Assembly (NCBI GenBank): GCA_963575745.1
Contig: CAUYUJ010017887.1
Location: 157,317 to 221,316 of the forward strand
Direction: 5' to 3'
Source of the DNA: Prorocentrum cordatum
Lineage: Eukaryota > Sar > Dinophyceae > Prorocentrales > Prorocentraceae
DNA length: 64,000 nt
Numbering within the stretch: the first letter of the stretch is position 1; the number at the start of each line of letters is the position of its first letter. Below, one piece after another: positions 1 through 64,000 of the stretch. Under the pieces are notes generated by a model that saw nothing but the letters and a program-made list of their open reading frames with translations, was not told the DNA's origin and did no database searches. The position numbers and the translations under genes were made by a program.

Positions 1-1680
1 TGCTAGCGTCCTAAACCCGGAGAGCGAAGAGACCCTCGGGGACGGGACTGGGATCTGGCGGTAAACCGTCAACCAGGTAACCGCCGGAGCCTCGTAGAGC
101 TCTGTTCTCGCGCGGCGCTGCTCGGAGCGCACGAAAAAAGCTTTCTCAAGCGTGCAGAAAAAAGCTCGAAAAATACGTTTTTTAAAAATGTTCCATCTTC
201 GCTTCGTGGAACTAGCTTGAGTACCAGACCGAGCTGAGACTCTAGATGCGAGAAAAGAACGCGCCGGGTGAGACTGGATCGGTTCACATGCGTACCAGCT
301 ATGTAGCTCTTCTAAGTCTTCAGTTAAGTAGAGGAAACCGAGAGGACTTCTCAAATGACTCGAAGGAAACAAATATTTTTGCGGACCTAGCTCGAGTAGA
401 AGACCGAGTTCAGACCTCTGGATGCAACACACGAACGCGCCTAAAAATTCCCGATAGGTTTCCAAGTATGAGCTCTGTAGCTATCCTAAATCTCGAGTTA
501 AGTACCGAAAACCGTCAACACGTGTTAGGATGACTCAGAATACAGTCGGTTCCCTCAAGTGATAATAATATTCCATCTACGTACCTGAAAAATTTACAGG
601 CAGACGCGGCGGAACTCAATACACGTGGGAAAAATACCAGTTCTTAAAACGAACTTCCAAATTTTGCACAAAGACTGGCGCCGGCGGTGAACCGTAAACC
701 TAGTCACCGCCAGGAAACTCGTAGAGCTCCTTACACTGTTCAGAGTGCTCAGAATCGAAGTAGAGTCATAAAGTAAAGATTTTCCTAAAACCTTGATTTT
801 CGATTTTTCGATGTTCATATTGGCTCGGATCCCGGAAGTCAACTCTTGATAAAACACATCAGGAGAGCTCAACTGCTGTCAGAGAGAGAAGTCTATATGC
901 CAATGCTCGGCGTGAAAATCTGCTTTCTCAAAATAAATGGTAAAATATCTCTGAAATCTTAGCAAAACCGACCAAAAGTCATCACTTTGTCCACCCGCAC
1001 CGGGTCGACCAACTAGCTCCACCCCGCGCAATCCTCTAGCTCATCGATGCCGAAGAGCTCTACGAGGTATTAAAACACCGACCCGAAATTATCACATGTC
1101 TCTTTTAGTCGGGTCGACCAACTGGGAACCGGCGGCAAACCGTCAACCAGGTAGGTTACCGCCGGGCACCTCGTAGAGCTCTTTTCTTGCACAGCGCTCC
1201 TCGGAACAGATGAAGAAAGCTTCTGAAGCGAGAGCCGAAAACCTCGAAAAAACACAATTTTTCGGTTTTCATCCAAAGTCCGTTCCTCCAAGTGTTTTGA
1301 TAGAAATACTGCACCTACGGACCTGAGAATTTGACTGGCAGACGCGGCATAACCCACTCCGCTCCCTCCATCCCTGCCTGCTCATCCAAAAAGCTTATCA
1401 GATGACTCAGAAAAACACATTGTTTGGCGTCGATACAAAGTCGGTTCCTCCAAGTATTTTGACAGTAATACTGCCCCTACAGCAATAGAAAATTGACCAG
1501 CAGGTGCGCCATAGCTTACTACAGGGAATGAAAATCTCACTTCTGAAAACGAACTTCAAAATTTCGTATAAAGTGAAAAAAAAACGACCCCAGGTTACCA
1601 CATCCTCTCTTTTGGTCGGGCCGGCCAACTAGCTCCACCCTGCGCCCGAACTGGCGCCGGCGGTAAACCGTCAACCAGGT
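1..1680. repeat. Left-flank repeat mosaic with three hairpin copies
   Basis: No gene is supported here. The stretch is made of modules that recur elsewhere in the window. Fold-back hairpins lie at about 50-113, 675-731 and 1126-1182. A module ending in 'cggacctgagaatttgactggcagacgcggcataac' type sequence recurs at 3790, 6580, 13685 and 37255. The first 45 bases resemble part of 53560-53640. Positions 1300-1590 match 13690-13940 closely and begin the first copy of a tandem segmental duplication. Short open frames crossing the area change frame from copy to copy and look like chance. Confidence 0.7.
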
Positions 1681-3250
1681 TTTTTGCGTCTTTGCTGGGA
1701 CCGTCTTGGCCACTGAGGCCAGGTCCAACGAAGTCTCAGGCGAATCAGAGCCTCTTATTCGTCACGCAAGCAGTCAACTCTTATTTCGCATCAGCGAAGC
1801 TGTTGGAATAAAGAGAATCAAAAGCCAGCAATGACACAATCAATCGCAAAGCACACAAATGATAAACGAAGAGCAAATAAACAGCGAAGCTGTTAGAATA
1901 TACAAGAAGACAACATATGAGATGAAACAATGTGCGACTTATCACTGCGAATGATCAAAGAAGGTCTGTACAACCTGTGGGAGCACATCACATATGCGCT
2001 CCGCCGCTGATAACTCCGTATCTGCGACCGTGGCACTTGGTGGCAGACACCAAGCCGCAAGATACACATCCTTGAAAGTGATGTCGGTCCGCGAGAAGAT
2101 ATACTTGTTACGCAGACCAATCTGCATCCACACGCCACAGGCACTTCCGCGGCTACAAACACCCCCATCAGAGCCAGCTCTGAAAAGGCAAGGAGTAAAA
2201 CACTGAGATTCGAAATCACTGAGGTAAAGGAAATCGGCGTACATATGACCCTGACGGGCCTGATGAGTCAGCAAGTCCGCCCTCTGGTTCCATTCCCGAA
2301 AAGAATGAGAGTAGAAGTCACGGCCAGCCTCAGGAGGCCTCACCGAGTAAGTATCCTGCAGCTCGTCCAACTTATTTATCAGAGTGTCCACCCTTTTCTG
2401 ATATACCTGAGCTAATACTTTCCATTTCCCACAGAGCCAGTTCATCACTAGCAATGAGTCCCCCTGGATGTCCAGTGGTATCCCATCCGTTTCGAGGTCC
2501 CACTGTGTGCAACGCATGTTATGCAGCGCGATACGTTTGCTAAGTCGATCCCTATATGCTGGTGCATCCTCCCGATCTTGACCAATATGAACCCCTCCAT
2601 CCTCATCCATATTCAAGAACACAGGCACCCCTGAGGACGCCAAGCCTTTGCATTTCTTCTGGAAATACTTCAACATACTACTAGAACAAACGCGCGCAGC
2701 GAAATCCATGAAATGTTCAAAGCTTCCAACAGAGAACTCCCGCCAGGATAAACCATAAAACGATTCCAAAGAATAATACCAAGAACGAAGCCCTACACTC
2801 TCCTGCCCCCCACGATGTCGTTTCAGTGAGCTAGCCTCCTTCCCTTTCCCCCAACATCTGAGAGCCTCGCTTGAATCTGTCCTCGTTCTATCCCACAGCC
2901 GGCCAAACGCCAGGCATGAGAAACGAGAATCTCTCCAAGCTCTTGTCGAGTTCGCCTCCAGCGCCTCCTGATCTGCGATCAACCTCTGGGCAAAATCGTG
3001 GACGTCGATTGCCCACATCCAGTGCACTCTGAGAAACTTCTGTACAATACCCACATAATGTGCATCATGGAACTTCTGTCTCGCACGTTCATACCTCCAC
3101 GTATTCCACTCCTGATAACTTTCCTCCTCCCTCCGTACACAACGAGACATGACAGCCAGGCACTTACCCTCAAAGATATGAAGGGCACTCAATGAGCTAG
3201 AGTCGACCGTACATCCTTCCGCCGCGTAGAGAACAATACTCTGAACCAGG
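1681..3250 (-). mobile_element. LINE-type retrotransposon C, 5'-truncated
   Basis: The 3' end (plus-strand left edge) reads GGT followed by TTTTTTGCG, a short A-tail on the element strand joined directly to hairpin sequence ending ACCGTCAACCAGGT. The 5' end stops near 3250, where the right part of a hairpin (GGAACCTCGTAGAGCTCC) resumes. The right flank lacks the inner arm TACCGCCGG, so a few target bases were probably deleted on insertion. Only the region after the reverse transcriptase remains. Positions 1681-1941 form a 3' untranslated tail with a repeated CAGCGAAGCTGTT at about 1791 and 1882. Truncation from the 5' end is typical of target-primed reverse transcription. Confidence 0.85.
1942..3249 (-). 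CDS. LINE ORF2 C-terminal part with permuted RNase H domain (element C)
   Basis: The open frame runs from the 5' truncation point to a stop at 1942. It begins within the post-RT region (VQSIVLYAAEGCT..., HIFEGKCLAVM), which aligns with the thumb-like segment of elements A, B and D. It ends in an RNase H-like domain whose motifs occur in the order GDSLLVMNW (third aspartate), NQRADLLTH (fourth aspartate), SDGGVCSRGSACGVW (first aspartate) and ADTELSAAE (glutamate). The domain spans roughly 1990-2480. No endonuclease and no RT palm are present, so this copy cannot mobilise itself. The frame has no internal stop, suggesting a fairly recent insertion. The role of the domain would be to degrade RNA in the RNA:DNA hybrid; activity is inferred only. 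Confidence 0.8.
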   Translation of the reverse strand: MVQSIVLYAAEGCTVDSSSLSALHIFEGKCLAVMSRCVRREEESYQEWNTWRYERARQKFHDAHYVGIVQKFLRVHWMWAIDVHDFAQRLIADQEALEANSTRAWRDSRFSCLAFGRLWDRTRTDSSEALRCWGKGKEASSLKRHRGGQESVGLRSWYYSLESFYGLSWREFSVGSFEHFMDFAARVCSSSMLKYFQKKCKGLASSGVPVFLNMDEDGGVHIGQDREDAPAYRDRLSKRIALHNMRCTQWDLETDGIPLDIQGDSLLVMNWLCGKWKVLAQVYQKRVDTLINKLDELQDTYSVRPPEAGRDFYSHSFREWNQRADLLTHQARQGHMYADFLYLSDFESQCFTPCLFRAGSDGGVCSRGSACGVWMQIGLRNKYIFSRTDITFKDVYLAAWCLPPSATVADTELSAAERICDVLPQVVQTFFDHSQ

Positions 3251-3987
3251 AACCTCGTAGAGCTCCTAGTACGCCTGAGGGTGACTCAGAATCGAAGCAG
3301 AGAGTTCTATAGAAGCTCTCCGCGAAAATTGATATTTTTGCATTTTTTGATATCCACATGCGGTCGGTTCCCGGAGTTCAACCGATAGTAAAACTGTGCG
3401 CAGAGAGCTGAGCTGCTCTGGAAATGAAGTTTATTTGTCCATGCGACGAGTGAAAATCTTTTTTTTTCCAAAAAAAAAAAAAAAAAAAAAAGTTGAATAT
3501 CTTCCAAAAATCACAAGACCGGCCAAAAGTCATCACTATGTCCGTTCTGGTCGGGTCGGCCAACTAGCTCTACCCCGCGCCAGAATTCCTCTAGCTCATC
3601 TGATGACTTGGAACCGGTCAACCGTCAACCGGGTTACCGCCGGGGCCCTCGTAGAGCTCTTTTCTCGCACGGGTACACACAAAAGAAGCATCTGGAGCAA
3701 GACACGAAAAAACTCGAATAATCACGTTTTCATGTTTTTATCCAACGTCGAGTCGAGTCCGCCAAGTGTTTTGATAGTAATACTGCACCTACGGGCCTGA
3801 AAATTTGACAGGCAGACGCGGCATCACCCACTTCAGATGCGAAAAATCTGGTCTCAAAATCAATTGTTACCACATCTTCTTTTCTCGCCGGGTCGACCAA
3901 CTAGCTCCATCCCGCGCCGGAATTCCACTAGCTCATCGATACCGAAGAGCTACGAGGTACTGGCACCGGCGGTGAACCGTCAACCTG
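3251..3987. repeat. Repeat flank; holds the empty site of the giant transposon
   Basis: Positions 3255-3830 match 14013-14550 closely. Positions 3811-3985 match 35304-35526, the right flank of the giant element. Thus 3805-3812 (TTGACAGG, with CA at 3809-3810) is the unoccupied version of the target site at 14549/35302. A pure A-run lies at about 3470-3491, absent from the paralogous copy. A hairpin copy lies at 3612-3658, and the left half of another at 3960-3987 is interrupted by LINE B. No gene is seen. Confidence 0.8.
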
Positions 3988-5748
3988 GTTTTTTTGCGGC
4001 TTTGCGGGCAGCGAAGGCTCCGTCGAAGCCTGCCCGAGCCAAACGCCCAGCAGGGCGCCTCGAGCTCTCTGCGAGCTCTCAGCACGCACTCGGCCGCCCC
4101 AATGAGGCGCTCCAGCGCCGTCAGTTCGGCATCAGTGACTGTACTATCTCTAGGCAAGAGAAGGGCCGCCTCCGCAACATCTCTCCAAACGAGACCGTCA
4201 CAGGAGGCAGCAGGCTGAGGCGAGTCGGGGGCAGCGGAATGCCGCAGGCGCTCGGAGCAATGTTCAGGATGGGGGAGAAAGGCGGCCTCGAGAAAGAAAC
4301 CAATACCACAACCAGACGCATCCACTCCGCCGTCGAAACGACCGCGGAGGGCAACAAGCTCATGATACTCTAAAAGATCGGGTGGAACAGGCCTCATAGT
4401 GTAACACTCGCGGCCTTCCCGCGCACAATGTGTGAGGGCATCCGCCCTCTGGTTGTTCTCTCTGAATTCATGTTTGAGGAAGTCACGACCAAGGAAACTG
4501 GATCTGAGATGGTATCGATTTTCCAGCCACGCAATCTTATCCACCAGCTTATCGACTCTCTTTTGATACACGTTATTTCCCACCCTCCACTTCCCACGGA
4601 CCCAATTTATAATAAGAAGACTATCTCCGCAGAGCTCCACGGGGACCCCATCCGAGACAACATCCCAGACCGTCGTCCTTTCATTTAGGATGGCTAACCG
4701 TTTTGCTAACTTTTCCGCCTCCGCTCCAGACACCCCCTGAGACATCAACTCATCCCAAGACATCTTTTCCACCACGGAGTCGGTCCCCGTTCCAAAATAC
4801 ACGAAATACTCAAACGCTTTCTCATGGCCGCAGTGTTTCAGGTAATCAGGCATCTTGTCGAGGAACGTTTTCCAGGAAAACTCACCGTCCTTCCACCAAG
4901 AGGCCCCAAATAGGATATATGCCATGTAACTCAAAGGTCTTTCTCCTGATGCACCAGCTCCGACGCGAATACGTTTCAGAGCACTAGCCTCCTTCCACGA
5001 TCCCTTCCGTCTGAGGACCTCACTGAAGTCTGAACGAGCACCCTCCCACGATGGACACGAACACAGCAGCATCCTTCTGGCGCCCCTCCAGGCACGGGCA
5101 CCATTGGGAGGAGCAATGGGGAGAGCCAGCCGACGACGTTTGCAATCTTCCCGATTCGCATAAGCAGCATCCCAGTTAGTCGTATGATACTCGGCAACAT
5201 CTTTTGCCAGCAACCATGAACGATGCAATACACGTTGAACCGAACTCTGAAACCCATGATCGTGAAATAGCTTTCGAACAACATGCAAACGAGCAGGGCA
5301 CCATATGTCCCAGGATACACTGGCGGGTTTCGATTTATGACACATCCTCAACAGACATGTGCCCTCAAAGACGTGTATTTTGTGAATCGAGTCCTTTTCC
5401 CACGTCAGCCCTTCCGAGCCGAAGAGCAGGGTAGATTGCACGATGGACTGATAACGTTTGAACTTCAGATGCCAATGCACCGCACGGGATCGAAAGTATT
5501 GGATATGGCCGAAGAATGCCCTGCGAGCAGCGTTGAGACGGCGGTCAACATCAACATGCGGCTCACGAAAAGAATCCGCGATGTCATTCCCCAGTACGTT
5601 GAGGACGGAAACCTGCTGCAGCTCGACACTGACGTACTCGTCAGCCCCATCGAGGCCGATATCACCAGGCATGTTAGAGCGATGGATACTGGTAAAGAAT
5701 TTCCCAGGGGAGCAACCTATAGCAGCAAACTGTAGGCTATCCAACTTC
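3933..5748 (-). CDS. LINE ORF2 C-terminal part with permuted RNase H domain (element B)
   Basis: One uninterrupted frame of about 600 codons. The order is a post-RT thumb-like region (VLGNDIADSF...QSTLLFGSEGLTWEKD), a long variable linker, then the permuted RNase H domain at about 4060-4650. Its motifs are CGDSLLIINW, NQRADALTH, FDGGVDASGCGIGFFL and VTDAELTALE. The frame does not stop inside the element: it continues through the A-tail as lysines (RKKTRLTVHRR) and across the host hairpin, ending at a TAG in host repeat sequence at 3933-3935. Upstream, the frame is also open into the host hairpin on the 5' side. Truncation leaves no RT palm or endonuclease. The open frame suggests a young copy. 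Confidence 0.8.
3988..5748 (-). mobile_element. LINE-type retrotransposon B, 5'-truncated
   Basis: The left (3') edge reads CAACCTGGT then TTTTTTGCGGC, an A-tail on the element strand. The right (5') edge is near 5748, where CACCGCCGGAAACCTCG of the hairpin resumes. The paralogous empty hairpin at 35497-35548 reads CAACCTGGTAACCGCCGG and confirms the joint. The element is truncated just after RT motif C: its first recognisable residues (WKLDSLQFAAIG) match element A immediately downstream of its WADN motif. It has essentially no 3' untranslated region. Confidence 0.88.
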
Positions 5749-6749
5749 CACCGCCGGAAACCTCGTAGAGCTCCTTCCACGCGTGAGAGTGCTCAGAGTC
5801 GAAGGACAGAGCTTCTGGTGGCATTTCTCAAAAAAATGAACATTCATTTTTTCATGTCGACATAAAGTTGGTTCCGCCAAGTGTTTTGATAGTAAAACTG
5901 CGCCTACAGAGCTCATATCAAGACGCAGGGGCCCTCACAGTCGTCTACAGGTGCGAAAAATCTGGTTTCTCAAAATAAATGGTCAGATATCTTTCAAAAA
6001 TTTGCAAAACCACCCAAAAGTCATCATTTTGTCCGTTCTGGTCGGGTCGACCAACTGGGACCCGGCGGTAAACCGTCAACCAGGTAACCGCCGGGAGCCT
6101 CGTAGAGCTCTGCTCTCGAGCGGCGCTGCGCATACGAAAAAGCTTTCTCAAGCGTGAAGAAAGAAGCTCGAAAAATACGTTGTTTTCATTTTGCATCTTC
6201 GCTTTGTGGACCTAGCTCGAGTGCCAGACCGAGTTGAGACCTTTCCATGCGAAAAAAGAACGCGCCGGGTGATACTCGATCGGTTTATATGCGCACCAGC
6301 TCTCTAGCGCTTCTAAATCTTCAGTTAAGGGAAACCGACAGCACCTCTCAGATCGAATAGTTTTGCGGATCTAGCTCGAGTAGCAGACTGAGTTCAAACC
6401 TCTCGATGGAATAGACAAACGCGCCTGATGAGTCTAAATCGTTTTCTGTAAGTAGCAGCCCTGTAGCTCTTCTAAATCTTGAGAGAAGTAGAAAAAAAAA
6501 CCGTGAACGCGTGTCAAGATGCTCAAAACGGCCGACGGTTCCCTCAAGTCTCTTGATAGTAATATTACAGCTACGGACCTGAGAATTTAACTGGCAGACG
6601 CGGCATAACCCAGTACAGGTCAGAAAAATAGCGGTTCTCAAAACGAACTTTAAAATTTTGCACAAAGATTGCAAAACCGACCCCAAGTTACCACATTGTC
6701 TCTTAAGGTCGGGTCGGCGAACTGGGAGCCGGCGGTAAACCGTCAACCA
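5749..6749. repeat. Repeat flank between LINE B and LINE A
   Basis: This stretch matches 35527-36521 almost base for base, including the hairpin at 6060-6110 (cf. 35828-35880). The left half of a second hairpin at 6720-6749 is interrupted by LINE A. The matching intact hairpin at 36490-36545 is LINE A's empty site. No gene is seen. Confidence 0.85.
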
Positions 6750-6812
6750 ATTTCTAGGCGTTCTAGGCGGGTCCTGGCAGGGTTAAGCTCCTTAGGAGCC
6801 CCAGACCCAGTC

Positions 6813-8147
6813 CTACAGGGGATATCCTGACAAACTCAGGATATGCACCACTCCTAAAAGGAGCTCTCGGGCAGCTTCTAACTCAGCCTCTGTGATAGTG
6901 CATTGTGCTGGGAGAAGGAAGCTTTTGAGACCTACATTCTGGCGCCAGCCAGTCTGATTATAGTAAGAAGAAGAGGGGAGAGCACTACACACATAGCAAT
7001 CCAGATACCAGCCACAGCCTACACCAAGAATCGATCTCCCACCATCAAAGCCTCCTTTGATCCCCGAGATCACAACTTTACAATCTTTCACTTCCTGAAG
7101 AAAACAAGTGTCATAATATTCGTAACATTCGCCTCTCCGCGCGGTCCACGTTAATTCATCGGCACGAGTATTGCCCTCCCTATACACCCACTTCCACACG
7201 TTCCGTCCTAAATTGGCAGCTCGTAGTCCACATCTGTCGGCTAGATCGTTTGTAGTGTCCTGCGCCCACATCACGCGGCTAGCATACTTTCTATTAGTGA
7301 TACTACTCAAGCCCTCCAACCACCTGATCACACATTGTGAATCCCCCATCAGTTCCACAGAAATTTTCCCTGGCACGAACTCAAATTCAGTATGATCCTG
7401 GAATATAGCAATGAGACGTTTGGCAAACTTATCTGGGTCCTCCTGCTTCTTAATCGTCTCCTCCTCCTCCGACTCCTTCCAGGGCATAGGGTCTTTCAAT
7501 ACACAAAGGTTCAACATCTCAGGAGCGTCCTTCAAGACAGTCCTCCCAAAGAATATCCAGCTAGCCTCATCCCAAGCAATACCGTCGATCCAGAACTTCC
7601 CCGCCACCTCTTCGAACACCCTGGCCCACGGACACATACCCAGAAGCTTGGTTGACTGTCCCCTGGCTCTCGTCACCTCCCGTGCACTCTGTGTGTCAAG
7701 AGTCGCAATAAAGTCATCCCGTCTAGCAGTCCATTCGAAGCCTGCATGCAGCATGAGAAGCCTACTTTGAGCACCTCGGTCAACATGCTCCCCTTCACGA
7801 AAACGAAGCTTTCCCCCTGGAAATCGAACCTGCTTCTCCTGGACCCTGGTCTGCAACCTGGACGTGTTCTGAGACAAACCTTCACAAGCACGTTTTGCCT
7901 CCCTGATGAGAGCACTCTTCCTCTTCCTCCTGTTTGGCTCCTCCACCTCCACCTCCATCATCTCCTCCTCCACGTTCTTCCCAATCAACTGAGACCCTCC
8001 CGTTGCAGAGATGCTCGAGTCCTGCAGCGAGTCTGGCATATTTTCAAAGCACTCCGTGGCAATATCCGTGGCCCACAAGAACTGCTTGTGCAGGTACAGC
8101 TGGACCAAGGACGGTTTCCCTTCCTTGAGTAGCATCGAGCGCCCACG
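6813..8147 (-). CDS. LINE A ORF2 C-terminal part with permuted RNase H (after in-frame TGA)
   Basis: Same frame as the preceding RT segment, separated only by TGA 8148-8150. The position of the TGA corresponds to a variable residue (Arg in element D), so it is probably a nonsense mutation such as CGA to TGA. The start of this part (SLVQLYLHKQFLWATDIA) aligns with SLVQGFLRKQFDWARDVA of element D. A variable acidic/basic linker follows. Counting from 8135, the RNase H motifs are GDSQCVIRW (Asp 265), NTRADELTW (Asp 326), FDGGRSILGVGCGWYL (Asp 364) and TEAELEAARELL (Glu 418). All four catalytic acidic residues are kept but in permuted order. The stop is inside the element, 62 bases before its 3' end. 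Confidence 0.8.
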   Translation of the reverse strand, partial: RGRSMLLKEGKPSLVQLYLHKQFLWATDIATECFENMPDSLQDSSISATGGSQLIGKNVEEEMMEVEVEEPNRRKRKSALIREAKRACEGLSQNTSRLQTRVQEKQVRFPGGKLRFREGEHVDRGAQSRLLMLHAGFEWTARRDDFIATLDTQSAREVTRARGQSTKLLGMCPWARVFEEVAGKFWIDGIAWDEASWIFFGRTVLKDAPEMLNLCVLKDPMPWKESEEEETIKKQEDPDKFAKRLIAIFQDHTEFEFVPGKISVELMGDSQCVIRWLEGLSSITNRKYASRVMWAQDTTNDLADRCGLRAANLGRNVWKWVYREGNTRADELTWTARRGECYEYYDTCFLQEVKDCKVVISGIKGGFDGGRSILGVGCGWYLDCYVCSALPSSSYYNQTGWRQNVGLKSFLLPAQCTITEAELEAARELLLGVVHILSLSGYPL

Positions 8148-11100
8148 TCAAAACATACGTGTGATGAAGGTCGCGAAGTCCTCTCCGTTGCGCTTCTGGC
8201 GCCAGCACATGCGAGAGAGCATCTTGCCCTCCTCCTCATGTAGAAGTCTCAAAACACCAATATCTGAAGATGAACCCTCAACTCCATAAAGAATCTGAAC
8301 TCTCACTCTTGCATCATATCTTTTGAATTTTCGTCGCCAAGGAATGACCATACTCTGATAATATCGTCGATCTCGCCAAAAAGCTGAAATACCTGTTTGC
8401 AGTCTGTATCGAATATCGTGGTAGTCATCCAGTGTTCTATTCAACATCGTGCCCAAAACGATGATCTCGTCAACCTGCTTAAGTTCCACAGTGGTCTGGT
8501 TGACAGCTTCAGATGGCGACACATCCAGAGCCCCATTTGCTTGAGCCACGCCTGGTTCGCCACAGGGAATTCCCATACCCTCATTTGATCTTGAACTTCC
8601 ACACATATGGTTTCTAACACCCGAGCTTGAACTTCCACACATATGGTTTCTAACACCTGAGCTGGAACTTCCCAATCTCTCCAGTCCTGGTGGTGTCATG
8701 GTAACCGTGAGCGGGTCGAAGACATTCTTCAGCGCGCCAATGTCCATATACTCGAGCGAGGTAGGCTTCCATCTAAGTCCCCATGCATGTAGTGGTACAG
8801 TGAGCTGCCAGATCATCTCCCTCAGTGCTGGTCTAGAATCAGCAATCAAAACAAAATTATCCGCCCAAATGAAGCGCGAGATCGTAATAGAAGCAGCCTC
8901 ATGTGATAGCTTCAGGCCTATACCTATTTGTTCCCAGTCCGAGAGCACCCTGCCCAAACATGCAATCGTGACAATATTCCAAATATCAGGGCCTTCAAGG
9001 GACCCCGTCTTGATACATGAGCTCCACGGTAGGCTTTCTGATTCCACTGGACCAAATCGAAAAGTCGCCGTTACATCTGCATTCTGCTCCAAGATCGCAT
9101 ACGCTAGCTCTGGGTCAACATTAATATCATACATCGCTCTGTCTGCCATCGGTATCGTGATGTTGTCAAAGGCGCATTCAACATCTAGAACTCCCACACA
9201 TGCATTCTCGTGCTTCCCCCAGAGCCTGGCGTGCCTAATCAAGTTCTTCAATCCTGCTGTTATCTCGCTGCATTTCCGTCCCTCATGAAATCCATACACA
9301 TTGATTCCCGTCCGAGGCGTATTCTGTTCAACATGACGATTGAGTAATATACACAAACACGCCGTATACCATTTCGAAAGCACGCTATTGAGAGCCAAAG
9401 TACGCGTACTGGTGAACTCTGGCTTCTTCGTGTCCTTCAAGATGAGTGTAGCTAGTAATTTTCTCCAAGACGGCGGTGACTGCAATCGTCTAGCATACAG
9501 CTGCTGGAAACAATCCAATACCACTCTGAGGGCCTCCCAAGATAGGCTGCGTAAAAGAGCTGCTGATATACCGTCATAGCCAACTGCCTTGCCCACCTTG
9601 AGGCGAGCTCTCGCTTTATGTAGAATACCCATCGTGATGGGAGAAGAATCTGCATTGAGTCGAGTGTGCTGGATTGCTCGCTGCTTAAGTCGAGCCAAGC
9701 ATTCTACATTTTGTTGATGGAGTGTTTGGCTGGAATATTTCACCCGGGCGATTTTGGCGATTTCCGCTTTCCAGGACTCTCGATTCTCTGTCATGGTACC
9801 GTCAATTTTCATGTGTGTGACGACTGTGTGTGGTTTACCCTCATCCCGATACTTATGTTCCAAGATACGCCTACGAAGTTCACGTCGGACCCGATTCCAC
9901 CTACGCCGAGAATCTTTGAACTCCTTCTCATCCACCTCCCCCTTCTTCCACCTCTTGTGCACCCCATAGTGGTAGTCCCGAACCTCCTTCTCCTCCTCCG
10001 TGAGTTTCAGATCGCTGCCAATCGAGGTCTTCAGCTCGAAGAGCTTTTTGTCCTCAACCGCACCAGCCTTCAATCGCTCCTCGAAGATATCTAAAGAGAT
10101 CGTCCTCCACCTAGTCCTGCACACATGCTGCTCCATCAACCCCTCCTGGTCCTCAACCTTCTCCTCGCCTCTATCCCTCCTCCTTTTCGTCGCTCGTCTC
10201 CTATCACACTCACCGTTCGAAATCCCCAAGACACGCTCAGCAATAACACGACGCACTTCCACATCTTTCCCTGGAATTGGTCTCCATCTCGCCAGGCTGC
10301 CAAGAACACGAGGTCCTTTACCAACACGAGCAGGGGGTCCAGGGAGAAAACAACTAACCATCTTATGATCACTCCAACGGTCTACTCTCTTATCTCCGAG
10401 CGGCTTGATAAAATCGCATCTGGGGTCTAGTCCAGGGCGACACCAATCCTTAGGTACAGCTATGTAGTCCAGGACCTTATATGTGTTCATGCTACTTCGG
10501 AAAGTCGCACATCTCTCACCCTGAGTGTTTATCAGGGTCAACTGCAGACGTGACATGGCCATGCACAAGCTCCTACTCATGTAGTCTCTGTACTTCTCAC
10601 GCATTTTCTCAAACCCTCCCTGGCTGCTCTTACCTGTGGAGGCCTGCACACCTTTCCCCGTGACCTGCACCCTATCAATGGTGACATCCTGATGGACCTC
10701 AACATTCGCATCCATCATGATTACAACCTCCTTTATCCCAAACTTTTTCCTAAGCTCGATGATCGTCTCAACAAGCTCTAACAAGATGTCCTGATAGAAA
10801 GTAAACATACGACCCATTTGGGCGGCTGAACGCCCATAGAACTCTACATGAGGTAGATACAATGAGGCAACTATTAGAGCACCGATTCTGGGACCCCGCA
10901 GGGCAACAACAACGAATCTTCTACGCTCTCTAGTCTCAAGAATGCTATCCTGCAACCCATTTGCAATCAAAACCCCTGCATTCCCCTCAATACATCTGCG
11001 GTCGTGAGCATCATCCCCAAGAACATGTTGCGTGGACCACTTAGCTTCATACCCTAATTCGTGCACGAGGTACGACGGTACATTCTGACACTCCTGGAGG

Positions 11101-11213
11101 CCGATAAGTTCCATCCCCTCGTGTTTCAAGAAACCCAAAGCATGCGATGTTTCAACCCCATCACCCTTCGTTTTGATATTCCACGATGCGGTCCGAATCC
11201 GCTGTGGCCGTCG
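8148..11213 (-). CDS. LINE A ORF2, endonuclease and reverse transcriptase part
   Basis: Two enzymatic regions. First, an AP-endonuclease/EEP-type nuclease: TASWNIKTKG (catalytic Asn) right after the ORF1 stop, LIGLQECQ, GNAGVLIAN, ASLYLPH, VIMMDANVE, LDYIAVP and RWSDHKMVSCF. It would make the target nick. Second, a reverse transcriptase: VGKAVGYDGIS, the fingers region LALNSVLSKWY, motif A LDVECAFDN, a motif B-like TGSLEGPDIW and motif C WADN at 8856-8867 in place of the usual YADD. A post-RT region (IIVLGTMLNRTL...VQILYGVEG) follows. There is no ATG between the ORF1 stop and the nuclease's first catalytic residue. The frame ends at TGA 8148-8150, but homology continues in the same frame downstream. 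Confidence 0.85.
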   Translation of the reverse strand, partial: RRPQRIRTASWNIKTKGDGVETSHALGFLKHEGMELIGLQECQNVPSYLVHELGYEAKWSTQHVLGDDAHDRRCIEGNAGVLIANGLQDSILETRERRRFVVVALRGPRIGALIVASLYLPHVEFYGRSAAQMGRMFTFYQDILLELVETIIELRKKFGIKEVVIMMDANVEVHQDVTIDRVQVTGKGVQASTGKSSQGGFEKMREKYRDYMSRSLCMAMSRLQLTLINTQGERCATFRSSMNTYKVLDYIAVPKDWCRPGLDPRCDFIKPLGDKRVDRWSDHKMVSCFLPGPPARVGKGPRVLGSLARWRPIPGKDVEVRRVIAERVLGISNGECDRRRATKRRRDRGEEKVEDQEGLMEQHVCRTRWRTISLDIFEERLKAGAVEDKKLFELKTSIGSDLKLTEEEKEVRDYHYGVHKRWKKGEVDEKEFKDSRRRWNRVRRELRRRILEHKYRDEGKPHTVVTHMKIDGTMTENRESWKAEIAKIARVKYSSQTLHQQNVECLARLKQRAIQHTRLNADSSPITMGILHKARARLKVGKAVGYDGISAALLRSLSWEALRVVLDCFQQLYARRLQSPPSWRKLLATLILKDTKKPEFTSTRTLALNSVLSKWYTACLCILLNRHVEQNTPRTGINVYGFHEGRKCSEITAGLKNLIRHARLWGKHENACVGVLDVECAFDNITIPMADRAMYDINVDPELAYAILEQNADVTATFRFGPVESESLPWSSCIKTGSLEGPDIWNIVTIACLGRVLSDWEQIGIGLKLSHEAASITISRFIWADNFVLIADSRPALREMIWQLTVPLHAWGLRWKPTSLEYMDIGALKNVFDPLTVTMTPPGLERLGSSSSGVRNHMCGSSSSGVRNHMCGSSRSNEGMGIPCGEPGVAQANGALDVSPSEAVNQTTVELKQVDEIIVLGTMLNRTLDDYHDIRYRLQTGISAFWRDRRYYQSMVIPWRRKFKRYDARVRVQILYGVEGSSSDIGVLRLLHEEEGKMLSRMCWRQKRNGEDFATFITRMF

Positions 11214-12727
11214 TCAAAAACGGTTCTGTTGGTTGAGTTCGGTCTGCCAGTTCGCAACGTGGATCGACGTGCTGAACTTCTCAACCTCGGAGGTCTTCAG
11301 CTTCCACCCCTCCTCAGATGACCACGTGCCCAAGCATGCCCTGTTGCTCATATCATTCTTGTTAGGAAAGCCCCAAGCCCAGGAAATACTGGGTGGTCCA
11401 TATTCCACCCGCACAGTAGCATTCTGCTCTTGAGGAGTACTGCCCTTGCGCTTGTGATACGTAGCGATGAGCTTCGATCCCGCTTGTATTTGTTGAACTT
11501 TCCATGGGGCCGTCTCCACCTTCACACTGATGTAACTCTGAATAGCTGGACCAAACTTATCATCAGCCCAGAGCTCTCCAGTCCTGGACGTAACTGCTTC
11601 ATGAATAGCACGTTGCAGATCCCAAATCTGATCTTTCGTAATGCTGGTCTCAAGAATGAACTTGATCCTGAACAAGCCGTATGGTTTGCGTGTATTCTCT
11701 CTCTGAGTCGCTATATCATCAAGAACTTTCACTGGCACCTGCTTCGAGCGATCTTGAAATTTACAAAAGATATTCTCCACCATCCACGTGACAATCCTAG
11801 TACCCCTTTCCTCCGACATGATGTTGTTTGTCCTCGCCGTCAGGTCCCTCGGATCTCCTGAAGTCCAGCCTTGCAAACTGATCCATCCTGGTTTGAAATC
11901 GGCCCTGGTTTTGTTCCATTCAACGCGTGAGGCTGTGAATCTCGTCGAACCCGATGATCCTGCCTCCGACGGTGGCGCTCCCGTTCCAACACCAAGATTC
12001 TGAGGGGGGTGTCCTTGGATGGCGGCGAAGAGCTGTGCATTTATTTTCTTCTGATCTTCTTGGCCCTTCTGAAGATCTGAGATATCTTTCCGCAGCGGTT
12101 CCAATTCACGATGCACATCCTTGACCATCTCATTCTTAATATATGTGAAAGTCGCCTTCAACTCATCTTTCATCGAAGAAAATTCACCTCTGAGAATTGA
12201 AATCGTAACAACCTGCTCCTCACCAACTGCTGCGCCTCTACCAAGACCTTTTGCAGCAACATGGCGTGGAGACGCTGGCGCACGAGCACGTTTTGCCCGC
12301 TCATCCACTCCAGTCACACCATCACGCTTCCCAGGAAGAGCCATATCAGCATCCCCATCCCCCATATGTTGCCGTCCTGATACTACCACTGCTGCTGCCG
12401 CCAGTTCTCCTGCTTCCCCTTCTGCCTGCTGCTGCTGTCGAAGAAGTGCTGCCTGCTGTTCTTCAGACGTCATTTCTGGAATGGCAAGGTGATTACCGAC
12501 GTATCTGGTTCCTGGACGATTAAGTGTCTGAATGAAATTATCAATCTGATCGATATCCAAAGAATAACCTTCGTCTGCTCCCAAATCTGAGAACTCGTCA
12601 CCGACAATGGGGTCCTCCTGAGCCTGCGCCGTCTTTCTCCTCTTGTACGCTCTGTCCAGTGCCCTGAAATCGTACTCCGAAGGGAGCCTCTTCCTCTCTG
12701 TCTCCGCCGTGACGAATACTGAAGATC
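11214..12727 (-). CDS. LINE A ORF1, coiled-coil RNA-binding-type protein
   Basis: Likely the nucleic-acid-binding ORF1 protein of the retrotransposon. The frame is open from just after a TGA near 12730, but the first ATG in it is only at 12473 (PEMTSEEQQAALL), so the true start is uncertain and may have been lost. Visible features are a basic patch RAYKRRKTAQ near the start, Gln- and Ala-rich sequence, a basic RAKRARAPASPRH stretch, and a heptad-like coiled coil (EFSSMKDELKATFTYIKNEM through LQKGQEDQKK). A globular C-terminal half follows that could be an RRM-like fold. There is no CCHC zinc knuckle. It ends at TGA 11214-11216; ORF2 continues in the same frame directly after this codon. Confidence 0.7.
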
Positions 12728-12951
12728 AATCCACAACAATGCTCGAGAATAACACAAGCGAGAGACAAAATTGGGATGTGTGGCATACAGTTCGGGTATG
12801 GAGAGCAAAACTGAAATCCCTGACTGCACGATGCAGCTCGAGGAGCCCCCCGACGGGCCAAGGCCGGGGGAGAGCGGGAGGTAAACTCCGCTTCCCCAAC
12901 CTTCGTTACCGCCGGGGGACTCGTAGAGCTTGAGCCAAAATGGCTACGGCT
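12728..12951 (-). other. LINE A 5' leader containing a diverged hairpin
   Basis: No coding sequence is supported. Plus strand 12872-12930 reads AGGTAAACTCCG...CCAACCTTCGTTACCGCCGGGGG then ACTCGTAGAGCTT, recognisably a type-2 hairpin with a decayed left arm. Beyond it, GAGCCAAAATGGCT recurs at 23455 inside the giant transposon. Either the element carries a hairpin in its leader or a nested insertion or template switch added one. Confidence 0.5.
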
Positions 12952-13934
12952 CCGGGAGCCCCGTAGAGCTCTTTTCTCGTGCGGGGCTGCCCGGTACACA
13001 TTAAGGGAGTTTTCTTCAAGATTTCTGTGCGAAATAGCTCTCAAGCTGATCTGCAGCTCGAGTTAAGTGGAAAAATCACCAACACTTCCGAAAAAAAACG
13101 GTCCCATGCGCATAATTTTGCAGACGTAGCTCGGGTAGCAGACTGTGTTCAGAGCTCTAGATGCTTCAGCCGAACGCCCCCGATGATTCTGGATCGGTTT
13201 CTGTGCGTACCAGCTCTGCAACTCTGCTACAGCTTCAGTTAAGCGCAGAAGACCGACAGCGCCTGCAAAGAGAACTTGAAGAATACGAATAGTTTTGCGG
13301 ACCTAGCTCGGGTAGCAGACCGAGTTCAGACCGCTCGATGCAACAGACGCACGCGCCTAATCATACAGAATCCTCTCATGTGCGCATCAGCTCTGTAGCT
13401 ATTCTGAATTGTGAGTTCAGTACAGAAAACCGACAGCATTCGTCAAAATAACTCGAAGAATACGAAAAGGTTTGCAGACCTAGCTCGAGCAGCAGACCGA
13501 GTTCAGAGCTCTAGATGGGACAGACGACCGCGCCTCATGATTTCCAATCCGTTTCTGTAAGTATTAGCTCTGTAGCTGTCCTAAATCTCGAAATAAGTAC
13601 AGAAAACCGTCAACGCGTGTCAAGATGACTCGAAACGGCCGTCGGTCCCAGCAAGTGTTTTGATAGTAATATTGTAGCTACGGACCTGAGAATTTAACTG
13701 GCAGACGCGGCATAACCCACTCCGCTCCCTCCATCCCTGCCTGCTCATCGAAAAAGTTTATCAGATGACTCAGAAAAACACATTGTTTGGTGTCGATGCA
13801 CAGTCGGTTCCTCCAAGTATTGTGACAGTAATACTGCCCCTACAGCAATAAAAAATTGACCAGCAGGTGCGCCATAGCTTACTACAGGGAATGAAAATCT
13901 CACTTCTGAAAACGAACTTCAAAATTTCGTATAA

Positions 13935-13974
<40 letters not shown>

Positions 13975-14550
13975 GGGGCAAAAAAAAAAAAAAAAAACAT
14001 CCCCAGCCGGAACCTCGTAGAGCTCCTTGCACGCCTGAAGGTGACTCAGAATCGAAGCAGAGAGTTCTATAGAAGATTTCCTCGAAAATTGATATTTTTG
14101 CATTTTTTGATACCCATTTGCGGTCGGTTCCCGGAGTTCAACCGATAGTACAACTGTGTGCAGAGAGCTGAGCTGCTCTGGAAATGAAGTTTATTTGTCC
14201 ATGCGACGCGTGAAAATCTGCTTTTTAAAAATGCATGGTTGCATATCTTCCAAATTTCACGAAACCGGCCAAAAGTCATCACTATGTCCGTTCTGGTCGG
14301 GTCGGCCAACTAGCTCTACCCCGCGCCAGAATTCCTCTAGCTCATCTGATGACTTGGAACCGGTCAACCGTCAACCAGGTTACCGCCGGGGCCCTCGTAA
14401 AGCTCTTTTCTCGCACGGGTACACACGAAGGAAGCATCTGGAGCAAGACACGAAAAACTCGAAAAATCACGTTTTTATGTTTTTATCCAACGTCGGTTCC
14501 GCCAAGTGTTTTGATAGTAATACTGCACCTACGGACCTGAGGATTTGACA
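12952..14550. repeat. Repeat flank left of the giant transposon
   Basis: Positions 12952-13700 match 36530-37290 (the continuation of LINE A's empty locus). From about 13690 a second copy of the segment seen at 1300-6749 begins: 13690-13940 matches 1300-1590 and 14013-14548 matches 3255-3808. A (GA)n tract at 13938-13971 and an A-run at 13980-13997 occupy the place where the first copy has hairpin plus LINE C. The hairpin at 14357-14403 equals the one at 3612. No gene is seen. Confidence 0.8.
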
Positions 14551-14594
14551 CTGAGATGAGCGGCGGATTATATCTTAGATATAAGTTGAGGACG
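14551..14594 (+). repeat. Left terminal inverted repeat of giant transposon
   Basis: Starts CTGAGATGAGCGGCGGATTA and ends AAGTTGAGGACG. Differences from the right copy are at bases 3, 4 and 10 only. It contains a perfect palindrome TTATATCTTAGATATAA. The flanking target duplication is CA at 14549-14550. Confidence 0.9.
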
Positions 14595-15010
14595 CCTGTT
14601 AGTAACTAAGTTATAGCTAAGTTATAACTAAGTTATAACTAAGTTATAACTAAGTTATAAATTGGCGCGTTGAATAGTGACTGACAGCGTCTGAGTTATA
14701 AGTCAACCTCTAATACCTTATTAGAGCTCGTTGAGTTAGTAAAAGTCAACAGACTTAGGAGGTTGAATTATAAGTCGGGTTATAGCCAAGTTAGGTGACT
14801 TATACTTAACTCAATTAGCCCTGAACTCTTCGACTTAGTAATTGAGTTATAATCAAGTTATAAGTCGACTTAGCTAAGTCGACCTAACTCAACTTACTAA
14901 GTCGACCTAAGTCGAGTTAGCTAAGTCGAACGTTCGAGTTACTAAGTCGACGTAGTTCGACTTACTAAGTCGAACTGTTTCGACTTATAAGTCGACGATT
15001 TCAACTTATG
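14595..15010. repeat. Left subterminal motif array
   Basis: It begins with about five tandem 11-mers of the type CTAAGTTATAA (14605-14660). A dense series of TAAGTCGA and its complement TCGACTTA follows (about 14860-15000, eight or more copies), often head-to-head as CGACTTANTAAGTCG palindromes. Arrays of short motifs just inside the ends are where En/Spm-type transposons bind their accessory protein; a similar role here is inference. Confidence 0.75.
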
Positions 15011-15440
15011 TTTAATCGTTTAACATGATTTTGTAAAATGATTAAGAACGGTTTTTAACATGTTTGCGGCACCTGGCCATACACAACACCAACGAATATG
15101 TTGAGAACTGGTGATCCTGATTTTCCTCTGGTAACAAAAGAGTGTTTGTTCTGGATCCACCGACAACAACATAATTTTGAAATAATGGTGATCTGGTTTT
15201 TGTCTGGTAACATGTACATTGACAGTCAAGACCCTAGAACTCTCATCAAAATGCAAGGCGGCTCGGCTCGTAGCTTATATTTTTTATGTTCAAAAAGTAT
15301 GGACGATGTGTGTAATTCCAATATCTACATCGTAAGCGTACGTCGTAATCGTATCTAGCGCGCGTTACGCCCTCCACCTTGCGCCTGGTTGCGGGCGCGG
15401 TTGCGGTTGCGGCGGCGTCCTTCAGCACGCGCTTCGCCAT
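15011..15440. other. No gene seen; unique sequence
   Basis: A/T-richer sequence without motifs I recognise. Short frames on both strands show no domain-like composition. It separates the subterminal array from the low-complexity block. Confidence 0.5.
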
Positions 15441-16139
15441 CTGGCGGGCGACGGGCACGGGGGGAGGGAGGAGGGAGGAGGGGAATGAGGGGGGACGGGG
15501 GGGGGGCGAGGGAGGAGGGGGGAAGGAGGAGGAAGGAGGAGGTACTATGTGTATTTATGTACTATATATATATGTACCATGGGCATACCGTATAATATGC
15601 ATGCGCATTATAGATGCATATGTTGGGGGGAAGATCAATGGATACAAGGGGAAGAGGACGGGGCGGCGCACGGGGGCGCGAAGAAATCGCATCTCTCGGG
15701 ACGCGGCCTGGGCTGGAGAGCCGCCCTTGCCCAAGGCGGCCCCGCGTCGGGGGGGGGGGGGGGTCCTCCTCCTCCTCCTCCTCCTCCTCCTCCTCCCATC
15801 GCCCCCCTCCTCCTCCTCCCCCCCCCCCTCCTCCCTCCTCGAAGACGACGACTGCGGCGACGACGAAGATGAGGAAGGGGAGTGGAGGATGGTGCAATGC
15901 ATGATGAGGAAGAATGAACGACGGAGGAAGAGAAGGGGGCGGCTTCGACAGTCGACTTTTTTTTTGTTCGACAGTCGATTTGTGTTTTTTTTTTTCGACA
16001 ATCGATTTTTGTGTATTATTTCCCAACCATCCTGTGGTGTTGGGTCCTCGTTTTGAAGAGACGGTGCCCCGCGTTCTCCTTCCTTCCTTCCTTCCTTCCT
16101 CCCGCTGCCTCCTCCCCCCTCCCATCATCATCATCATCA
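15441..16139. repeat. Low-complexity block with purine and pyrimidine microsatellites
   Basis: (GGA/GGGGA)n tract at 15462-15541; G13 followed by (TCC/CTC)n at 15749-15840; three TCGACAGTCGA/TTCGACAATCGA motifs separated by T-runs at 15945-16010; CCTT repeats at 16079-16100. Long overlapping open frames in several frames at once are products of the trinucleotide tracts and are not genes. Confidence 0.75.
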
Positions 16140-17455
16140 ACACCCAATTCGGCACACCCCTCACACGTTTCGTGGCTCCATAGGGAGCTCCACCGAAGGC
16201 CCCAGTGGCCGCGGCCGCATGCGTCACCCACACCCATTTCGGCACACCCCTCACACGCTTCGTGGCTCCATAGGGAGCTCCACCGAAGGCCCCAGTGGCC
16301 GCGGCCGCATGCGTCACCCCTCACATACCCCTCCACCGAAGGTTCGTGGCCCATAGGGAGCTCCACCGAAGGCCCCAGTGCCCGCGGCCGCATGCGTCAC
16401 CCACACCCATTTCGGCACACCCCTCACACGTTTCGTGGCTCCATAGGGAGCTCCACCGAAGGCCCCAGTGCCCGCGGCCGCATGCGTCACCCACACCCAT
16501 TTCGGCACACCCCTCACACGTTTCGTGGCTCCATAGGGAGCTCCACCGAAGGCCCCAGTGCCCGCGGCCGCATGCGTCACCCACACCCATTTCGGCACAC
16601 CCCTCACACGTTTCGTGGCTCCATAGGGAGCTCCACCGAAGGCCCCAGTGCCCGCGGCCGCATGCGTCACCCACACCCATTTCGGCACACCCCTCACACG
16701 TTTCGTGGCTCCATAGGGAGCTCCACCGAAGGCCCCAGTGCCCGCGGCCGCATGCGTCACCCACACCCATTTCGGCACACCCCTCACACGTTTCGTGGCT
16801 CCATAGGGAGCTCCACCGAAGGCCCCAGTGGCCGCGGCCGCATGCGTCACCCACACCCATTTCGGCACACCCCTCACACGTTTCGTGGCTCCATAGGGAG
16901 CTCCACCGAAGGCCCCAGTGCCCGCGGCCGCATGCGTCACCCACACCCATTTCGGCACACCCCTCACACGTTTCGTGGCTCCATAGGGAGCTCCACCGAA
17001 GGCCCCAGTGCCCGCGGCCGCATGCGTCACCCACACCCATTTCGGCACACCCCTCACACGTTTCGTGGCTCCATAGGGAGCTCCACCGAAGGCCCCAGTG
17101 CCCGCGGCCGCATGCGTCCCCCACACCCATTTCGGCACACCCCTCACACGTTTCGTGGCTCCATAGGGAGCTCCACCGAAGGCCCCAGTGCCCGCGGCCG
17201 CATGCGTCACCCACACCCATTTCGGCACACCCCTCACACGTTTCGTGGCTCCATAGGGAGCACCACCGAAGGGTCCAGTGCCCGCGGCCGCATGCGTCAC
17301 CCACACCCATTTCGGCACACCCCTCACACGCTTCGTGGCTCCATAGGGTTTCGGCACACCCCTCACACGCTTCGTGGCTCCATAGGGAGCTCCACCGAAG
17401 GCCCCAGTGCCCGCCGCCCGCATGCGTCACCCCCACCCATTTCGGCACACCCCCC
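16140..17455. repeat. 90-bp minisatellite, about 15 units
   Basis: The unit contains TTTCGGCACACCCCTCACAC, CGTGGCTCCATAGGGAGC, TCCACCGAAGGCCCCAGTG and CCCGCGGCCGCATGCGTCAC. It repeats with an exact 90-bp period from 16381 to 17310 (CCCGCGGCCGC at 16381, 16471, 16561 and so on), with irregular units at 16310-16370 and 17340-17450. Divergence between units is one or two bases, so amplification was recent. Each unit has an imperfect hairpin TTCGTGGCTCC/GGAGCTCCACCGAA. As 90 is divisible by three, several frames stay open for hundreds of codons; these are not credible genes. A lone unit at 18599-18660 lies next to the transposase 3' end. Confidence 0.92.
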
Positions 17456-17939
17456 GCATTTCTCGCACGGCAGGGTCATCACCACGGTGGCGTGCCAGGG
17501 GCGCACCATGCGCGAAGGCGACGGGGCGGGGGAACGGCGCTCCGGGGGCGGCCAGACCTCCGGGGCGCGAGCAGTCCGCGGCCAGACCATCTCTCGGTCC
17601 TGTGGACTCTCGCCCTGGGCCGTCGGCTGCCCGGCGCGCTGCTCCCTCGGTCGACGTCGCCCAGGCGTGATCCTGGATTGCGGCCGCCACGAGGTAGGGA
17701 ACGGCAAGAAGGAGGACGACGACTGGTGGCTGGAGCTCTACGTGCTGCTCTCGCGCGCCACGCGCCACGAGGACCTCCTGCTCATGCGGGCGCCGCGCAT
17801 CGAGTTCTTCCTGGCAGGGCCGCCGCAGGGCTTGCGGAAGCAGCTGGAGCAGTTTGCGGCGCGCACGAAGCGGTGCAGGAGGGAAGCGACGGCCCTCGCC
17901 AGGGAGCTCGGCTTCACCGAGTTCATCCGCGAGGCCTGA
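17456..17939 (+). pseudogene. Pif1/SF1-like helicase C-terminal remnant
   Basis: The 3' end of a superfamily 1 helicase. Two motifs are visible: a motif V-like stretch ITTVACQGRTMREG and a motif VI-like stretch WWLELYVLLSRATRHEDLLL followed by MRAPRIEFFLAGPPQGLRKQL. The end is a natural TGA at 17937-17939 after GFTEFIREA. Between the two motifs, 17518-17664 (147 nt) looks like an intron with AGGCG at both borders; removing it joins REG to VILDCGRHE in frame. Upstream, where the ATPase motifs should be, lies the 90-bp minisatellite, so the gene is truncated. It is on the opposite strand to the cargo genes. Pif1-family helicases unwind DNA 5' to 3'; a Helitron helicase end is the alternative. 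Confidence 0.5.
17518..17664 (+). other. Candidate intron (introner-like) in helicase remnant
   Basis: Borders are GAAG|GCGACGG at the 5' end and GCCCAG|GCGTG at the 3' end, with AGGCG repeated at both joints. Non-GT donors and short direct repeats at the joints are reported for dinoflagellate introns. Removing it restores spacing between helicase motifs V and VI. Its length is a multiple of three, so it does not break the frame. Confidence 0.4.
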
Positions 17940-18598
17940 CCTGAGGAGCGTCTCCCCCGAGCCGCGCCTTCTCTCGACTGCCCGACTAATTGTTTGGCCT
18001 CGCGCCGCGGACGACCCGCGCGCGTCGCTGGGACCCTCTCGGGGCGACCAGCGCGCGTCGCGGGAACTCCGTGCTGCGGGGGGCCCGGCGCCTCGTTCGC
18101 CCGTCGTCGCTCTGCCCAGCGGTCAGAGACTTGCCCGCTATCAGCCAGCCAGTTAGCTAGTCAGCTCTCTCTGCTTCGCGCAGCGGACGACCCGCGCGCG
18201 TCGCTGGGACCCCGCCCGGGGCGACCAGCGCGCGTCGCGGGGACTCCGCGCTGCGCTGCGCCCGCAGCCTTGGATTTTGGAGTGCGCGGGCAAAGAGGAA
18301 GGAAAAGAAGAGCCGAAAGCGGGCGCGATCCTCGCAAGAGGCGTGTCGACATGGGCGTCGCGACGTGCGGACGCTGCCGTCGGGGTTCCCGCGGAAGCTG
18401 CCTGCGGCGGCCACGCCCAGTGTCACGTGTGTTCGGACAGGCATGCTCGACACTTACACTAGGCGGTTTCATGATCGCATTCATGCAAATATATTCACTC
18501 GCGCGCAGACCCATTCATACTCAGATTCCCTCGCGCTCTGACTCGCCCGCGTTTTTTCTCTCGTAATCAGATCTATCGTATTCCTTTGCGTTGTGTAC
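17940..18598. repeat. G+C-rich spacer with a ~175-bp tandem pair
   Basis: The block at 17996-18085 (CGGACGACCCGCGCGCGTCG, GGCGACCAGCGCGCGTCGCG) recurs with small changes at 18171-18256. No coding sequence is supported. Confidence 0.6.
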
Positions 18599-18660
18599 CC
18601 CGCCACATTTCGGCACACCCCTCATGCGGTTCGTGGCCCCATAGGGAGCGCCACCGAAGA
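18599..18660 (+). repeat. Single diverged copy of the 90-bp minisatellite unit
   Basis: It reads CCCCGCCACATTTCGGCACA, then CCCCTCATGCGGTTCGTGG and CCATAGGGAGCGCCACCGAA, about 10% different from the array units. It sits just downstream of the transposase stop and may mark the original location from which the array expanded. Confidence 0.7.
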
Positions 18661-18726
18661 AGATACTCACAATTGCGATACTCACGACTGCATATGGTTG
18701 GGTCCTTCGCCAGGATAATTTTTCAG

Positions 18727-20748
18727 CTACGCGCCCCTGCCATGATAGTAAGGCACGATGATCTTCACGGTCGATGGTGGAATGCGCATGTATACAACGG
18801 GCTTGACAATCGACGTCGGGTCCAAGAACACGTCTGGCGTCGCCGATTCATCCAAGATGGTCCAAGTCCCAGGGTCCACAGCGGCAGCCTCCCGCACGTG
18901 GACTGCGATGAAATCGCCCATCGCATAGAACAACACAACTCTACCTAAACGAAGTGCACCGCCAGTGCGGATGAGCACGTAGTCGTCCCTCTTCACGCCA
19001 CCACACTTCAACGCAGCCGCTGTAGACGTATCCATCTGGATGCCTGCGATATCGAGTTTACGGCACTTCGACGTCGATATATACTGCTCGTCGAACTGGA
19101 ACCGCCCCTCGACAACGTCTTGAACGTAACAGTTTAAATATCCAAACGTTGTCGTGTGCTCGACCTGGTTGTAAACGTGTACCACGGTCGTCTTCACGTC
19201 TTTGTGTTTCCGTTCTGGCGCAAAGCACGAAATCACCCTACCCAGTCGAAGTCGGTCGTCGGGCACGTGCACCAAATGATGAAACTTCACCTTGATAAAC
19301 GTATGGTACAATCGGCGAAACAGTACCGCGTGCTCTGCAATGGCCCCCGAAAGCGTGGCGTGCAATGCGCCCGTCATATCGCTCTCTCCTGATAGGAGCC
19401 CCAACATGAACGTTAACAGCTCGAAACATCGAACGTGGTCCGCTGGCACGCGGCCAGAGCACCTGTCCCGAAGAAATGCCAGCAACAATGGGCAAAGTCC
19501 GAGAACGTCGCTCGCAAACAGCTTCACGTGGTCGTTCGCTATGAAGTTCTCCGTGAACCACTCTGGCTTGGGAGGTGACGCGGTCAACTTGGGATGGATG
19601 TACAAGCGTGCGTAGGCGGCAATCTCATACATATCGATATTCAACCTCTTCAAACACGATGTGAGCGCCGCAATCTGAAGCCCCGCAACGCCATGCGATA
19701 CCAGGGTGTGCTGTCAATCCCTGATGTAATTACTCACGGGGCGCAGCACGCTTCTCAAACGAGGATCGCACAGCATCCCATGTTCATTATAACTAATGCC
19801 CAGCTTCGTTTCGAGCGCCTCCACCTTCGACATCGATATCTGCCCGACCTGCGACACCAAGATCTCGTGCATTCTCCAGAACGTGTCGTCGTCCAGCTGC
19901 TTGAGCTTCGATTTATCTACGCAGTCCAGTCCGACGGTGTACTGGCCGTCGGCGTAGCCAGTCTTGCGGATGAAGTTCACCACGTTCATGCACGAGATGC
20001 AGGGTTTCAGCCCTGCCGCCCCTTTAATGGCCAAAAACTCTTTGTGGCCTTTTTCATCAGCCATAAAACCGACCAGGCGAGCACGAAACACCCGCACGGC
20101 ACTCCCATGGGGAACTGCAAAGCCGCGTGTGAAGTTATGAGGCCCGTCAACGAACATGGCGACGAGAATATGCTTCAAGGGGGCGCTCACTCCCCCAGGA
20201 ATTCTCTCCACCAGCCTGGTGCGAACCGCGCCCAGGCAAAACCAGCCCCCCGTTCTATGGAGGAGCCAGCCTGGTAGCTCCAGAAAGGTGTAATAAAAAT
20301 TCCACAACTGGCGCCCAACATCAGATCTGAAAGGGCTGCCTGGCATCATCTCGTCACCGTAAAACACCAAGCTACAAGTACACAAAGGTGCCTTGTCGAG
20401 CGCAGCAGACAGCATATTGGCAAACTTTTCGCTGATAGTCGACATATAGTGCAGAAACGCAAATGGGTGTACATATTCCCACGGCCCGATGCCTGGGACA
20501 TCCAGTGTCTGCACAACAGGTCCGTATGGCGTCCTCGAGCGGCCATGCATCTCCGCTGCTATCCTGCACTGGCGTAGCTCATCTCGTCCTCCGAGCTCCT
20601 CGTCCCTAAGCATGCCTTTCCTATTCAGCGTCTGCAGGATGCGGGCGACGCTCGCCTTCGAACCCCGCGAAGTGGCCAGAAGCTCCGACCGCAGCTGCAT
20701 CCTCGTCTCATCATCGATGTCGATCGTGGCGGGTGCGCCCCGCTTCAT
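18727..20748 (-). pseudogene. DDE-type transposase-like gene with one in-frame TGA
   Basis: About 673 codons from ATG 20748 (MKRGAPATIDIDDETRMQL) to the stop at 18727, broken by TGA at 19714-19716 in an otherwise continuous frame (NYIRD-stop-QHTLVSHGVAGLQ). Candidate catalytic and structural features are VFYGDEMMPGSPF (Asp), LVGFMADEKGHKEF (Asp), KGAAGLKPCISCMNVV (Cys-x2-Cys, like the G..PC..C element of tnp2-type transposases) and, after the TGA, RVISCFAPERKHKDVK (possible Glu). A C-terminal domain with DYVLIRTGGALRLGRVVLF follows. By its place in the only TIR-bounded element here it is the likely mobilising enzyme. TGA for TGG (Trp) is the simplest explanation of the break. Family assignment is tentative. 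Confidence 0.6.
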
Positions 20749-21214
20749 GTTCGCAACACTGAACCTGAAACGGCTGTGGAAGAATGGCGACGGTTGCGAT
20801 GATACTAGAGACTGCGCGTGATAATGCTTATATGCATGGTGAATGCAAGACGTTGTTGTGTAAATAGTTATATTTGTATGTATATGAATGTATGTATGTC
20901 TGCGTGTACGCATGTATGCATGCATGTGTATATGTATGTATGTGTATATGCATATATGTATGCATGCATGCGCGTTTGTATATCTATATATGTATGTATA
21001 TGTACACGTGCCGACATCGATGCACATCCCTCGCGCGCGCAGCGGTGCGCGTTTTCGGAAGGAGGGTGAAACGTTGTCGCACTCTGATGCACCTTGGCAA
21101 GCTACCTTCGGCATGCCGCAACACAAACTTGCACAGGCGCAGAGAATGATGGCAGACACAGGGCCGCAAGTGAAGTCCCGCATTCACGCGACTCGAAGCG
21201 GATGACGGGTCGCG
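20749..21214. other. Transposase 5' region with TATG microsatellite
   Basis: A (TATG/TGTA/TGCA)n tract runs from about 20874 to 21004. The transposase frame stays open through it (Tyr/Ile/His-rich), but this is microsatellite translation and I place the start at 20748. No other gene is seen. Confidence 0.6.
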
Positions 21215-21282
21215 ATGGGAGGGGACGGGGCCTGCTTATTCGAGCGGGAAGGGGGGGATCCGAGGCGATGCCGTCTGTCGGC

Positions 21283-21590
21283 AAACGCCCCCATGGTAGC
21301 TCCAGAAAGGTTTAACACAATTCCACAGCATGCGCCCAGCATCAGATCTCGAACGTCGACATTTGATTTACGATTTCGATGTGATGGTACTTTCGCAAAG
21401 CAGATCACACACATCGTGTGTATTTGTGTCGCTCTGAGGCGGCTTGCAAAACTGGCGCACAACACTCGACACACCTGCACATCACTTCCATTGGGCACTA
21501 TATTATACAAAGCCGTGTGTGAAAATCTGAGGCCCGTCAACATGGCGACGAGAATATGCTTCAAGAGGGCGCTCAGTCCGAGTCCTCCTC
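21283..21590 (-). pseudogene. Degraded fragment of a second transposase copy
   Basis: GGTAGCTCCAGAAAGGTTTAA at about 21294 parallels 20272. The peptide LKHILVAMLTGLRF...NIVPNGSDVQVCRVLCAS aligns with LKHILVAMFVDGPHNF...AVPHGSAVRVFRARLVG of the main copy (20050-20300). Frames are broken and the middle has diverged. It is only about 300 bp, on the same strand. Confidence 0.65.
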
Positions 21591-21899
21591 AGCCGCTGCC
21601 TGCACAGCCGCTGCCGCGCGCCTCGAGGCCCGATGCTGGTCTCGCGTCAGCGCGTCGTCGCTGGCGGGTCCATCGCACTCGGCGTCTTCGTCACCGTCTC
21701 CACCTTCACCACCTCCACTGTCCTCCTCTTCCTCATCCTCATAGTCGTCCTGGAACATACCGCTATCGCTGTCCTCGCCCTTCTCCTCGGAGGGCGAGGT
21801 GAACCCCGACCCCTGTTCGATGCATATCTTTCGCTCCAAGCGCCGAACTTTGCTCCGAATCTCCCCGATGCGATTCATGGTCTCCACGTGGCGAGCCAT
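21573..21899 (-). CDS. Small coiled-coil/acidic hypothetical protein
   Basis: About 108 residues from ATG 21899 (MARHVETMNRIGEIRSKVRR); the frame is open a little further upstream (ARIEALEALV). It shows an N-terminal amphipathic helix with heptad character, a central run of Glu/Asp (DDYEDEEEEDSGGG) and an Ala-rich end. Its stop lies in the first bases of the degraded transposase fragment, so its 3' end may have been created by that junction. Not recognised; could be a truncated gene. Confidence 0.4.
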   Translation of the reverse strand: MARHVETMNRIGEIRSKVRRLERKICIEQGSGFTSPSEEKGEDSDSGMFQDDYEDEEEEDSGGGEGGDGDEDAECDGPASDDALTRDQHRASRRAAAAVQAAAEEDSD

Positions 21900-21939
21900 C
21901 ACGAGAGCCTCCAGCGCCTCGATTCTGGCCAACACCTCC

Positions 21940-22730
21940 CCGAGCCCTCCCCCCTTTCCCCCGCCCTCCCCCCTACCCCTCTTCTCCCTCTTCCCCCCTC
22001 TCCTCCCTCTTCCACCCTCATCCCTCTACCAACCTCCCAGCCCCTCCTCGCGTATGGGATCAGCCGAGGCACTCGCCATGCCCCCCCTGCGGCGCGGGGG
22101 CCTGCACTTCTGCTAGACGTAGTGCGTCAAGCCTTTGAACTGGAGTCAGCTCTCCGCTCGGGCCTAAAGCAACGGATATCGATGTCGATGTTTCTATCGA
22201 GTTCGATGTCTCTACTGGCGTCGATGTCGATGCTTTTATCGATATCGATTTCTTCCATCACAAAACCCCATCTCAATGCTGGCCGATGGGCTTTCCGACG
22301 GACGGAGCTCGACCGCGGGGCGCGCAGGCAAACCGGCCATAGGAGATATATCTTGCCTCGGGGGTCCTCCATCCTCATTCCTCCATCCTCCATCTCCCCC
22401 TCCACTCTCAATCACCCATCCCCCTCCTCCTTCATGGTGATTGTGGCGATGATGATGATGGCGATGATGCTGCAGATGGTGATGAGGAAGATGATGATGA
22501 TGATGACGACGATGGCGATGATGATATTGTGTTTTGTTCAAAGCGCGTGCCATACATCCCCAGCACATTCGTTTATCGTGGGCGTCGACGTCGATGTGCG
22601 CGGTTACCCACGCCACCTCGGTATCGCTGGCATCCAACCACACCGCCCATCATATTGAAAGACACACTCCGTCGTCGATATCGATTGCGCCGTCAGTGGC
22701 GTGCTGATCGCACTACATGCGAGATTGCAC
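21940..22730. repeat. Low-complexity spacer with TCGAT cluster and GAT microsatellite
   Basis: C/T-rich tract 21945-22060; phased ATCGATGTCGATG-type motifs at 22166-22250 (about nine TCGA in 85 bp); (GAT)n at 22447-22525; further TCGACGTCGATG at 22586. Open frames here (for example His-rich or Ile-Asp-rich) reflect the repeats. Confidence 0.65.
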
Positions 22731-23381
22731 CTACAAAAAGAAACGCCTCATGCCTTTGCGCTTATGCATTGGCTTAGCTGGAGGCATGCCCTGCAAATCC
22801 AAAGCGCACAACAAGGCGCTGCACTTCTTGATGTCGAGCTTCATTCCGAGATCATCCTCATCCCGCTGGTGGTTTTTCAGCATGACCATATAGTGCACGC
22901 GGCTACAATAGAAGCACACGTCGTCCTTCCCATCATCGTCCTTCTTGCACTTGCACCCCGCCTTCACGTAGCGCCTCAAGAAGTGGTTCCTCAGCTTCTT
23001 GCGGTACCAGAGCGTGCCCCAATACTGCGGGTATAAGATGCCGTCCTCGTCAGCCCGCTGCTTGATCTGCACCAACTTCCACGGCGTGGGCCCCTCCAGG
23101 TACGGCACCATCTTGACGACCTTCATCGGGTGGAACCGCACCTTCTTTTCCATGTCGCCCGCGGGCTTGGCGGGCTTGTATTTCTTCAGCGCTGGCTGGA
23201 GGCCGAGCTCGTCATCGCTCAAGTCCATGCTCGGGCTGAGCGTGAAGCTCGGTGGAGTGAGCGCTCCCCGCATGACCTCGTCCCTCGGCGGGAACGGCGT
23301 CATATTCTCCAGGCCTGTCGGGAGCGGAAACTGCAGGTGCGGAGCCGTCTCCGTCTGCGCTGCATAATTGGTGAAGGACAT
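22731..23381 (-). CDS. Hypothetical cargo protein with Cys cluster
   Basis: 216 residues from ATG 23381 (MSFTNYAAQTETAPHLQF). The N-terminal third is Pro-rich and likely disordered. The central part is folded (KKVRFHPMKVVKMVPYLEGP, YPQYWGTLWYRKKLRNHFL). Then a cysteine cluster CKCKKDDDGKDDVCFYC (C-x-C-x10-C-x2-C) may bind zinc, and the end is basic (KPMHKRKGMRRFFL). The frame is open upstream to a TTG at 23447, but the ATG is preferred. I do not recognise the family. It is a cargo gene of the giant transposon, on the transposase strand. Confidence 0.6.
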   Translation of the reverse strand: MSFTNYAAQTETAPHLQFPLPTGLENMTPFPPRDEVMRGALTPPSFTLSPSMDLSDDELGLQPALKKYKPAKPAGDMEKKVRFHPMKVVKMVPYLEGPTPWKLVQIKQRADEDGILYPQYWGTLWYRKKLRNHFLRRYVKAGCKCKKDDDGKDDVCFYCSRVHYMVMLKNHQRDEDDLGMKLDIKKCSALLCALDLQGMPPAKPMHKRKGMRRFFL

Positions 23382-24122
23382 CGACACTAACTGCAAGGAT
23401 CGATAGGCGATTGCGAGTGCACGTGGGCTTCGATCGTCGACGTACAACTGTAACGAGCCAAAATGGCTGGGGAGGCCGCGCTAGACGATACAGGGGGCGG
23501 CCTCGGAGCAGAGTGAGAATAAGATCGTAAAGTAAGATGGTATACCATGATAGTAGAGCACGCCACGATGTACGATAATCGAATACCTTTATGAGCTCGT
23601 CACATCTTCGGCTCCAGGCTTCCTATATCTACTCTCTACTATATTACTCTCACTCTACAATCGTTTACTGTGTTACTGCGGAGGAGAGAGAGGGAGAGAG
23701 AGGACAATAACACAATGGATTTGTTCGGTTCACATTGAGGCAGTCAGAAGGGCGTCACTCCCAATGACGCGCTGCGTGCAGACGCCTATGGCGATATCGA
23801 TCTGAGTCCGTGTTGCCCGACGTCGATGGCTGGGTAACGTCCCCGTGGCACATGCGAACCTGACCGTCTGCGCACTGAACGAAAAGATAACACACGATGC
23901 AACTGCAAATGCAAACGCTGTTGCCCTACACCAGCGTACAACAATGCTCAGCTGAGCGGGGTCGCGCTCCAATCGTGACTTCACTACGACGAGCGCCACT
24001 CCGTAAACTTCGATATCGATATATCTGCGAACAAAACGATTGTATCGGCGTGCCCTGCAGGGAGCGCTATGCCCAGCGTAGCGCACCACCTTAATTCGGA
24101 ACTCGGAGCGCTGCTGCACCGC
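23382..24122. other. Intergenic; no gene supported
   Basis: Contains GAGCCAAAATGGCT at 23455 (also in the LINE A leader), a (GA)n tract at 23682-23702 and scattered TCGATATCGAT motifs at 23791 and 24010. An open frame at 23730-24119 on the minus strand has no ATG in a sensible place and no domain-like composition. Confidence 0.45.
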
Positions 24123-24869
24123 CTACCAGTTCCCCTTGTCACCGTCGATCCACTCGACCACAGCCTTCCACGCCTTCTTCTCGTCGCCGCCGTACGCGCC
24201 CCAGGTCCCCCAACTGAACATCTTGTCCCAGACAACGCCCACCTTCTTGACCCGCCACTTGGAGTTCTTCTCGCCCGTATAGATGGCATAATCCTTGTAA
24301 TAGATGGGGGGCTGCTTATTGAGCGCGGGTAGCGGGGGCGCCTTGGTCGACGTCGATGTTGGGCAGGCCTTGGCCTTGGCCTTGGCATTGGCCTTGCCTT
24401 TGGCCTTGGCCTTAGCTTTGGCCTTGCCCTTGCCTCTCGTCGTCTCGGTCTCCTCCAACATCTTCTTGATGTACTCGTCGATCTCCTCCTGCCGTACCGC
24501 GGGCCCCCCGCTGGCAGCGGCGGGCTTCTTCATAGCTGGATGCTGCTCCTCATCGTCTTCGTCGTCATCGACTTCGGCCAGCGCGCGCTTCCTCGAAGCT
24601 TGGAGCGGCGGCGTCCCCGAGCCAGGATCGGGCACGGCGCCCTTTGGAGCGGGCGTCGTCGGCGGCTCGAGGGACCCCGCTGATGAGGTCCTCCGCAAGC
24701 CCGATGGGGGCTCATTCAAGAAGGTCAGCGGGATGTCGCCCTGCCGCGGACCCCCTCCTGCCGACGCGGTGCCCATGAGCTGGCCGAACATGTTAACCAT
24801 CGTGCTCATCTGCTGCATGAATGCGTCCTGGTGCCTGCTGTTCGGGTTCGGGCGCTCGAACGGGACCAT
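24123..24869 (-). CDS. Hypothetical cargo protein with Lys-Ala repeats
   Basis: 248 residues from ATG 24869 (MVPFERPNPNSRHQDAFMQQ). Regions in order: Met/Gln-rich helix; disordered Pro/Ser segment (RRTSSAGSLEPPTTPAPKG); acidic DDDEDDEEQ; HPAMKKPAAASGGPA; a predicted helix VRQEEIDEYIKKMLEETE; an array of KA/KAKG repeats coded by GGCCTT-type hexamers (24366-24432); and a compact C-terminal domain (YYKDYAIYTGEKNSKWRVKK to KAWKAVVEWIDG). KKPAA and KA tracts are common in dinoflagellate proteins. The Lys-Ala tract suggests nucleic-acid contact. The function is unknown to me. Confidence 0.6.
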   Translation of the reverse strand: MVPFERPNPNSRHQDAFMQQMSTMVNMFGQLMGTASAGGGPRQGDIPLTFLNEPPSGLRRTSSAGSLEPPTTPAPKGAVPDPGSGTPPLQASRKRALAEVDDDEDDEEQHPAMKKPAAASGGPAVRQEEIDEYIKKMLEETETTRGKGKAKAKAKAKGKANAKAKAKACPTSTSTKAPPLPALNKQPPIYYKDYAIYTGEKNSKWRVKKVGVVWDKMFSWGTWGAYGGDEKKAWKAVVEWIDGDKGNW

Positions 24870-25338
24870 GCTGCTGCTGCCCCCCGAGGGGTGCTCATAT
24901 ATTCCGTTCGTTTTGCGGGCTTTCGTGATCTGCCCTGCTTGCAGGAGCAGGGCCTCGCTAAACTAAGGCTTGGGGAGCACGGAAGCCCCGAACACCTGCG
25001 GCTCGATCTCGACGAATTGCGACACAAGGAGGGGGTAGTTGCAGACAGACGATTGCGCCGAGCGCCTCGATGCACGTTTCTTCTTGATCTGCTCCTCTGG
25101 GCAGCACGCGACCCCCATCGGGCGCCCAGCCTCGAGCATGTAGCCCCGTGGGGTGCCCTAGGGGGAGCGGGGTCGTCTGGTTGAGGCCCCTGGATCGCCA
25201 ACAAATTCAATAAAAGGCGGGGCAACATCTTGAAAAAAGCTGGGTGAAAACCTTGGCCCGAAACATGAGATGGCGATGTGGACGGAGAGGGAGGGGGCAG
25301 TGGGGATGGGGAGAGAACGAGAGTGTGGGTGATAGTGG
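24870..25338. other. Intergenic with a duplicated gene-tail module
   Basis: Positions 25180-25400 resemble 28015-28220: GAGGCCCCTGGATCGCCA versus GAGGCTCCTGGACCGCCA, then an A-rich stretch, GAGATGGCGATGTGGACGG, GAGAGAACGAGAGTG, and a shared protein tail ending VDIE. No separate gene is seen in 24870-25180. Confidence 0.55.
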
Positions 25339-25396
25339 TTACTCGATGTCGACACGTTCGGGGCCTCTCAATATCGACATCGCCTCGTCCTCCTCC

Positions 25397-26080
25397 TCAC
25401 CCACCTTCTCCCCCTGATCCTGCCCATATAACCCCCGACCCCGATGCTGAGACCTGGGCGCTCGATGCGGGGGTCGCGCATTCGACGTCGAGTGCATGCG
25501 ATGTCGATGTCGAGTCCTTGAGCTGGTTCTTGTACTCGAACGCCTGCGCGGGCGTAGGCTCCCGACCCGCGGCGATCTCGCTCGCGACCACGAGGGCTGC
25601 CAAGCGAGGCACCGTCTTCTGGTCGGGGTAGTGCAGGCCGAGGGTGTGCACGAAGTACTCGCCAACCTTATCGAGCTTCGCCTGGTGGGGGTCCTGTAGC
25701 AGCGCCCACATCTCCGTCGTCAGGTAGTGCTCTGGGTACTGGTGCGTCTGGTACTGCACGTTGAAGTTACGCCCGTTACGCTTGCCCGTCATGGCGATGT
25801 CCATCGTCACCGACTCCGTTACTGCAGTTATCAGCTCGCGCTTCTGGGCGGCCGTGAGGATGTCTGTCGCGTTGATGGCGTGTACGGTCTGAGTCGCGTC
25901 ATCCCTGGCGCAACCACCACGACGGACGATCATCTTCACGTGGGCGACCTGGCGCTCGATCACCTGGGCCCGATCCGCATCCTCCATCTGGGCGGTCACC
26001 GCCCGCGCGAAGTCGACGACGCCCTTGAAGGTGGCGAGACACGACGCCCTTGCGGTGGGTGCCGCCGCCGCGCTCGTCAT
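25397..26080 (-). CDS. Hypothetical cargo protein, probably frameshifted at its C-terminus
   Basis: 227 residues from ATG 26080 (MTSAAAAPTARASCLATFKG); the frame is open to a GTG at 26119. It is largely helical (VIERQVAHVKMIVRRGG, TAAQKRELITAVTESV), with a conserved-looking core QYQTHQYPEHYLTTEMWALL and HTLGLHYPDQKTVPRLAAL. A neighbouring frame (to 25339) reads GEKVGEEEDEAMSILRGP then ERVDIE, matching the tail of the 28158 protein (EEATLISRGTESVDIE). A small indel near 25430 therefore probably removed the original acidic tail. Function unknown. Confidence 0.55.
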   Translation of the reverse strand: MTSAAAAPTARASCLATFKGVVDFARAVTAQMEDADRAQVIERQVAHVKMIVRRGGCARDDATQTVHAINATDILTAAQKRELITAVTESVTMDIAMTGKRNGRNFNVQYQTHQYPEHYLTTEMWALLQDPHQAKLDKVGEYFVHTLGLHYPDQKTVPRLAALVVASEIAAGREPTPAQAFEYKNQLKDSTSTSHALDVECATPASSAQVSASGSGVIWAGSGGEGG

Positions 26081-26119
26081 GGCGATGCCGATGCGGACGC
26101 GCTTCGATGCCGATTGCAC

Positions 26120-26664
26120 CTAGGCGCTACGAGCCCAAATGGTGACGGTAAGATGGTGATGCATAAGGCCCTGCCCCCTCCTCCAGGCCCTCCCCCATCT
26201 TCCAGCCCACCTCGTCCTGACCTCCCACGCGGCCCATGAGGCGCTGGGCGTACCAGTTTGGGTGGCCCGATTCGCGACCACCTCGATCGCAGCCGACGTC
26301 GATGGGTGACGAGGTGATGGTCACCATCACCTCGTCAATCCACGGCGAGGTGATGGTCATGGTGACCATCACCTCGTCACCAACTATCTTCGCTCATGAC
26401 CGCTGGGGTGGCTGGACGCGCCCAACGATTGCCCATGTCAGCGCTCGCGCGCGCCTCGTTCGGCACCCCGTCGCATCAATGGTCCATCGCTCGTCAGCCT
26501 GGTGCCCCCCCCTTTCCCCCACCCCCACCACCTCCTCATGTCGCTCCCACTCCCCATCCTCCTCCTCGACGGGGGGGGCGGCCTGCGCCTCGACGGCGCC
26601 CGCGACGCGCGGCGCGGCGGGGGGGCGGCGAGAGAGCATCAGCGAGGGAGCACCGATAGTCGAC

Positions 26665-26690
<26 letters not shown>
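26120..26690. other. Intergenic with nested palindromes
   Basis: A 31-nt inverted repeat with 15-bp arms and one central base lies at 26307-26337 (arm TGACGAGGTGATGGT). A second with 14-bp arms and a TGG loop follows at about 26345-26375 and shares its arms. Both sit next to a TCGATGG motif. The rest is C-rich low complexity, with (CGA)n at 26661-26696. No gene is seen. Confidence 0.6.
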
Positions 26691-26696
<6 letters not shown>

Positions 26697-26800
26697 CACG
26701 ATGAGGGCCATCGCGAGACCAACAGCGTGTTGCACAAACAGTTCAAGGAGATGGGGGGGGGGTCGTCCACGAGTGCGCGGCGAACGCGCGCCAGGCACGC
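26697..26800 (+). pseudogene. Inverted, frameshifted fragment of the 27247 gene
   Basis: The peptide DEGHRETNSVLHKQFKEMGG matches DEGHREANNVLYKLFKKMGE of the minus-strand fragment at 27247. After the G9 run at 26755-26763 the match continues in another frame (VVHECAANARQA versus FVHKCVTNARQA). A (CGA)n microsatellite replaces the upstream sequence. Orientation is opposite to the source. Confidence 0.6.
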
Positions 26801-27246
26801 TGCCACCGACGACGACGAACGACGACGACGACGGCGGCGGCGGTGACGAACGACGACGACGACGACGGCGGCGGCTCTGGTTTTTGCATCTGCAGCGGCG
26901 CCGTCTCTAGCCGAGATCGACAGTCGACTGTGCCCTGCTCCTCGCGCTTATCATCTGCGGCGCTGCGAGGGCCTAGGCGGGGTCCTCGAAGGCCTTGGCT
27001 GCGGTGCCTCGCTGCGCGACGCCACGCGCGGCTCCACCGCGTCCTCGACCATCAAACTCGAAAACACAAGTCGACATCCATTCAGCAGCAAGCCGCGAAA
27101 GAGGCCCCATGTACCCTAAGGGGCCCCGAAGAGAGGTGGCGCCGCACTTAAATACACACCGCAGCCTCGCACCGTGAGCACGGGAGGTTGCGTCTAAGGT
27201 CGTCGTCGTCAGCCTACCGACGCCACTGGCCCGTGTGATACTGCTG
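26801..27246. other. CGA microsatellite and spacer
   Basis: (CGA)n at 26806-26873; TCGACAGTCGACTG at 26918; otherwise G+C-rich sequence without a supported gene. Confidence 0.5.
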
Positions 27247-27530
27247 CTACAGGGCCTGCCGCGCGTTCGTCACGCACTTGTGAACGAACTTCGACGGGTT
27301 CGTGAGGCTCCCCTCGCCCATCTTCTTGAACAGCTTGTACAACACGTTGTTGGCCTCGCGATGACCCTCATCGCTGAACTGGGCCAGGAGGAAGACGCTC
27401 TGCTGGGCCGTCTCGTCGATCTCGTATCGACGAAGAAGGCCGAGCCAGGCGCGAGGGTCCCGCTCGAACGTGGCCCGGACGGGCTCCTGCACCTCCCCAG
27501 CGACCGCAGGCGCCTCCTCCGCGGCCGCCT
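27247..27530 (-). pseudogene. Small conserved-module gene fragment
   Basis: The frame reads VQEPVRATFERDPRAWLGLL, RRYEIDETAQQSVFLLAQFS, DEGHREANNVLYKLFKKMGE, NPSKFVHKCVTNARQAL and then TAG. The TAG may replace CAG, since translation could go on a few residues (QQYHTGQW). No start codon is evident and the upstream part is missing. The second copy at 26697 in inverted orientation shows the module has been copied. Function not known to me. Confidence 0.45.
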
Positions 27531-28157
27531 TCCATCGACTTCGATGTATTTAGCAAGCCTGTATTTCGATAGTCGGGGGCCATATGCGTGGCCAGGGACT
27601 CGGGGCAGGGGGCGGGGTCACGACCACTCGGGGGCACTCAGGACCAGGGGGGGCAACGCTGGACTACAATGTGGTTCACGTGAAACGGCCTTCTGTTCCA
27701 CCTCCATGCTCACTGGCGTTGCAGATGATGAGTTAGCGTCGACAGTCGAGGTGGCTTCGCCAGCTGCTCGAGGATCGACATCTGATAACTTCTCGGCCTT
27801 GGCGCCGCCATTTCATTCGTAGGAGGGGAGGGGTCAGTTGTTTCGACATCCAAGCGGATGAGGTCTCAAAATAGACTTGGCACCCAGAATGAGGATGAGG
27901 GAGAGGATGACGATGGGGAGGAAGCGGGGGGGGAAGGAGGAGCAAGATGAGGGGCAGATGGGCGGTGGGCGAGATAGCTGGGTGCGTGAGCGAACTGAGA
28001 CAGACGTATGTGCTGAGGCTCCTGGACCGCCACAAAAAAAAAACAATGAAAGGTCGAGCAAAAAAAAACTAAACGTAGACCCCCCGCACTGGAGATGGCG
28101 ATATGGACGGCGAAGGAAGGAACATGGGGGAGAGAACGAGAGTGCGTGTGGCAGTGG
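27531..28157. other. Intergenic; second gene-tail module
   Basis: Dispersed TCGA motifs (27530, 27565, 27735, 27770, 27840). Positions 28015-28157 are the counterpart of the 25180-25340 module. Two A-runs (28033-28042 and 28061-28069) interrupt it. No gene is seen. Confidence 0.5.
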
Positions 28158-29096
28158 TTACTCGATGTCGACGCTTTCGGTGCCTCTCGATATCAACGTC
28201 GCCTCCTCCTCCTCGGCCACCTCCTCCTGCTCCTGGTATCTCTCCTCTTCCTCCGCATCGTCGGACTCGCGGGCGTAGACCCCCCGCGTTGGCACTGGGC
28301 GCCAAGCACTGCTGGTCCCCGACGTGCCGTAGACGGGGCCAGCCTCCTTGCCGCCCTTGGTGCCGCCCTTGCCGCCCTCGCCGATCCTGCGCGACTTCTC
28401 GGCCCGCGGCGGCGACCCTGGCGGCGGCACAGGCCCGACATTGCGCACCATGTGGTACTCGGTGTAGACCCAGTCCCACAGGCTCTTCCACGCTGGGTAC
28501 GCCATGTGGTCGTCCCTGACCGCCTGGCTCGCGTAGAGCTGAGAAAAAGGCGCCTCGCCGCCCCCCGCCAGCTCCCATGCCTTCCCAGGCGCCATCCACG
28601 CCTTGACGCTCTGCAGCATGCTGATGTGCCCGCGCTTGCCGTACTGCTCGCCCGAGTTGAAGATCTTCGGGTTGTACACCCGCACGTGCATACCCTCGAC
28701 CTTGTTCCTCGACATTATGAAGTTCAGCATCGCGTTGCACATGCGGCCCACCGTGTCGCTGCGATGAAAGCCGTGCTGGCACTCCACCAGGACGGGGATC
28801 GACGGCCACTCCTTGACCTTGTAGTTCGACACCTCGATGACGATGTCCTTGCACGCGTCGACGAACCCGGATTGTGACATCACCGTCTTCTGGGTTTGTG
28901 CGTGAAGACCTTTCTCCTTGTGTCCGATCGTCTTGCTCGGGTCTTTCGTCAACAAGCGCCTGACGTCGAAGCGAATGACTTTCGACCCCATGCGCTCGCA
29001 CTCGTTCGCGGCATCGTTCACCAAGTCCTTGTGGATCTGGCCATAGGTGATGACACCCACGACCTGCGCGAACCGCATCGAGCGGCTCTCCTCCAT
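28158..29096 (-). CDS. RapZ-C/PTP-like CX5R-motif cargo protein
   Basis: 312 residues from ATG 29096 (MEESRSMRFAQVVGVITYGQ); an upstream GTG frame start at 29168 is less likely. The core reads KVIRFDVRRLL, EKGLHAQTQK, then VLVECQHGFHRSDTVGRM, where C-QHGFH-R-S fits the CX5R signature shared by the RapZ C-terminal domain (GCTGGxHRS) and tyrosine phosphatases. FDVRRL before it favours the RapZ-like arrangement. An aromatic region follows (YPAWKSLWDWVYTEYHMV), then a Gly/Lys linker and an acidic tail ending RGTESVDIE. The tail is shared with the 25397 gene. Such domains bind nucleotide-like or RNA ligands in bacteria; the role here is unknown. Intact frame. Confidence 0.55.
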   Translation of the reverse strand: MEESRSMRFAQVVGVITYGQIHKDLVNDAANECERMGSKVIRFDVRRLLTKDPSKTIGHKEKGLHAQTQKTVMSQSGFVDACKDIVIEVSNYKVKEWPSIPVLVECQHGFHRSDTVGRMCNAMLNFIMSRNKVEGMHVRVYNPKIFNSGEQYGKRGHISMLQSVKAWMAPGKAWELAGGGEAPFSQLYASQAVRDDHMAYPAWKSLWDWVYTEYHMVRNVGPVPPPGSPPRAEKSRRIGEGGKGGTKGGKEAGPVYGTSGTSSAWRPVPTRGVYARESDDAEEEERYQEQEEVAEEEEATLISRGTESVDIE

Positions 29097-29658
29097 GGCG
29101 CAGGAAGAGTACAGGAAGAGAAGGTTGCAAGAGTGCGCTGCAGCACAGCCGAAGGCGCGCGCGTGCACTCAAAGAGCCGCAATGGCTAGTAGGCGATGGT
29201 CGATGGGCCAGCCTCGATTGTCGAGTGTCGATTGCCGATCTGGAAGATAAGCCAACTGCAGCCCAGCAGTTCGCACAGCGACTTTGAGCTCCCCTATAGG
29301 CGCCAAGGTCAGTTCCGCACACAGCAAAACCCGTCAGGGCTGCCCAAGACACAGGAACCCAAGGGCGAGCAAGCTCACCACTCCCAAGGGCCCAGCGAGG
29401 ACAAACCCATCAGGGCGACGAATGAACCAGGACTCCAGCCTGGATTGAGACTATGAATAAGGGGAGCTCGAGACCGCTTCTGAGACACCCGTGCTCTTCG
29501 ACATCGATTGCAGCTGGCTCCAACTCCAGGGCACAATGCAACATCCAAGGCAATATCAAGTGCAATCGCGATGAGGCAAGTATTACCACATAGTACGTGC
29601 ACCTATATACGTACACATATAACACTCATGTAAGCATTGCCACATAGTACCTGCACAC

Positions 29659-29703
<45 letters not shown>

Positions 29704-30016
29704 GACATATATAGACACATTCCCCTTATACGCAGAGATATATGTATATATATAGACACTTGTATATATGTGTAGATATATATGTGTAGAGATATATGTT
29801 GAAATATTATAGACCCATGTATATACGTAGAGATATAGACAGGCCCAAGAGGAGCAACCTCCACCACATCATATGGGCAGCAGGGCTTGGACAGGACGGG
29901 CGAATGAGGAGGACGCTGAGGAAGGAGGAAGACAAGGAGGAAGGAGGACGAGGAGGAAGGAGGAGGAGAACGATATCGATGCTCTTTTTTTCCGTGCCAG
30001 CCCTGTCACGAAACTC
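29097..30016. other. Intergenic with TA microsatellite; no gene seen
   Basis: TCGATGG/TCGATTGTCGAGTGTCGATTG cluster at 29196-29240; (TA)n at 29661-29697 followed by ATATATGT-rich sequence to 29835; (GGA)n-like purine tract at 29900-29975. Short frames are unconvincing. Confidence 0.6.
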
Positions 30017-30826
30017 TCAGTCGTCCTCGACTTCGACAAGCTCCTCTTTCTCGTCGTCGGCGGCAACGCCGTCGGAGGTACCAGCATTGCTTTGAGAGTC
30101 CTCACCTGCCTGAGCTGATTCAAACAACTGCATCGCCTCCGCCGCGGAGCTTGCTGTCCTGTACCTCACGCTCACACGGCCGTCATCGCCTGTACGTTTC
30201 AGCACGAACTGGCTCTTGGTGTAAGAGAAGCTCAGCCCAGGATAATCCTTAGTGCCGACCTTGAGCTCAGCAGGAACCTTCTCGGACGGATGCTGCCTGT
30301 GGACGATTCCCGACTTGATCTCGACCTCGCAGCACGCCTTCAAGTACATCACGAGGTCCTCCTCCAGCTGCACATACAGGGGGGTCCCAGGCCTGTCGAT
30401 AATGACCTTGAAAGGGATGCCCTTGATGTCGCCCATGGTCGGACCATGTACCGTCGCTGTGGTGCCCTGAATCTCGCCGTGGTTCGACCTGAATCGTTTC
30501 TTCCATGTCCTGGAGCCAGGCGGCGGTAAGGATGCCTTCTCCATTCCGTGAACGCTAAGCTGGTCCAAGAAGGCTAGCAATGACGATCTGTATGCGTCAT
30601 CTCCAAGGCGCTCCAATGTTTCACAAATCGATGTGTTAACAAGAGGCCTGATGCCCTTGGAACGCGGATGCCCAAGAAGCTTCATCACCACCTCGCAGCT
30701 CTTCTTGAGGCGAACGAATACACAACCGTTTAGCTCCCTGCAATTGTCCAGAATGACTGGCGAAGCCATGTGAGGGGCGCGCACGCGAACAACTTTGTCC
30801 ACGCACCAGGCCATAGCATCCACCAT
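30017..30826 (-). CDS. Hypothetical cargo protein, 269 aa
   Basis: Starts at ATG 30826 (MVDAMAWCVDKVVRVRAPHM). The N-terminal half is helical with Arg/Lys patches (FVRLKKSCEVVMKLLGHP). The middle contains WKKRFRSNHGEIQGTTATVH and a strand-rich stretch KGIPFKVIIDRPGTPLYVQL. Near the end are KDYPGLSFSYTKSQFVLKR and an acidic tail EEKEELVEVEDD-like, comparable in style to the acidic tails of the 25397 and 28158 proteins. Uninterrupted frame with good amino-acid balance, so probably real coding sequence. No family recognised. Confidence 0.6.
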   Translation of the reverse strand: MVDAMAWCVDKVVRVRAPHMASPVILDNCRELNGCVFVRLKKSCEVVMKLLGHPRSKGIRPLVNTSICETLERLGDDAYRSSLLAFLDQLSVHGMEKASLPPPGSRTWKKRFRSNHGEIQGTTATVHGPTMGDIKGIPFKVIIDRPGTPLYVQLEEDLVMYLKACCEVEIKSGIVHRQHPSEKVPAELKVGTKDYPGLSFSYTKSQFVLKRTGDDGRVSVRYRTASSAAEAMQLFESAQAGEDSQSNAGTSDGVAADDEKEELVEVEDD

Positions 30827-31265
30827 GCGTCGGACATCGATATCGACGTATTCCTAGAAGCGCGCGGGAGCGCATCTACATCTGGAGCCAAACAAGCAAC
30901 GCGCGACGTCGAGCGATAAGCGCATGCGACTTTCGATTGACGTGGCGTCGTGAACCGCGTTCCCCGAAAGAACAAACACACAAGGTTTGGAGCCTAAGCG
31001 TCTTAAGTAAGTTGTAAGTGGTTTAAGTGTATACGCGGCCCTGGATAAACGTTCTAAGTTTCGAGCTCGACCGCGATTTGGAACTGGGCACGGCGACGAC
31101 GATGACGCCGACGAAGCGGACGACGACGACGACGATTATGTATACTTCGTGGTAACTATTGCAAGAACTCCAAAACTCCATGGGAATCCAACAGTCCATG
31201 ATCGATGTCGATGCCTCATCTCTACATCGCTCCACTGCTTCGCAAATCGATGCGCGCATGTATGT
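30827..31265. other. Intergenic; no gene seen
   Basis: ATCGATATCGACG motif at 30836 just upstream of the 30017 gene; CGA/GAC-rich tract at 31080-31135; ATCGATGTCGATG at 31201. Nothing coding is supported. Confidence 0.5.
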
Positions 31266-31969
31266 TTACCTGCCGCGCGCTACTTTCTTCATGGTGGACA
31301 CCTCGATGGTCGGCGGAGTGGGCCTCTTCCGCGGGGCAGCGGTCGCGACCTTGGGAAGCGTGAGCTCGTCTCCAACGTTCAGAGCCATGACGTTGGTGAC
31401 TACGGGGATCTTGATATCGTACACTTTAGCGTTGCCCACAGATACGGCCACCGAGTGCTTAGTGATGGCGCAATTCGGCTTCGTCGACTCCGTGCTGTCC
31501 ACGTGCCTGATCTTGAAAGCAAGGCTCGGCGCTTTAGCGCCAGGGTCCGAGAGGGCGAAGGGCCCCGCGATCCTCTCATCAGGGCTGGGCACATCGAATA
31601 GGGGCGATCGCTCTCGCCGCACTGCTTGACGGTCAGAGCCGTCGGCACGATGATCAACTTTTTCGCCTGGAACTTCTTCCTAGAGAAAATGCCCATGTTG
31701 GGTTTGCTGACTGCCATCAGATCGCCCCCATCGACTTCGAATTTCGACGTCAAAGATATCATGACCATAGCAATTGCTGACTTGATGTTGATCGCGACGA
31801 GATCGGTAGATTTAGAAGCTGCGTCATCTGGCCACCCAGCGAGCAACTCTTTCTTGGTTGTAGTAAAGCAGTACTTCTCGATGAACTTTGGAATGGGGCA
31901 CCGAATAACGATGTGGTGCAAGGAGCCATTCTGCATCACCTCCCGAATCCGAACGCCATCCTCCGACAT
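31266..31969 (-). pseudogene. Hypothetical cargo gene with a 2-nt frameshift
   Basis: Frame one runs from ATG 31969 (MSEDGVRIREVMQNGSLHHI) to TVKQCGE near 31610. The sense continues in another frame as RSPLFDVPSPDERIAGPFAL to VSTMKKVARGR at 31266. The switch fits an extra AG in GGCGAGAGCGATC (GAGAG for GAG). Restored, it would be about 234 residues and strand-rich (KVYDIKIPVVTNVMALNVGD, EVDGGDLMAVSKPNMG). It begins 84 bp after the end of the 32054 gene. A sequencing error at the dinucleotide is possible. Function unknown. Confidence 0.55.
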
Positions 31970-32053
31970 CGAAGCTATCTTCCACGTTTTCCCTTAGACC
32001 GAAGGTGCAAGGGCACAACTCATGCACAGAGGGGCTAATACATGTAAGAGTTT

Positions 32054-33622
32054 TTATGTGGCGTAGAGGGGTGGCGGGTCCGAGGTGTTTGAGGGAGTTA
32101 GGGGGAAACCACTGAAACTGGTAAACCACCCGTAGCTCGGCCGCGCCATTGCACCTTCATCGTCCTTCCTCAGCCTGATGGTGTCATCAACCTTAAACCC
32201 TCTCTGCTCCAAGAAGCAGATGTTAGCGTTCGCCAGCTCCCCCGTGCTGGCGTCGTACTGCAGCATGCCACTGAAGGGGGTCTGCTTGACGGAGTCCCCA
32301 TCGGCACCGCTGTCGTGCTGGGCCGACTGGCAGGTATACGGGTTGTCGATCTCGATGGTACCATTTTGTTTTGCCTTCAATGCCTCGATGCACTCGCGAG
32401 CGACGCACTCGATGTTTGCGTATCGCTCATCCACCTTTTCCCTAACAACACCATTGCTATCAACTGGTCGGCCTTACCTATGATCGGAATGCGTTCAATC
32501 GTACCGATATCGATCTGCCTGGAAACGCTGCGAAGATGCCGCAAGGCCTTCTCTGCTGCCATCGCTTTAGACCTCGCCTCCGTGCTAGCGAAGAGGGACG
32601 CGATCTCTGAGCGGGTCACAAACCTGCACATTCGACTCTGCACGGACTCGGGGGGGCCGTTCACGTGAGCCTTGACGACGGCCATTACCAGGTGGGGCAT
32701 CATCTCCGTCGCCGCGAGCTTTGCCTTGCACAATGTCTCGAACACGTACCCGCCCACCAAGGCGCCCAGCGGGCGCGCACCTTGACACGAACTGCACGAG
32801 GTCCTTGATGAACTGGCCAGGGGACCCCCCACCATATTTCGCCACGACGTCAGCGCATGCGTCGATATCGTCAACGTACTTCGATTCCGATTTGCTCGCC
32901 TCGGTCTTCACCCTCGCCCAGTCGATTACGGACCCGTCGCGCCCCTGCTCGGATGCAATGGCCTGGATGTGAAGCAAGAGCTCGAAATGCGTTTCTTCAC
33001 TCTGCACCTGGCCCGTCGCCTGCTTTGCCGACTGGATCAAACCTGGAAGTTTTGGCCAGCGTTCCTCTGCCTCCTTTTTCACCATCAACCACCTCAGCCC
33101 AGTGTCAAGTGCCCTTTCCAATTGTTTATCTTTGCTTTGGAACTGCCCCGTGTTGATGCGACCGTCGATGTCGGACAACGTGTTCTCCTTCGTCTCCACT
33201 CTCTCTAAGCAAGCCACCAGGAACTGATTTGCATGCCCAGAGCTCACGCTCCCTGCGATAATCGATTCGGGCGGGGATTTGCCAAACAGATTCGACGATC
33301 TCTGAAACTCCTGGGTATACTGCGCAATCGTGCCATTCTTATCTTCGATGCAAACAGAACCAGCCGTTGCCGCGAAACTAAATTTGTTCCTCACGATCTT
33401 AGCCCCCAGCCTGTGCACCTCGCAAGCCTTGGTGCCCAATCCATATCTGTTTGAAGGGTGGATGCCTACTTGGTGAGGTTTTAGATACAGCCACACAGCC
33501 ATACCAATAGAAATTAACTTCTCGAGGATCACATCTACCATTCCGACAAGCCCATCTGCTGACGACAGTGCTTCCTCGATGAGGCCGTCCAGGGCATCGA
33601 CCCCGTCAGCGAACGACGCCAT
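32054..33622 (-). pseudogene. Hypothetical cargo gene with two frameshifts, ~520 codons
   Basis: Three frames carry one continuous protein. From ATG 33622 (MASFADGVDALDGLIEEALS), which includes HQVGIHPSNRYGLG and KIVRNKFSFAATAGSVCIED, the first frame reaches LVQFVSRCA near 32785. A GC lost from a GCGCGC tract shifts it to RPLGALVGGYVFETLCKAKL and on to RIPIIGKADQ near 32465. A lost G (CAGTTGAT for CAGGTTGAT) then shifts it to VDSNGVVREKVDERYANIEC and on to the end at 32054. The N-terminal half is helical. Both lesions are in short repeats, so decay or assembly error are both possible. Function unknown. Confidence 0.55.
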
Positions 33623-34974
33623 CGCGCGCTCGATATCGAGGACGCTGCAGGAAATCGAGGTGCGACTCTCCTGGCGCTACGCGGCTGCGGGCCCGACTTC
33701 GATGGCAATCGAGTTCGATGGCATCGATTCCGATGGCAAGAGGAAGGGGGGGAGGAGGAGAAGGAGGAAAAGGAGGAGGAGGAGGAGGAGGAGACGGATA
33801 CTGATAAGGAGAGGAGGGAGAAGAGAGGAGGGGGAGGAATAATGACTGGCACAAGGGGGGTAGGAAATGATGAGGGGAATGAGGAAGAGGAGGATGCCGA
33901 CGACGAGGAAGAGGAGCTGGAGGCGAGGAAAGAAGGAGGACGAGGGCGGTCGCGGTGGGAGGGGGGCGCGGCGCCTGGCACTTGTTGCACGGAGGGGCGG
34001 GCGGCGCGCGCGCGCGCCGCTCGCCGCTCCGACCGACCAGACCGATCCCCCCCCACCCCTATATACCCCCACCCCCGCAACGATAATCGATGTCCTCTTC
34101 GATCATCGATGTCCCTCACCGCGGTGGGGCGAGGGGGGGGGGGAGGAAGGCGAGGCTCTCTAAGGCAAGAACAATCCGCGGCCGTGGGAGTTACCATCAT
34201 CGTCGTCGTCATCATCACCATCATCACCGTCATCATCGTCGTCGTCATCATCATCATCGTCATCGTCATCATCACCATCATCCTCATCATCATCATCATC
34301 AGATCTCTCTCTCTCTATCTCTCTCTCTCTCTCTCTCCCTCCCCCCCCCTCCCCCTTTTCTTCTCACTGCAAGGAGCGCCCTTTCTTGTAATGGCTGCTC
34401 ACGACACTCGCGAGCGTAACAAGATCGTTTCACGATCCGTTATTTTGCGGGGGCAAGGGTGGAACAGTTCACGAACGTAAAGTGCACGCGCCTTCAGCGC
34501 CTCCGCTCTGCGTTTCTTTTCGCTCTTGCCTGCGTCGCGACAAGAAAGAAAAGTTTTTGTTTGGAAAAAAGTTCAACAACCACGAAAAAGGACACGCATG
34601 TGCACACGCGCGGCGCGCCTCCTTCTTCTCTCCAATCGCGGGGTGCTCGTGCGACCCGTAGAACAGACAATTACAAGGCAGAGGGGGCGCGCGCCGCGCT
34701 ACTGCTGATAAGAGTATCGCAGGCGGCGCGCGTATGCATCGATATCGATATCAACATCGACATATGATTGTGCATGTGCATACATGCGCATGTGTACGTG
34801 CGCGCGCGTTATCTACATCGCAATGCGTGAACACACCTTACACGCGCATAGTTGCAAAACTATGTGTGTACGAAAATGATCATATGTAAGCGCATGTGTG
34901 AAACGCTGTAGTATATGACTGAATCCCATGATGAATATATAGAAAACCACACATCGAGGATTTACTTTGGACAT
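33623..34974. repeat. Low-complexity right interior of the giant transposon
   Basis: TCGATGG/ATCGAGTTCGATGG cluster at 33700-33735; (GGA)n at 33741-33792 and more purine tracts to 33950; ATCGATGTCC pairs at 34085-34110; (CAT/CGT)n at 34194-34302; (TC)n at 34303-34345; ATCGATATCGATATC at 34737. Long frames through these tracts are not genes. Confidence 0.7.
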
Positions 34975-35257
34975 ACTAACTCGGGGCTAATTCGACTTAG
35001 TAAGTAAGAATAGTTCGACTTAGTAAGTCGAACTAGTTCGACTTAGTAAGTCGAAGAAGTTCGACTTACTAAGTAGACAACTTCGAGTTATAATTCGACT
35101 TATAAGTCGACTTATAAGTCGGCTGTCGACTTAGCTTTTAGGTTCCAACTCAACTTATAAGCTGACCTAAATCGATCACCTAAGTCGGTTATGCTAAGTC
35201 GGCCTAAGTCGACTTATAACTCGACTTCGTAAGTCGCCTAAGTCGGTTAGTAACTCA
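34975..35257. repeat. Right subterminal motif array
   Basis: Repeated TTCGACTTAGTAAGTCGAA palindromes and single TAAGTCGA/TCGACTTA motifs, the same words as in the left array at 14860-15000 and in similar density. The opposite array plus matching terminal repeats make the two ends structurally symmetrical. Confidence 0.75.
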
Positions 35258-35301
35258 CGTCCTCAACTTATATCTAAGATATAATCCGCCGTTCATCAAA
35301 G
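35258..35301 (-). repeat. Right terminal inverted repeat of giant transposon
   Basis: Read on the minus strand it starts CTTTGATGAACGGCGGATTA and ends AAGTTGAGGACG, matching the left repeat at 41 of 44 positions. It is followed on the plus strand by the CA target duplication at 35302-35303. Confidence 0.9.
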
Positions 35302-37290
35302 CAGGCAGACGCGGCAGAACCCACTTCAGATGCGAAAAATCTGGTTTCTCAAAATCAAATATCAAATATCTTTCAAATCTTAGCAAAACCAACGCAAAGT
35401 TACCACATCTTCTTTTCTCGCCGGGTCGACCAACTAGCTCCATCCCGCGCCGGAATTCCTCTAGCTCATCGATAACGAAGAGCTACGAGGTACTGGCACC
35501 GGCGGTGAACCGTCAACCTGGTAACCGCCGGAAACCTCGTTGAGCTCCTTCCACGCGTGAGAGTGCTCAGAGTCGAAAGAGAGAGCTTCTGGAGGCATTT
35601 CTCAAAAATTGAACTTTCATTTTTCCATGTCGACATAGAGTTGGTTCCGCCAAGTGCTTCGATAGTAAAAGTGCGCCTACAGAGCTCATATCAAGACGCA
35701 GGGGCCCTCACAGTCGTCTACAGGTGCGAAAAATCTGGTTTCTCAAAATAAATGGTCAAATATCTTTCAAAAATTTGCAAAACCACCCAAAAGTCATCAC
35801 TTTGTCCGTTCTGGTCGGGTCGACCAACTGGGACCCGGCGGTAAACCGTCAACCAGGCAACCGCCGGGAGCCTCGTAGAGCTCTGCTCTCGAGCGGCGCT
35901 GCGCATACGAAAAAAACTTTCTCAAGCGTGAAGAAAGAAGCTCGAAAATACGTTTTTTCCATTTTGCATCTTCGTTTTGTGGACCTAGCTCGAGTGCCAG
36001 ACCGAGTTGAGACCTCTCCATGCGAAAAAAGAACGCGCCGGGTGATACTCGATCGGTTTATATGCGTACCAGCTCTCTAGCGCTTCTAAATCTTCAGTTA
36101 AGGGAAACCGACAGCACCTCTCAGATCGAATAGTTTCGCGGATCTAGCTCGAGTAGCAGACTGAGTTCAGACCTCTCGATGGAATAGACAAACGCGCCTG
36201 ATGAGTCTAAATCGTTTTCTGTAAGTAGCAGCTCTGTAGCTCTTCTAAATCTTGAAAGAAGTAAAGAAAACCGTGAACGCGTGTCAAGATGCTCGAAACG
36301 GCCGACGGTTCCCTCAAGTCTTTTGATAGTAATATTACAGCTACGGACCTGAGAATTTAACTGGCAGACGCGGCACAACCCAGTACAGGTCAGAAAAATA
36401 GCGGTTCTCAAAACGAACTTTAAAAATTTGCACAAAGATTGCAAAACCGACCCCAAGTTACCACATTGTCTCTTAAGGTCGGGTCGGCGAACTGGGAGCC
36501 GGCGGTAAACCGTCAACCAATTTACCACCGGGAGCCTCGTAGAGCTCTTTTCTCGTGCGGGGCTGCCCGGTACACATTAAGGGAGTTTTCTTTAAGAGTT
36601 CTGTGCGAAATAGCTCTCAAGCTGATCTGCAGCTCGAGTTCAGTGGAAAAATCACCATCACTTCCAAAAAAACGGCTCCATGCGAATAGTTTTGCAGACC
36701 TAGCTCGGGTAGCAGACTGTGTTCAGAGCTCTAGATGCTTCAGCCGAACGCCCCTGGTGATTCTGGATCGGTTTCTGCGCGTACCAGCTCTGCAACTCTG
36801 CTACAGCTTCAGTTCAGCGCAGAAGACCGACAGCGACTGCAAAGAGAACTTGAAGAATACGAATAGTTTTGCGGACCTAGCTCGGGTAGCAGACCGAGTT
36901 CAGACCGCTCGATGCAACAGACGCACGCGCCTAATCATACAGAATCCTCTCATGTGCGCATCAGCTCTGTAGCTATTCTGAATTGTGAGTTCAGTACAGA
37001 AAACCGACAGCATTCGTCAAAATAACTCGAAGAATACGAATAGGTTTGCAGACCTACCTCGAGCAGCAGACCGAGTTCAGAGCTCTAGATGGGACAGACG
37101 ACCGCGCCTCATGATTTCCAATCCGTTTCTGTAAGTATTAGCTCTGTAGCTGTCCTAAATCTCGAGATAAGTACAGAACACCGTCAATGCGTGTCAAGAT
37201 GACTCGAAACGGCCGTCGGTTCCAGCAAGTGTTTTGATAGTAATATTGTAGCTACGGACCTGAGAATTTAACTGGCAGCCGCGGCATAAC
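35302..37290. repeat. Second copy of the segmental duplication, with empty LINE sites
   Basis: 35304-35526 matches 3811-3985, 35527-36521 matches 5749-6749, and 36530-37290 matches 12952-13700. The hairpin at 35497-35548 is intact where LINE B sits in the other copy. The hairpin at 36490-36545 is intact where LINE A sits. No gene is seen. Confidence 0.85.
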
Positions 37291-39640
37291 CCACTACACG
37301 TGAGGAAAATACCGGCTCTCAACACGAATTTTCAAATTTTGCACAAAGATTGAAAAACCGACCCAAAGTTAACACATTGTCTCTGAATTTCGGGTTGGCT
37401 AATGGGAACCGGCGGTAAACCGTCAACCAGGTTACCGCCGAGACCCTCGTAGAGCTCTTCTCTCGCACGGCGCTCCTCTTTACACATGAAGGAAGCGTCT
37501 GGAGCAAGACCCCAAAACCTCGAAAATCACGTCTTGATGGTTTTATCCAAAGATGGTTCCGCCAAATGTTTTGATAGTAATACTGCACCTACGGACCTAA
37601 AAAATTGACTGGCAGACGCGGCATAACCTACTACAGGTGCGAAAAATCTGGTTATCAAAATCAATTGTAAAATACCTTTCAAATATTTGCAAAACCGACC
37701 CAAAGTTACGACATCTTCTTTTCTGGTCGGGTCGACCAACTATCTCCAGCCCGCGCCGGAACTGGGAACCGGCGGTAAACCGTCAACCTGGCTACCGCCG
37801 GGGACTTCGTAGAGCTCTTTTCGTTGGAACACATGAAGAAAGCTTCCGGAGAGAAACGAAGAAATCGGAAATATGTGTCTTTCTGTTTTTATTTAACGTC
37901 GGTTGCTCCAAGTTGTTTGATTGTAATACTGCACCTACGGACCTCAGAATTTGACTGGCAGACGCAGCATAACCCACTACAGGTGCAAAAAAGTTGGTTT
38001 CTCCACATGAATTGTCAAATATCTTTAAATCTTACCAAACCCGACCCCAATGTGCCACATTGTCTCTTTTGCTCGGGTCGGCCAACTCGGATCCGGCGGT
38101 GAACCGTCTACCAGGTAACCGCCGGAAGCCTCGTAGAGCTCCGTTTTCGTGTGGAGCTCATCGGTCGGGTTAAGTCTAGAAACCGAACCTCAAGAAATAG
38201 CAGAGTATGACTAGTTGTTATAATGCGATAATTTCGCAGACCTAGCTCAAGAAGGAGACCGAGCTCAGACCTCTCGAAGGAACAAGCGCCTGATCATTAT
38301 GTCTCCGTTTTTGTACGCATCAGCTCTATAGCTGTCCTGAATCTCGAACTAAATACAGAAAACCGACAGCACCTGTCAAAATGACTCGCACAATACAAAT
38401 AGGTTTCTAGACCTAGCTCGAGTAGCAGGCTGAGTTCAGACCTCTAGATGCAACAGATGAACGCGCCTGATGCTTTTCGAAAGCGTTTCTGTAAGCATCA
38501 GCTCTGTAGCTGTCCTGAATCTCCAGTTAACTACAGAAAAGAAACAGCACCTGTCCAGATGTTTTGAAAAGTACGAATAGTTTCGCGAACCTAGCTCGAG
38601 TAGCAGACCGAGTTCAGACCTCTCGATGGAACGGACGAACGCGCCTGATGACTCTGAATTAGTTTCTGATAATATCAGATCCACAGCTGTCCTAAATGTC
38701 AAGTTACGTACAGAAAACCGTCAACGCGTGTCAAGATGACTCGAAACGGCCGACGGTTCCAGCAAGTGTTCTGATAGTAATAATTCAGCTACGGACCTGA
38801 GAATTTAACTGGCAGACGCGGCATCACCCACTACAGGTTGGATAAACCAGTTCTTGAAACGAATTTTCAAATTTTGCACAAAGATTGAACTGGGAGCCGG
38901 CGATAAACCGTCAACCAGGTTACCGCCGGAACCCGCGTAAAGCTCTTGGATCACGGAATTATGTTTAGATCCCGACGAGTAAGTTCAAGCAGAAATGGGC
39001 TCAGAAAGTCGAACATTTTCTAAAATCATTCGAAATCTGCACTCCGAGAACCAATTGTTCCTCCACGTTTTTTGATAGTGACATCCCAGCTACGAGGCTG
39101 AGAATTTGCAAGGCGGCCGCGGCATACGTTACAAAAACAGTGGTTTCCACAACGAATTTCAAAACCTCTCGGAAAATTCGTAAAACGGACCCCAGGTCAT
39201 CACACTGGGAGCCGGCGGTAAACCGTCAACCAGGTTACCGCCGGGACCCTCGAAGACCTCTGGGATCACGGGATATTGTTTTCCCGATGAGTAAGTTCGA
39301 GCAGACATGAGCTTGGAAAAACGAACATATTCTATAATCATTCAAAAAAGACATTCCTACAGCCGATTGTTCCTCCACGTTTTTCGATGGTAATATTTCA
39401 GCTACGAACCCGAGAATTTCACAGGCGAGCGCGGCACCCCACTCTACGTTACAAAAATAGTGGTTTCCAAAACGAATTTCAAAATCTCTCGAAATATCGA
39501 AAAACCGACCCCAGGTCATCACATTGTCCGCCCAGGCCAGGTTGGCCAACTAGCTGTAGTCCGCGACGGAATTCCTCTAGCTCATCGATGCCGAAGAGCT
39601 CTACGAGGTACTGGGAGCCGGCGGTGAACCGTCAACCAGG
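37291..39640. repeat. Repeat mosaic with six hairpins
   Basis: Hairpins at about 37396, 37763, 38090, 38885, 39206 and 39612 (the last split by LINE D). Between them are modules such as CGGACCTGAGAATTTAACTGG and ACCCACTACAGGTGCGAAAA, and at 38170-38720 degenerate ~175-bp monomers (AGCAGACCGAGTTCAGACCT). No gene is seen. Confidence 0.75.
39206..39260 (+). repeat. Dispersed fold-back hairpin, representative copy (about 40 in window)
   Basis: The core is an inverted repeat, CCGGCGGTAA pairing with TTACCGCCGG around a loop reading ACCGTCAACCAGG. In fuller copies an outer arm GAGCTCTACGAGG (left) pairs with CCTCGTAGAGCTC (right), giving a 60-75 nt fold-back. Other copies start near 50, 675, 1126, 1649, 3612, 3960, 6060, 6720, 12872, 14357, 35497, 35828, 36490, 37396, 37763, 38090, 38885, 39612, 43367, 44372, 45340, 46580, 47230, 48200, 48541, 49634, 50646, 51070, 51139, 51550, 52552, 53652, 55237, 55666, 57047, 58217, 59310, 60487, 62056 and 63208. 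There are two subtypes: type 1 with loop end ...ACCAGGT or ACCTGGT, and type 2 with ...ACCTTTCTT or ACCTTTGTT followed by GGGGGACTCGTAGAGCTTCC. All copies point the same way. Four type-1 copies are split by LINEs. Confidence 0.85.
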
Positions 39641-40164
39641 TTTTTTTGCGGTTTGCGGTCCGACCACAGGGCCCTTCAAGGGCGGTCGGGTTGGTGCAGC
39701 CATCCCCTTTGGGGCTGGATGTACCCTGAAAAACGTGAAACTCTTGAAGTATCTTGCAAGCAGAGCGGGCAAGTCTCGAAGCGGCCTCAAGCTCACACTG
39801 AGTAACCGTCGCATCGGGAAGCAGGCCAAAAGTCTCCTCCGCCAACGGACGGGTAAACGAGTGCAGGCAATCACTAACCCCTTCCCCAGATTGCTCACTG
39901 ATGAACTCACCGTCTAGCCACCATCCTCCCCCAGCACCTGCACTGCTAACGCCACCGTCGTACGCACCACGGATTGCGATCAATGTTTCAGTATTGTTTA
40001 TATGTTGTTGAATGCTTCTGTACCTCGATTGCAATGGTAGATGTCTGATTTCCCAAGTCAGTCGGTCGGCACGGTCGTTGCCTTCACGATAGTGATGACG
40101 CCACAAGTCATATCCTGTGGCTGGGCCCTGCAGCTTAAAATTTCGACAGGCGTCGTCTAACAGA
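39582..40164 (-). pseudogene. LINE D ORF2, end of permuted RNase H domain
   Basis: Continues the ORF2 protein in another frame after the C10 tract (VIDLLDDACRNFK...LWRHHYREGNDRADRLTW). Remaining RNase H words are NDRADRLTW, then AYDGGVSSAGAGGGWWL, then TVTQCELEAASRL, completing the same permuted order as in A, B and C. As in element B there is no stop inside the element: the frame reads NRKKTWLTVHRR across the A-tail and hairpin and stops at host TAG 39582-39584. Confidence 0.78.
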
Positions 40165-43059
40165 TCAATAACCCCCCCCCACCTGCGATCGGCATATATT
40201 GTTGTTGCAATTCCACCTTCCCCTCATCCAGTTGGTTATCAGCATGGAGTCGCCTAACAGCTCCATCGCAACTCCGCCTCGTCGCTCGAAGCGGACCTCA
40301 TTTTCAAAGTTTGCTGCGATGCGCCTGGCAATACGATCAAGCGCCGCCTGTGAATACTGATTGTCCTCCTCCTCCTCCTCTCTGTGTATATTGCCTCCCT
40401 CCTCCTTAAAGATAAAGCCCTCCGTCATATGTGAAAACCCCGCCGCACACAGTCGGGCCGCAGCAAACTCGCGAAAACCATGTTCACTCCAGTCGAGATG
40501 GCGCCACCAGTTCACACCAGCAGCCTGCACAAATAGATAGTCCCACGGCCTGTAGCCTGTAGGTAACCTCCTCCCTGTTAGTCTGGTTATCTCCGTCCTC
40601 CTCCCACTTGCAGTAATCATAGCCCCCCACCTCTCCGTCCACTCCCCCAATCCACGCAGCATCGCAACACGTGAAAGAACAAAGGGCCTTGACACGTCAT
40701 CCGACACAGGTGGTGCTGGTGTCGGAGCCTCACCAGGCTGGGCGGTCGAGAGCCTCTGTCGTTGGCCCCGCACCGTGTCCCGGAAGATTCTCGCACGCTG
40801 ACGCCGATTGATATGTGCCTCCTCCCCCGACGCATGCGCTAACATAGGTGCACACGTATGCATACAAGCAAACGGTGCCACATCCCTTGCCCAGTCAAAC
40901 TGTTTTCTGAGAAACCCTTGGACCAATGATTGGAAGCCGTACCTAGCAAAGTGTTGGCGACAATAGCGCAGCCGCCTCTGAGTATACACAGTACAATCCT
41001 CACTCGCCTTCTTACGAAGACCACCAATGATCGCCAGCAGTTGACCCTCCCACGCATATAACTTCTGAATTGTTCCCTCGTCCGCCGTCATACCTTCACA
41101 TGCATACAAAACAATGGACTGCACCCGTGCAATATAACGCATAAAACGATCACGCATAGGTAACTGTCTACAGCGATAGAACTGTACATCACACATCCAC
41201 GCACGCCTGGCACGCTGTAAATGACGAAGTAGATCCCGATGCTCACTCCAGTCATCAAAGAGTTCCACTCCCAGAGCCGACATCTGTCGAAGACGTGGCA
41301 GGACCAACTCCTCACCATACTCAGGGACCCACACACGAAGCTCGGTATCAGAACAGCGAGGCCAGCCTCCACACAAGAGGTATCCAAGCGATGAGGGTTT
41401 CCACCGCAGGCCCGCCTGAGTCAACGGCACCGTGAGCATAGACATCATCTCCCGAAGTTCATCCAAGGACCGTGCACACACATAAAAGTTGTCCGCCCAC
41501 AGAGCATGTGCAATCCTCCTCCTACCTCCACTCAAGGGGGTCTCCAATTCATAACCGTAGTCGTTCTCCCCCCACTGCCGTACCACCTTCTCCCAAAGAT
41601 ACACCGAGACAGCCTTGAACAAGAAGGGGCTCTCCACTCCTCCCGTGCGGATACTCCTATCCCAAGATACCCAATCCATCCACCGCACACCTTCAAAGGA
41701 CATCTGACACACGTTCTCATGCATGGGCTCCAAGAGGGCAAATATGAGCTCCGAGGGGAACCCCAAAGATACCAGACTGTTATACGCCAACGTCAACGTC
41801 ACATGGTCGAAGCACTGTAGTACGTCTGCACTCCCAAAATATAACAATTCCCCTTTGCCCCAGAGACACGCGTGCTGTGAGAGCCTGTTTAGTACCGCCG
41901 TGATTTCATGTGGTTTCCTACCTGCTGCAAAGCCGAACAAGCACGTATGAGGTCGGAGCCTTGTCAACTCTTCCTCCGCAAGTATAGTGAGACACAGGCT
42001 GTACCATTTGGACATAAGAGGTATGAGGCATATGTTTCTAGTGTCTTTGAGTTGGTTCATTTGGGGGCTCTACGGGATCAGAGTGACAAGGAATTTTCCC
42101 CAGCACTGCGGCGTGAGATTCTCCCGACAGGCCAGGCGCTGAAAGAAGTCACGTACACGGCGCACACACGCCCAAGGAAGCAACTTGAGCATGTCGGGCG
42201 ACACGTCATCGTATGACGCTGCTCCTCCCCTTTTGAGTCGCGCACGAGCTCGCAACACAAGGGACATGCGAATGTCTAGTGTCCGATGCGAGGCCGCTGC
42301 TGCACACCTCGCCGTCTCCAACGTTTGTGCACTAGCCCTGCGAGCCTCCTCGCATTGAATAGTGGCACAAGCAAACCGTCCGATCTCCGCCTCCCACTCC
42401 TCCAAGTCCTCAGATCTATGAATACTACCGTCTTCCTGAACCACCTCCAGTACCTGATTGTGTGTACGTTTACTCCGTCCTTCCCTGGTAAATTGAAATC
42501 TGACCAGTTCAGCCTGGTACCTTCTCTTCGCAGGTCGGTACCGCCGTCGTAACTGTTTGCAGTCCTCCCACCTCCTCTCCCTCCTGAGCTGTTTCATGTC
42601 CTCCTCCATCCTCCACAACTCCTCTGGCTTCTTGGGACGTTGGACCTGTCGTCCCTGTGCATGAGGTGTGAGACTGGCCGCCGACACAATCGCCGTATTG
42701 ATGAAGTCGCCTTCACAAGTGGGTGATCCCACCGCCAGAACGCACTGTGTCGTCACATCCTCCACTTCCTCCCACTCCTCCATGTCCTCCATCATAGTCT
42801 CCGTACTGTCCGTGCTGTTACCCTCCTCCTCCACCACGGTCCTAAGCTGACGCGCCACACGAGGATGGGAACGGCTGACCAGCTCCCAGCCCTCCTCGGG
42901 CGTCGTGGCAGCAGACCTGACAGGAATTGTCCCGCATGTGGTGAAAGCAATCTCCGCCTCCCGAGCGTAAGCCTGAGGATCCTCTGGAGCCCAGTGGACC
43001 AAATTGGAGGCCCTCGTCGCCTTCGGCTTCTGCCTGCGTACACCCGTCGGAGCACATGG
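39641..43059 (-). mobile_element. LINE-type retrotransposon D, 5'-truncated
   Basis: The left (3') junction is CAACCAGGT followed by TTTTTTGCGGTTTGCGG, the same joint and A-tail as element B. The right (5') edge is near 43059, where ACCGGGACCCTCGTAGAGCTC of the hairpin resumes with a small deletion of the inner arm. It is truncated within ORF2 upstream of the RT, so no endonuclease or ORF1 remains. RT, thumb region and permuted RNase H are present with one TAG and one homopolymer frameshift. Confidence 0.87.
40165..43059 (-). pseudogene. LINE D ORF2, pre-RT and reverse transcriptase part
   Basis: A charged pre-RT region (EELWRMEEDMKQLRRERRWE) leads to RARARLKRGGAASYDDVSPD and GKFLVTLIP, then TAG at 42070-42072, where element A has LKDTKK in ATLILKDTKK. 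The same frame continues: MSKWYSLCL, FAAGRKPHE, motif A SADVLQCFDHV, a motif B-like RTGGVESPFLF, motif C WADN at 41488-41499, the thumb region (QSIVLYACEGMTADEGTI), and the first RNase H word LLGDSMLITNW near 40240. It breaks at a C10 homopolymer at about 40172-40181 (plus strand). The WADN motif is shared with element A. Not functional as it stands. Confidence 0.8.
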
Positions 43060-46000
43060 TACCGGGACCCTCGTAGAGCTCTGAATAGAGCAAGTCAGTT
43101 CCCTGATAACCGCAGAAAAACGCTTCTGAAAACAAGCTTGAAAAACAAAGAAATGTTGTTTTCGGTGTTACACCATGTTGGTTCCCCCTAGTCTTTTGAT
43201 CGAAATAATGCAGCTAGAGCCTTGAGGATTGCACCATCGAAAGCGCCATGATTAACTGCATAGAATAAAAATTCGAATTCGCAAAATGAATTTCAAAATC
43301 TCTCGAAATCTTCGAAAAACCGACCCCAGGTCACCACATTGTCCGCCCGGGCCGGGTTGACCAACTGGGCGCCGGCGGTAAACCGTCAACCTTTCTTACC
43401 GCCGGGGGACTCGTAGAGCTTCCTGACCATATATAATGTCAAAAAAAAATTGTAGAGAACGAATAGTTTTCAGCCGAAGCGATTTCAGACCTCTCGATGC
43501 AAGCCGAACGCCCCTGATGCTTCGTTTTCTGTGCGTACCAGCTGTAGCTCTCCTACAGCCCGAGTTACGTGCGATAATCGATAGCACCTCTCAAGATGAC
43601 TCGAACAAAACGAATAGTTTCGCGAACCTAGCTCGAGTATCAGACCGAGTTCAGACCTCTGAATGCGACAGACGGACGCGCCTGATGGCTCTGAATCGAT
43701 TCCTGTGATTACCAGCCCTGCAGCCCCCTACAGCCCGAGTTAAGTGCAGAAAACCGACAGCATCTCTCAAGATGACTCGAGCGATACGAATAGTTTCGCG
43801 GAACTAACTTGGGCAGCAGACCGAGTTCCGAGCTCTGGATTCGACAGGCGGACTCGCCTGATATCTTTGGATTGATTCCTGTGATGACCAGCCCTGTAGC
43901 CACCCTACAGCCCGAGTTAAGTAGAAAACCAGCAGCACCTTTTAAGATGACTCGAACAATACGAATAGTTTCGTGGATCTAGCTCGGGCAGCAGACCGAG
44001 TTCAGACCTCTGGATGCGACAGACGAACGCGCCTGGCGATTCTGAATTGGTTTATGTAAGTATGAGCTCTGTAGCTGCCCTACCACTCGAGTTAGGTACA
44101 AAATACCGACGACGCGTATCAAGATGACTCGAAACAGCCGATCCCGCCCGTGTGCTTTTTGGCAGTAAAAGGTACCCAATCGAGCTGAGATCAGGACGGT
44201 GAGCGGAAATAAAATCGAATATCACGGGAAAAAATACTAGAGCTCTAACGAATGGTTGAATTTCGAGAACAAATTTTTTAACCGACCAAAGAGTCACCAA
44301 AAGGTCCGTCGAGATTTTTCTTGCCAGCTAGCTCTCCAGCGCGCCGGAATTACTCTTAAGCTTCCAGCAACTGGGCGCTGGCGGTAAACCGTCAACCTTT
44401 CTTACCGCCGGGGGACTCGTAGAGCTTCCTGACCATATGTCGAACAAAATGCAGAGAACGAATAGTGTTTCAGGCCAAGCGATTTCAGACCTCTCGATGG
44501 AACAGCCGAACGCCCCTGATGCTTCTGGATCGTTTTCTGTACGTGCGAAAACCGACAGCACCTCTCAAGATGACTCGAACAAAACGAATAGTTTCGCGAA
44601 CCTAGCTCGAGTATCAGACCGAGTTCAGACCCCCTGAGTGCGACAGGCGGATGCGCCTGATGTCTCCGAATCGATTCCTGTGATTACCAGCCCTGTAGCC
44701 CCCCCCTACAGCCCAGGTTAAAAGCAGAAAACCGACAGCACCTCTCAAGATGACTCGAACAATACGAATAGTTTCGCGAACCTAGCTCGCGCACCAGACC
44801 GAGTTCGGAGCTCGAAAGACAAACGCAGAGGATGATTCGCAATCGATTTCTGTGGCTATGAGCTCTGTAGCTGCCCTACAGCTCGAGTTAAGTACAAAAT
44901 ACCGACAACGCGTATCAAGATGACTCGAAACAGCCGATCCCGCCCGTGTGCTTTTTGGCAGTAAAAGGTACCTCATCGAGCTCAGATTAAAATAGCGAGC
45001 GGGAATAAGATCGAATATCACAGGAAAAAATACTAGAGCTCTAACGAATGGTTGAATTTCAAGAACAAAATTTTCAACCGACCAAAAGTCAGCAAAAGTT
45101 CCGTCGAGAGTTTTCTTGCCAACTAGTTCTCCAGCGCGCCGGAATTACTCTTAAGCTTCCAGCAACTAGCTAAGGGAAGCCCTACGAGTTACTAGCTAAG
45201 GGAAGCTCTACGAGTTACTAGCTGCACCCCGCGCCGGAATTCCTCTAGCTCCTCGATACCGAAGAGCTCTACAAGGTACTAGCTCCACCCTGCGCCCGAA
45301 TTCCTCTTAGCTCATCTGCCGAAGAGCTCTGCGAGGTAATGGGCGCCGGCGGTAAACCGTCAACCTTTCTTACCGCCGGAGACTCGTAGAGCTTCCTGAT
45401 CATATATAATGTCGAACAAAAAATTGCAGAGAGTAAATAGTTTTTCAGCCCGAGCGATTGCAGACCTCTCGATGCAACAGCCGAACGCCCCTGATGCTTC
45501 TGGATTGTTCTCTGCGCGCACCAGCTCTGTAGCTCTCCTACAGCCCGAGTTACGTGCGAAAATCGATAGCATCTCTCAAGATGACTCGAACAATGGGAAT
45601 AGTTTCGCGAACCAAGCTCGCGTATCAGACCAAGTTCAGACCTCTGAATGCGACAGCCGGACGCGCCTTATTCTTCTAATCGACTCCTGTGATTACCAGC
45701 CCTGTAGCCCCCCCCCTACAGCCCAGGTTAAAAGCAGAAAACCGGCAGCACCTCTCAAGATGACTCGAACAATACGAATAGTTTCGCGGACCTAGCTCGG
45801 GCAGCAGACCGAGTTCCGAGCTCTGGATTCGACAGGTGGGCGCGCCTGATGTCTCCAAATCGATGCCTGTGATTACTAGCCCTGTAGCCCACAGCCGGAG
45901 TTAAGTACAGACAACTTACAGCACCTCTCAAGATAACTCGAACAATACGAATAGTTTCGCGAACCTAGCTCGGGCAGTAGATCGAGTTCAGAGCTCTAGA

Positions 46001-49000
46001 CTCAACAAACAAACGCGCCTGGAGATCCTCTGTCGGTTTCTGTAAATATCAGCTCTGTAGCTGTCCTGTAGCTCGAGTTAAATACAAAAAAACGACAACG
46101 CCTGTCGAGATGACTCGAAACGGCCGATCCCGCCTGGACGCCTTTTGGCAGTAAAAGGTACCCGATCGAGCTGAGATGAAGAAGGCGAGCGGTAATAATA
46201 TCGAATATCACGGGAAGAAATACTAGAGCTCTAACGGAATGGTTGAATTTCGAGAACAAAATTTTCAGTCGACCAAAACTCAGCAAAAGGTCCGACGAGA
46301 TTTTTCTTGTCAACTAGCTCTCCAGCGCGCTGGAACTACTCTTAAGCTTCCAGCAACTAGCAAGGGGAAGCTCTACGAGTTACTTGCTCCACCCTGCGCC
46401 CGAATTCCTCCCAGCTCATCTTGCCGAAGAGCTTTACGAGGTACTAGCTCCACCCCGCGCCAGAATTCCTCTAGCTCATCGATGCCGAGCTTGACGAAGT
46501 ATTCCTCTTAGCTCTTTGCCGAAAGCTCTACGAGGTACTAGCTCCATCCCGCGCCGGAATTCCTCTAGCTCATCGACTGGGATCCGGCGGTAAACCGTCA
46601 ACCAGGTAACCGCCGGGAGCCTCGTAGAGCTCTGTTCTCGCGCGGCGCTGCTCGGAGCACAGAGAAAAAGCTTTCCCAAGTTTGAAGATAAATGCTCAGA
46701 CAATACGTTTCGTTCCAAAGCTTTGCATCTTCGCTTCGTGGACCTAGCGCGAGTGCCAGACCGAGTTGAGACCTCTCGATGCGAGAAAAGAACGCGCCGG
46801 GTCATACTGGATCGGTTTATATGTGTACCGGCTCTGTTGCTCTTCTAAATCATCTTCAGTTGAGGAAACCGACAGCACCTCTCAAGATCACTTCTATAAT
46901 ACAAATAGTTTCGCGGATCTAGCTCGAGTAGCAGACCGAGTTCAGACCTCTCGATGAAACAGAGAACGCGCCTGATAATTCTGAAATGGTTTCTGCAGCT
47001 CTGTAGCTGTCCTAAATCTCAAGCTAAGTACAGAAAACCGTCAGTGTCACGATGACTCGAACCGGCCGACAGTTCCCTCAAGTCTTTTGATAGTAATATT
47101 GCAGCTACGGACTTGAAAATTTAACTGACAGACGCGGCATAATCCACTACACGTGAGAAAAATACCAGTTCTCCAAACGAATTTTCAAATTGCAGAAAGA
47201 TAGAAAAAAACGACCCCAAGTCATCACACTGGGCGCCGCGGTAAACCGTCAACCTTTCTCACCGCCGGGGGACTCGTAGAGCTTCCTGACCATATATAAT
47301 GTCGAAAAAAATTCCACAGAAAGAATATTTTTCCAGCCCGAGCGATTTCAGACCTCTCGATGCAACAGCCGAACGCCTCGCTTCTCGATCGTTTTCTCTG
47401 CGTACGAGCTCTCTGTCTCTCCTACAGCCCGAGTTACGTGCGAAAATGAACAGCACCTCTCAAGATTACTCGAACAATATGAATAGTTTCGCGAACCAAG
47501 CTCCAATATCAGACGGAGTTCAGACCTCTGAATGTGACAGGCTGACGTGCCTGATGTCTTCTAATCGATTCCTCTGATTACCGGCCCTTTAGCCCCCAGA
47601 CAGGCCGAGTTCAGTGCAGAGAACCGACAGCATCTCTCAAGATGACTCGAATAATACGAATATGTTCAGGGACCTAGCTAAGGCAGGATACCGAGTTCCG
47701 AGCTCTGGATTTGCCAGGCAGACCCGCTGATGTCTCCCAATCGATTCCTGTGATTACCAGCCCTGTAGCCACCCAACAGCCCGAGTTAAGTACAGAAAAC
47801 TGACAGCACCTCTCAAGATTACTCGAACAATACGAATAGTTTCGCGGACCTAGCTCGGGCAGCAGACCGACTTGAGAGCTCTGGATTCAGACGAACGCGC
47901 CTGATGATTCTGAATCGATTTCTGTAAGTATGATCTCTGTAGCTGTTCTATGATAGCTCGAGTTAAGTACAAAAATACCGACAGCGCGTATCAAGATGAC
48001 TCGAAACGGCCGATCCCGCCTGGACGCTTTCTGGCAGGATAAGGTACCGGATCGAGCTCAGATCAAGATGGCGAGCGGGAATGAGATCGAATATCACGAA
48101 AAATTACTAGAGCTCTAACGAATGGTTAAATCTCGAGAACAAAATTTTCAACCGACCAAAAGTCATCAAAAGGTCCGTCGAGATTTTTCTTGACAACTGG
48201 CGCGCGCCGGCGGTGAACCGTCAACCTGGTCACCGCCGGAAGCCCCGTAGAGCTCCTTGCACGCGTAAGAGTGCTCTGGAAGCATTTCTCGAAAAAGAGA
48301 AACCATGATTTCTTTCATGTCGACATGAAGTTGGTTCCGCCAAGTGTTTTGATAGTAAAAATGCACCTAGAGAGCTCATATCAAGACTCAGAGGCCCTGA
48401 TAGTCGTCCACAGGTGCGAAAAATCTGCTTTCTCAAAATTAATGGTCAAATATCTCTTGATATATTCCAAAAAACCGCCCAAAAATTGACACTTTGTCAG
48501 CCCTGGCCGGGTGGGCCAACTAGCTCCACGCCGCGCCGGAACTGGGCGCCGGCGGTAAACCGTCAACCTTTCTTACCGCCGGGGGACTCGTAGAGCTTCC
48601 TGACCATACATTATGTCCAACGAATTAGTAGAGAACGAACAGTAGCTCAGGTAGCAGGCCGAGTTTAGACCTCTCGATGCAACAGACGAACGCTCACAAT
48701 GCTTCTGCATCAGTTTCTGTGCGTACCAGCTGTGTAGCTCTCCTACAGCCCGAGTTTAATACAGAAAAGGGACAACATCTGTCAAGGTGACTTGAAGAAT
48801 ACAAATTGCTTTGCGGACCTAGCCCGAGGAGCAGACCCAGTTGAGACCTCCAGAACAGCAGACGAACACGCATGATGATTCCGAATCAGGTTTTGCGTAT
48901 CAGCTCTGTAGCTCTCCTACAGCCCAAGTTACGTGCGAAAATCCTCTCAAGATGACTCGAACGATACGAATAGTTTCGTGAACCTAGCTCGAGTAGCAGA

Positions 49001-50640
49001 TCGAGTTCAGACCTCTGCATGCAACAGACGAAAGCGCCTGATTATTCTCCATCGGTTTCTGTGCGTATCAGCTCTGTAGCTCCCTGGAGCTCGAGTCAAA
49101 TACAGCAAACTCACAGTCCCTGTTCAGATGACTCGAGCGATCGAGTAGCAGACCAAGTTCAGACCTCTGCATGCAACAGTCGGACGCGCCTGATGTCTGC
49201 GAACCGGTTTCTGTGATTACCAGCGCTGTAGCCCCCCTACAGCACCTCTCAAGATGATTTGAACAATACAAATATTTTCGCAGATAGCTCGGGCAGCAGA
49301 CCGGGTTCAGACCTCTCGATGCGACAAACGCACGCGCCTGATGATTATGTATCGGTTTCTGTGAGTATGAGCTCTGTAGCTGCCCTACAGCTCGAGTTAA
49401 ATACAAAATACCGACAATGCGTCATCAAGATGACTCGAAATAGCCGATCCTGCCTGGACGCTGTTTGGCAGTAAAAGTTACCCGATCGAGCTGAGATCGA
49501 GATAGCGAGCGGAAATAAGGCGAAATATCACGGGGAAAAATTCTAGAGCTCCAACGAATGATTCAATTCCGAGAAAAAACTTTCAACCGACCGAAAGGCA
49601 GCAGAAGGTCCGTCGAGATTGTTCTTGCCAACTGGGGGGCGGCGGAAAACCAGTTTACCGCCGGGAGCTCGTAGTGCTGCTATCTCGCGCGGCGCTGCTC
49701 GGAACACACGCGAAAAGCTTCTTAGCGTGAAGGAAACAGCTCGAAAAATATTCCTTTTTTCTTTTGCAACGTCGGTTTTAAAATTGTATCTGCGGACGTA
49801 AGAATTCGACTGGCGAACACACGTGTACATTATACTTTCTTCTGATTTCTGTGCGGAAGAGGTCTCGAGCTCATCTCCGGCTCGAGTAAAGTGACAATTT
49901 CACTATCAGTTCGCAAAAAAATCGGTTGCGTACGATGAGGTTTGCGGACCTAGCTCGAGGAGCAGATCTAGTCTGAGCTCTAGATGCTTCAGCCGAACGC
50001 CGCTGCATGAGCTCCCTAGCTCCCCTACAGCTCGAGTTAAGCTGATAATACCAACATGAATCTGAGAGATGCGAATAGTGTTGCCTCGCTCGAGTAACAA
50101 ACCGATTCCAGAGCTCTCGATGCAAGCAAACGCGTCTGGTCATACTAAATCAGCGTATGTAGGCACCGTCTCTGTAGCTACTAAATATTGTTAAGTAAGG
50201 AAAGCGACAGCACTTGTCAGAATGCTTTGAAGAATTCGATAGTGTTGCCGACCTAGCTCGTGTAGCATGCAACAGACGAATACGCCTGATTATTTAAGAT
50301 CTGTTTCTCTGAATTCTCGAGTTAATAAGTGAAGAAACATGAACTCGGGTAAAGATAACTCGGAACACAGTCAAGTCAGCTCCAGCAAGTGTGTTGATAG
50401 TATATTCTAACTACGGACCTGAGAATTCAACTGCCAGACACGCGGGCTTCTCTACAGCGCTGCTGGCGCGCTGCCAGAATCGTGCGTGCCTGCACGCATT
50501 CGGACACGCGTGGAAGCGTGCCAGAAGCTCTCCCGAACACGTTGCCTGGCCGGGCGAGGCGCTGCAGAGCTCCTGGCGGGCATAACCACCGTCCGGCTTC
50601 TCATCTTAAACCCTCTAGCTCTCAGCGAGCTTACAGAAGT
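43060..50640. repeat. Tandem arrays of ~175-bp monomers in higher-order units
   Basis: No gene is supported. The monomer carries these words in order: GCAGACCGAGTTCAGACCTC, GACGAACGCGCCTGATG, TTTCTGTGATTACCAGC, GTAGCTGCCCTACAGCTCGA, GTTAAGTACAGAAAACCGAC, CTCAAGATGACTCGAACAAT, ACGAATAGTTTCGCGAACCT and AGCTCGAGTA. Runs of three to six monomers are preceded by a type-2 hairpin (43367, 44372, 45340, 47230, 48541). They are closed by a terminal module with CGAAACGGCCGATCCCGCC, CTTTTTGGCAGTAAAAGG and GATTTTTCTTGCCAACTAGC (about 44130, 44938, 46120, 48005, 49440). Monomers are 10-25% diverged. Confidence 0.8.
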
Positions 50641-53600
50641 GACTAGGAACCGGCAGTAAACCGTCAACCAGGTCAACGCCCGGCACCTCGTAGAGCTCTT
50701 TCATTGCACAGCGCTTCTCGGAAGCTGAAGCGCGAGCCGAAAAATTCGAAAAATCACGATTTTTCAATTTCTACCCAAAATCGAGTCCTGAGCTACAGGC
50801 CTAAAAATTTAACTGGCAGACGCGGCATTACCCCCTACACGTGAAAAAACTGCTGTCTCAAAATGAATTGCCAAATATATTTTAAATCTTTGTAAAACCG
50901 ACCCAACGTCACCATTTTCTCTCTGAAGGCCCGGTCGGCCAACTAGCTCCACCCCGCGCCGGAATTCATCTAGCTCATCGATGCCCAAGAGCTCTACGAG
51001 GTACTTGGCAGCGTCCAAACCAGGAGAGCAAAGAGAATTGGTAGCAGCAAAACCCAGAGAGCAAAGAAGTGGGCGCCAGCGGTAAACTATTAACCTTTGT
51101 TACCGCCGGGGTTCGTAGAGCTTCCTGACAACATGACTGGCGCCGGCGGTGAACCGTCAACCTGGTCACCGCCGGGAACCTCGTAGAGCTCCTAATACGC
51201 GTAAGAGTGCTCCGTATCAAAAGAGAGGGCTTCTGGAAGCATGTCTCGAAAAAGAGAAAACATGTTTTTTTCATGTCGACAAAGAGTTTGTTCCGCCAAA
51301 TGTTTTGAGTAAAAGTGCATGCAGAGAGCTCATATTAAGACGCTGAGCCCCTCATAATCGTTTACAGGTGCGAAAAATCTGCTTTCTCAAAATAAATAGT
51401 CAAATATCTTTGAAAAAAATCACAAAACCACCCAAAAGTTGCCACGTTGTCCGCCTCGGCCGGCTGGGCCAACTAGCTCCACCCCGCGCCGGAATTCCTC
51501 CAGCTCATCGATGACGAAGAGCTCTACGAGGTAAATGTCGAAAAAAAACTGGGCGCCGGCGGTAAACCGTCAACCTTTGTTACCGCCAGGGGTCTCGTAG
51601 AGCTTCTCTTATAATGTGGAAAAAAATTCCAGAGAATTTCAGCCCAAGACATACCTTTGAAGATGACTCTGGCAAAGAAACAAACAGTTTAGAAGCCAGC
51701 TCGAGTGTCAAACCGAGTTCAGACCTCTGCATGCGACAGGCGGACGCGTCTGATGTCTCTGAATCGACTCCTCTGATTACCAGCCCTGCAGCCCCCCCTA
51801 CAGCCCGAGATAAGTGCAGAAATCGACAGCAGCTCTCAGGATGACTTAAAATAATACAATAGTTTTGCGGAACTAGTTCGAGCAGCGGACCGAGTTCCGA
51901 GCCCTCAGCACGACAGACGGACGCGCCTGATGTCTCTAAATCGATTTCTGTGACCAGCAGCACTGTAGCCCTCCCCCAGCACGGGTTAAGTGCAGAAAAC
52001 CGCGAGCACTTCTCAAGATGACTTGAACAATACGAATAGGTTTGCAGACCAAGCTCGGGCAGCCTGCCGATTTCAGAGCTCTCGATTCAACAGACGAACG
52101 CGTCGGATCATTCCCAATCGATTTCTGTAACTATGAGCTCTGTAACTGCCCTACAGCTCGAGTTAAGTATAGAAAACCGAGAGCGTCTGCAACGATGACT
52201 CGAATTCTACGAATGGGTTTGCGGACCTAGCTCGGCTAGCAGACCGAATTCAGACCTTTCGATTTAACAGGCGAATGCGCCTAATCATTCTGAATCGCTT
52301 AGCTGTGCTTACCAGCTCTGTAGCTGTCCTGATGCTCCAGTTATCTGGAGAAAACCAACAGCGCGTATCAAGATGACTCGAAACGGCCGATCCTGCCGGA
52401 GTGCTTTTTGGCAGTAAAGGGCTCCCGATCGAGCTGAGACTAAGATGGCGAGCAGGAATAAGATCGAATATCACGGGAAACAATATTAGAGCTCAAACGC
52501 ATGATTGAATTTAGAGAACAAAATTTTGAACCGACCAAAAGTCACAAAAACTGGACGCCGGCGGTAAACCGTCAACCTTTCTTACCGCCGGGGGACTCGT
52601 AGAGCTTCCTGACAATATATAATGTGGAAAAGAATTTCAGAGAACGACTAGTTTTTCAGCCCAAGCGATTGCAGCCCCCCATACAGCCTGAGTTGAGTGC
52701 AGAAAACCGAAAGTACCTCTCAGGATGACTCGAATAATACAACAGTTTCGCGGATCTCGTTCGAGCAGCAGACCGAGTTCCGAGCTCTCGGTTCGACGAA
52801 CGGACGCGCCTGATGTCTCGAAATCGATTCCTGTGACCAGCAGCACTGTAGCCCTCCCCCAGCACGATTTAAGTACAGAAAACCGAGAACACTTCTCAAG
52901 ATGACTCGAACAATACCAATAGGTTCGCGAACGTAGCTCGGGGAGCAGGCCGAGTTCAGAGTTCTTGATTCAACAGACGAACGCGCCTGATAATTCTCAA
53001 TCGATTTCGTGATTATCAGCTCTGTGGTAGCCCTACAGATCGAGTTAAGTACGAAAAACCGAGAGCGTCTGCTACAATGACTCGAATAATACGAATAGGT
53101 TTACGACTGTAGCTCGGCTAGCAGACCGAGTTCAGACCTCTGGATTCAACAGGCGAACGCGCCTGATCATTCTGAATGCATTAGCTGGGCTGACCAGCTC
53201 TGTAGTTGTCCTGAAGCTCGAGTTATCTTGAGAAAACCGACAGTGCGTGGCAAGATAACTCGAAACGGCCGTTCCCGCCCGTGTGCTTTTTGGCCTTCAA
53301 AGTTACCCGATCGAGCTGAGATCAAGATGGCGAGCGGGAATAAGATCGAATATCATGGGAAAAAATACTAGAGCTCTAACGAATGTTCAAATTTTAAGGA
53401 CCAAATTTTCAACCGACCAAAAGTCACCAAAAGGTCCGTCGAGATTTTTCTCGCCAACTAGCTCTCCAGCGCTCCGGAATTACTCTGCTTCCAGCAATAA
53501 CTTGCTCAGGGAAGCTCTACGAGTTAGGTCCGTCGGGATTTTTCTTCGTAGCGTCCAAAACCCGAAGAGCGACGGAGAGCGAAAAAACTCTTCGGGGACA

Positions 53601-55309
53601 GGAAATCTTTCCTGGAGAGCTCCGGGACGCTCCTCTGTGGCGCTGCTGAAACTGGGCGCCGGCGGTAAACCGTCAACCTTTGTTACCGCCGGGGGACTCG
53701 TTGAGCTTCCTGACAACATATAATATCGAAGAAAATTGCAGAGAACGAATAGTTTTTCAGCCCAACTCGAGTTTCAGACCGAGTTCGGATCTCTGAATGC
53801 AGCAGACAGAGGCGTCTGATGTCTCCGAATCGATTCCTGTGATTGCCCGCCCTGCAGCCCCCCTACAGCCCGAGCTGAGTGCAGAACGCCGACAGTAGCT
53901 CTCAAGATGACTGGAAGAAACCAAACAGTTTCGTGATTCTAGATCGCGCAGCAGACCGAGTTCAGAGCTCTGGATTTAACAGGCGAATGCGCCTGATTAT
54001 TCAGAGTGCAATAGGTGTGCTTACCAGCTCGAGTTAAGTAGAAAATACCGACAACGCGTATCAAGTTGACAGGAATAACAGAAATACGTTTCCGGACCTA
54101 GCTCGGCTAGCAGACCGAGTTCAGACCTATGAATTCAACAGGCGAACGCGCCTGATTATTCTGAGTGCGATAGGTGTGCTTACCAGCACTGTAGCTGCCC
54201 TACAGCTCGAGTTAAGTAGGAAATACCGACAACGCGTATCAAGTGGACTCGAATAATACGAATAGGTTTGCGGACCTAGCTCGGCTAGCAGACCGAGTTC
54301 AGACTGAATTCAACAGGCGAACGCGCCTGATTATTCTGAGTGCGATAGCTGTGCTTACCAGCACTGTAGCTGCTCTACAGCTCGAGTTAAGTAGGAAATA
54401 CCGAAAACGCGTATCAAGTTGACTCGAATAATACGAATAGGTTTGCGGATCTAGCTCGGCTAGCAGACCGAGTTCAGACCTATGGATTCAACGGACGACC
54501 GCGCCTGATCATTCTGCGTGCGATAGGCGTGCTTACCAGCACTGCAGCTGCCCTACAGCTCGGGTTAAGTAGAAAATATCGAGAATGCGTATGAAGTTGA
54601 CTCGAATAATACGAATAGTTTCGCGAACCTAGCTCGGCTAGCAGACCGATTTCAGACCTATGGATTTAACAGGCAAACGCGGCTGATAATTCTGAGTGCG
54701 ATAGCTGTGCTTACAAGCTCTGTAGCTGCCCTACAGCTCGAGTCAAGTACAAAATACCGACAGCTCATATGAAAATGACTGGAAACGACCGTTCCCGCCA
54801 GAGTGCTTTTCCATCTTCAAAGTTACCCGATCGAGCTGAGATCAAGATGGCGAGCGGGAATAAGATCGAATATGACGGCAAAAAATACTAGAGCTCTAAC
54901 GAATTTTCAAATTTTGAGAACGAAATTTTCAACCGACTAAAAGTCATCAAAAGTTCCGTCGAGATTTTTCTTGCCAACTAGCTCTCCAGCGCGCCGGAAT
55001 TACTCTTAGCTTCCAGCTATAATTAGCTAAAGGAAGCTCTACGAGTTACGCTGCCAGAAACGCTTCCATGCGTGGAAGCTTGCCGGAAACTCTCCCGGAC
55101 CCGTTGCCGGCTCAGGCAAGTCGCTGCTAGGCCTGTGGAGCAACGGAAAGAGGCTCCTGGCGGGCATCACCACCATCCGGCCTCTAATCTTACACTCCTT
55201 AGCTCTCAGCGAGCTCTCCAGGAACATACAAAATTGGGTGCCGGCGGTAAACCGTTAACCTTGGTTACCGCCAGGAGGCTCGTAGATCTTCCTGGCTTGA
55301 CTTGCTATG
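50641..55309. repeat. Continuing higher-order satellite, with type-1 and type-2 hairpins
   Basis: Hairpins at 50646, 51070, 51139, 51550, 52552, 53652 and 55237; terminal modules near 52380, 53270 and 54780. Monomers at 53930-54780 are especially regular: GACCGAGTTCAGAC occurs near 54115, 54291 and 54466, giving a period of 175-177 bp. Related G+C-rich modules at 50455-50600 and 55045-55200 (AAGCTCTCCCGAACACGTTG and relatives) form a separate dispersed repeat. No gene is seen. Confidence 0.75.
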
Positions 55310-55615
55310 TCCAAAACCCGGATAGCATTAGGCGCTCGAAACGTCGTCGGAGACGCCTGAAACGGCGCCTTGGACGATGCCTGGGGCGCTGCGCGAGGAC
55401 CGCGCAAGCGCTGCGTAGGAGCTTGCGAGCGCCGTGGCGATGACTGCCTGGAGCTTCGGCAACGCCGCCGCCACGCGCATTGGGAAACGCTAGGAACAGC
55501 ACTCCCGGACACGCTGCGAGCCCCGGCGAGTCGCTGCCGGGATCGTGGAGCGCGGAGCGTGGGAGTGCGGCGATGCACGCGCACCCGCCGGCTTCTCCTC
55601 TAACAACCCTATGTA
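55310..55615. other. G+C-rich island of unknown nature within the satellite
   Basis: About 300 bp rich in GCGC/CGCC, beginning CAAAACCCGGATAGC and ending before CAACCCTATGTAGCCC. It contains short inverted segments (GGAGACGCCTGAAACGGCGCC). Neither strand has a convincing protein. It is followed by CCCAACGCAAGGGCTATC and a normal hairpin at 55666. Confidence 0.4.
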
Positions 55616-58600
55616 GCCCAACGCAAGGGCTATCCGGGAAATTAAGCTGAGAAAACTGACAGCACTGGGCGCCGGCGGTAAACCGTCAACCTTTCTTACC
55701 GCCGGGGGACTCGTAGAGCTTCCTGACAGTATATAGTGTGGGAAAAAATCCAGAGAACGACTAGTTTTCAGCCCAAGCAATTTCAGACCTCTCAAGATGA
55801 CTCTAACAAAAGAACAAACAGTTTCGCAACCCAGTGAGTATCAGACCGAGTTCAGACCTCTCAATGCGACAGGCGGACGCGTCTGATGTCTGCGAATCGA
55901 CTCATGTGATTACCAGCCCTGCAGCCCCCCTGCAGCCCGAGTTAAGTGCAGAAAACCGAGAGCATCTCTCAGGGTGACTCGAATAATAGAATAGTTTCGC
56001 GGACCTGTTTCGAGCAGCAGACCAAGTTCTGAGCTCTCGAATCGACCAACGAACGCGTCTGATGTGTGCAAATCGATTTCAATGACCCACAGCACTGTAG
56101 CCCTCCCCCAGCACGAGTTGAGTGCAGGAAAATGAGAGCACTGTTTACGATGATTCGGACAATACGAATAGTTTCGCGAACCTAGCTCGGGCAGCAGGCC
56201 GAGTTCAGAGCTCTCGATACAACAGACACACGCGCCTGATAATTATCAATCGATTTCTGTAACTACAGGCTCTGTAGCTGCCCTACAGCTCGAGCTGAGT
56301 ACAGAAAACCGAGAGCGTTTGTGAAGATGACTCGAATAATACGAATAGATTTGCGGACCTAGCTCGGCTAGCAGACCGATTTCAGACCTCTGGATTCAAC
56401 AGGCGAACGCGCCTGATGATTCTGAGTGCGATGCGTGTGTTTACCAGCACTGTAGCTGCCCTACAGCTCGAGTTAAGTAGAAAAACCGACAACGCGTATC
56501 AAGTTGACTCGAATAATACGAATAGGTTTGCGGACCTAGCTCGGCTAGCAGATCGAGTTCAGACCTATGGATTGAACAGGCGAACGCGCCTGATGATTCT
56601 GAGTGCGATAGGTGTGCTTACCAGCACTGTAGCTGCCCTACAGCTCGAGTTAAGTAGAAAATACCGACAACGCGTATCAAATTGACTCGAATAATACGAA
56701 TAGGTTTCCGGACCTAGCTCGGCTCACAGACCGAGTTCAGACCTCTGGGTTCAACAGGCGAACGCGCCTGATGATTCTGAGTGCAATAGGTGTGCTTACC
56801 AGCTCGTAGCTTATGTTCAGAAAACCGTCAGCGCGTATCAAGATGACTCGAAACGGCCGTTCCCGCCACTGTGCTTTTTGGCCTTCAAAGTTACCCGATC
56901 GAGCTGAGATCAAGATGGCGAGCGGGAATAAGATCGAATATCACGGGAAAAAATACTAGAGCTCTAACGAATGGTCAAATTTCGAGAACCAAATTTTCAA
57001 CCGAGCAAAAGTCATCAAAAGTTCCGTCGAGATTTTTCGAGCCAACTGGGCGCCGGCGGTAAACCGTCAACCTTTGTTACCGCCGGGGGACTCGTAGAGC
57101 TTCCTGACAACATATACTGTCGGAAAAAATTGCAGAGAACGAATAGTTTTTGAGCCCAACTCGAGTATCAGACCGAGTCCAGACCTCTGAATGCGACAGA
57201 CGGACGCGTCTGATGTCTCCGAATCGATTCCTGTGATTACCCGCCCTGCAGCCTCCCTACAGCCCGAATTGAATGCAGAACGCCGACAGTAGCTCTCAAG
57301 CTAACTGGAAGAATACGAACAGTTTCGTGATTCTCGATCGGCTAGCAGACCGAGTTCAGACCTCTGGATTCAACAGGCGAACGCGCCTGATGATTCTGAG
57401 TGCGGTAGGTGTGCTTACCAGCACGGTAGCTGCCCTACAGCTCGAGTTAAGTGGAAAATACCGACAACGCGTAGCAAGTTCACTCGAATAATACGAATAG
57501 GTTTGCGCACCTAGCTCGGCTAGCAGACCAAGTTTAGACCTATGGATTCAACAGGCGAACGCGTCTGATCATTCTGAGTGCGATAGGGGTGCTTACCAGC
57601 GCGATAGCTGCCCTACAGCTCGAGTTAAGAGGAAAATACCGACAACGTGTATCAAGTTGACTCGAATAATACGAATAGGTTTGCGTACCTAGCTCGGCTA
57701 GCAGACCGAGTTTAGACCTATGGATTCAACAGGCGAACGCGTCTGATCATTCTGAGTGCGATAGGGGTGCTTACCGGCACTGTAGCTGCCCTAGACCTCG
57801 AGTTAAGTAGAAAATATCTACAACGTGTGTCAAGTTGACTCGAATAATACAAACAGGTTTGCGAACCTAGCTCGGCTGACAGACCGAGTTCAGACCTCTG
57901 GGTTGAACAGGCGAACGCGCCTGATCATTCTGCATGAGTTAGCTGTGCTTACCAGCTCTGTAGCTGCCCTAGAGCTCGAGTTATGTTCAGAAAACCGTCA
58001 GCGCATATCAAGATGACTCGAAACGGCCGATCCCGCCACCGTGCTTTTTGGCCTTCAAAGTTACCCGATCGAGCTGAGATCAAGATGGCGAGCGGGAATA
58101 AGATCGAATATCACGGGAAAAAATACTAGAGCTCTAACGAATGTTCAAATTTCGAGAACGAAATTTTCAACTGAGCAAAAGTTGTGAAAAGTTCCGTCGA
58201 GATTTTTCGAGCCAACTGGGCGCCGGCGGTAAACCGTCAACCTTTCTTACCGCCGGGGGACTCGTAGAGCTTCCTGACAATATATAATGTGGAAAAGAAT
58301 TTCAGAGAACGACTAGTTTTCAGCCCAAGCGATTATAGACCTCTCAAGATGACTCTAACAAAACAAACGAACAGTTTTCCAATCGAGCTCGAGTATGAAA
58401 CCGAGTTCAGACCTCTGAATGCGACAGGCGGACGCGTCTGATGTCTGCGGATCGATTCCTGTGATTACCAGCTCTGCAGCCCCCCATACAGCCAGAGTTA
58501 AGTGCAGAAAACCGAGAGTAGCTTTTAGGATGACTCGAATAATACAACAGTTTCGCGGATCTCGTTCGAGCAGCAGACCGAGTTCCGAGCTCTCGGTTCG

Positions 58601-61600
58601 ACGAACGGACGCGCCTGGTGTCTCGAAATCGATTCCTGTGACCAGCAGCACTGTAGCCCTCCCCCAGAACGATTCAAGTACAGAAAACCGAGAGCACTTC
58701 TCAAGATGACTCGAACAATACCAATAGGTTCGCGAACCTAGCTCGGGGAGCAGGCCGAGTTCAGAGCTCTTGATTCAACAGACGAACGCGCCTGATAATT
58801 CTCAATCGATTTCTGTGATTATCAGCTCTGTGGCTGCCCTACAGATCGAGTTAAGTACGAAAAACCGAGAGCGTCTGCTACAATGACTCAAATAATACGA
58901 ATAGGTTTGCGACCCTAGCTCGGCTAGCAGACCGAGTTCAGACCTCTGGATTCAACAGGCGAACGCGCCTGATCATTCTGAATGCATTAGCTGTGCTGAC
59001 CAGCTCTGTAGTTGTCCTGAAGCTCGAGTTATCTTGAGAAAACCGACAGCGCGTATCAAGATGACTCGAAACGGCCGTTCCCGCCCCCCTGCTTTTTGGC
59101 CTTCAAAGTTACCCGATCGAGCTGAGATCAAGATGGCGAGCGGGAATAAGATCGAATATCATGGGAAAAAATACTAGAGCTCTAACGAATTGTCAAATTT
59201 TGAGAACAAAATTTTCAACCGACCAAAAGTCACCAAAAGGTCCGTCGAGATTTTTCTTGCCAACTAGCTCTCCAGCGCCCGGAATTACTCTTAAGCTTCC
59301 AGCAATAACTGGGCGCCGGCGGTAAACCGTCAACCTTTCTTACCGCCGGGAGACTCGTAGAGCTTCCTGACAATATATACTGTGGAAAAAAACTCGAAAG
59401 AACGACTATTTTTTAAGCCCAAGCGATTTCAGACCTCTCAAGATGACGCTAACAAAAAACGAACAGTTTTGCAACCCAGTTCGAGTATCAAACCGAGTTG
59501 AGACCTCTGAATGCGACAGGCGGGCGCGTCTGATGTCTGCGAATCCACTCATGTGATTCCCAGCACTGAAGCCCCCCTACAGCCCAAGTTAAGTGCAGAA
59601 AACCGACAGTATCGATTCGAATAATATAATAGTTTTGCGAACCTAGTTCGAGCAGCAGACCGAGTTCCGAGCTCTGGAATCGACCGAAAGACGCGCCTGA
59701 TGTGTGCAAATCGATATATGTGACCTGCAGCACTGTAGCCCTTCCCCAGCACGAGTTGAGTGCAGGAAATTGAGAGCATGTCACAAGATCATTCGGACAA
59801 TACGAACAGTTTCGCGAACCTAGCTCGGGCAGCAGGCCGAGTTCAGAGCTCTCGGTACGATAGACGAACGCGACTGATAATTCCCCAGCGATGTCTGTCA
59901 CAATGAGCCCTGTAGCTGCCCTACAGCTCGAGTTAAGTACAGAAAACCGAGAGCGTCTATCAAGATCACTCCAATAATACTGATAGGTTTGCGGACCTAG
60001 CTCGGCTAGCAGGCCGAGTTCAGACCTCTGGATTCAACAGACGAACGCGCGTGATGATTCTGAGTGCGATAGCTGTGCTTACAAGCACTGTAGCTGCCCC
60101 AAAGCTCGAGTTAAGTACAGAAAACCGAGAGTGTCTATCAAGATGACTCGAATATTACGAATAGGTTTGCGGACCTAGCTCGGGTAGCAGACCGAGTTCA
60201 GACCTCTGGATTCAACAGGCGAACGCGCCTGATCATTCTGAGAGCGATACGTGTACTTACCAACACTGTAGCTGCCCTACAGCTCGAGTTAAGTTCAAAA
60301 ACCGACAGCGCGTATCAAGATGACTCGAAACGGCCGTTCCCGCCCCCCTGCTTTTTGGCCTTCAAAGTTACCCGATCGAGCTGAGATCAAGATGGCGAGC
60401 GGGAATAAGATCGAATATCATGGGAAAAAATACTAGAGCTCTAACGAATGGTCAAATTTCGAGAACAAAATTTTCAACCGACCAAACTGGGCGCCGGCGG
60501 TAAACCGTCAACCTTTCTTACCGCCGGGGGACTCGTAGAGCTTCCTGACAGTATATAATGTGGGAAAAAATCCAGAGAACGACTAGTTTTCAGCTAAGAA
60601 AAGAACAAACAGTTTCGCAACCCAGTGAGTATCAGACCGAGTTCAGACCTCTCAATGCGACAGGCGGACGCGTCTGATGTCTGCGAATCGACTCAGACGG
60701 AGTTCAGACCTCTCAATGCGACAGGCGGACGCGTCTGATGTCTGCGAATCGACTCATGTGATTACCAGCCCTGCAGCCCGAGTTAAGTGCAGAAAACCGA
60801 GAGCATCTCTCAGGGTGACTCGAATAATAGAATAGTTTCGCGGACCTGTTTCGAGCAGCAGACCAAGTTCTGAGCTCTCGAATCGACCAACGAACGCGTC
60901 TGATGTGTGCAAATCGATTTCAATGACCCACAGCACTGTAGCCCTCCCCCAGCACGAGTTGAGTGCAGGAAAATGAGAGCACTGTTTACGATGATTCGGA
61001 CAATACGAATAGTTTCGCGAACCTAGCTCGGGCAGCAGGCCGAGTTCAGAGCTCTCGATACAACAGACACACGCGCCTGATAATTATCAATCGATTTCTG
61101 TAATTACAGCTCTGTAGCTGCCCTACAGCTCGAGTTGAGTACAGAAAACCGAGAGCGTTTGTGAAGATGACTGGAATAATACGAATAGATTTGCGGACCT
61201 AGCTCGGCTAGCAGACCGATTTCAGACCTCTGGATTCAACAGGCGAACGCGCCTGATGATTCTGAGTGCGATGCGTGTGTTTACCAGCACTGTAGCTGCC
61301 CTACAGCTCGAGTTAAGTAGAAAATACCGACAACGCGTATCAAGTTGACTCGAATAATACGAATAGGTTTGCGGACCTAGCTCGGCTAGCAGATCGAGTT
61401 CAGACCTATGGATTGAACAGGCGAACGCGCCTGATTATTCTGAGTGTGATAGGTGTGCTTACCAGCACTGTAGCTGCCCTGCAGCTCGAGTTAAGTAGAA
61501 AATACCGACAACGCGTATCAAATTGACTCGAATAATACGAATAGGTTTCCGGACCTAGCTCGGCTCACAGACCGAGTTCAGACCTCTGGGTTCAACAGGC

Positions 61601-62050
61601 GAACGCGCCTGATGATTCTGAGTGCAATAGGTGTGCTTACCAGCTCTGTAGCTGCCCTAGAGCTCGAGTTATGTTCAGAAAACCGTCAGCGCGTATCAAG
61701 ATGACTCGAAACGGCCGTTCCCGCCACTGTGCTTTTTGGCCTTCAAAGTTACCCGATCGAGCTGAGATCAAGATGGCGAGCGGGAATAAGATCGAATATC
61801 ACGGGAAAAAATACTAGAGCTCTAACGAATGGTCAAATTTCGAGAAAAAATTTTCAACCGAGCAAAAGTTAATTTTCAACCGACCAAAAGTCGTCAAAAG
61901 TTCCGTCGAGATTTTTCTTGCCAACTAGCTCTGGGGCGCGCCGGAATTACTCTTAGCTTCCAGCTATAACTAGCTAAGGGAAGCTCTACGAGTTTAAAGT
62001 CACCAAAAGGTTCCGTCGAGATTTTTCTTGCCAAACTAGCTCTCCAGCTC
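55616..62050. repeat. Recent higher-order satellite array, ~1.1-kb units
   Basis: Type-2 hairpins at 55666, 57047, 58217, 59310 and 60487 start units of about 1.1-1.4 kb. Each unit ends in the terminal module (56860, 58020, 59070, 60335, 61715) with CAAGATGGCGAGCGGGAATA and CTAGAGCTCTAACGAATG. Unit 55720-56360 matches 60545-61190 and unit 52550-53460 matches 58217-59280, so units were copied at distance as well as in tandem. A 62-bp direct duplication lies at about 60632/60694. No gene is seen. Confidence 0.82.
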
Positions 62051-64000
62051 CCCGAACTGGCGCGGCGGTGAAACCGTCAACCTGGTCACCGCCGGGAACC
62101 TCGTAGAAGCTCCTTGCACGCGTGAGAAAGCTCAGCATCAAAGCGGGAGCTTCTGGGAGCTTTTCTACAAAAACTTCAAGTTGAGATTTTTTCGGAGTCA
62201 ACATGAAGTCGGTTCCTTCAAGTGAACTGGTACTGAAAATGACTCTAGATGGCCGAGCTAATCAGGGAACGAAGTTTATATCTCAATGCTCGGAGTAAAA
62301 ATCTGCTTTTTTCAAAATGAATTGTCAAATATCTTTCAAAAAATTGCAAAACCACCCAAAAGTTGTCACATTGTCCGCCTCGGCCGGCTGGACCAAAGTT
62401 CTCACTCCCAGCGAAGATATTCATATTAAGTCTCGCGCTCTCAGTGAGAGCGCGAGACCATTCTGCGTCGACAAAAATGCACCAGAACTCTCTAGGTCAC
62501 CCATAGATCGATATAAATTAGAAAAAAAATCATCCGACACAAAAAATGTAAAATTGTACAAATCGATATTTTTCATTAATTTTGAAAATTCTAATCAATT
62601 TGGGCACTCTCGATGCTCATTCGATGTCACGCATGTCGCTGCTTCGATTGGAATGCACCTGGCATGCATAGCATGCACTCAGCTCGAATTATCATCGAAA
62701 CACCGTTCGCAACACGCATACATAGAGACAGTATTTCGATCATAACTCCTGACTCAGCCATTTCTAGGAACTCTCGAGCTTCCAGTGTGACGCGCCAGAT
62801 CATTCTGCATCGACTGGTGTGCGTGAGAGGTCTGTAGCTTGCTGACAGCTCGAGTTAAGTAAAGCCAACCACCGTCACCTGCCAACTGCACTGCAGGCAA
62901 AGTCGGTTCCTGCAAGTCTTTTGACAGTAATATTGCCCCTAGAGCCCTGAAAATTTTACCAGCAGGTGCGCCATAGCTTACTGTATGTGAGAAATATCCG
63001 TTTTCTGAAAACGAATTGTCAAATCTTGCACAAAGTTTCAAAAACCGACCCCAGGTTAACACATTGTCTCTTTTGGTCGGGTCGGCCAACTAGCTCCACC
63101 CTGCGCCCGATTTCCTCTTAGCTCATCTCGTCGAAGAGCTCTACGAGGTATTACTACAGGTGCGAAAAATCCAGATTCTCAAAACGATGTTCAATCTCTC
63201 ACGACTGTCGCCGGCGGTGAACCGTCAACCTGGTCACCGCCGTGAACCTCGTAGAGCTCCTTGAATCCGTGAGAAAGCTCAGCATCAAAGCGGGAGCTTC
63301 TGGGAGCTTTTCTACAAAAACTTCAAGTTGAGATTTTTTCGGAGTCAACATGAAGTCGGTTCCTTCAAGTGAACTGGTACTGAAAATGACTCTAGATGTC
63401 CGAGCTGATCAGGGAACGAAGTTTATATCTCAATGCTCGGAGTAAAAATCTGCTTTTTCAAAATGAATTGTCAAATATCTTTCAAAAAAATTGCAAAACC
63501 ACCCAAAAGTTGTCACATTGTCCGCCTCGGCCGGCTGGACCAAAGTTCTCACTCCCAGCGAAGCTATTCATATGAAGTCTCGCGCTCTCAGTGAGAGCGC
63601 GAGACCATTCTGCGTCGACAAAAATGCACCAGAACTCTCTAGGTCACCCATAGATCGATATAAATTAGAAAAAAAATCATCCGACACAAAAAATACAAAA
63701 TTGTACAAATCGATATTTTTCATTGATTTTGAAAATTCTAATCAATTTGGGCACTCTCGAGGCTCCCATTCGATGTCTCGCATGTCGCTACTTCGATTGG
63801 AATGTACCTGGCATGCATAGCATGCACTCAGCTCGAGTTATCATCGAAACACCGTTCGCAACACGCATACATAGAGACAGTATTTCGAGCATAACTCCTG
63901 ACTCAGCCATTTCTAGGAACTCTCGAGCTTCCAGTTTGACGCGCCAGATCATTCTGCATCGACCACCGTCATCTGCCAAACTGCACTGCAGGCAAAGTCG
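62051..64000. repeat. Two tandem copies of a ~1.15-kb repeat
   Basis: 62056-62850 recurs at 63208-63965 with few changes, an offset of 1147 bp. Each copy has a hairpin, TTCTACAAAAACTTCAAGTT, a perfect palindrome (62431-62457; 63578-63604), and an A/T-rich part with ATCGATATAAATTAGAAA. The second copy runs off the window end. Short open frames are conserved only because the copies are similar. Confidence 0.85.
62431..62457. repeat. Perfect 13-bp inverted repeat with 1-nt spacer
   Basis: Arm TCTCGCGCTCTCA, centre G, then the exact reverse complement. An identical copy is at 63578-63604. It lies between CCCAGCGAAG and CCATTCTGCGTCGAC in both copies. Confidence 0.9.

Follow-up and report, generated by a model that had tools for sequence, protein, structure and literature searches.

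A probable giant multi-gene DNA transposon of the dinoflagellate Prorocentrum cordatum with a predicted RAG1/Transib-like transposase fold

The finding of symmetrical ends at positions 14551 and 35301 of a 64,000-nucleotide stretch of Prorocentrum cordatum DNA (hereafter the window) raised the question of whether all that lies between them is a single mobile unit, and whether its genes belong to it. Our analysis indicates that the locus is very probably a giant cut-and-paste dinoflagellate DNA transposon of the autonomous type, with multiple genes and a DDE transposase of predicted RAG1/Transib-like fold. The original prediction of a large eukaryotic DNA transposon is supported by the symmetrical ends, an empty site, the presence of a transposase gene, the placing of the genes on one strand and the existence of further end pairs elsewhere in the genome.

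Recomputation of the predicted 44-bp terminal inverted repeats (TIRs) gave the same result: the left TIR (A type, starting CTGAGATGA, 14551–14594, + strand), whose end bases are common to the other A-type rows, and the right TIR (B type, starting CTTTGATGA, 35258–35301, − strand) agree at 41 of 44 positions, with CA on either side (14549–14550 and 35302–35303, unstranded). Their inner 34-bp core has the same sequence left and right and, allowing up to 3 mismatches, matches the window twice, for 0.00 matches expected. The termini are CTGAG/CTTTG, following the pattern CTNNG..CNNAG. CA was ruled out as a TIR component because the dinucleotide outside the element is TG, CA, CG, TA or AA, depending on the end; the target-site duplication (TSD) is 2 bp in all 8 complete copies. 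The empty site proposed at 3800–3820 starts at 3804 (TTTGACAGGCAGAC, 3804–3817, + strand, outside the element), and the flanks of the element, joined through one CA, align with it at 86% identity through the junction over 638 columns. Two further unoccupied sites, one starting at 1331 and the other at 37605–37622 (+ strand), have GACTGG where site 3804 has GACAGG; all three are paralogues rather than alleles of the site of the element. Subterminal motif arrays also match between the ends, as predicted, on the left at 14598–15008 (+ strand, GTTATAACTAA and TTCGACTTACTAAGTCGAA types) and on the right at 34987–35250 (− strand). The palindromic motif is found at 7 places, with 12 matches when both strands are counted, each within 600 bp of an end (0.01 expected), and in the five complete family 1 copies AAGTCG/CGACTT occurs 10–14 times in the first 600 bp and 16–20 times in the last 600 bp, versus 13–24 times across the entire middle.

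The genome search suggested with the original prediction was positive: the exact end core occurs 25 times (12 forward, 13 reverse), against 0 for a reversed-pattern control, and among these occurrences is another inverted pair, on contig C1187, that encloses 30.8 kb. A 28-bp stretch of the core had no match in the viral contigs scanned. Element length across copies is 14–18 kb. The ends of family 3 were recognised in one copy by the likeness of their termini. The claim that the whole interior moved as one unit holds for the transposase gene and the same-strand genes; the 90-bp repeat array and helicase-like remnant at 16022–18715 (unstranded) are a later nested insertion, missing from all five other copies compared, and the remnant was thus rejected as a component of the element.

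The transposase-like gene of the original prediction, here T (18727–20748, − strand, 673 codons), bears the motifs D-D-C(2)C-H(3)H-E, and its predicted fold is RAG1-like across the catalytic core and the insertion domain. The KPCxxCxN motif is present in 11 of 12 A1 proteins, the exception (P0011) being a fragment devoid of this region, and C(2)C also follows the second catalytic D in T of families 2–4. In P0001 the motif H490-xxx-H494 precedes E512, and H(3)H is kept in families 2–4, P0004, P0005 and P0012; in P0003 the first H is replaced by Q; P0008 and P0009 stop short of the motif. The first catalytic D is replaced by G in P0003 and in P0001, the protein that was folded. The C pair lies 19 and 22 residues after the second D, which is the spacing of D708, C727 and C730 in RAG1. 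T has no credible Pfam family match, so that annotation based on domains would overlook the element. The occurrence of this lineage beyond P. cordatum is suggested by relatives of the transposase, which, like those of G10, were sought among the best-scoring candidates.

T and the accompanying genes G3–G10 all lie on the − strand, in line with the original prediction that nearly all cargo is on one strand. No function is assigned to G3 (22731–23394, open in the C6002 copy and in 4 copies compared with it), to the Lys/Ala-rich G4 region (24123–25367, two stops relative to the C6002 frame), to G5 (25406–26083, with a weak family 2 homologue 3' of T, E 0.001) or to G8 (30017–30853, with homologues in families 2 and 3). 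G6 (27214–27549, one stop here) is a gene or exon with a short conserved domain, 40–52% identical in families 2 and 3. G9 (31267–31993) is another gene or exon, which by eye resembles a portion of the G10 frame of family 2, with no significant computed match. G10 (32054–33619) is the largest accompanying frame, compared over 521 codons in C6002, and, like G9, is frame shifted in the window copy; among the best 8000 candidates scored, its homologues were two Prorocentrum proteins and one other record. Some of these approximately eight same-strand regions may be exons of one gene. G7 (28158–29108) resembles the RapZ C-terminal domain: Pfam PF22740 was the best or only match of four G7 versions, that of the window was also matched, and with E values of 0.0013–0.023 and 15.3–19.3 bits, under the cut-off of 27, G7 is not assigned to that family. 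Its AlphaFold2 model (pLDDT 41.5) was left out of our conclusions, and a scan of five proteins with NCBIfam gave no match.

Are these genes part of the machinery or merely passengers? The capture of unrelated host genes by an ordinary transposon, as passive cargo, would account for the absence of a recognised transposition function from most of them, for the lack of a significant match to G3, G4 and G9 in families 2 and 3 (that gene search returned one stray match, E 0.035, out of order) and for dN/dS values mostly around 1 between family 1 copies (range 0.2 to 3.4 in 40 comparisons; G5 and G9, 0.24–0.74). However, families 2 and 3 both have G10, G8, G7 and G6 with order and strand unchanged, and with dN/dS of 0.29–0.72 between these two families, and this counts against the explanation because passive cargo is expected to vary among families; we consider it improbable. 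The description of the cargo as unrelated to transposition was misleading, since four of the accompanying genes are found again, in unchanged order, in divergent families. Reverse-strand frames of family 2 likewise have matches in family 3 (E down to 7e-38), owing to similarity of the DNA as such, and the coding status of the module genes rests on dN/dS, not on those matches. At least four of the approximately eight accompanying regions have remained with the element, their order unchanged, since the split of families whose transposases are 29% identical. The family 1 copies compared are decaying, as dN/dS is mostly around 1 and several contain stops or frameshifts; the window copy is broken, with an in-frame stop at codon 345 of T and frameshifts in other genes.

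What is left of an integrated DNA virus, or of a Polinton-like element with a RAG-like integrase, would likewise be gene-rich, 14–18 kb long and bounded by TIRs, with its genes on one strand, but the Pfam scan of the frames gave no polymerase, capsid or packaging match, eight proteins had no match in PHROGs and the enzyme belongs to the cut-and-paste kind, making this origin very improbable. A segmental duplication or assembly artefact mimicking an insertion, which the repeat-rich flanks in the window might suggest, can be practically dismissed given five complete family 1 copies elsewhere with identical end bases and matched duplications, and almost identical family 2 copies in differing flanks.

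For the giant transposon that we favour, we propose that the DDE transposase, with its predicted RAG1/Transib-like fold, would bind the 44-bp ends and the subterminal arrays, excise the entire 14–18-kb element, probably through hairpins on the flanks by analogy with RAG/Transib, and insert it, with a 2-bp stagger, at a target dinucleotide that is in most cases CA/TG; the accompanying genes would act as helpers. A broader reading, which we put forward only tentatively and think rather doubtful, is that giant RAG-fold transposons occur throughout dinoflagellates, with up to nine co-evolving genes, the RapZ-like one included, playing RAG2-like roles in transposition or access to the host. If so, their transposition would have helped inflate dinoflagellate genomes. 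The size and the gene duplication of these genomes are old puzzles, and the element is a concrete mover of 14–18-kb gene blocks within them. RAG1, the enzyme that assembles vertebrate antibody genes, derives from a transposon; a dinoflagellate RAG-fold transposase with conserved partner genes would, as far as known, widen the range of this fold, and those genes are a place to seek partner proteins besides RAG2.

Among known systems, fungal Starships, Teratorn and Terminons are also large single mobile units with genes; they use a tyrosine recombinase, a piggyBac-virus fusion and a reverse transcriptase, respectively, whereas the dinoflagellate element has a DDE enzyme of predicted RAG-like fold. 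Transib, RAG1-RAG2 and BbRAGL give the best structural match to the predicted T and RAG1 shares the second D-C-C spacing, but identity in the structural alignments is approximately 9–14%, the duplication is 2 bp instead of 5 bp, and no RAG2 homologue was recognised in the element. The red alga Chondrus crispus has enlarged En/Spm families (16–20 kb, 4–5 ORFs; PMC6431247), which are CACTA-related and alike in size and in having several extra genes, and differ in having fewer gene regions and CACTA ends. As delineated in PMC12730594, the CMCT clade has C(2)C and H(3-4)H between the second D and the last E, a TSD of 2–5 bp and, "in most cases", 5'-CA..TG-3' termini. On that description, our element agrees in both motifs, TSD and predicted RAG1-like fold, and differs in its CTNNG..CNNAG termini, its want of a credible Pfam match and its approximately nine gene regions in 14–18 kb; the C(2)C/H(3)H fit also led us to set KDZ aside as a home for the transposase. 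The motifs and the predicted fold of the transposase place it with the clade containing CACTA and Transib/RAG. The initial comparison with CACTA/En-Spm is close but inexact, as the termini and 2-bp duplications depart from the CAC..GTG ends and 3-bp TSD of EnSpm/CACTA. No earlier description of such a dinoflagellate element was found among the open PubMed Central matches listed, and the element, for which an undescribed class was first suggested as a possibility, is best regarded as a lineage, itself undescribed, within this already known clade.

Both flanks of the window element (14551-35301), joined with a single CA, give an 86% alignment that runs through the junction to window 3392-3989. 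Two further unoccupied paralogues were found at window 37605 and 1331, both with a T at the position matching the A of CA. Re-examination bore out four features of the original prediction: the terminal repeats, the duplicated CA, the subterminal arrays and the empty site. The insertion site is surrounded by diverged 173-179-bp tandem-repeat arrays (window 13117-13634, 36683-37183, 38306-38746 and 43552-61710); the window also holds two reverse-transcriptase-like ORFs on the minus strand, one above the Pfam cut-off (8148-11138) and one just below it (40165-42060).

The search of the genome with the terminal sequence, proposed as a check, did reveal other copies. Within 4,128,499,153 bases in 21,875 contigs (the window being C17038:157317-221316), the exact 34-bp end core, the inner stretch identical in both termini, occurs 25 times (12 forward, 13 reverse), and its reversed pattern, used as a control, gave no match in the same genome. 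Five contigs with the end core were examined over 36-40 kb each (33 kb for C1187), and the others as short stretches around one end only. The copy is complete in four of the five, C6002 (18,130 bp), C2473 (19,979 bp), C5202 (24,903 bp) and C1187 (30,812 bp), while that of C5513 is collinear as far as window 35115 and then runs into 100 N. Identity to the window element is 93.2 to 97.7% for pieces >2 kb and 89 to 96% for the shorter pieces within the left 1.5 kb. Copy length varies through insertions private to single copies; without them the element measures about 18 kb. The helicase remnant had been thought to move as part of the unit, a view contradicted by the absence of 16022-18715 from all five other copies; in the window copy this stretch is a nested insertion made of 90-bp repeats (13.5 copies, 96% matches, several frames open) and a helicase-like tail, with CCCAACCAT and ATGGTTGGG at its edges. 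Repeats related to this array lie immediately outside the C6002 copy (1358024-1363240).

The terminal bases of family 1, which groups the window element and its close copies, are constant, CTGAGATGA (A type) or CTTTGATGA (B type), with the single exception of TTTTGATGA. The dinucleotide outside the ends is TG in 16 rows, CA in 7, CG in 3, TA in 2 and AA in 1 (29 rows from 28 distinct places, C7196 being entered twice; C8813 and C12995 have a common flank, and one C3736 row was left out as a duplicate). All eight complete copies of the three families carry an identical dinucleotide on either side; under the preference seen here, the probability that a single pair agrees by chance is 0.28 and that all eight do is about 4e-5, a rough estimate drawn from the 29 family 1 rows, including the row read twice.

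A genome search with the transposase record P0005 gave at least 63 matches, 33 of them without a stop within the matched stretch, and two divergent families were delimited. Family 2 has copies at C17592 53382-68171 (14,790 bp, TG/TG) and C17977 176847-191628 (14,782 bp, AA/AA), with termini CTTCGTTG and CTTTGTTG; identity between the two is 99.2% in the 4.4 kb at the right and 99.6% in the 1 kb at the left; this likeness stops sharply at both termini, the flanks being unlike. Over the 3 kb compared, C13780 shows the same degree of identity and C15920 stands at 96.6%, so that three of the four copies exceed 99% in the fetched parts. As the transposase regions also contain 692-aa open frames, family 2 may be active at present. 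Family 3 is a single copy at C14403 78681-92578 (13,898 bp, TG/TG, CTTTGTTGTTCG on both termini), its boundaries located by likeness to the family 2 termini.

In family 2, upstream same-strand frames match G10, G8, G7 and G6, gene regions accompanying the transposase gene T (18727-20748, minus strand) in family 1, in the same order relative to T (blastp E 7e-8, 3e-7, 5e-6 and 7e-13). Family 3 keeps G8, G7 and G6 ahead of T in that order (tblastn E 3e-6, 3e-11 and 9e-23), and a G10-like frame was found by way of family 2. The same queries gave nothing at E 0.01 in control DNA (window flanks, beside two elements). G5 (25406-26083), upstream of T in family 1, has a weak family 2 match (E 0.001) downstream of T, a possible relocation inside the module; one extra out-of-order match between these families (E 0.035) is probably due to chance. 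G3, G4 and G9 had no significant match in families 2 and 3. Of the eight accompanying gene regions, only four are demonstrated outside family 1.

Reverse-strand frames of family 2 match family 3 too, the underlying DNA being about 70-77% alike; such matches arise from DNA likeness, and the coding claim therefore rests on the substitution pattern. Between families 2 and 3, dN/dS by a simple counting method is 0.11 for T (dS 1.8, near saturation), 0.29 for G10, 0.41 for G7, 0.45 for G8 and 0.72 for G6 (81 codons only). Family 1 copies compared with one another mostly give dN/dS values near 1 and contain stops and frameshifts, which indicates that these copies decay once inserted. Because gene order is conserved and dN/dS is below 1, it appears likelier that the module serves the element's own life than that it is passively carried.

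For G7, both in the window and in four further versions of the gene, RapZ_C is the best or only Pfam match, always below cut-off, and G7 has a C-x-x-G-x-H-R-S stretch that resembles the one in RapZ; no convincing name could be given to the other module genes. The ENA records P0001, P0016 and P0014, with contigs of 1.5-4.1 kb, hold homologues of T, G7 and G10, which may therefore be transcribed. In the transposase records P0001 and P0003, G replaces the first catalytic D, the remainder of the protein being kept.

The element has inserted in multiple copies with a 2-bp duplication, and unoccupied paralogues exist. The fold and the motifs suggest that both ends are cut by a DDE transposase, probably via flank hairpins as in RAG/Transib; insertion would follow with a 2-bp stagger, mostly into pyrimidine-purine steps, and such a step is present at 28 of the 29 end rows. 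Among the literature titles listed, none describes such an element in dinoflagellates. We rate it as a new lineage within a known kind of transposon, whose nearest size precedent is En/Spm of Chondrus crispus, at 16-20 kb with 4-5 ORFs (PMC6431247).
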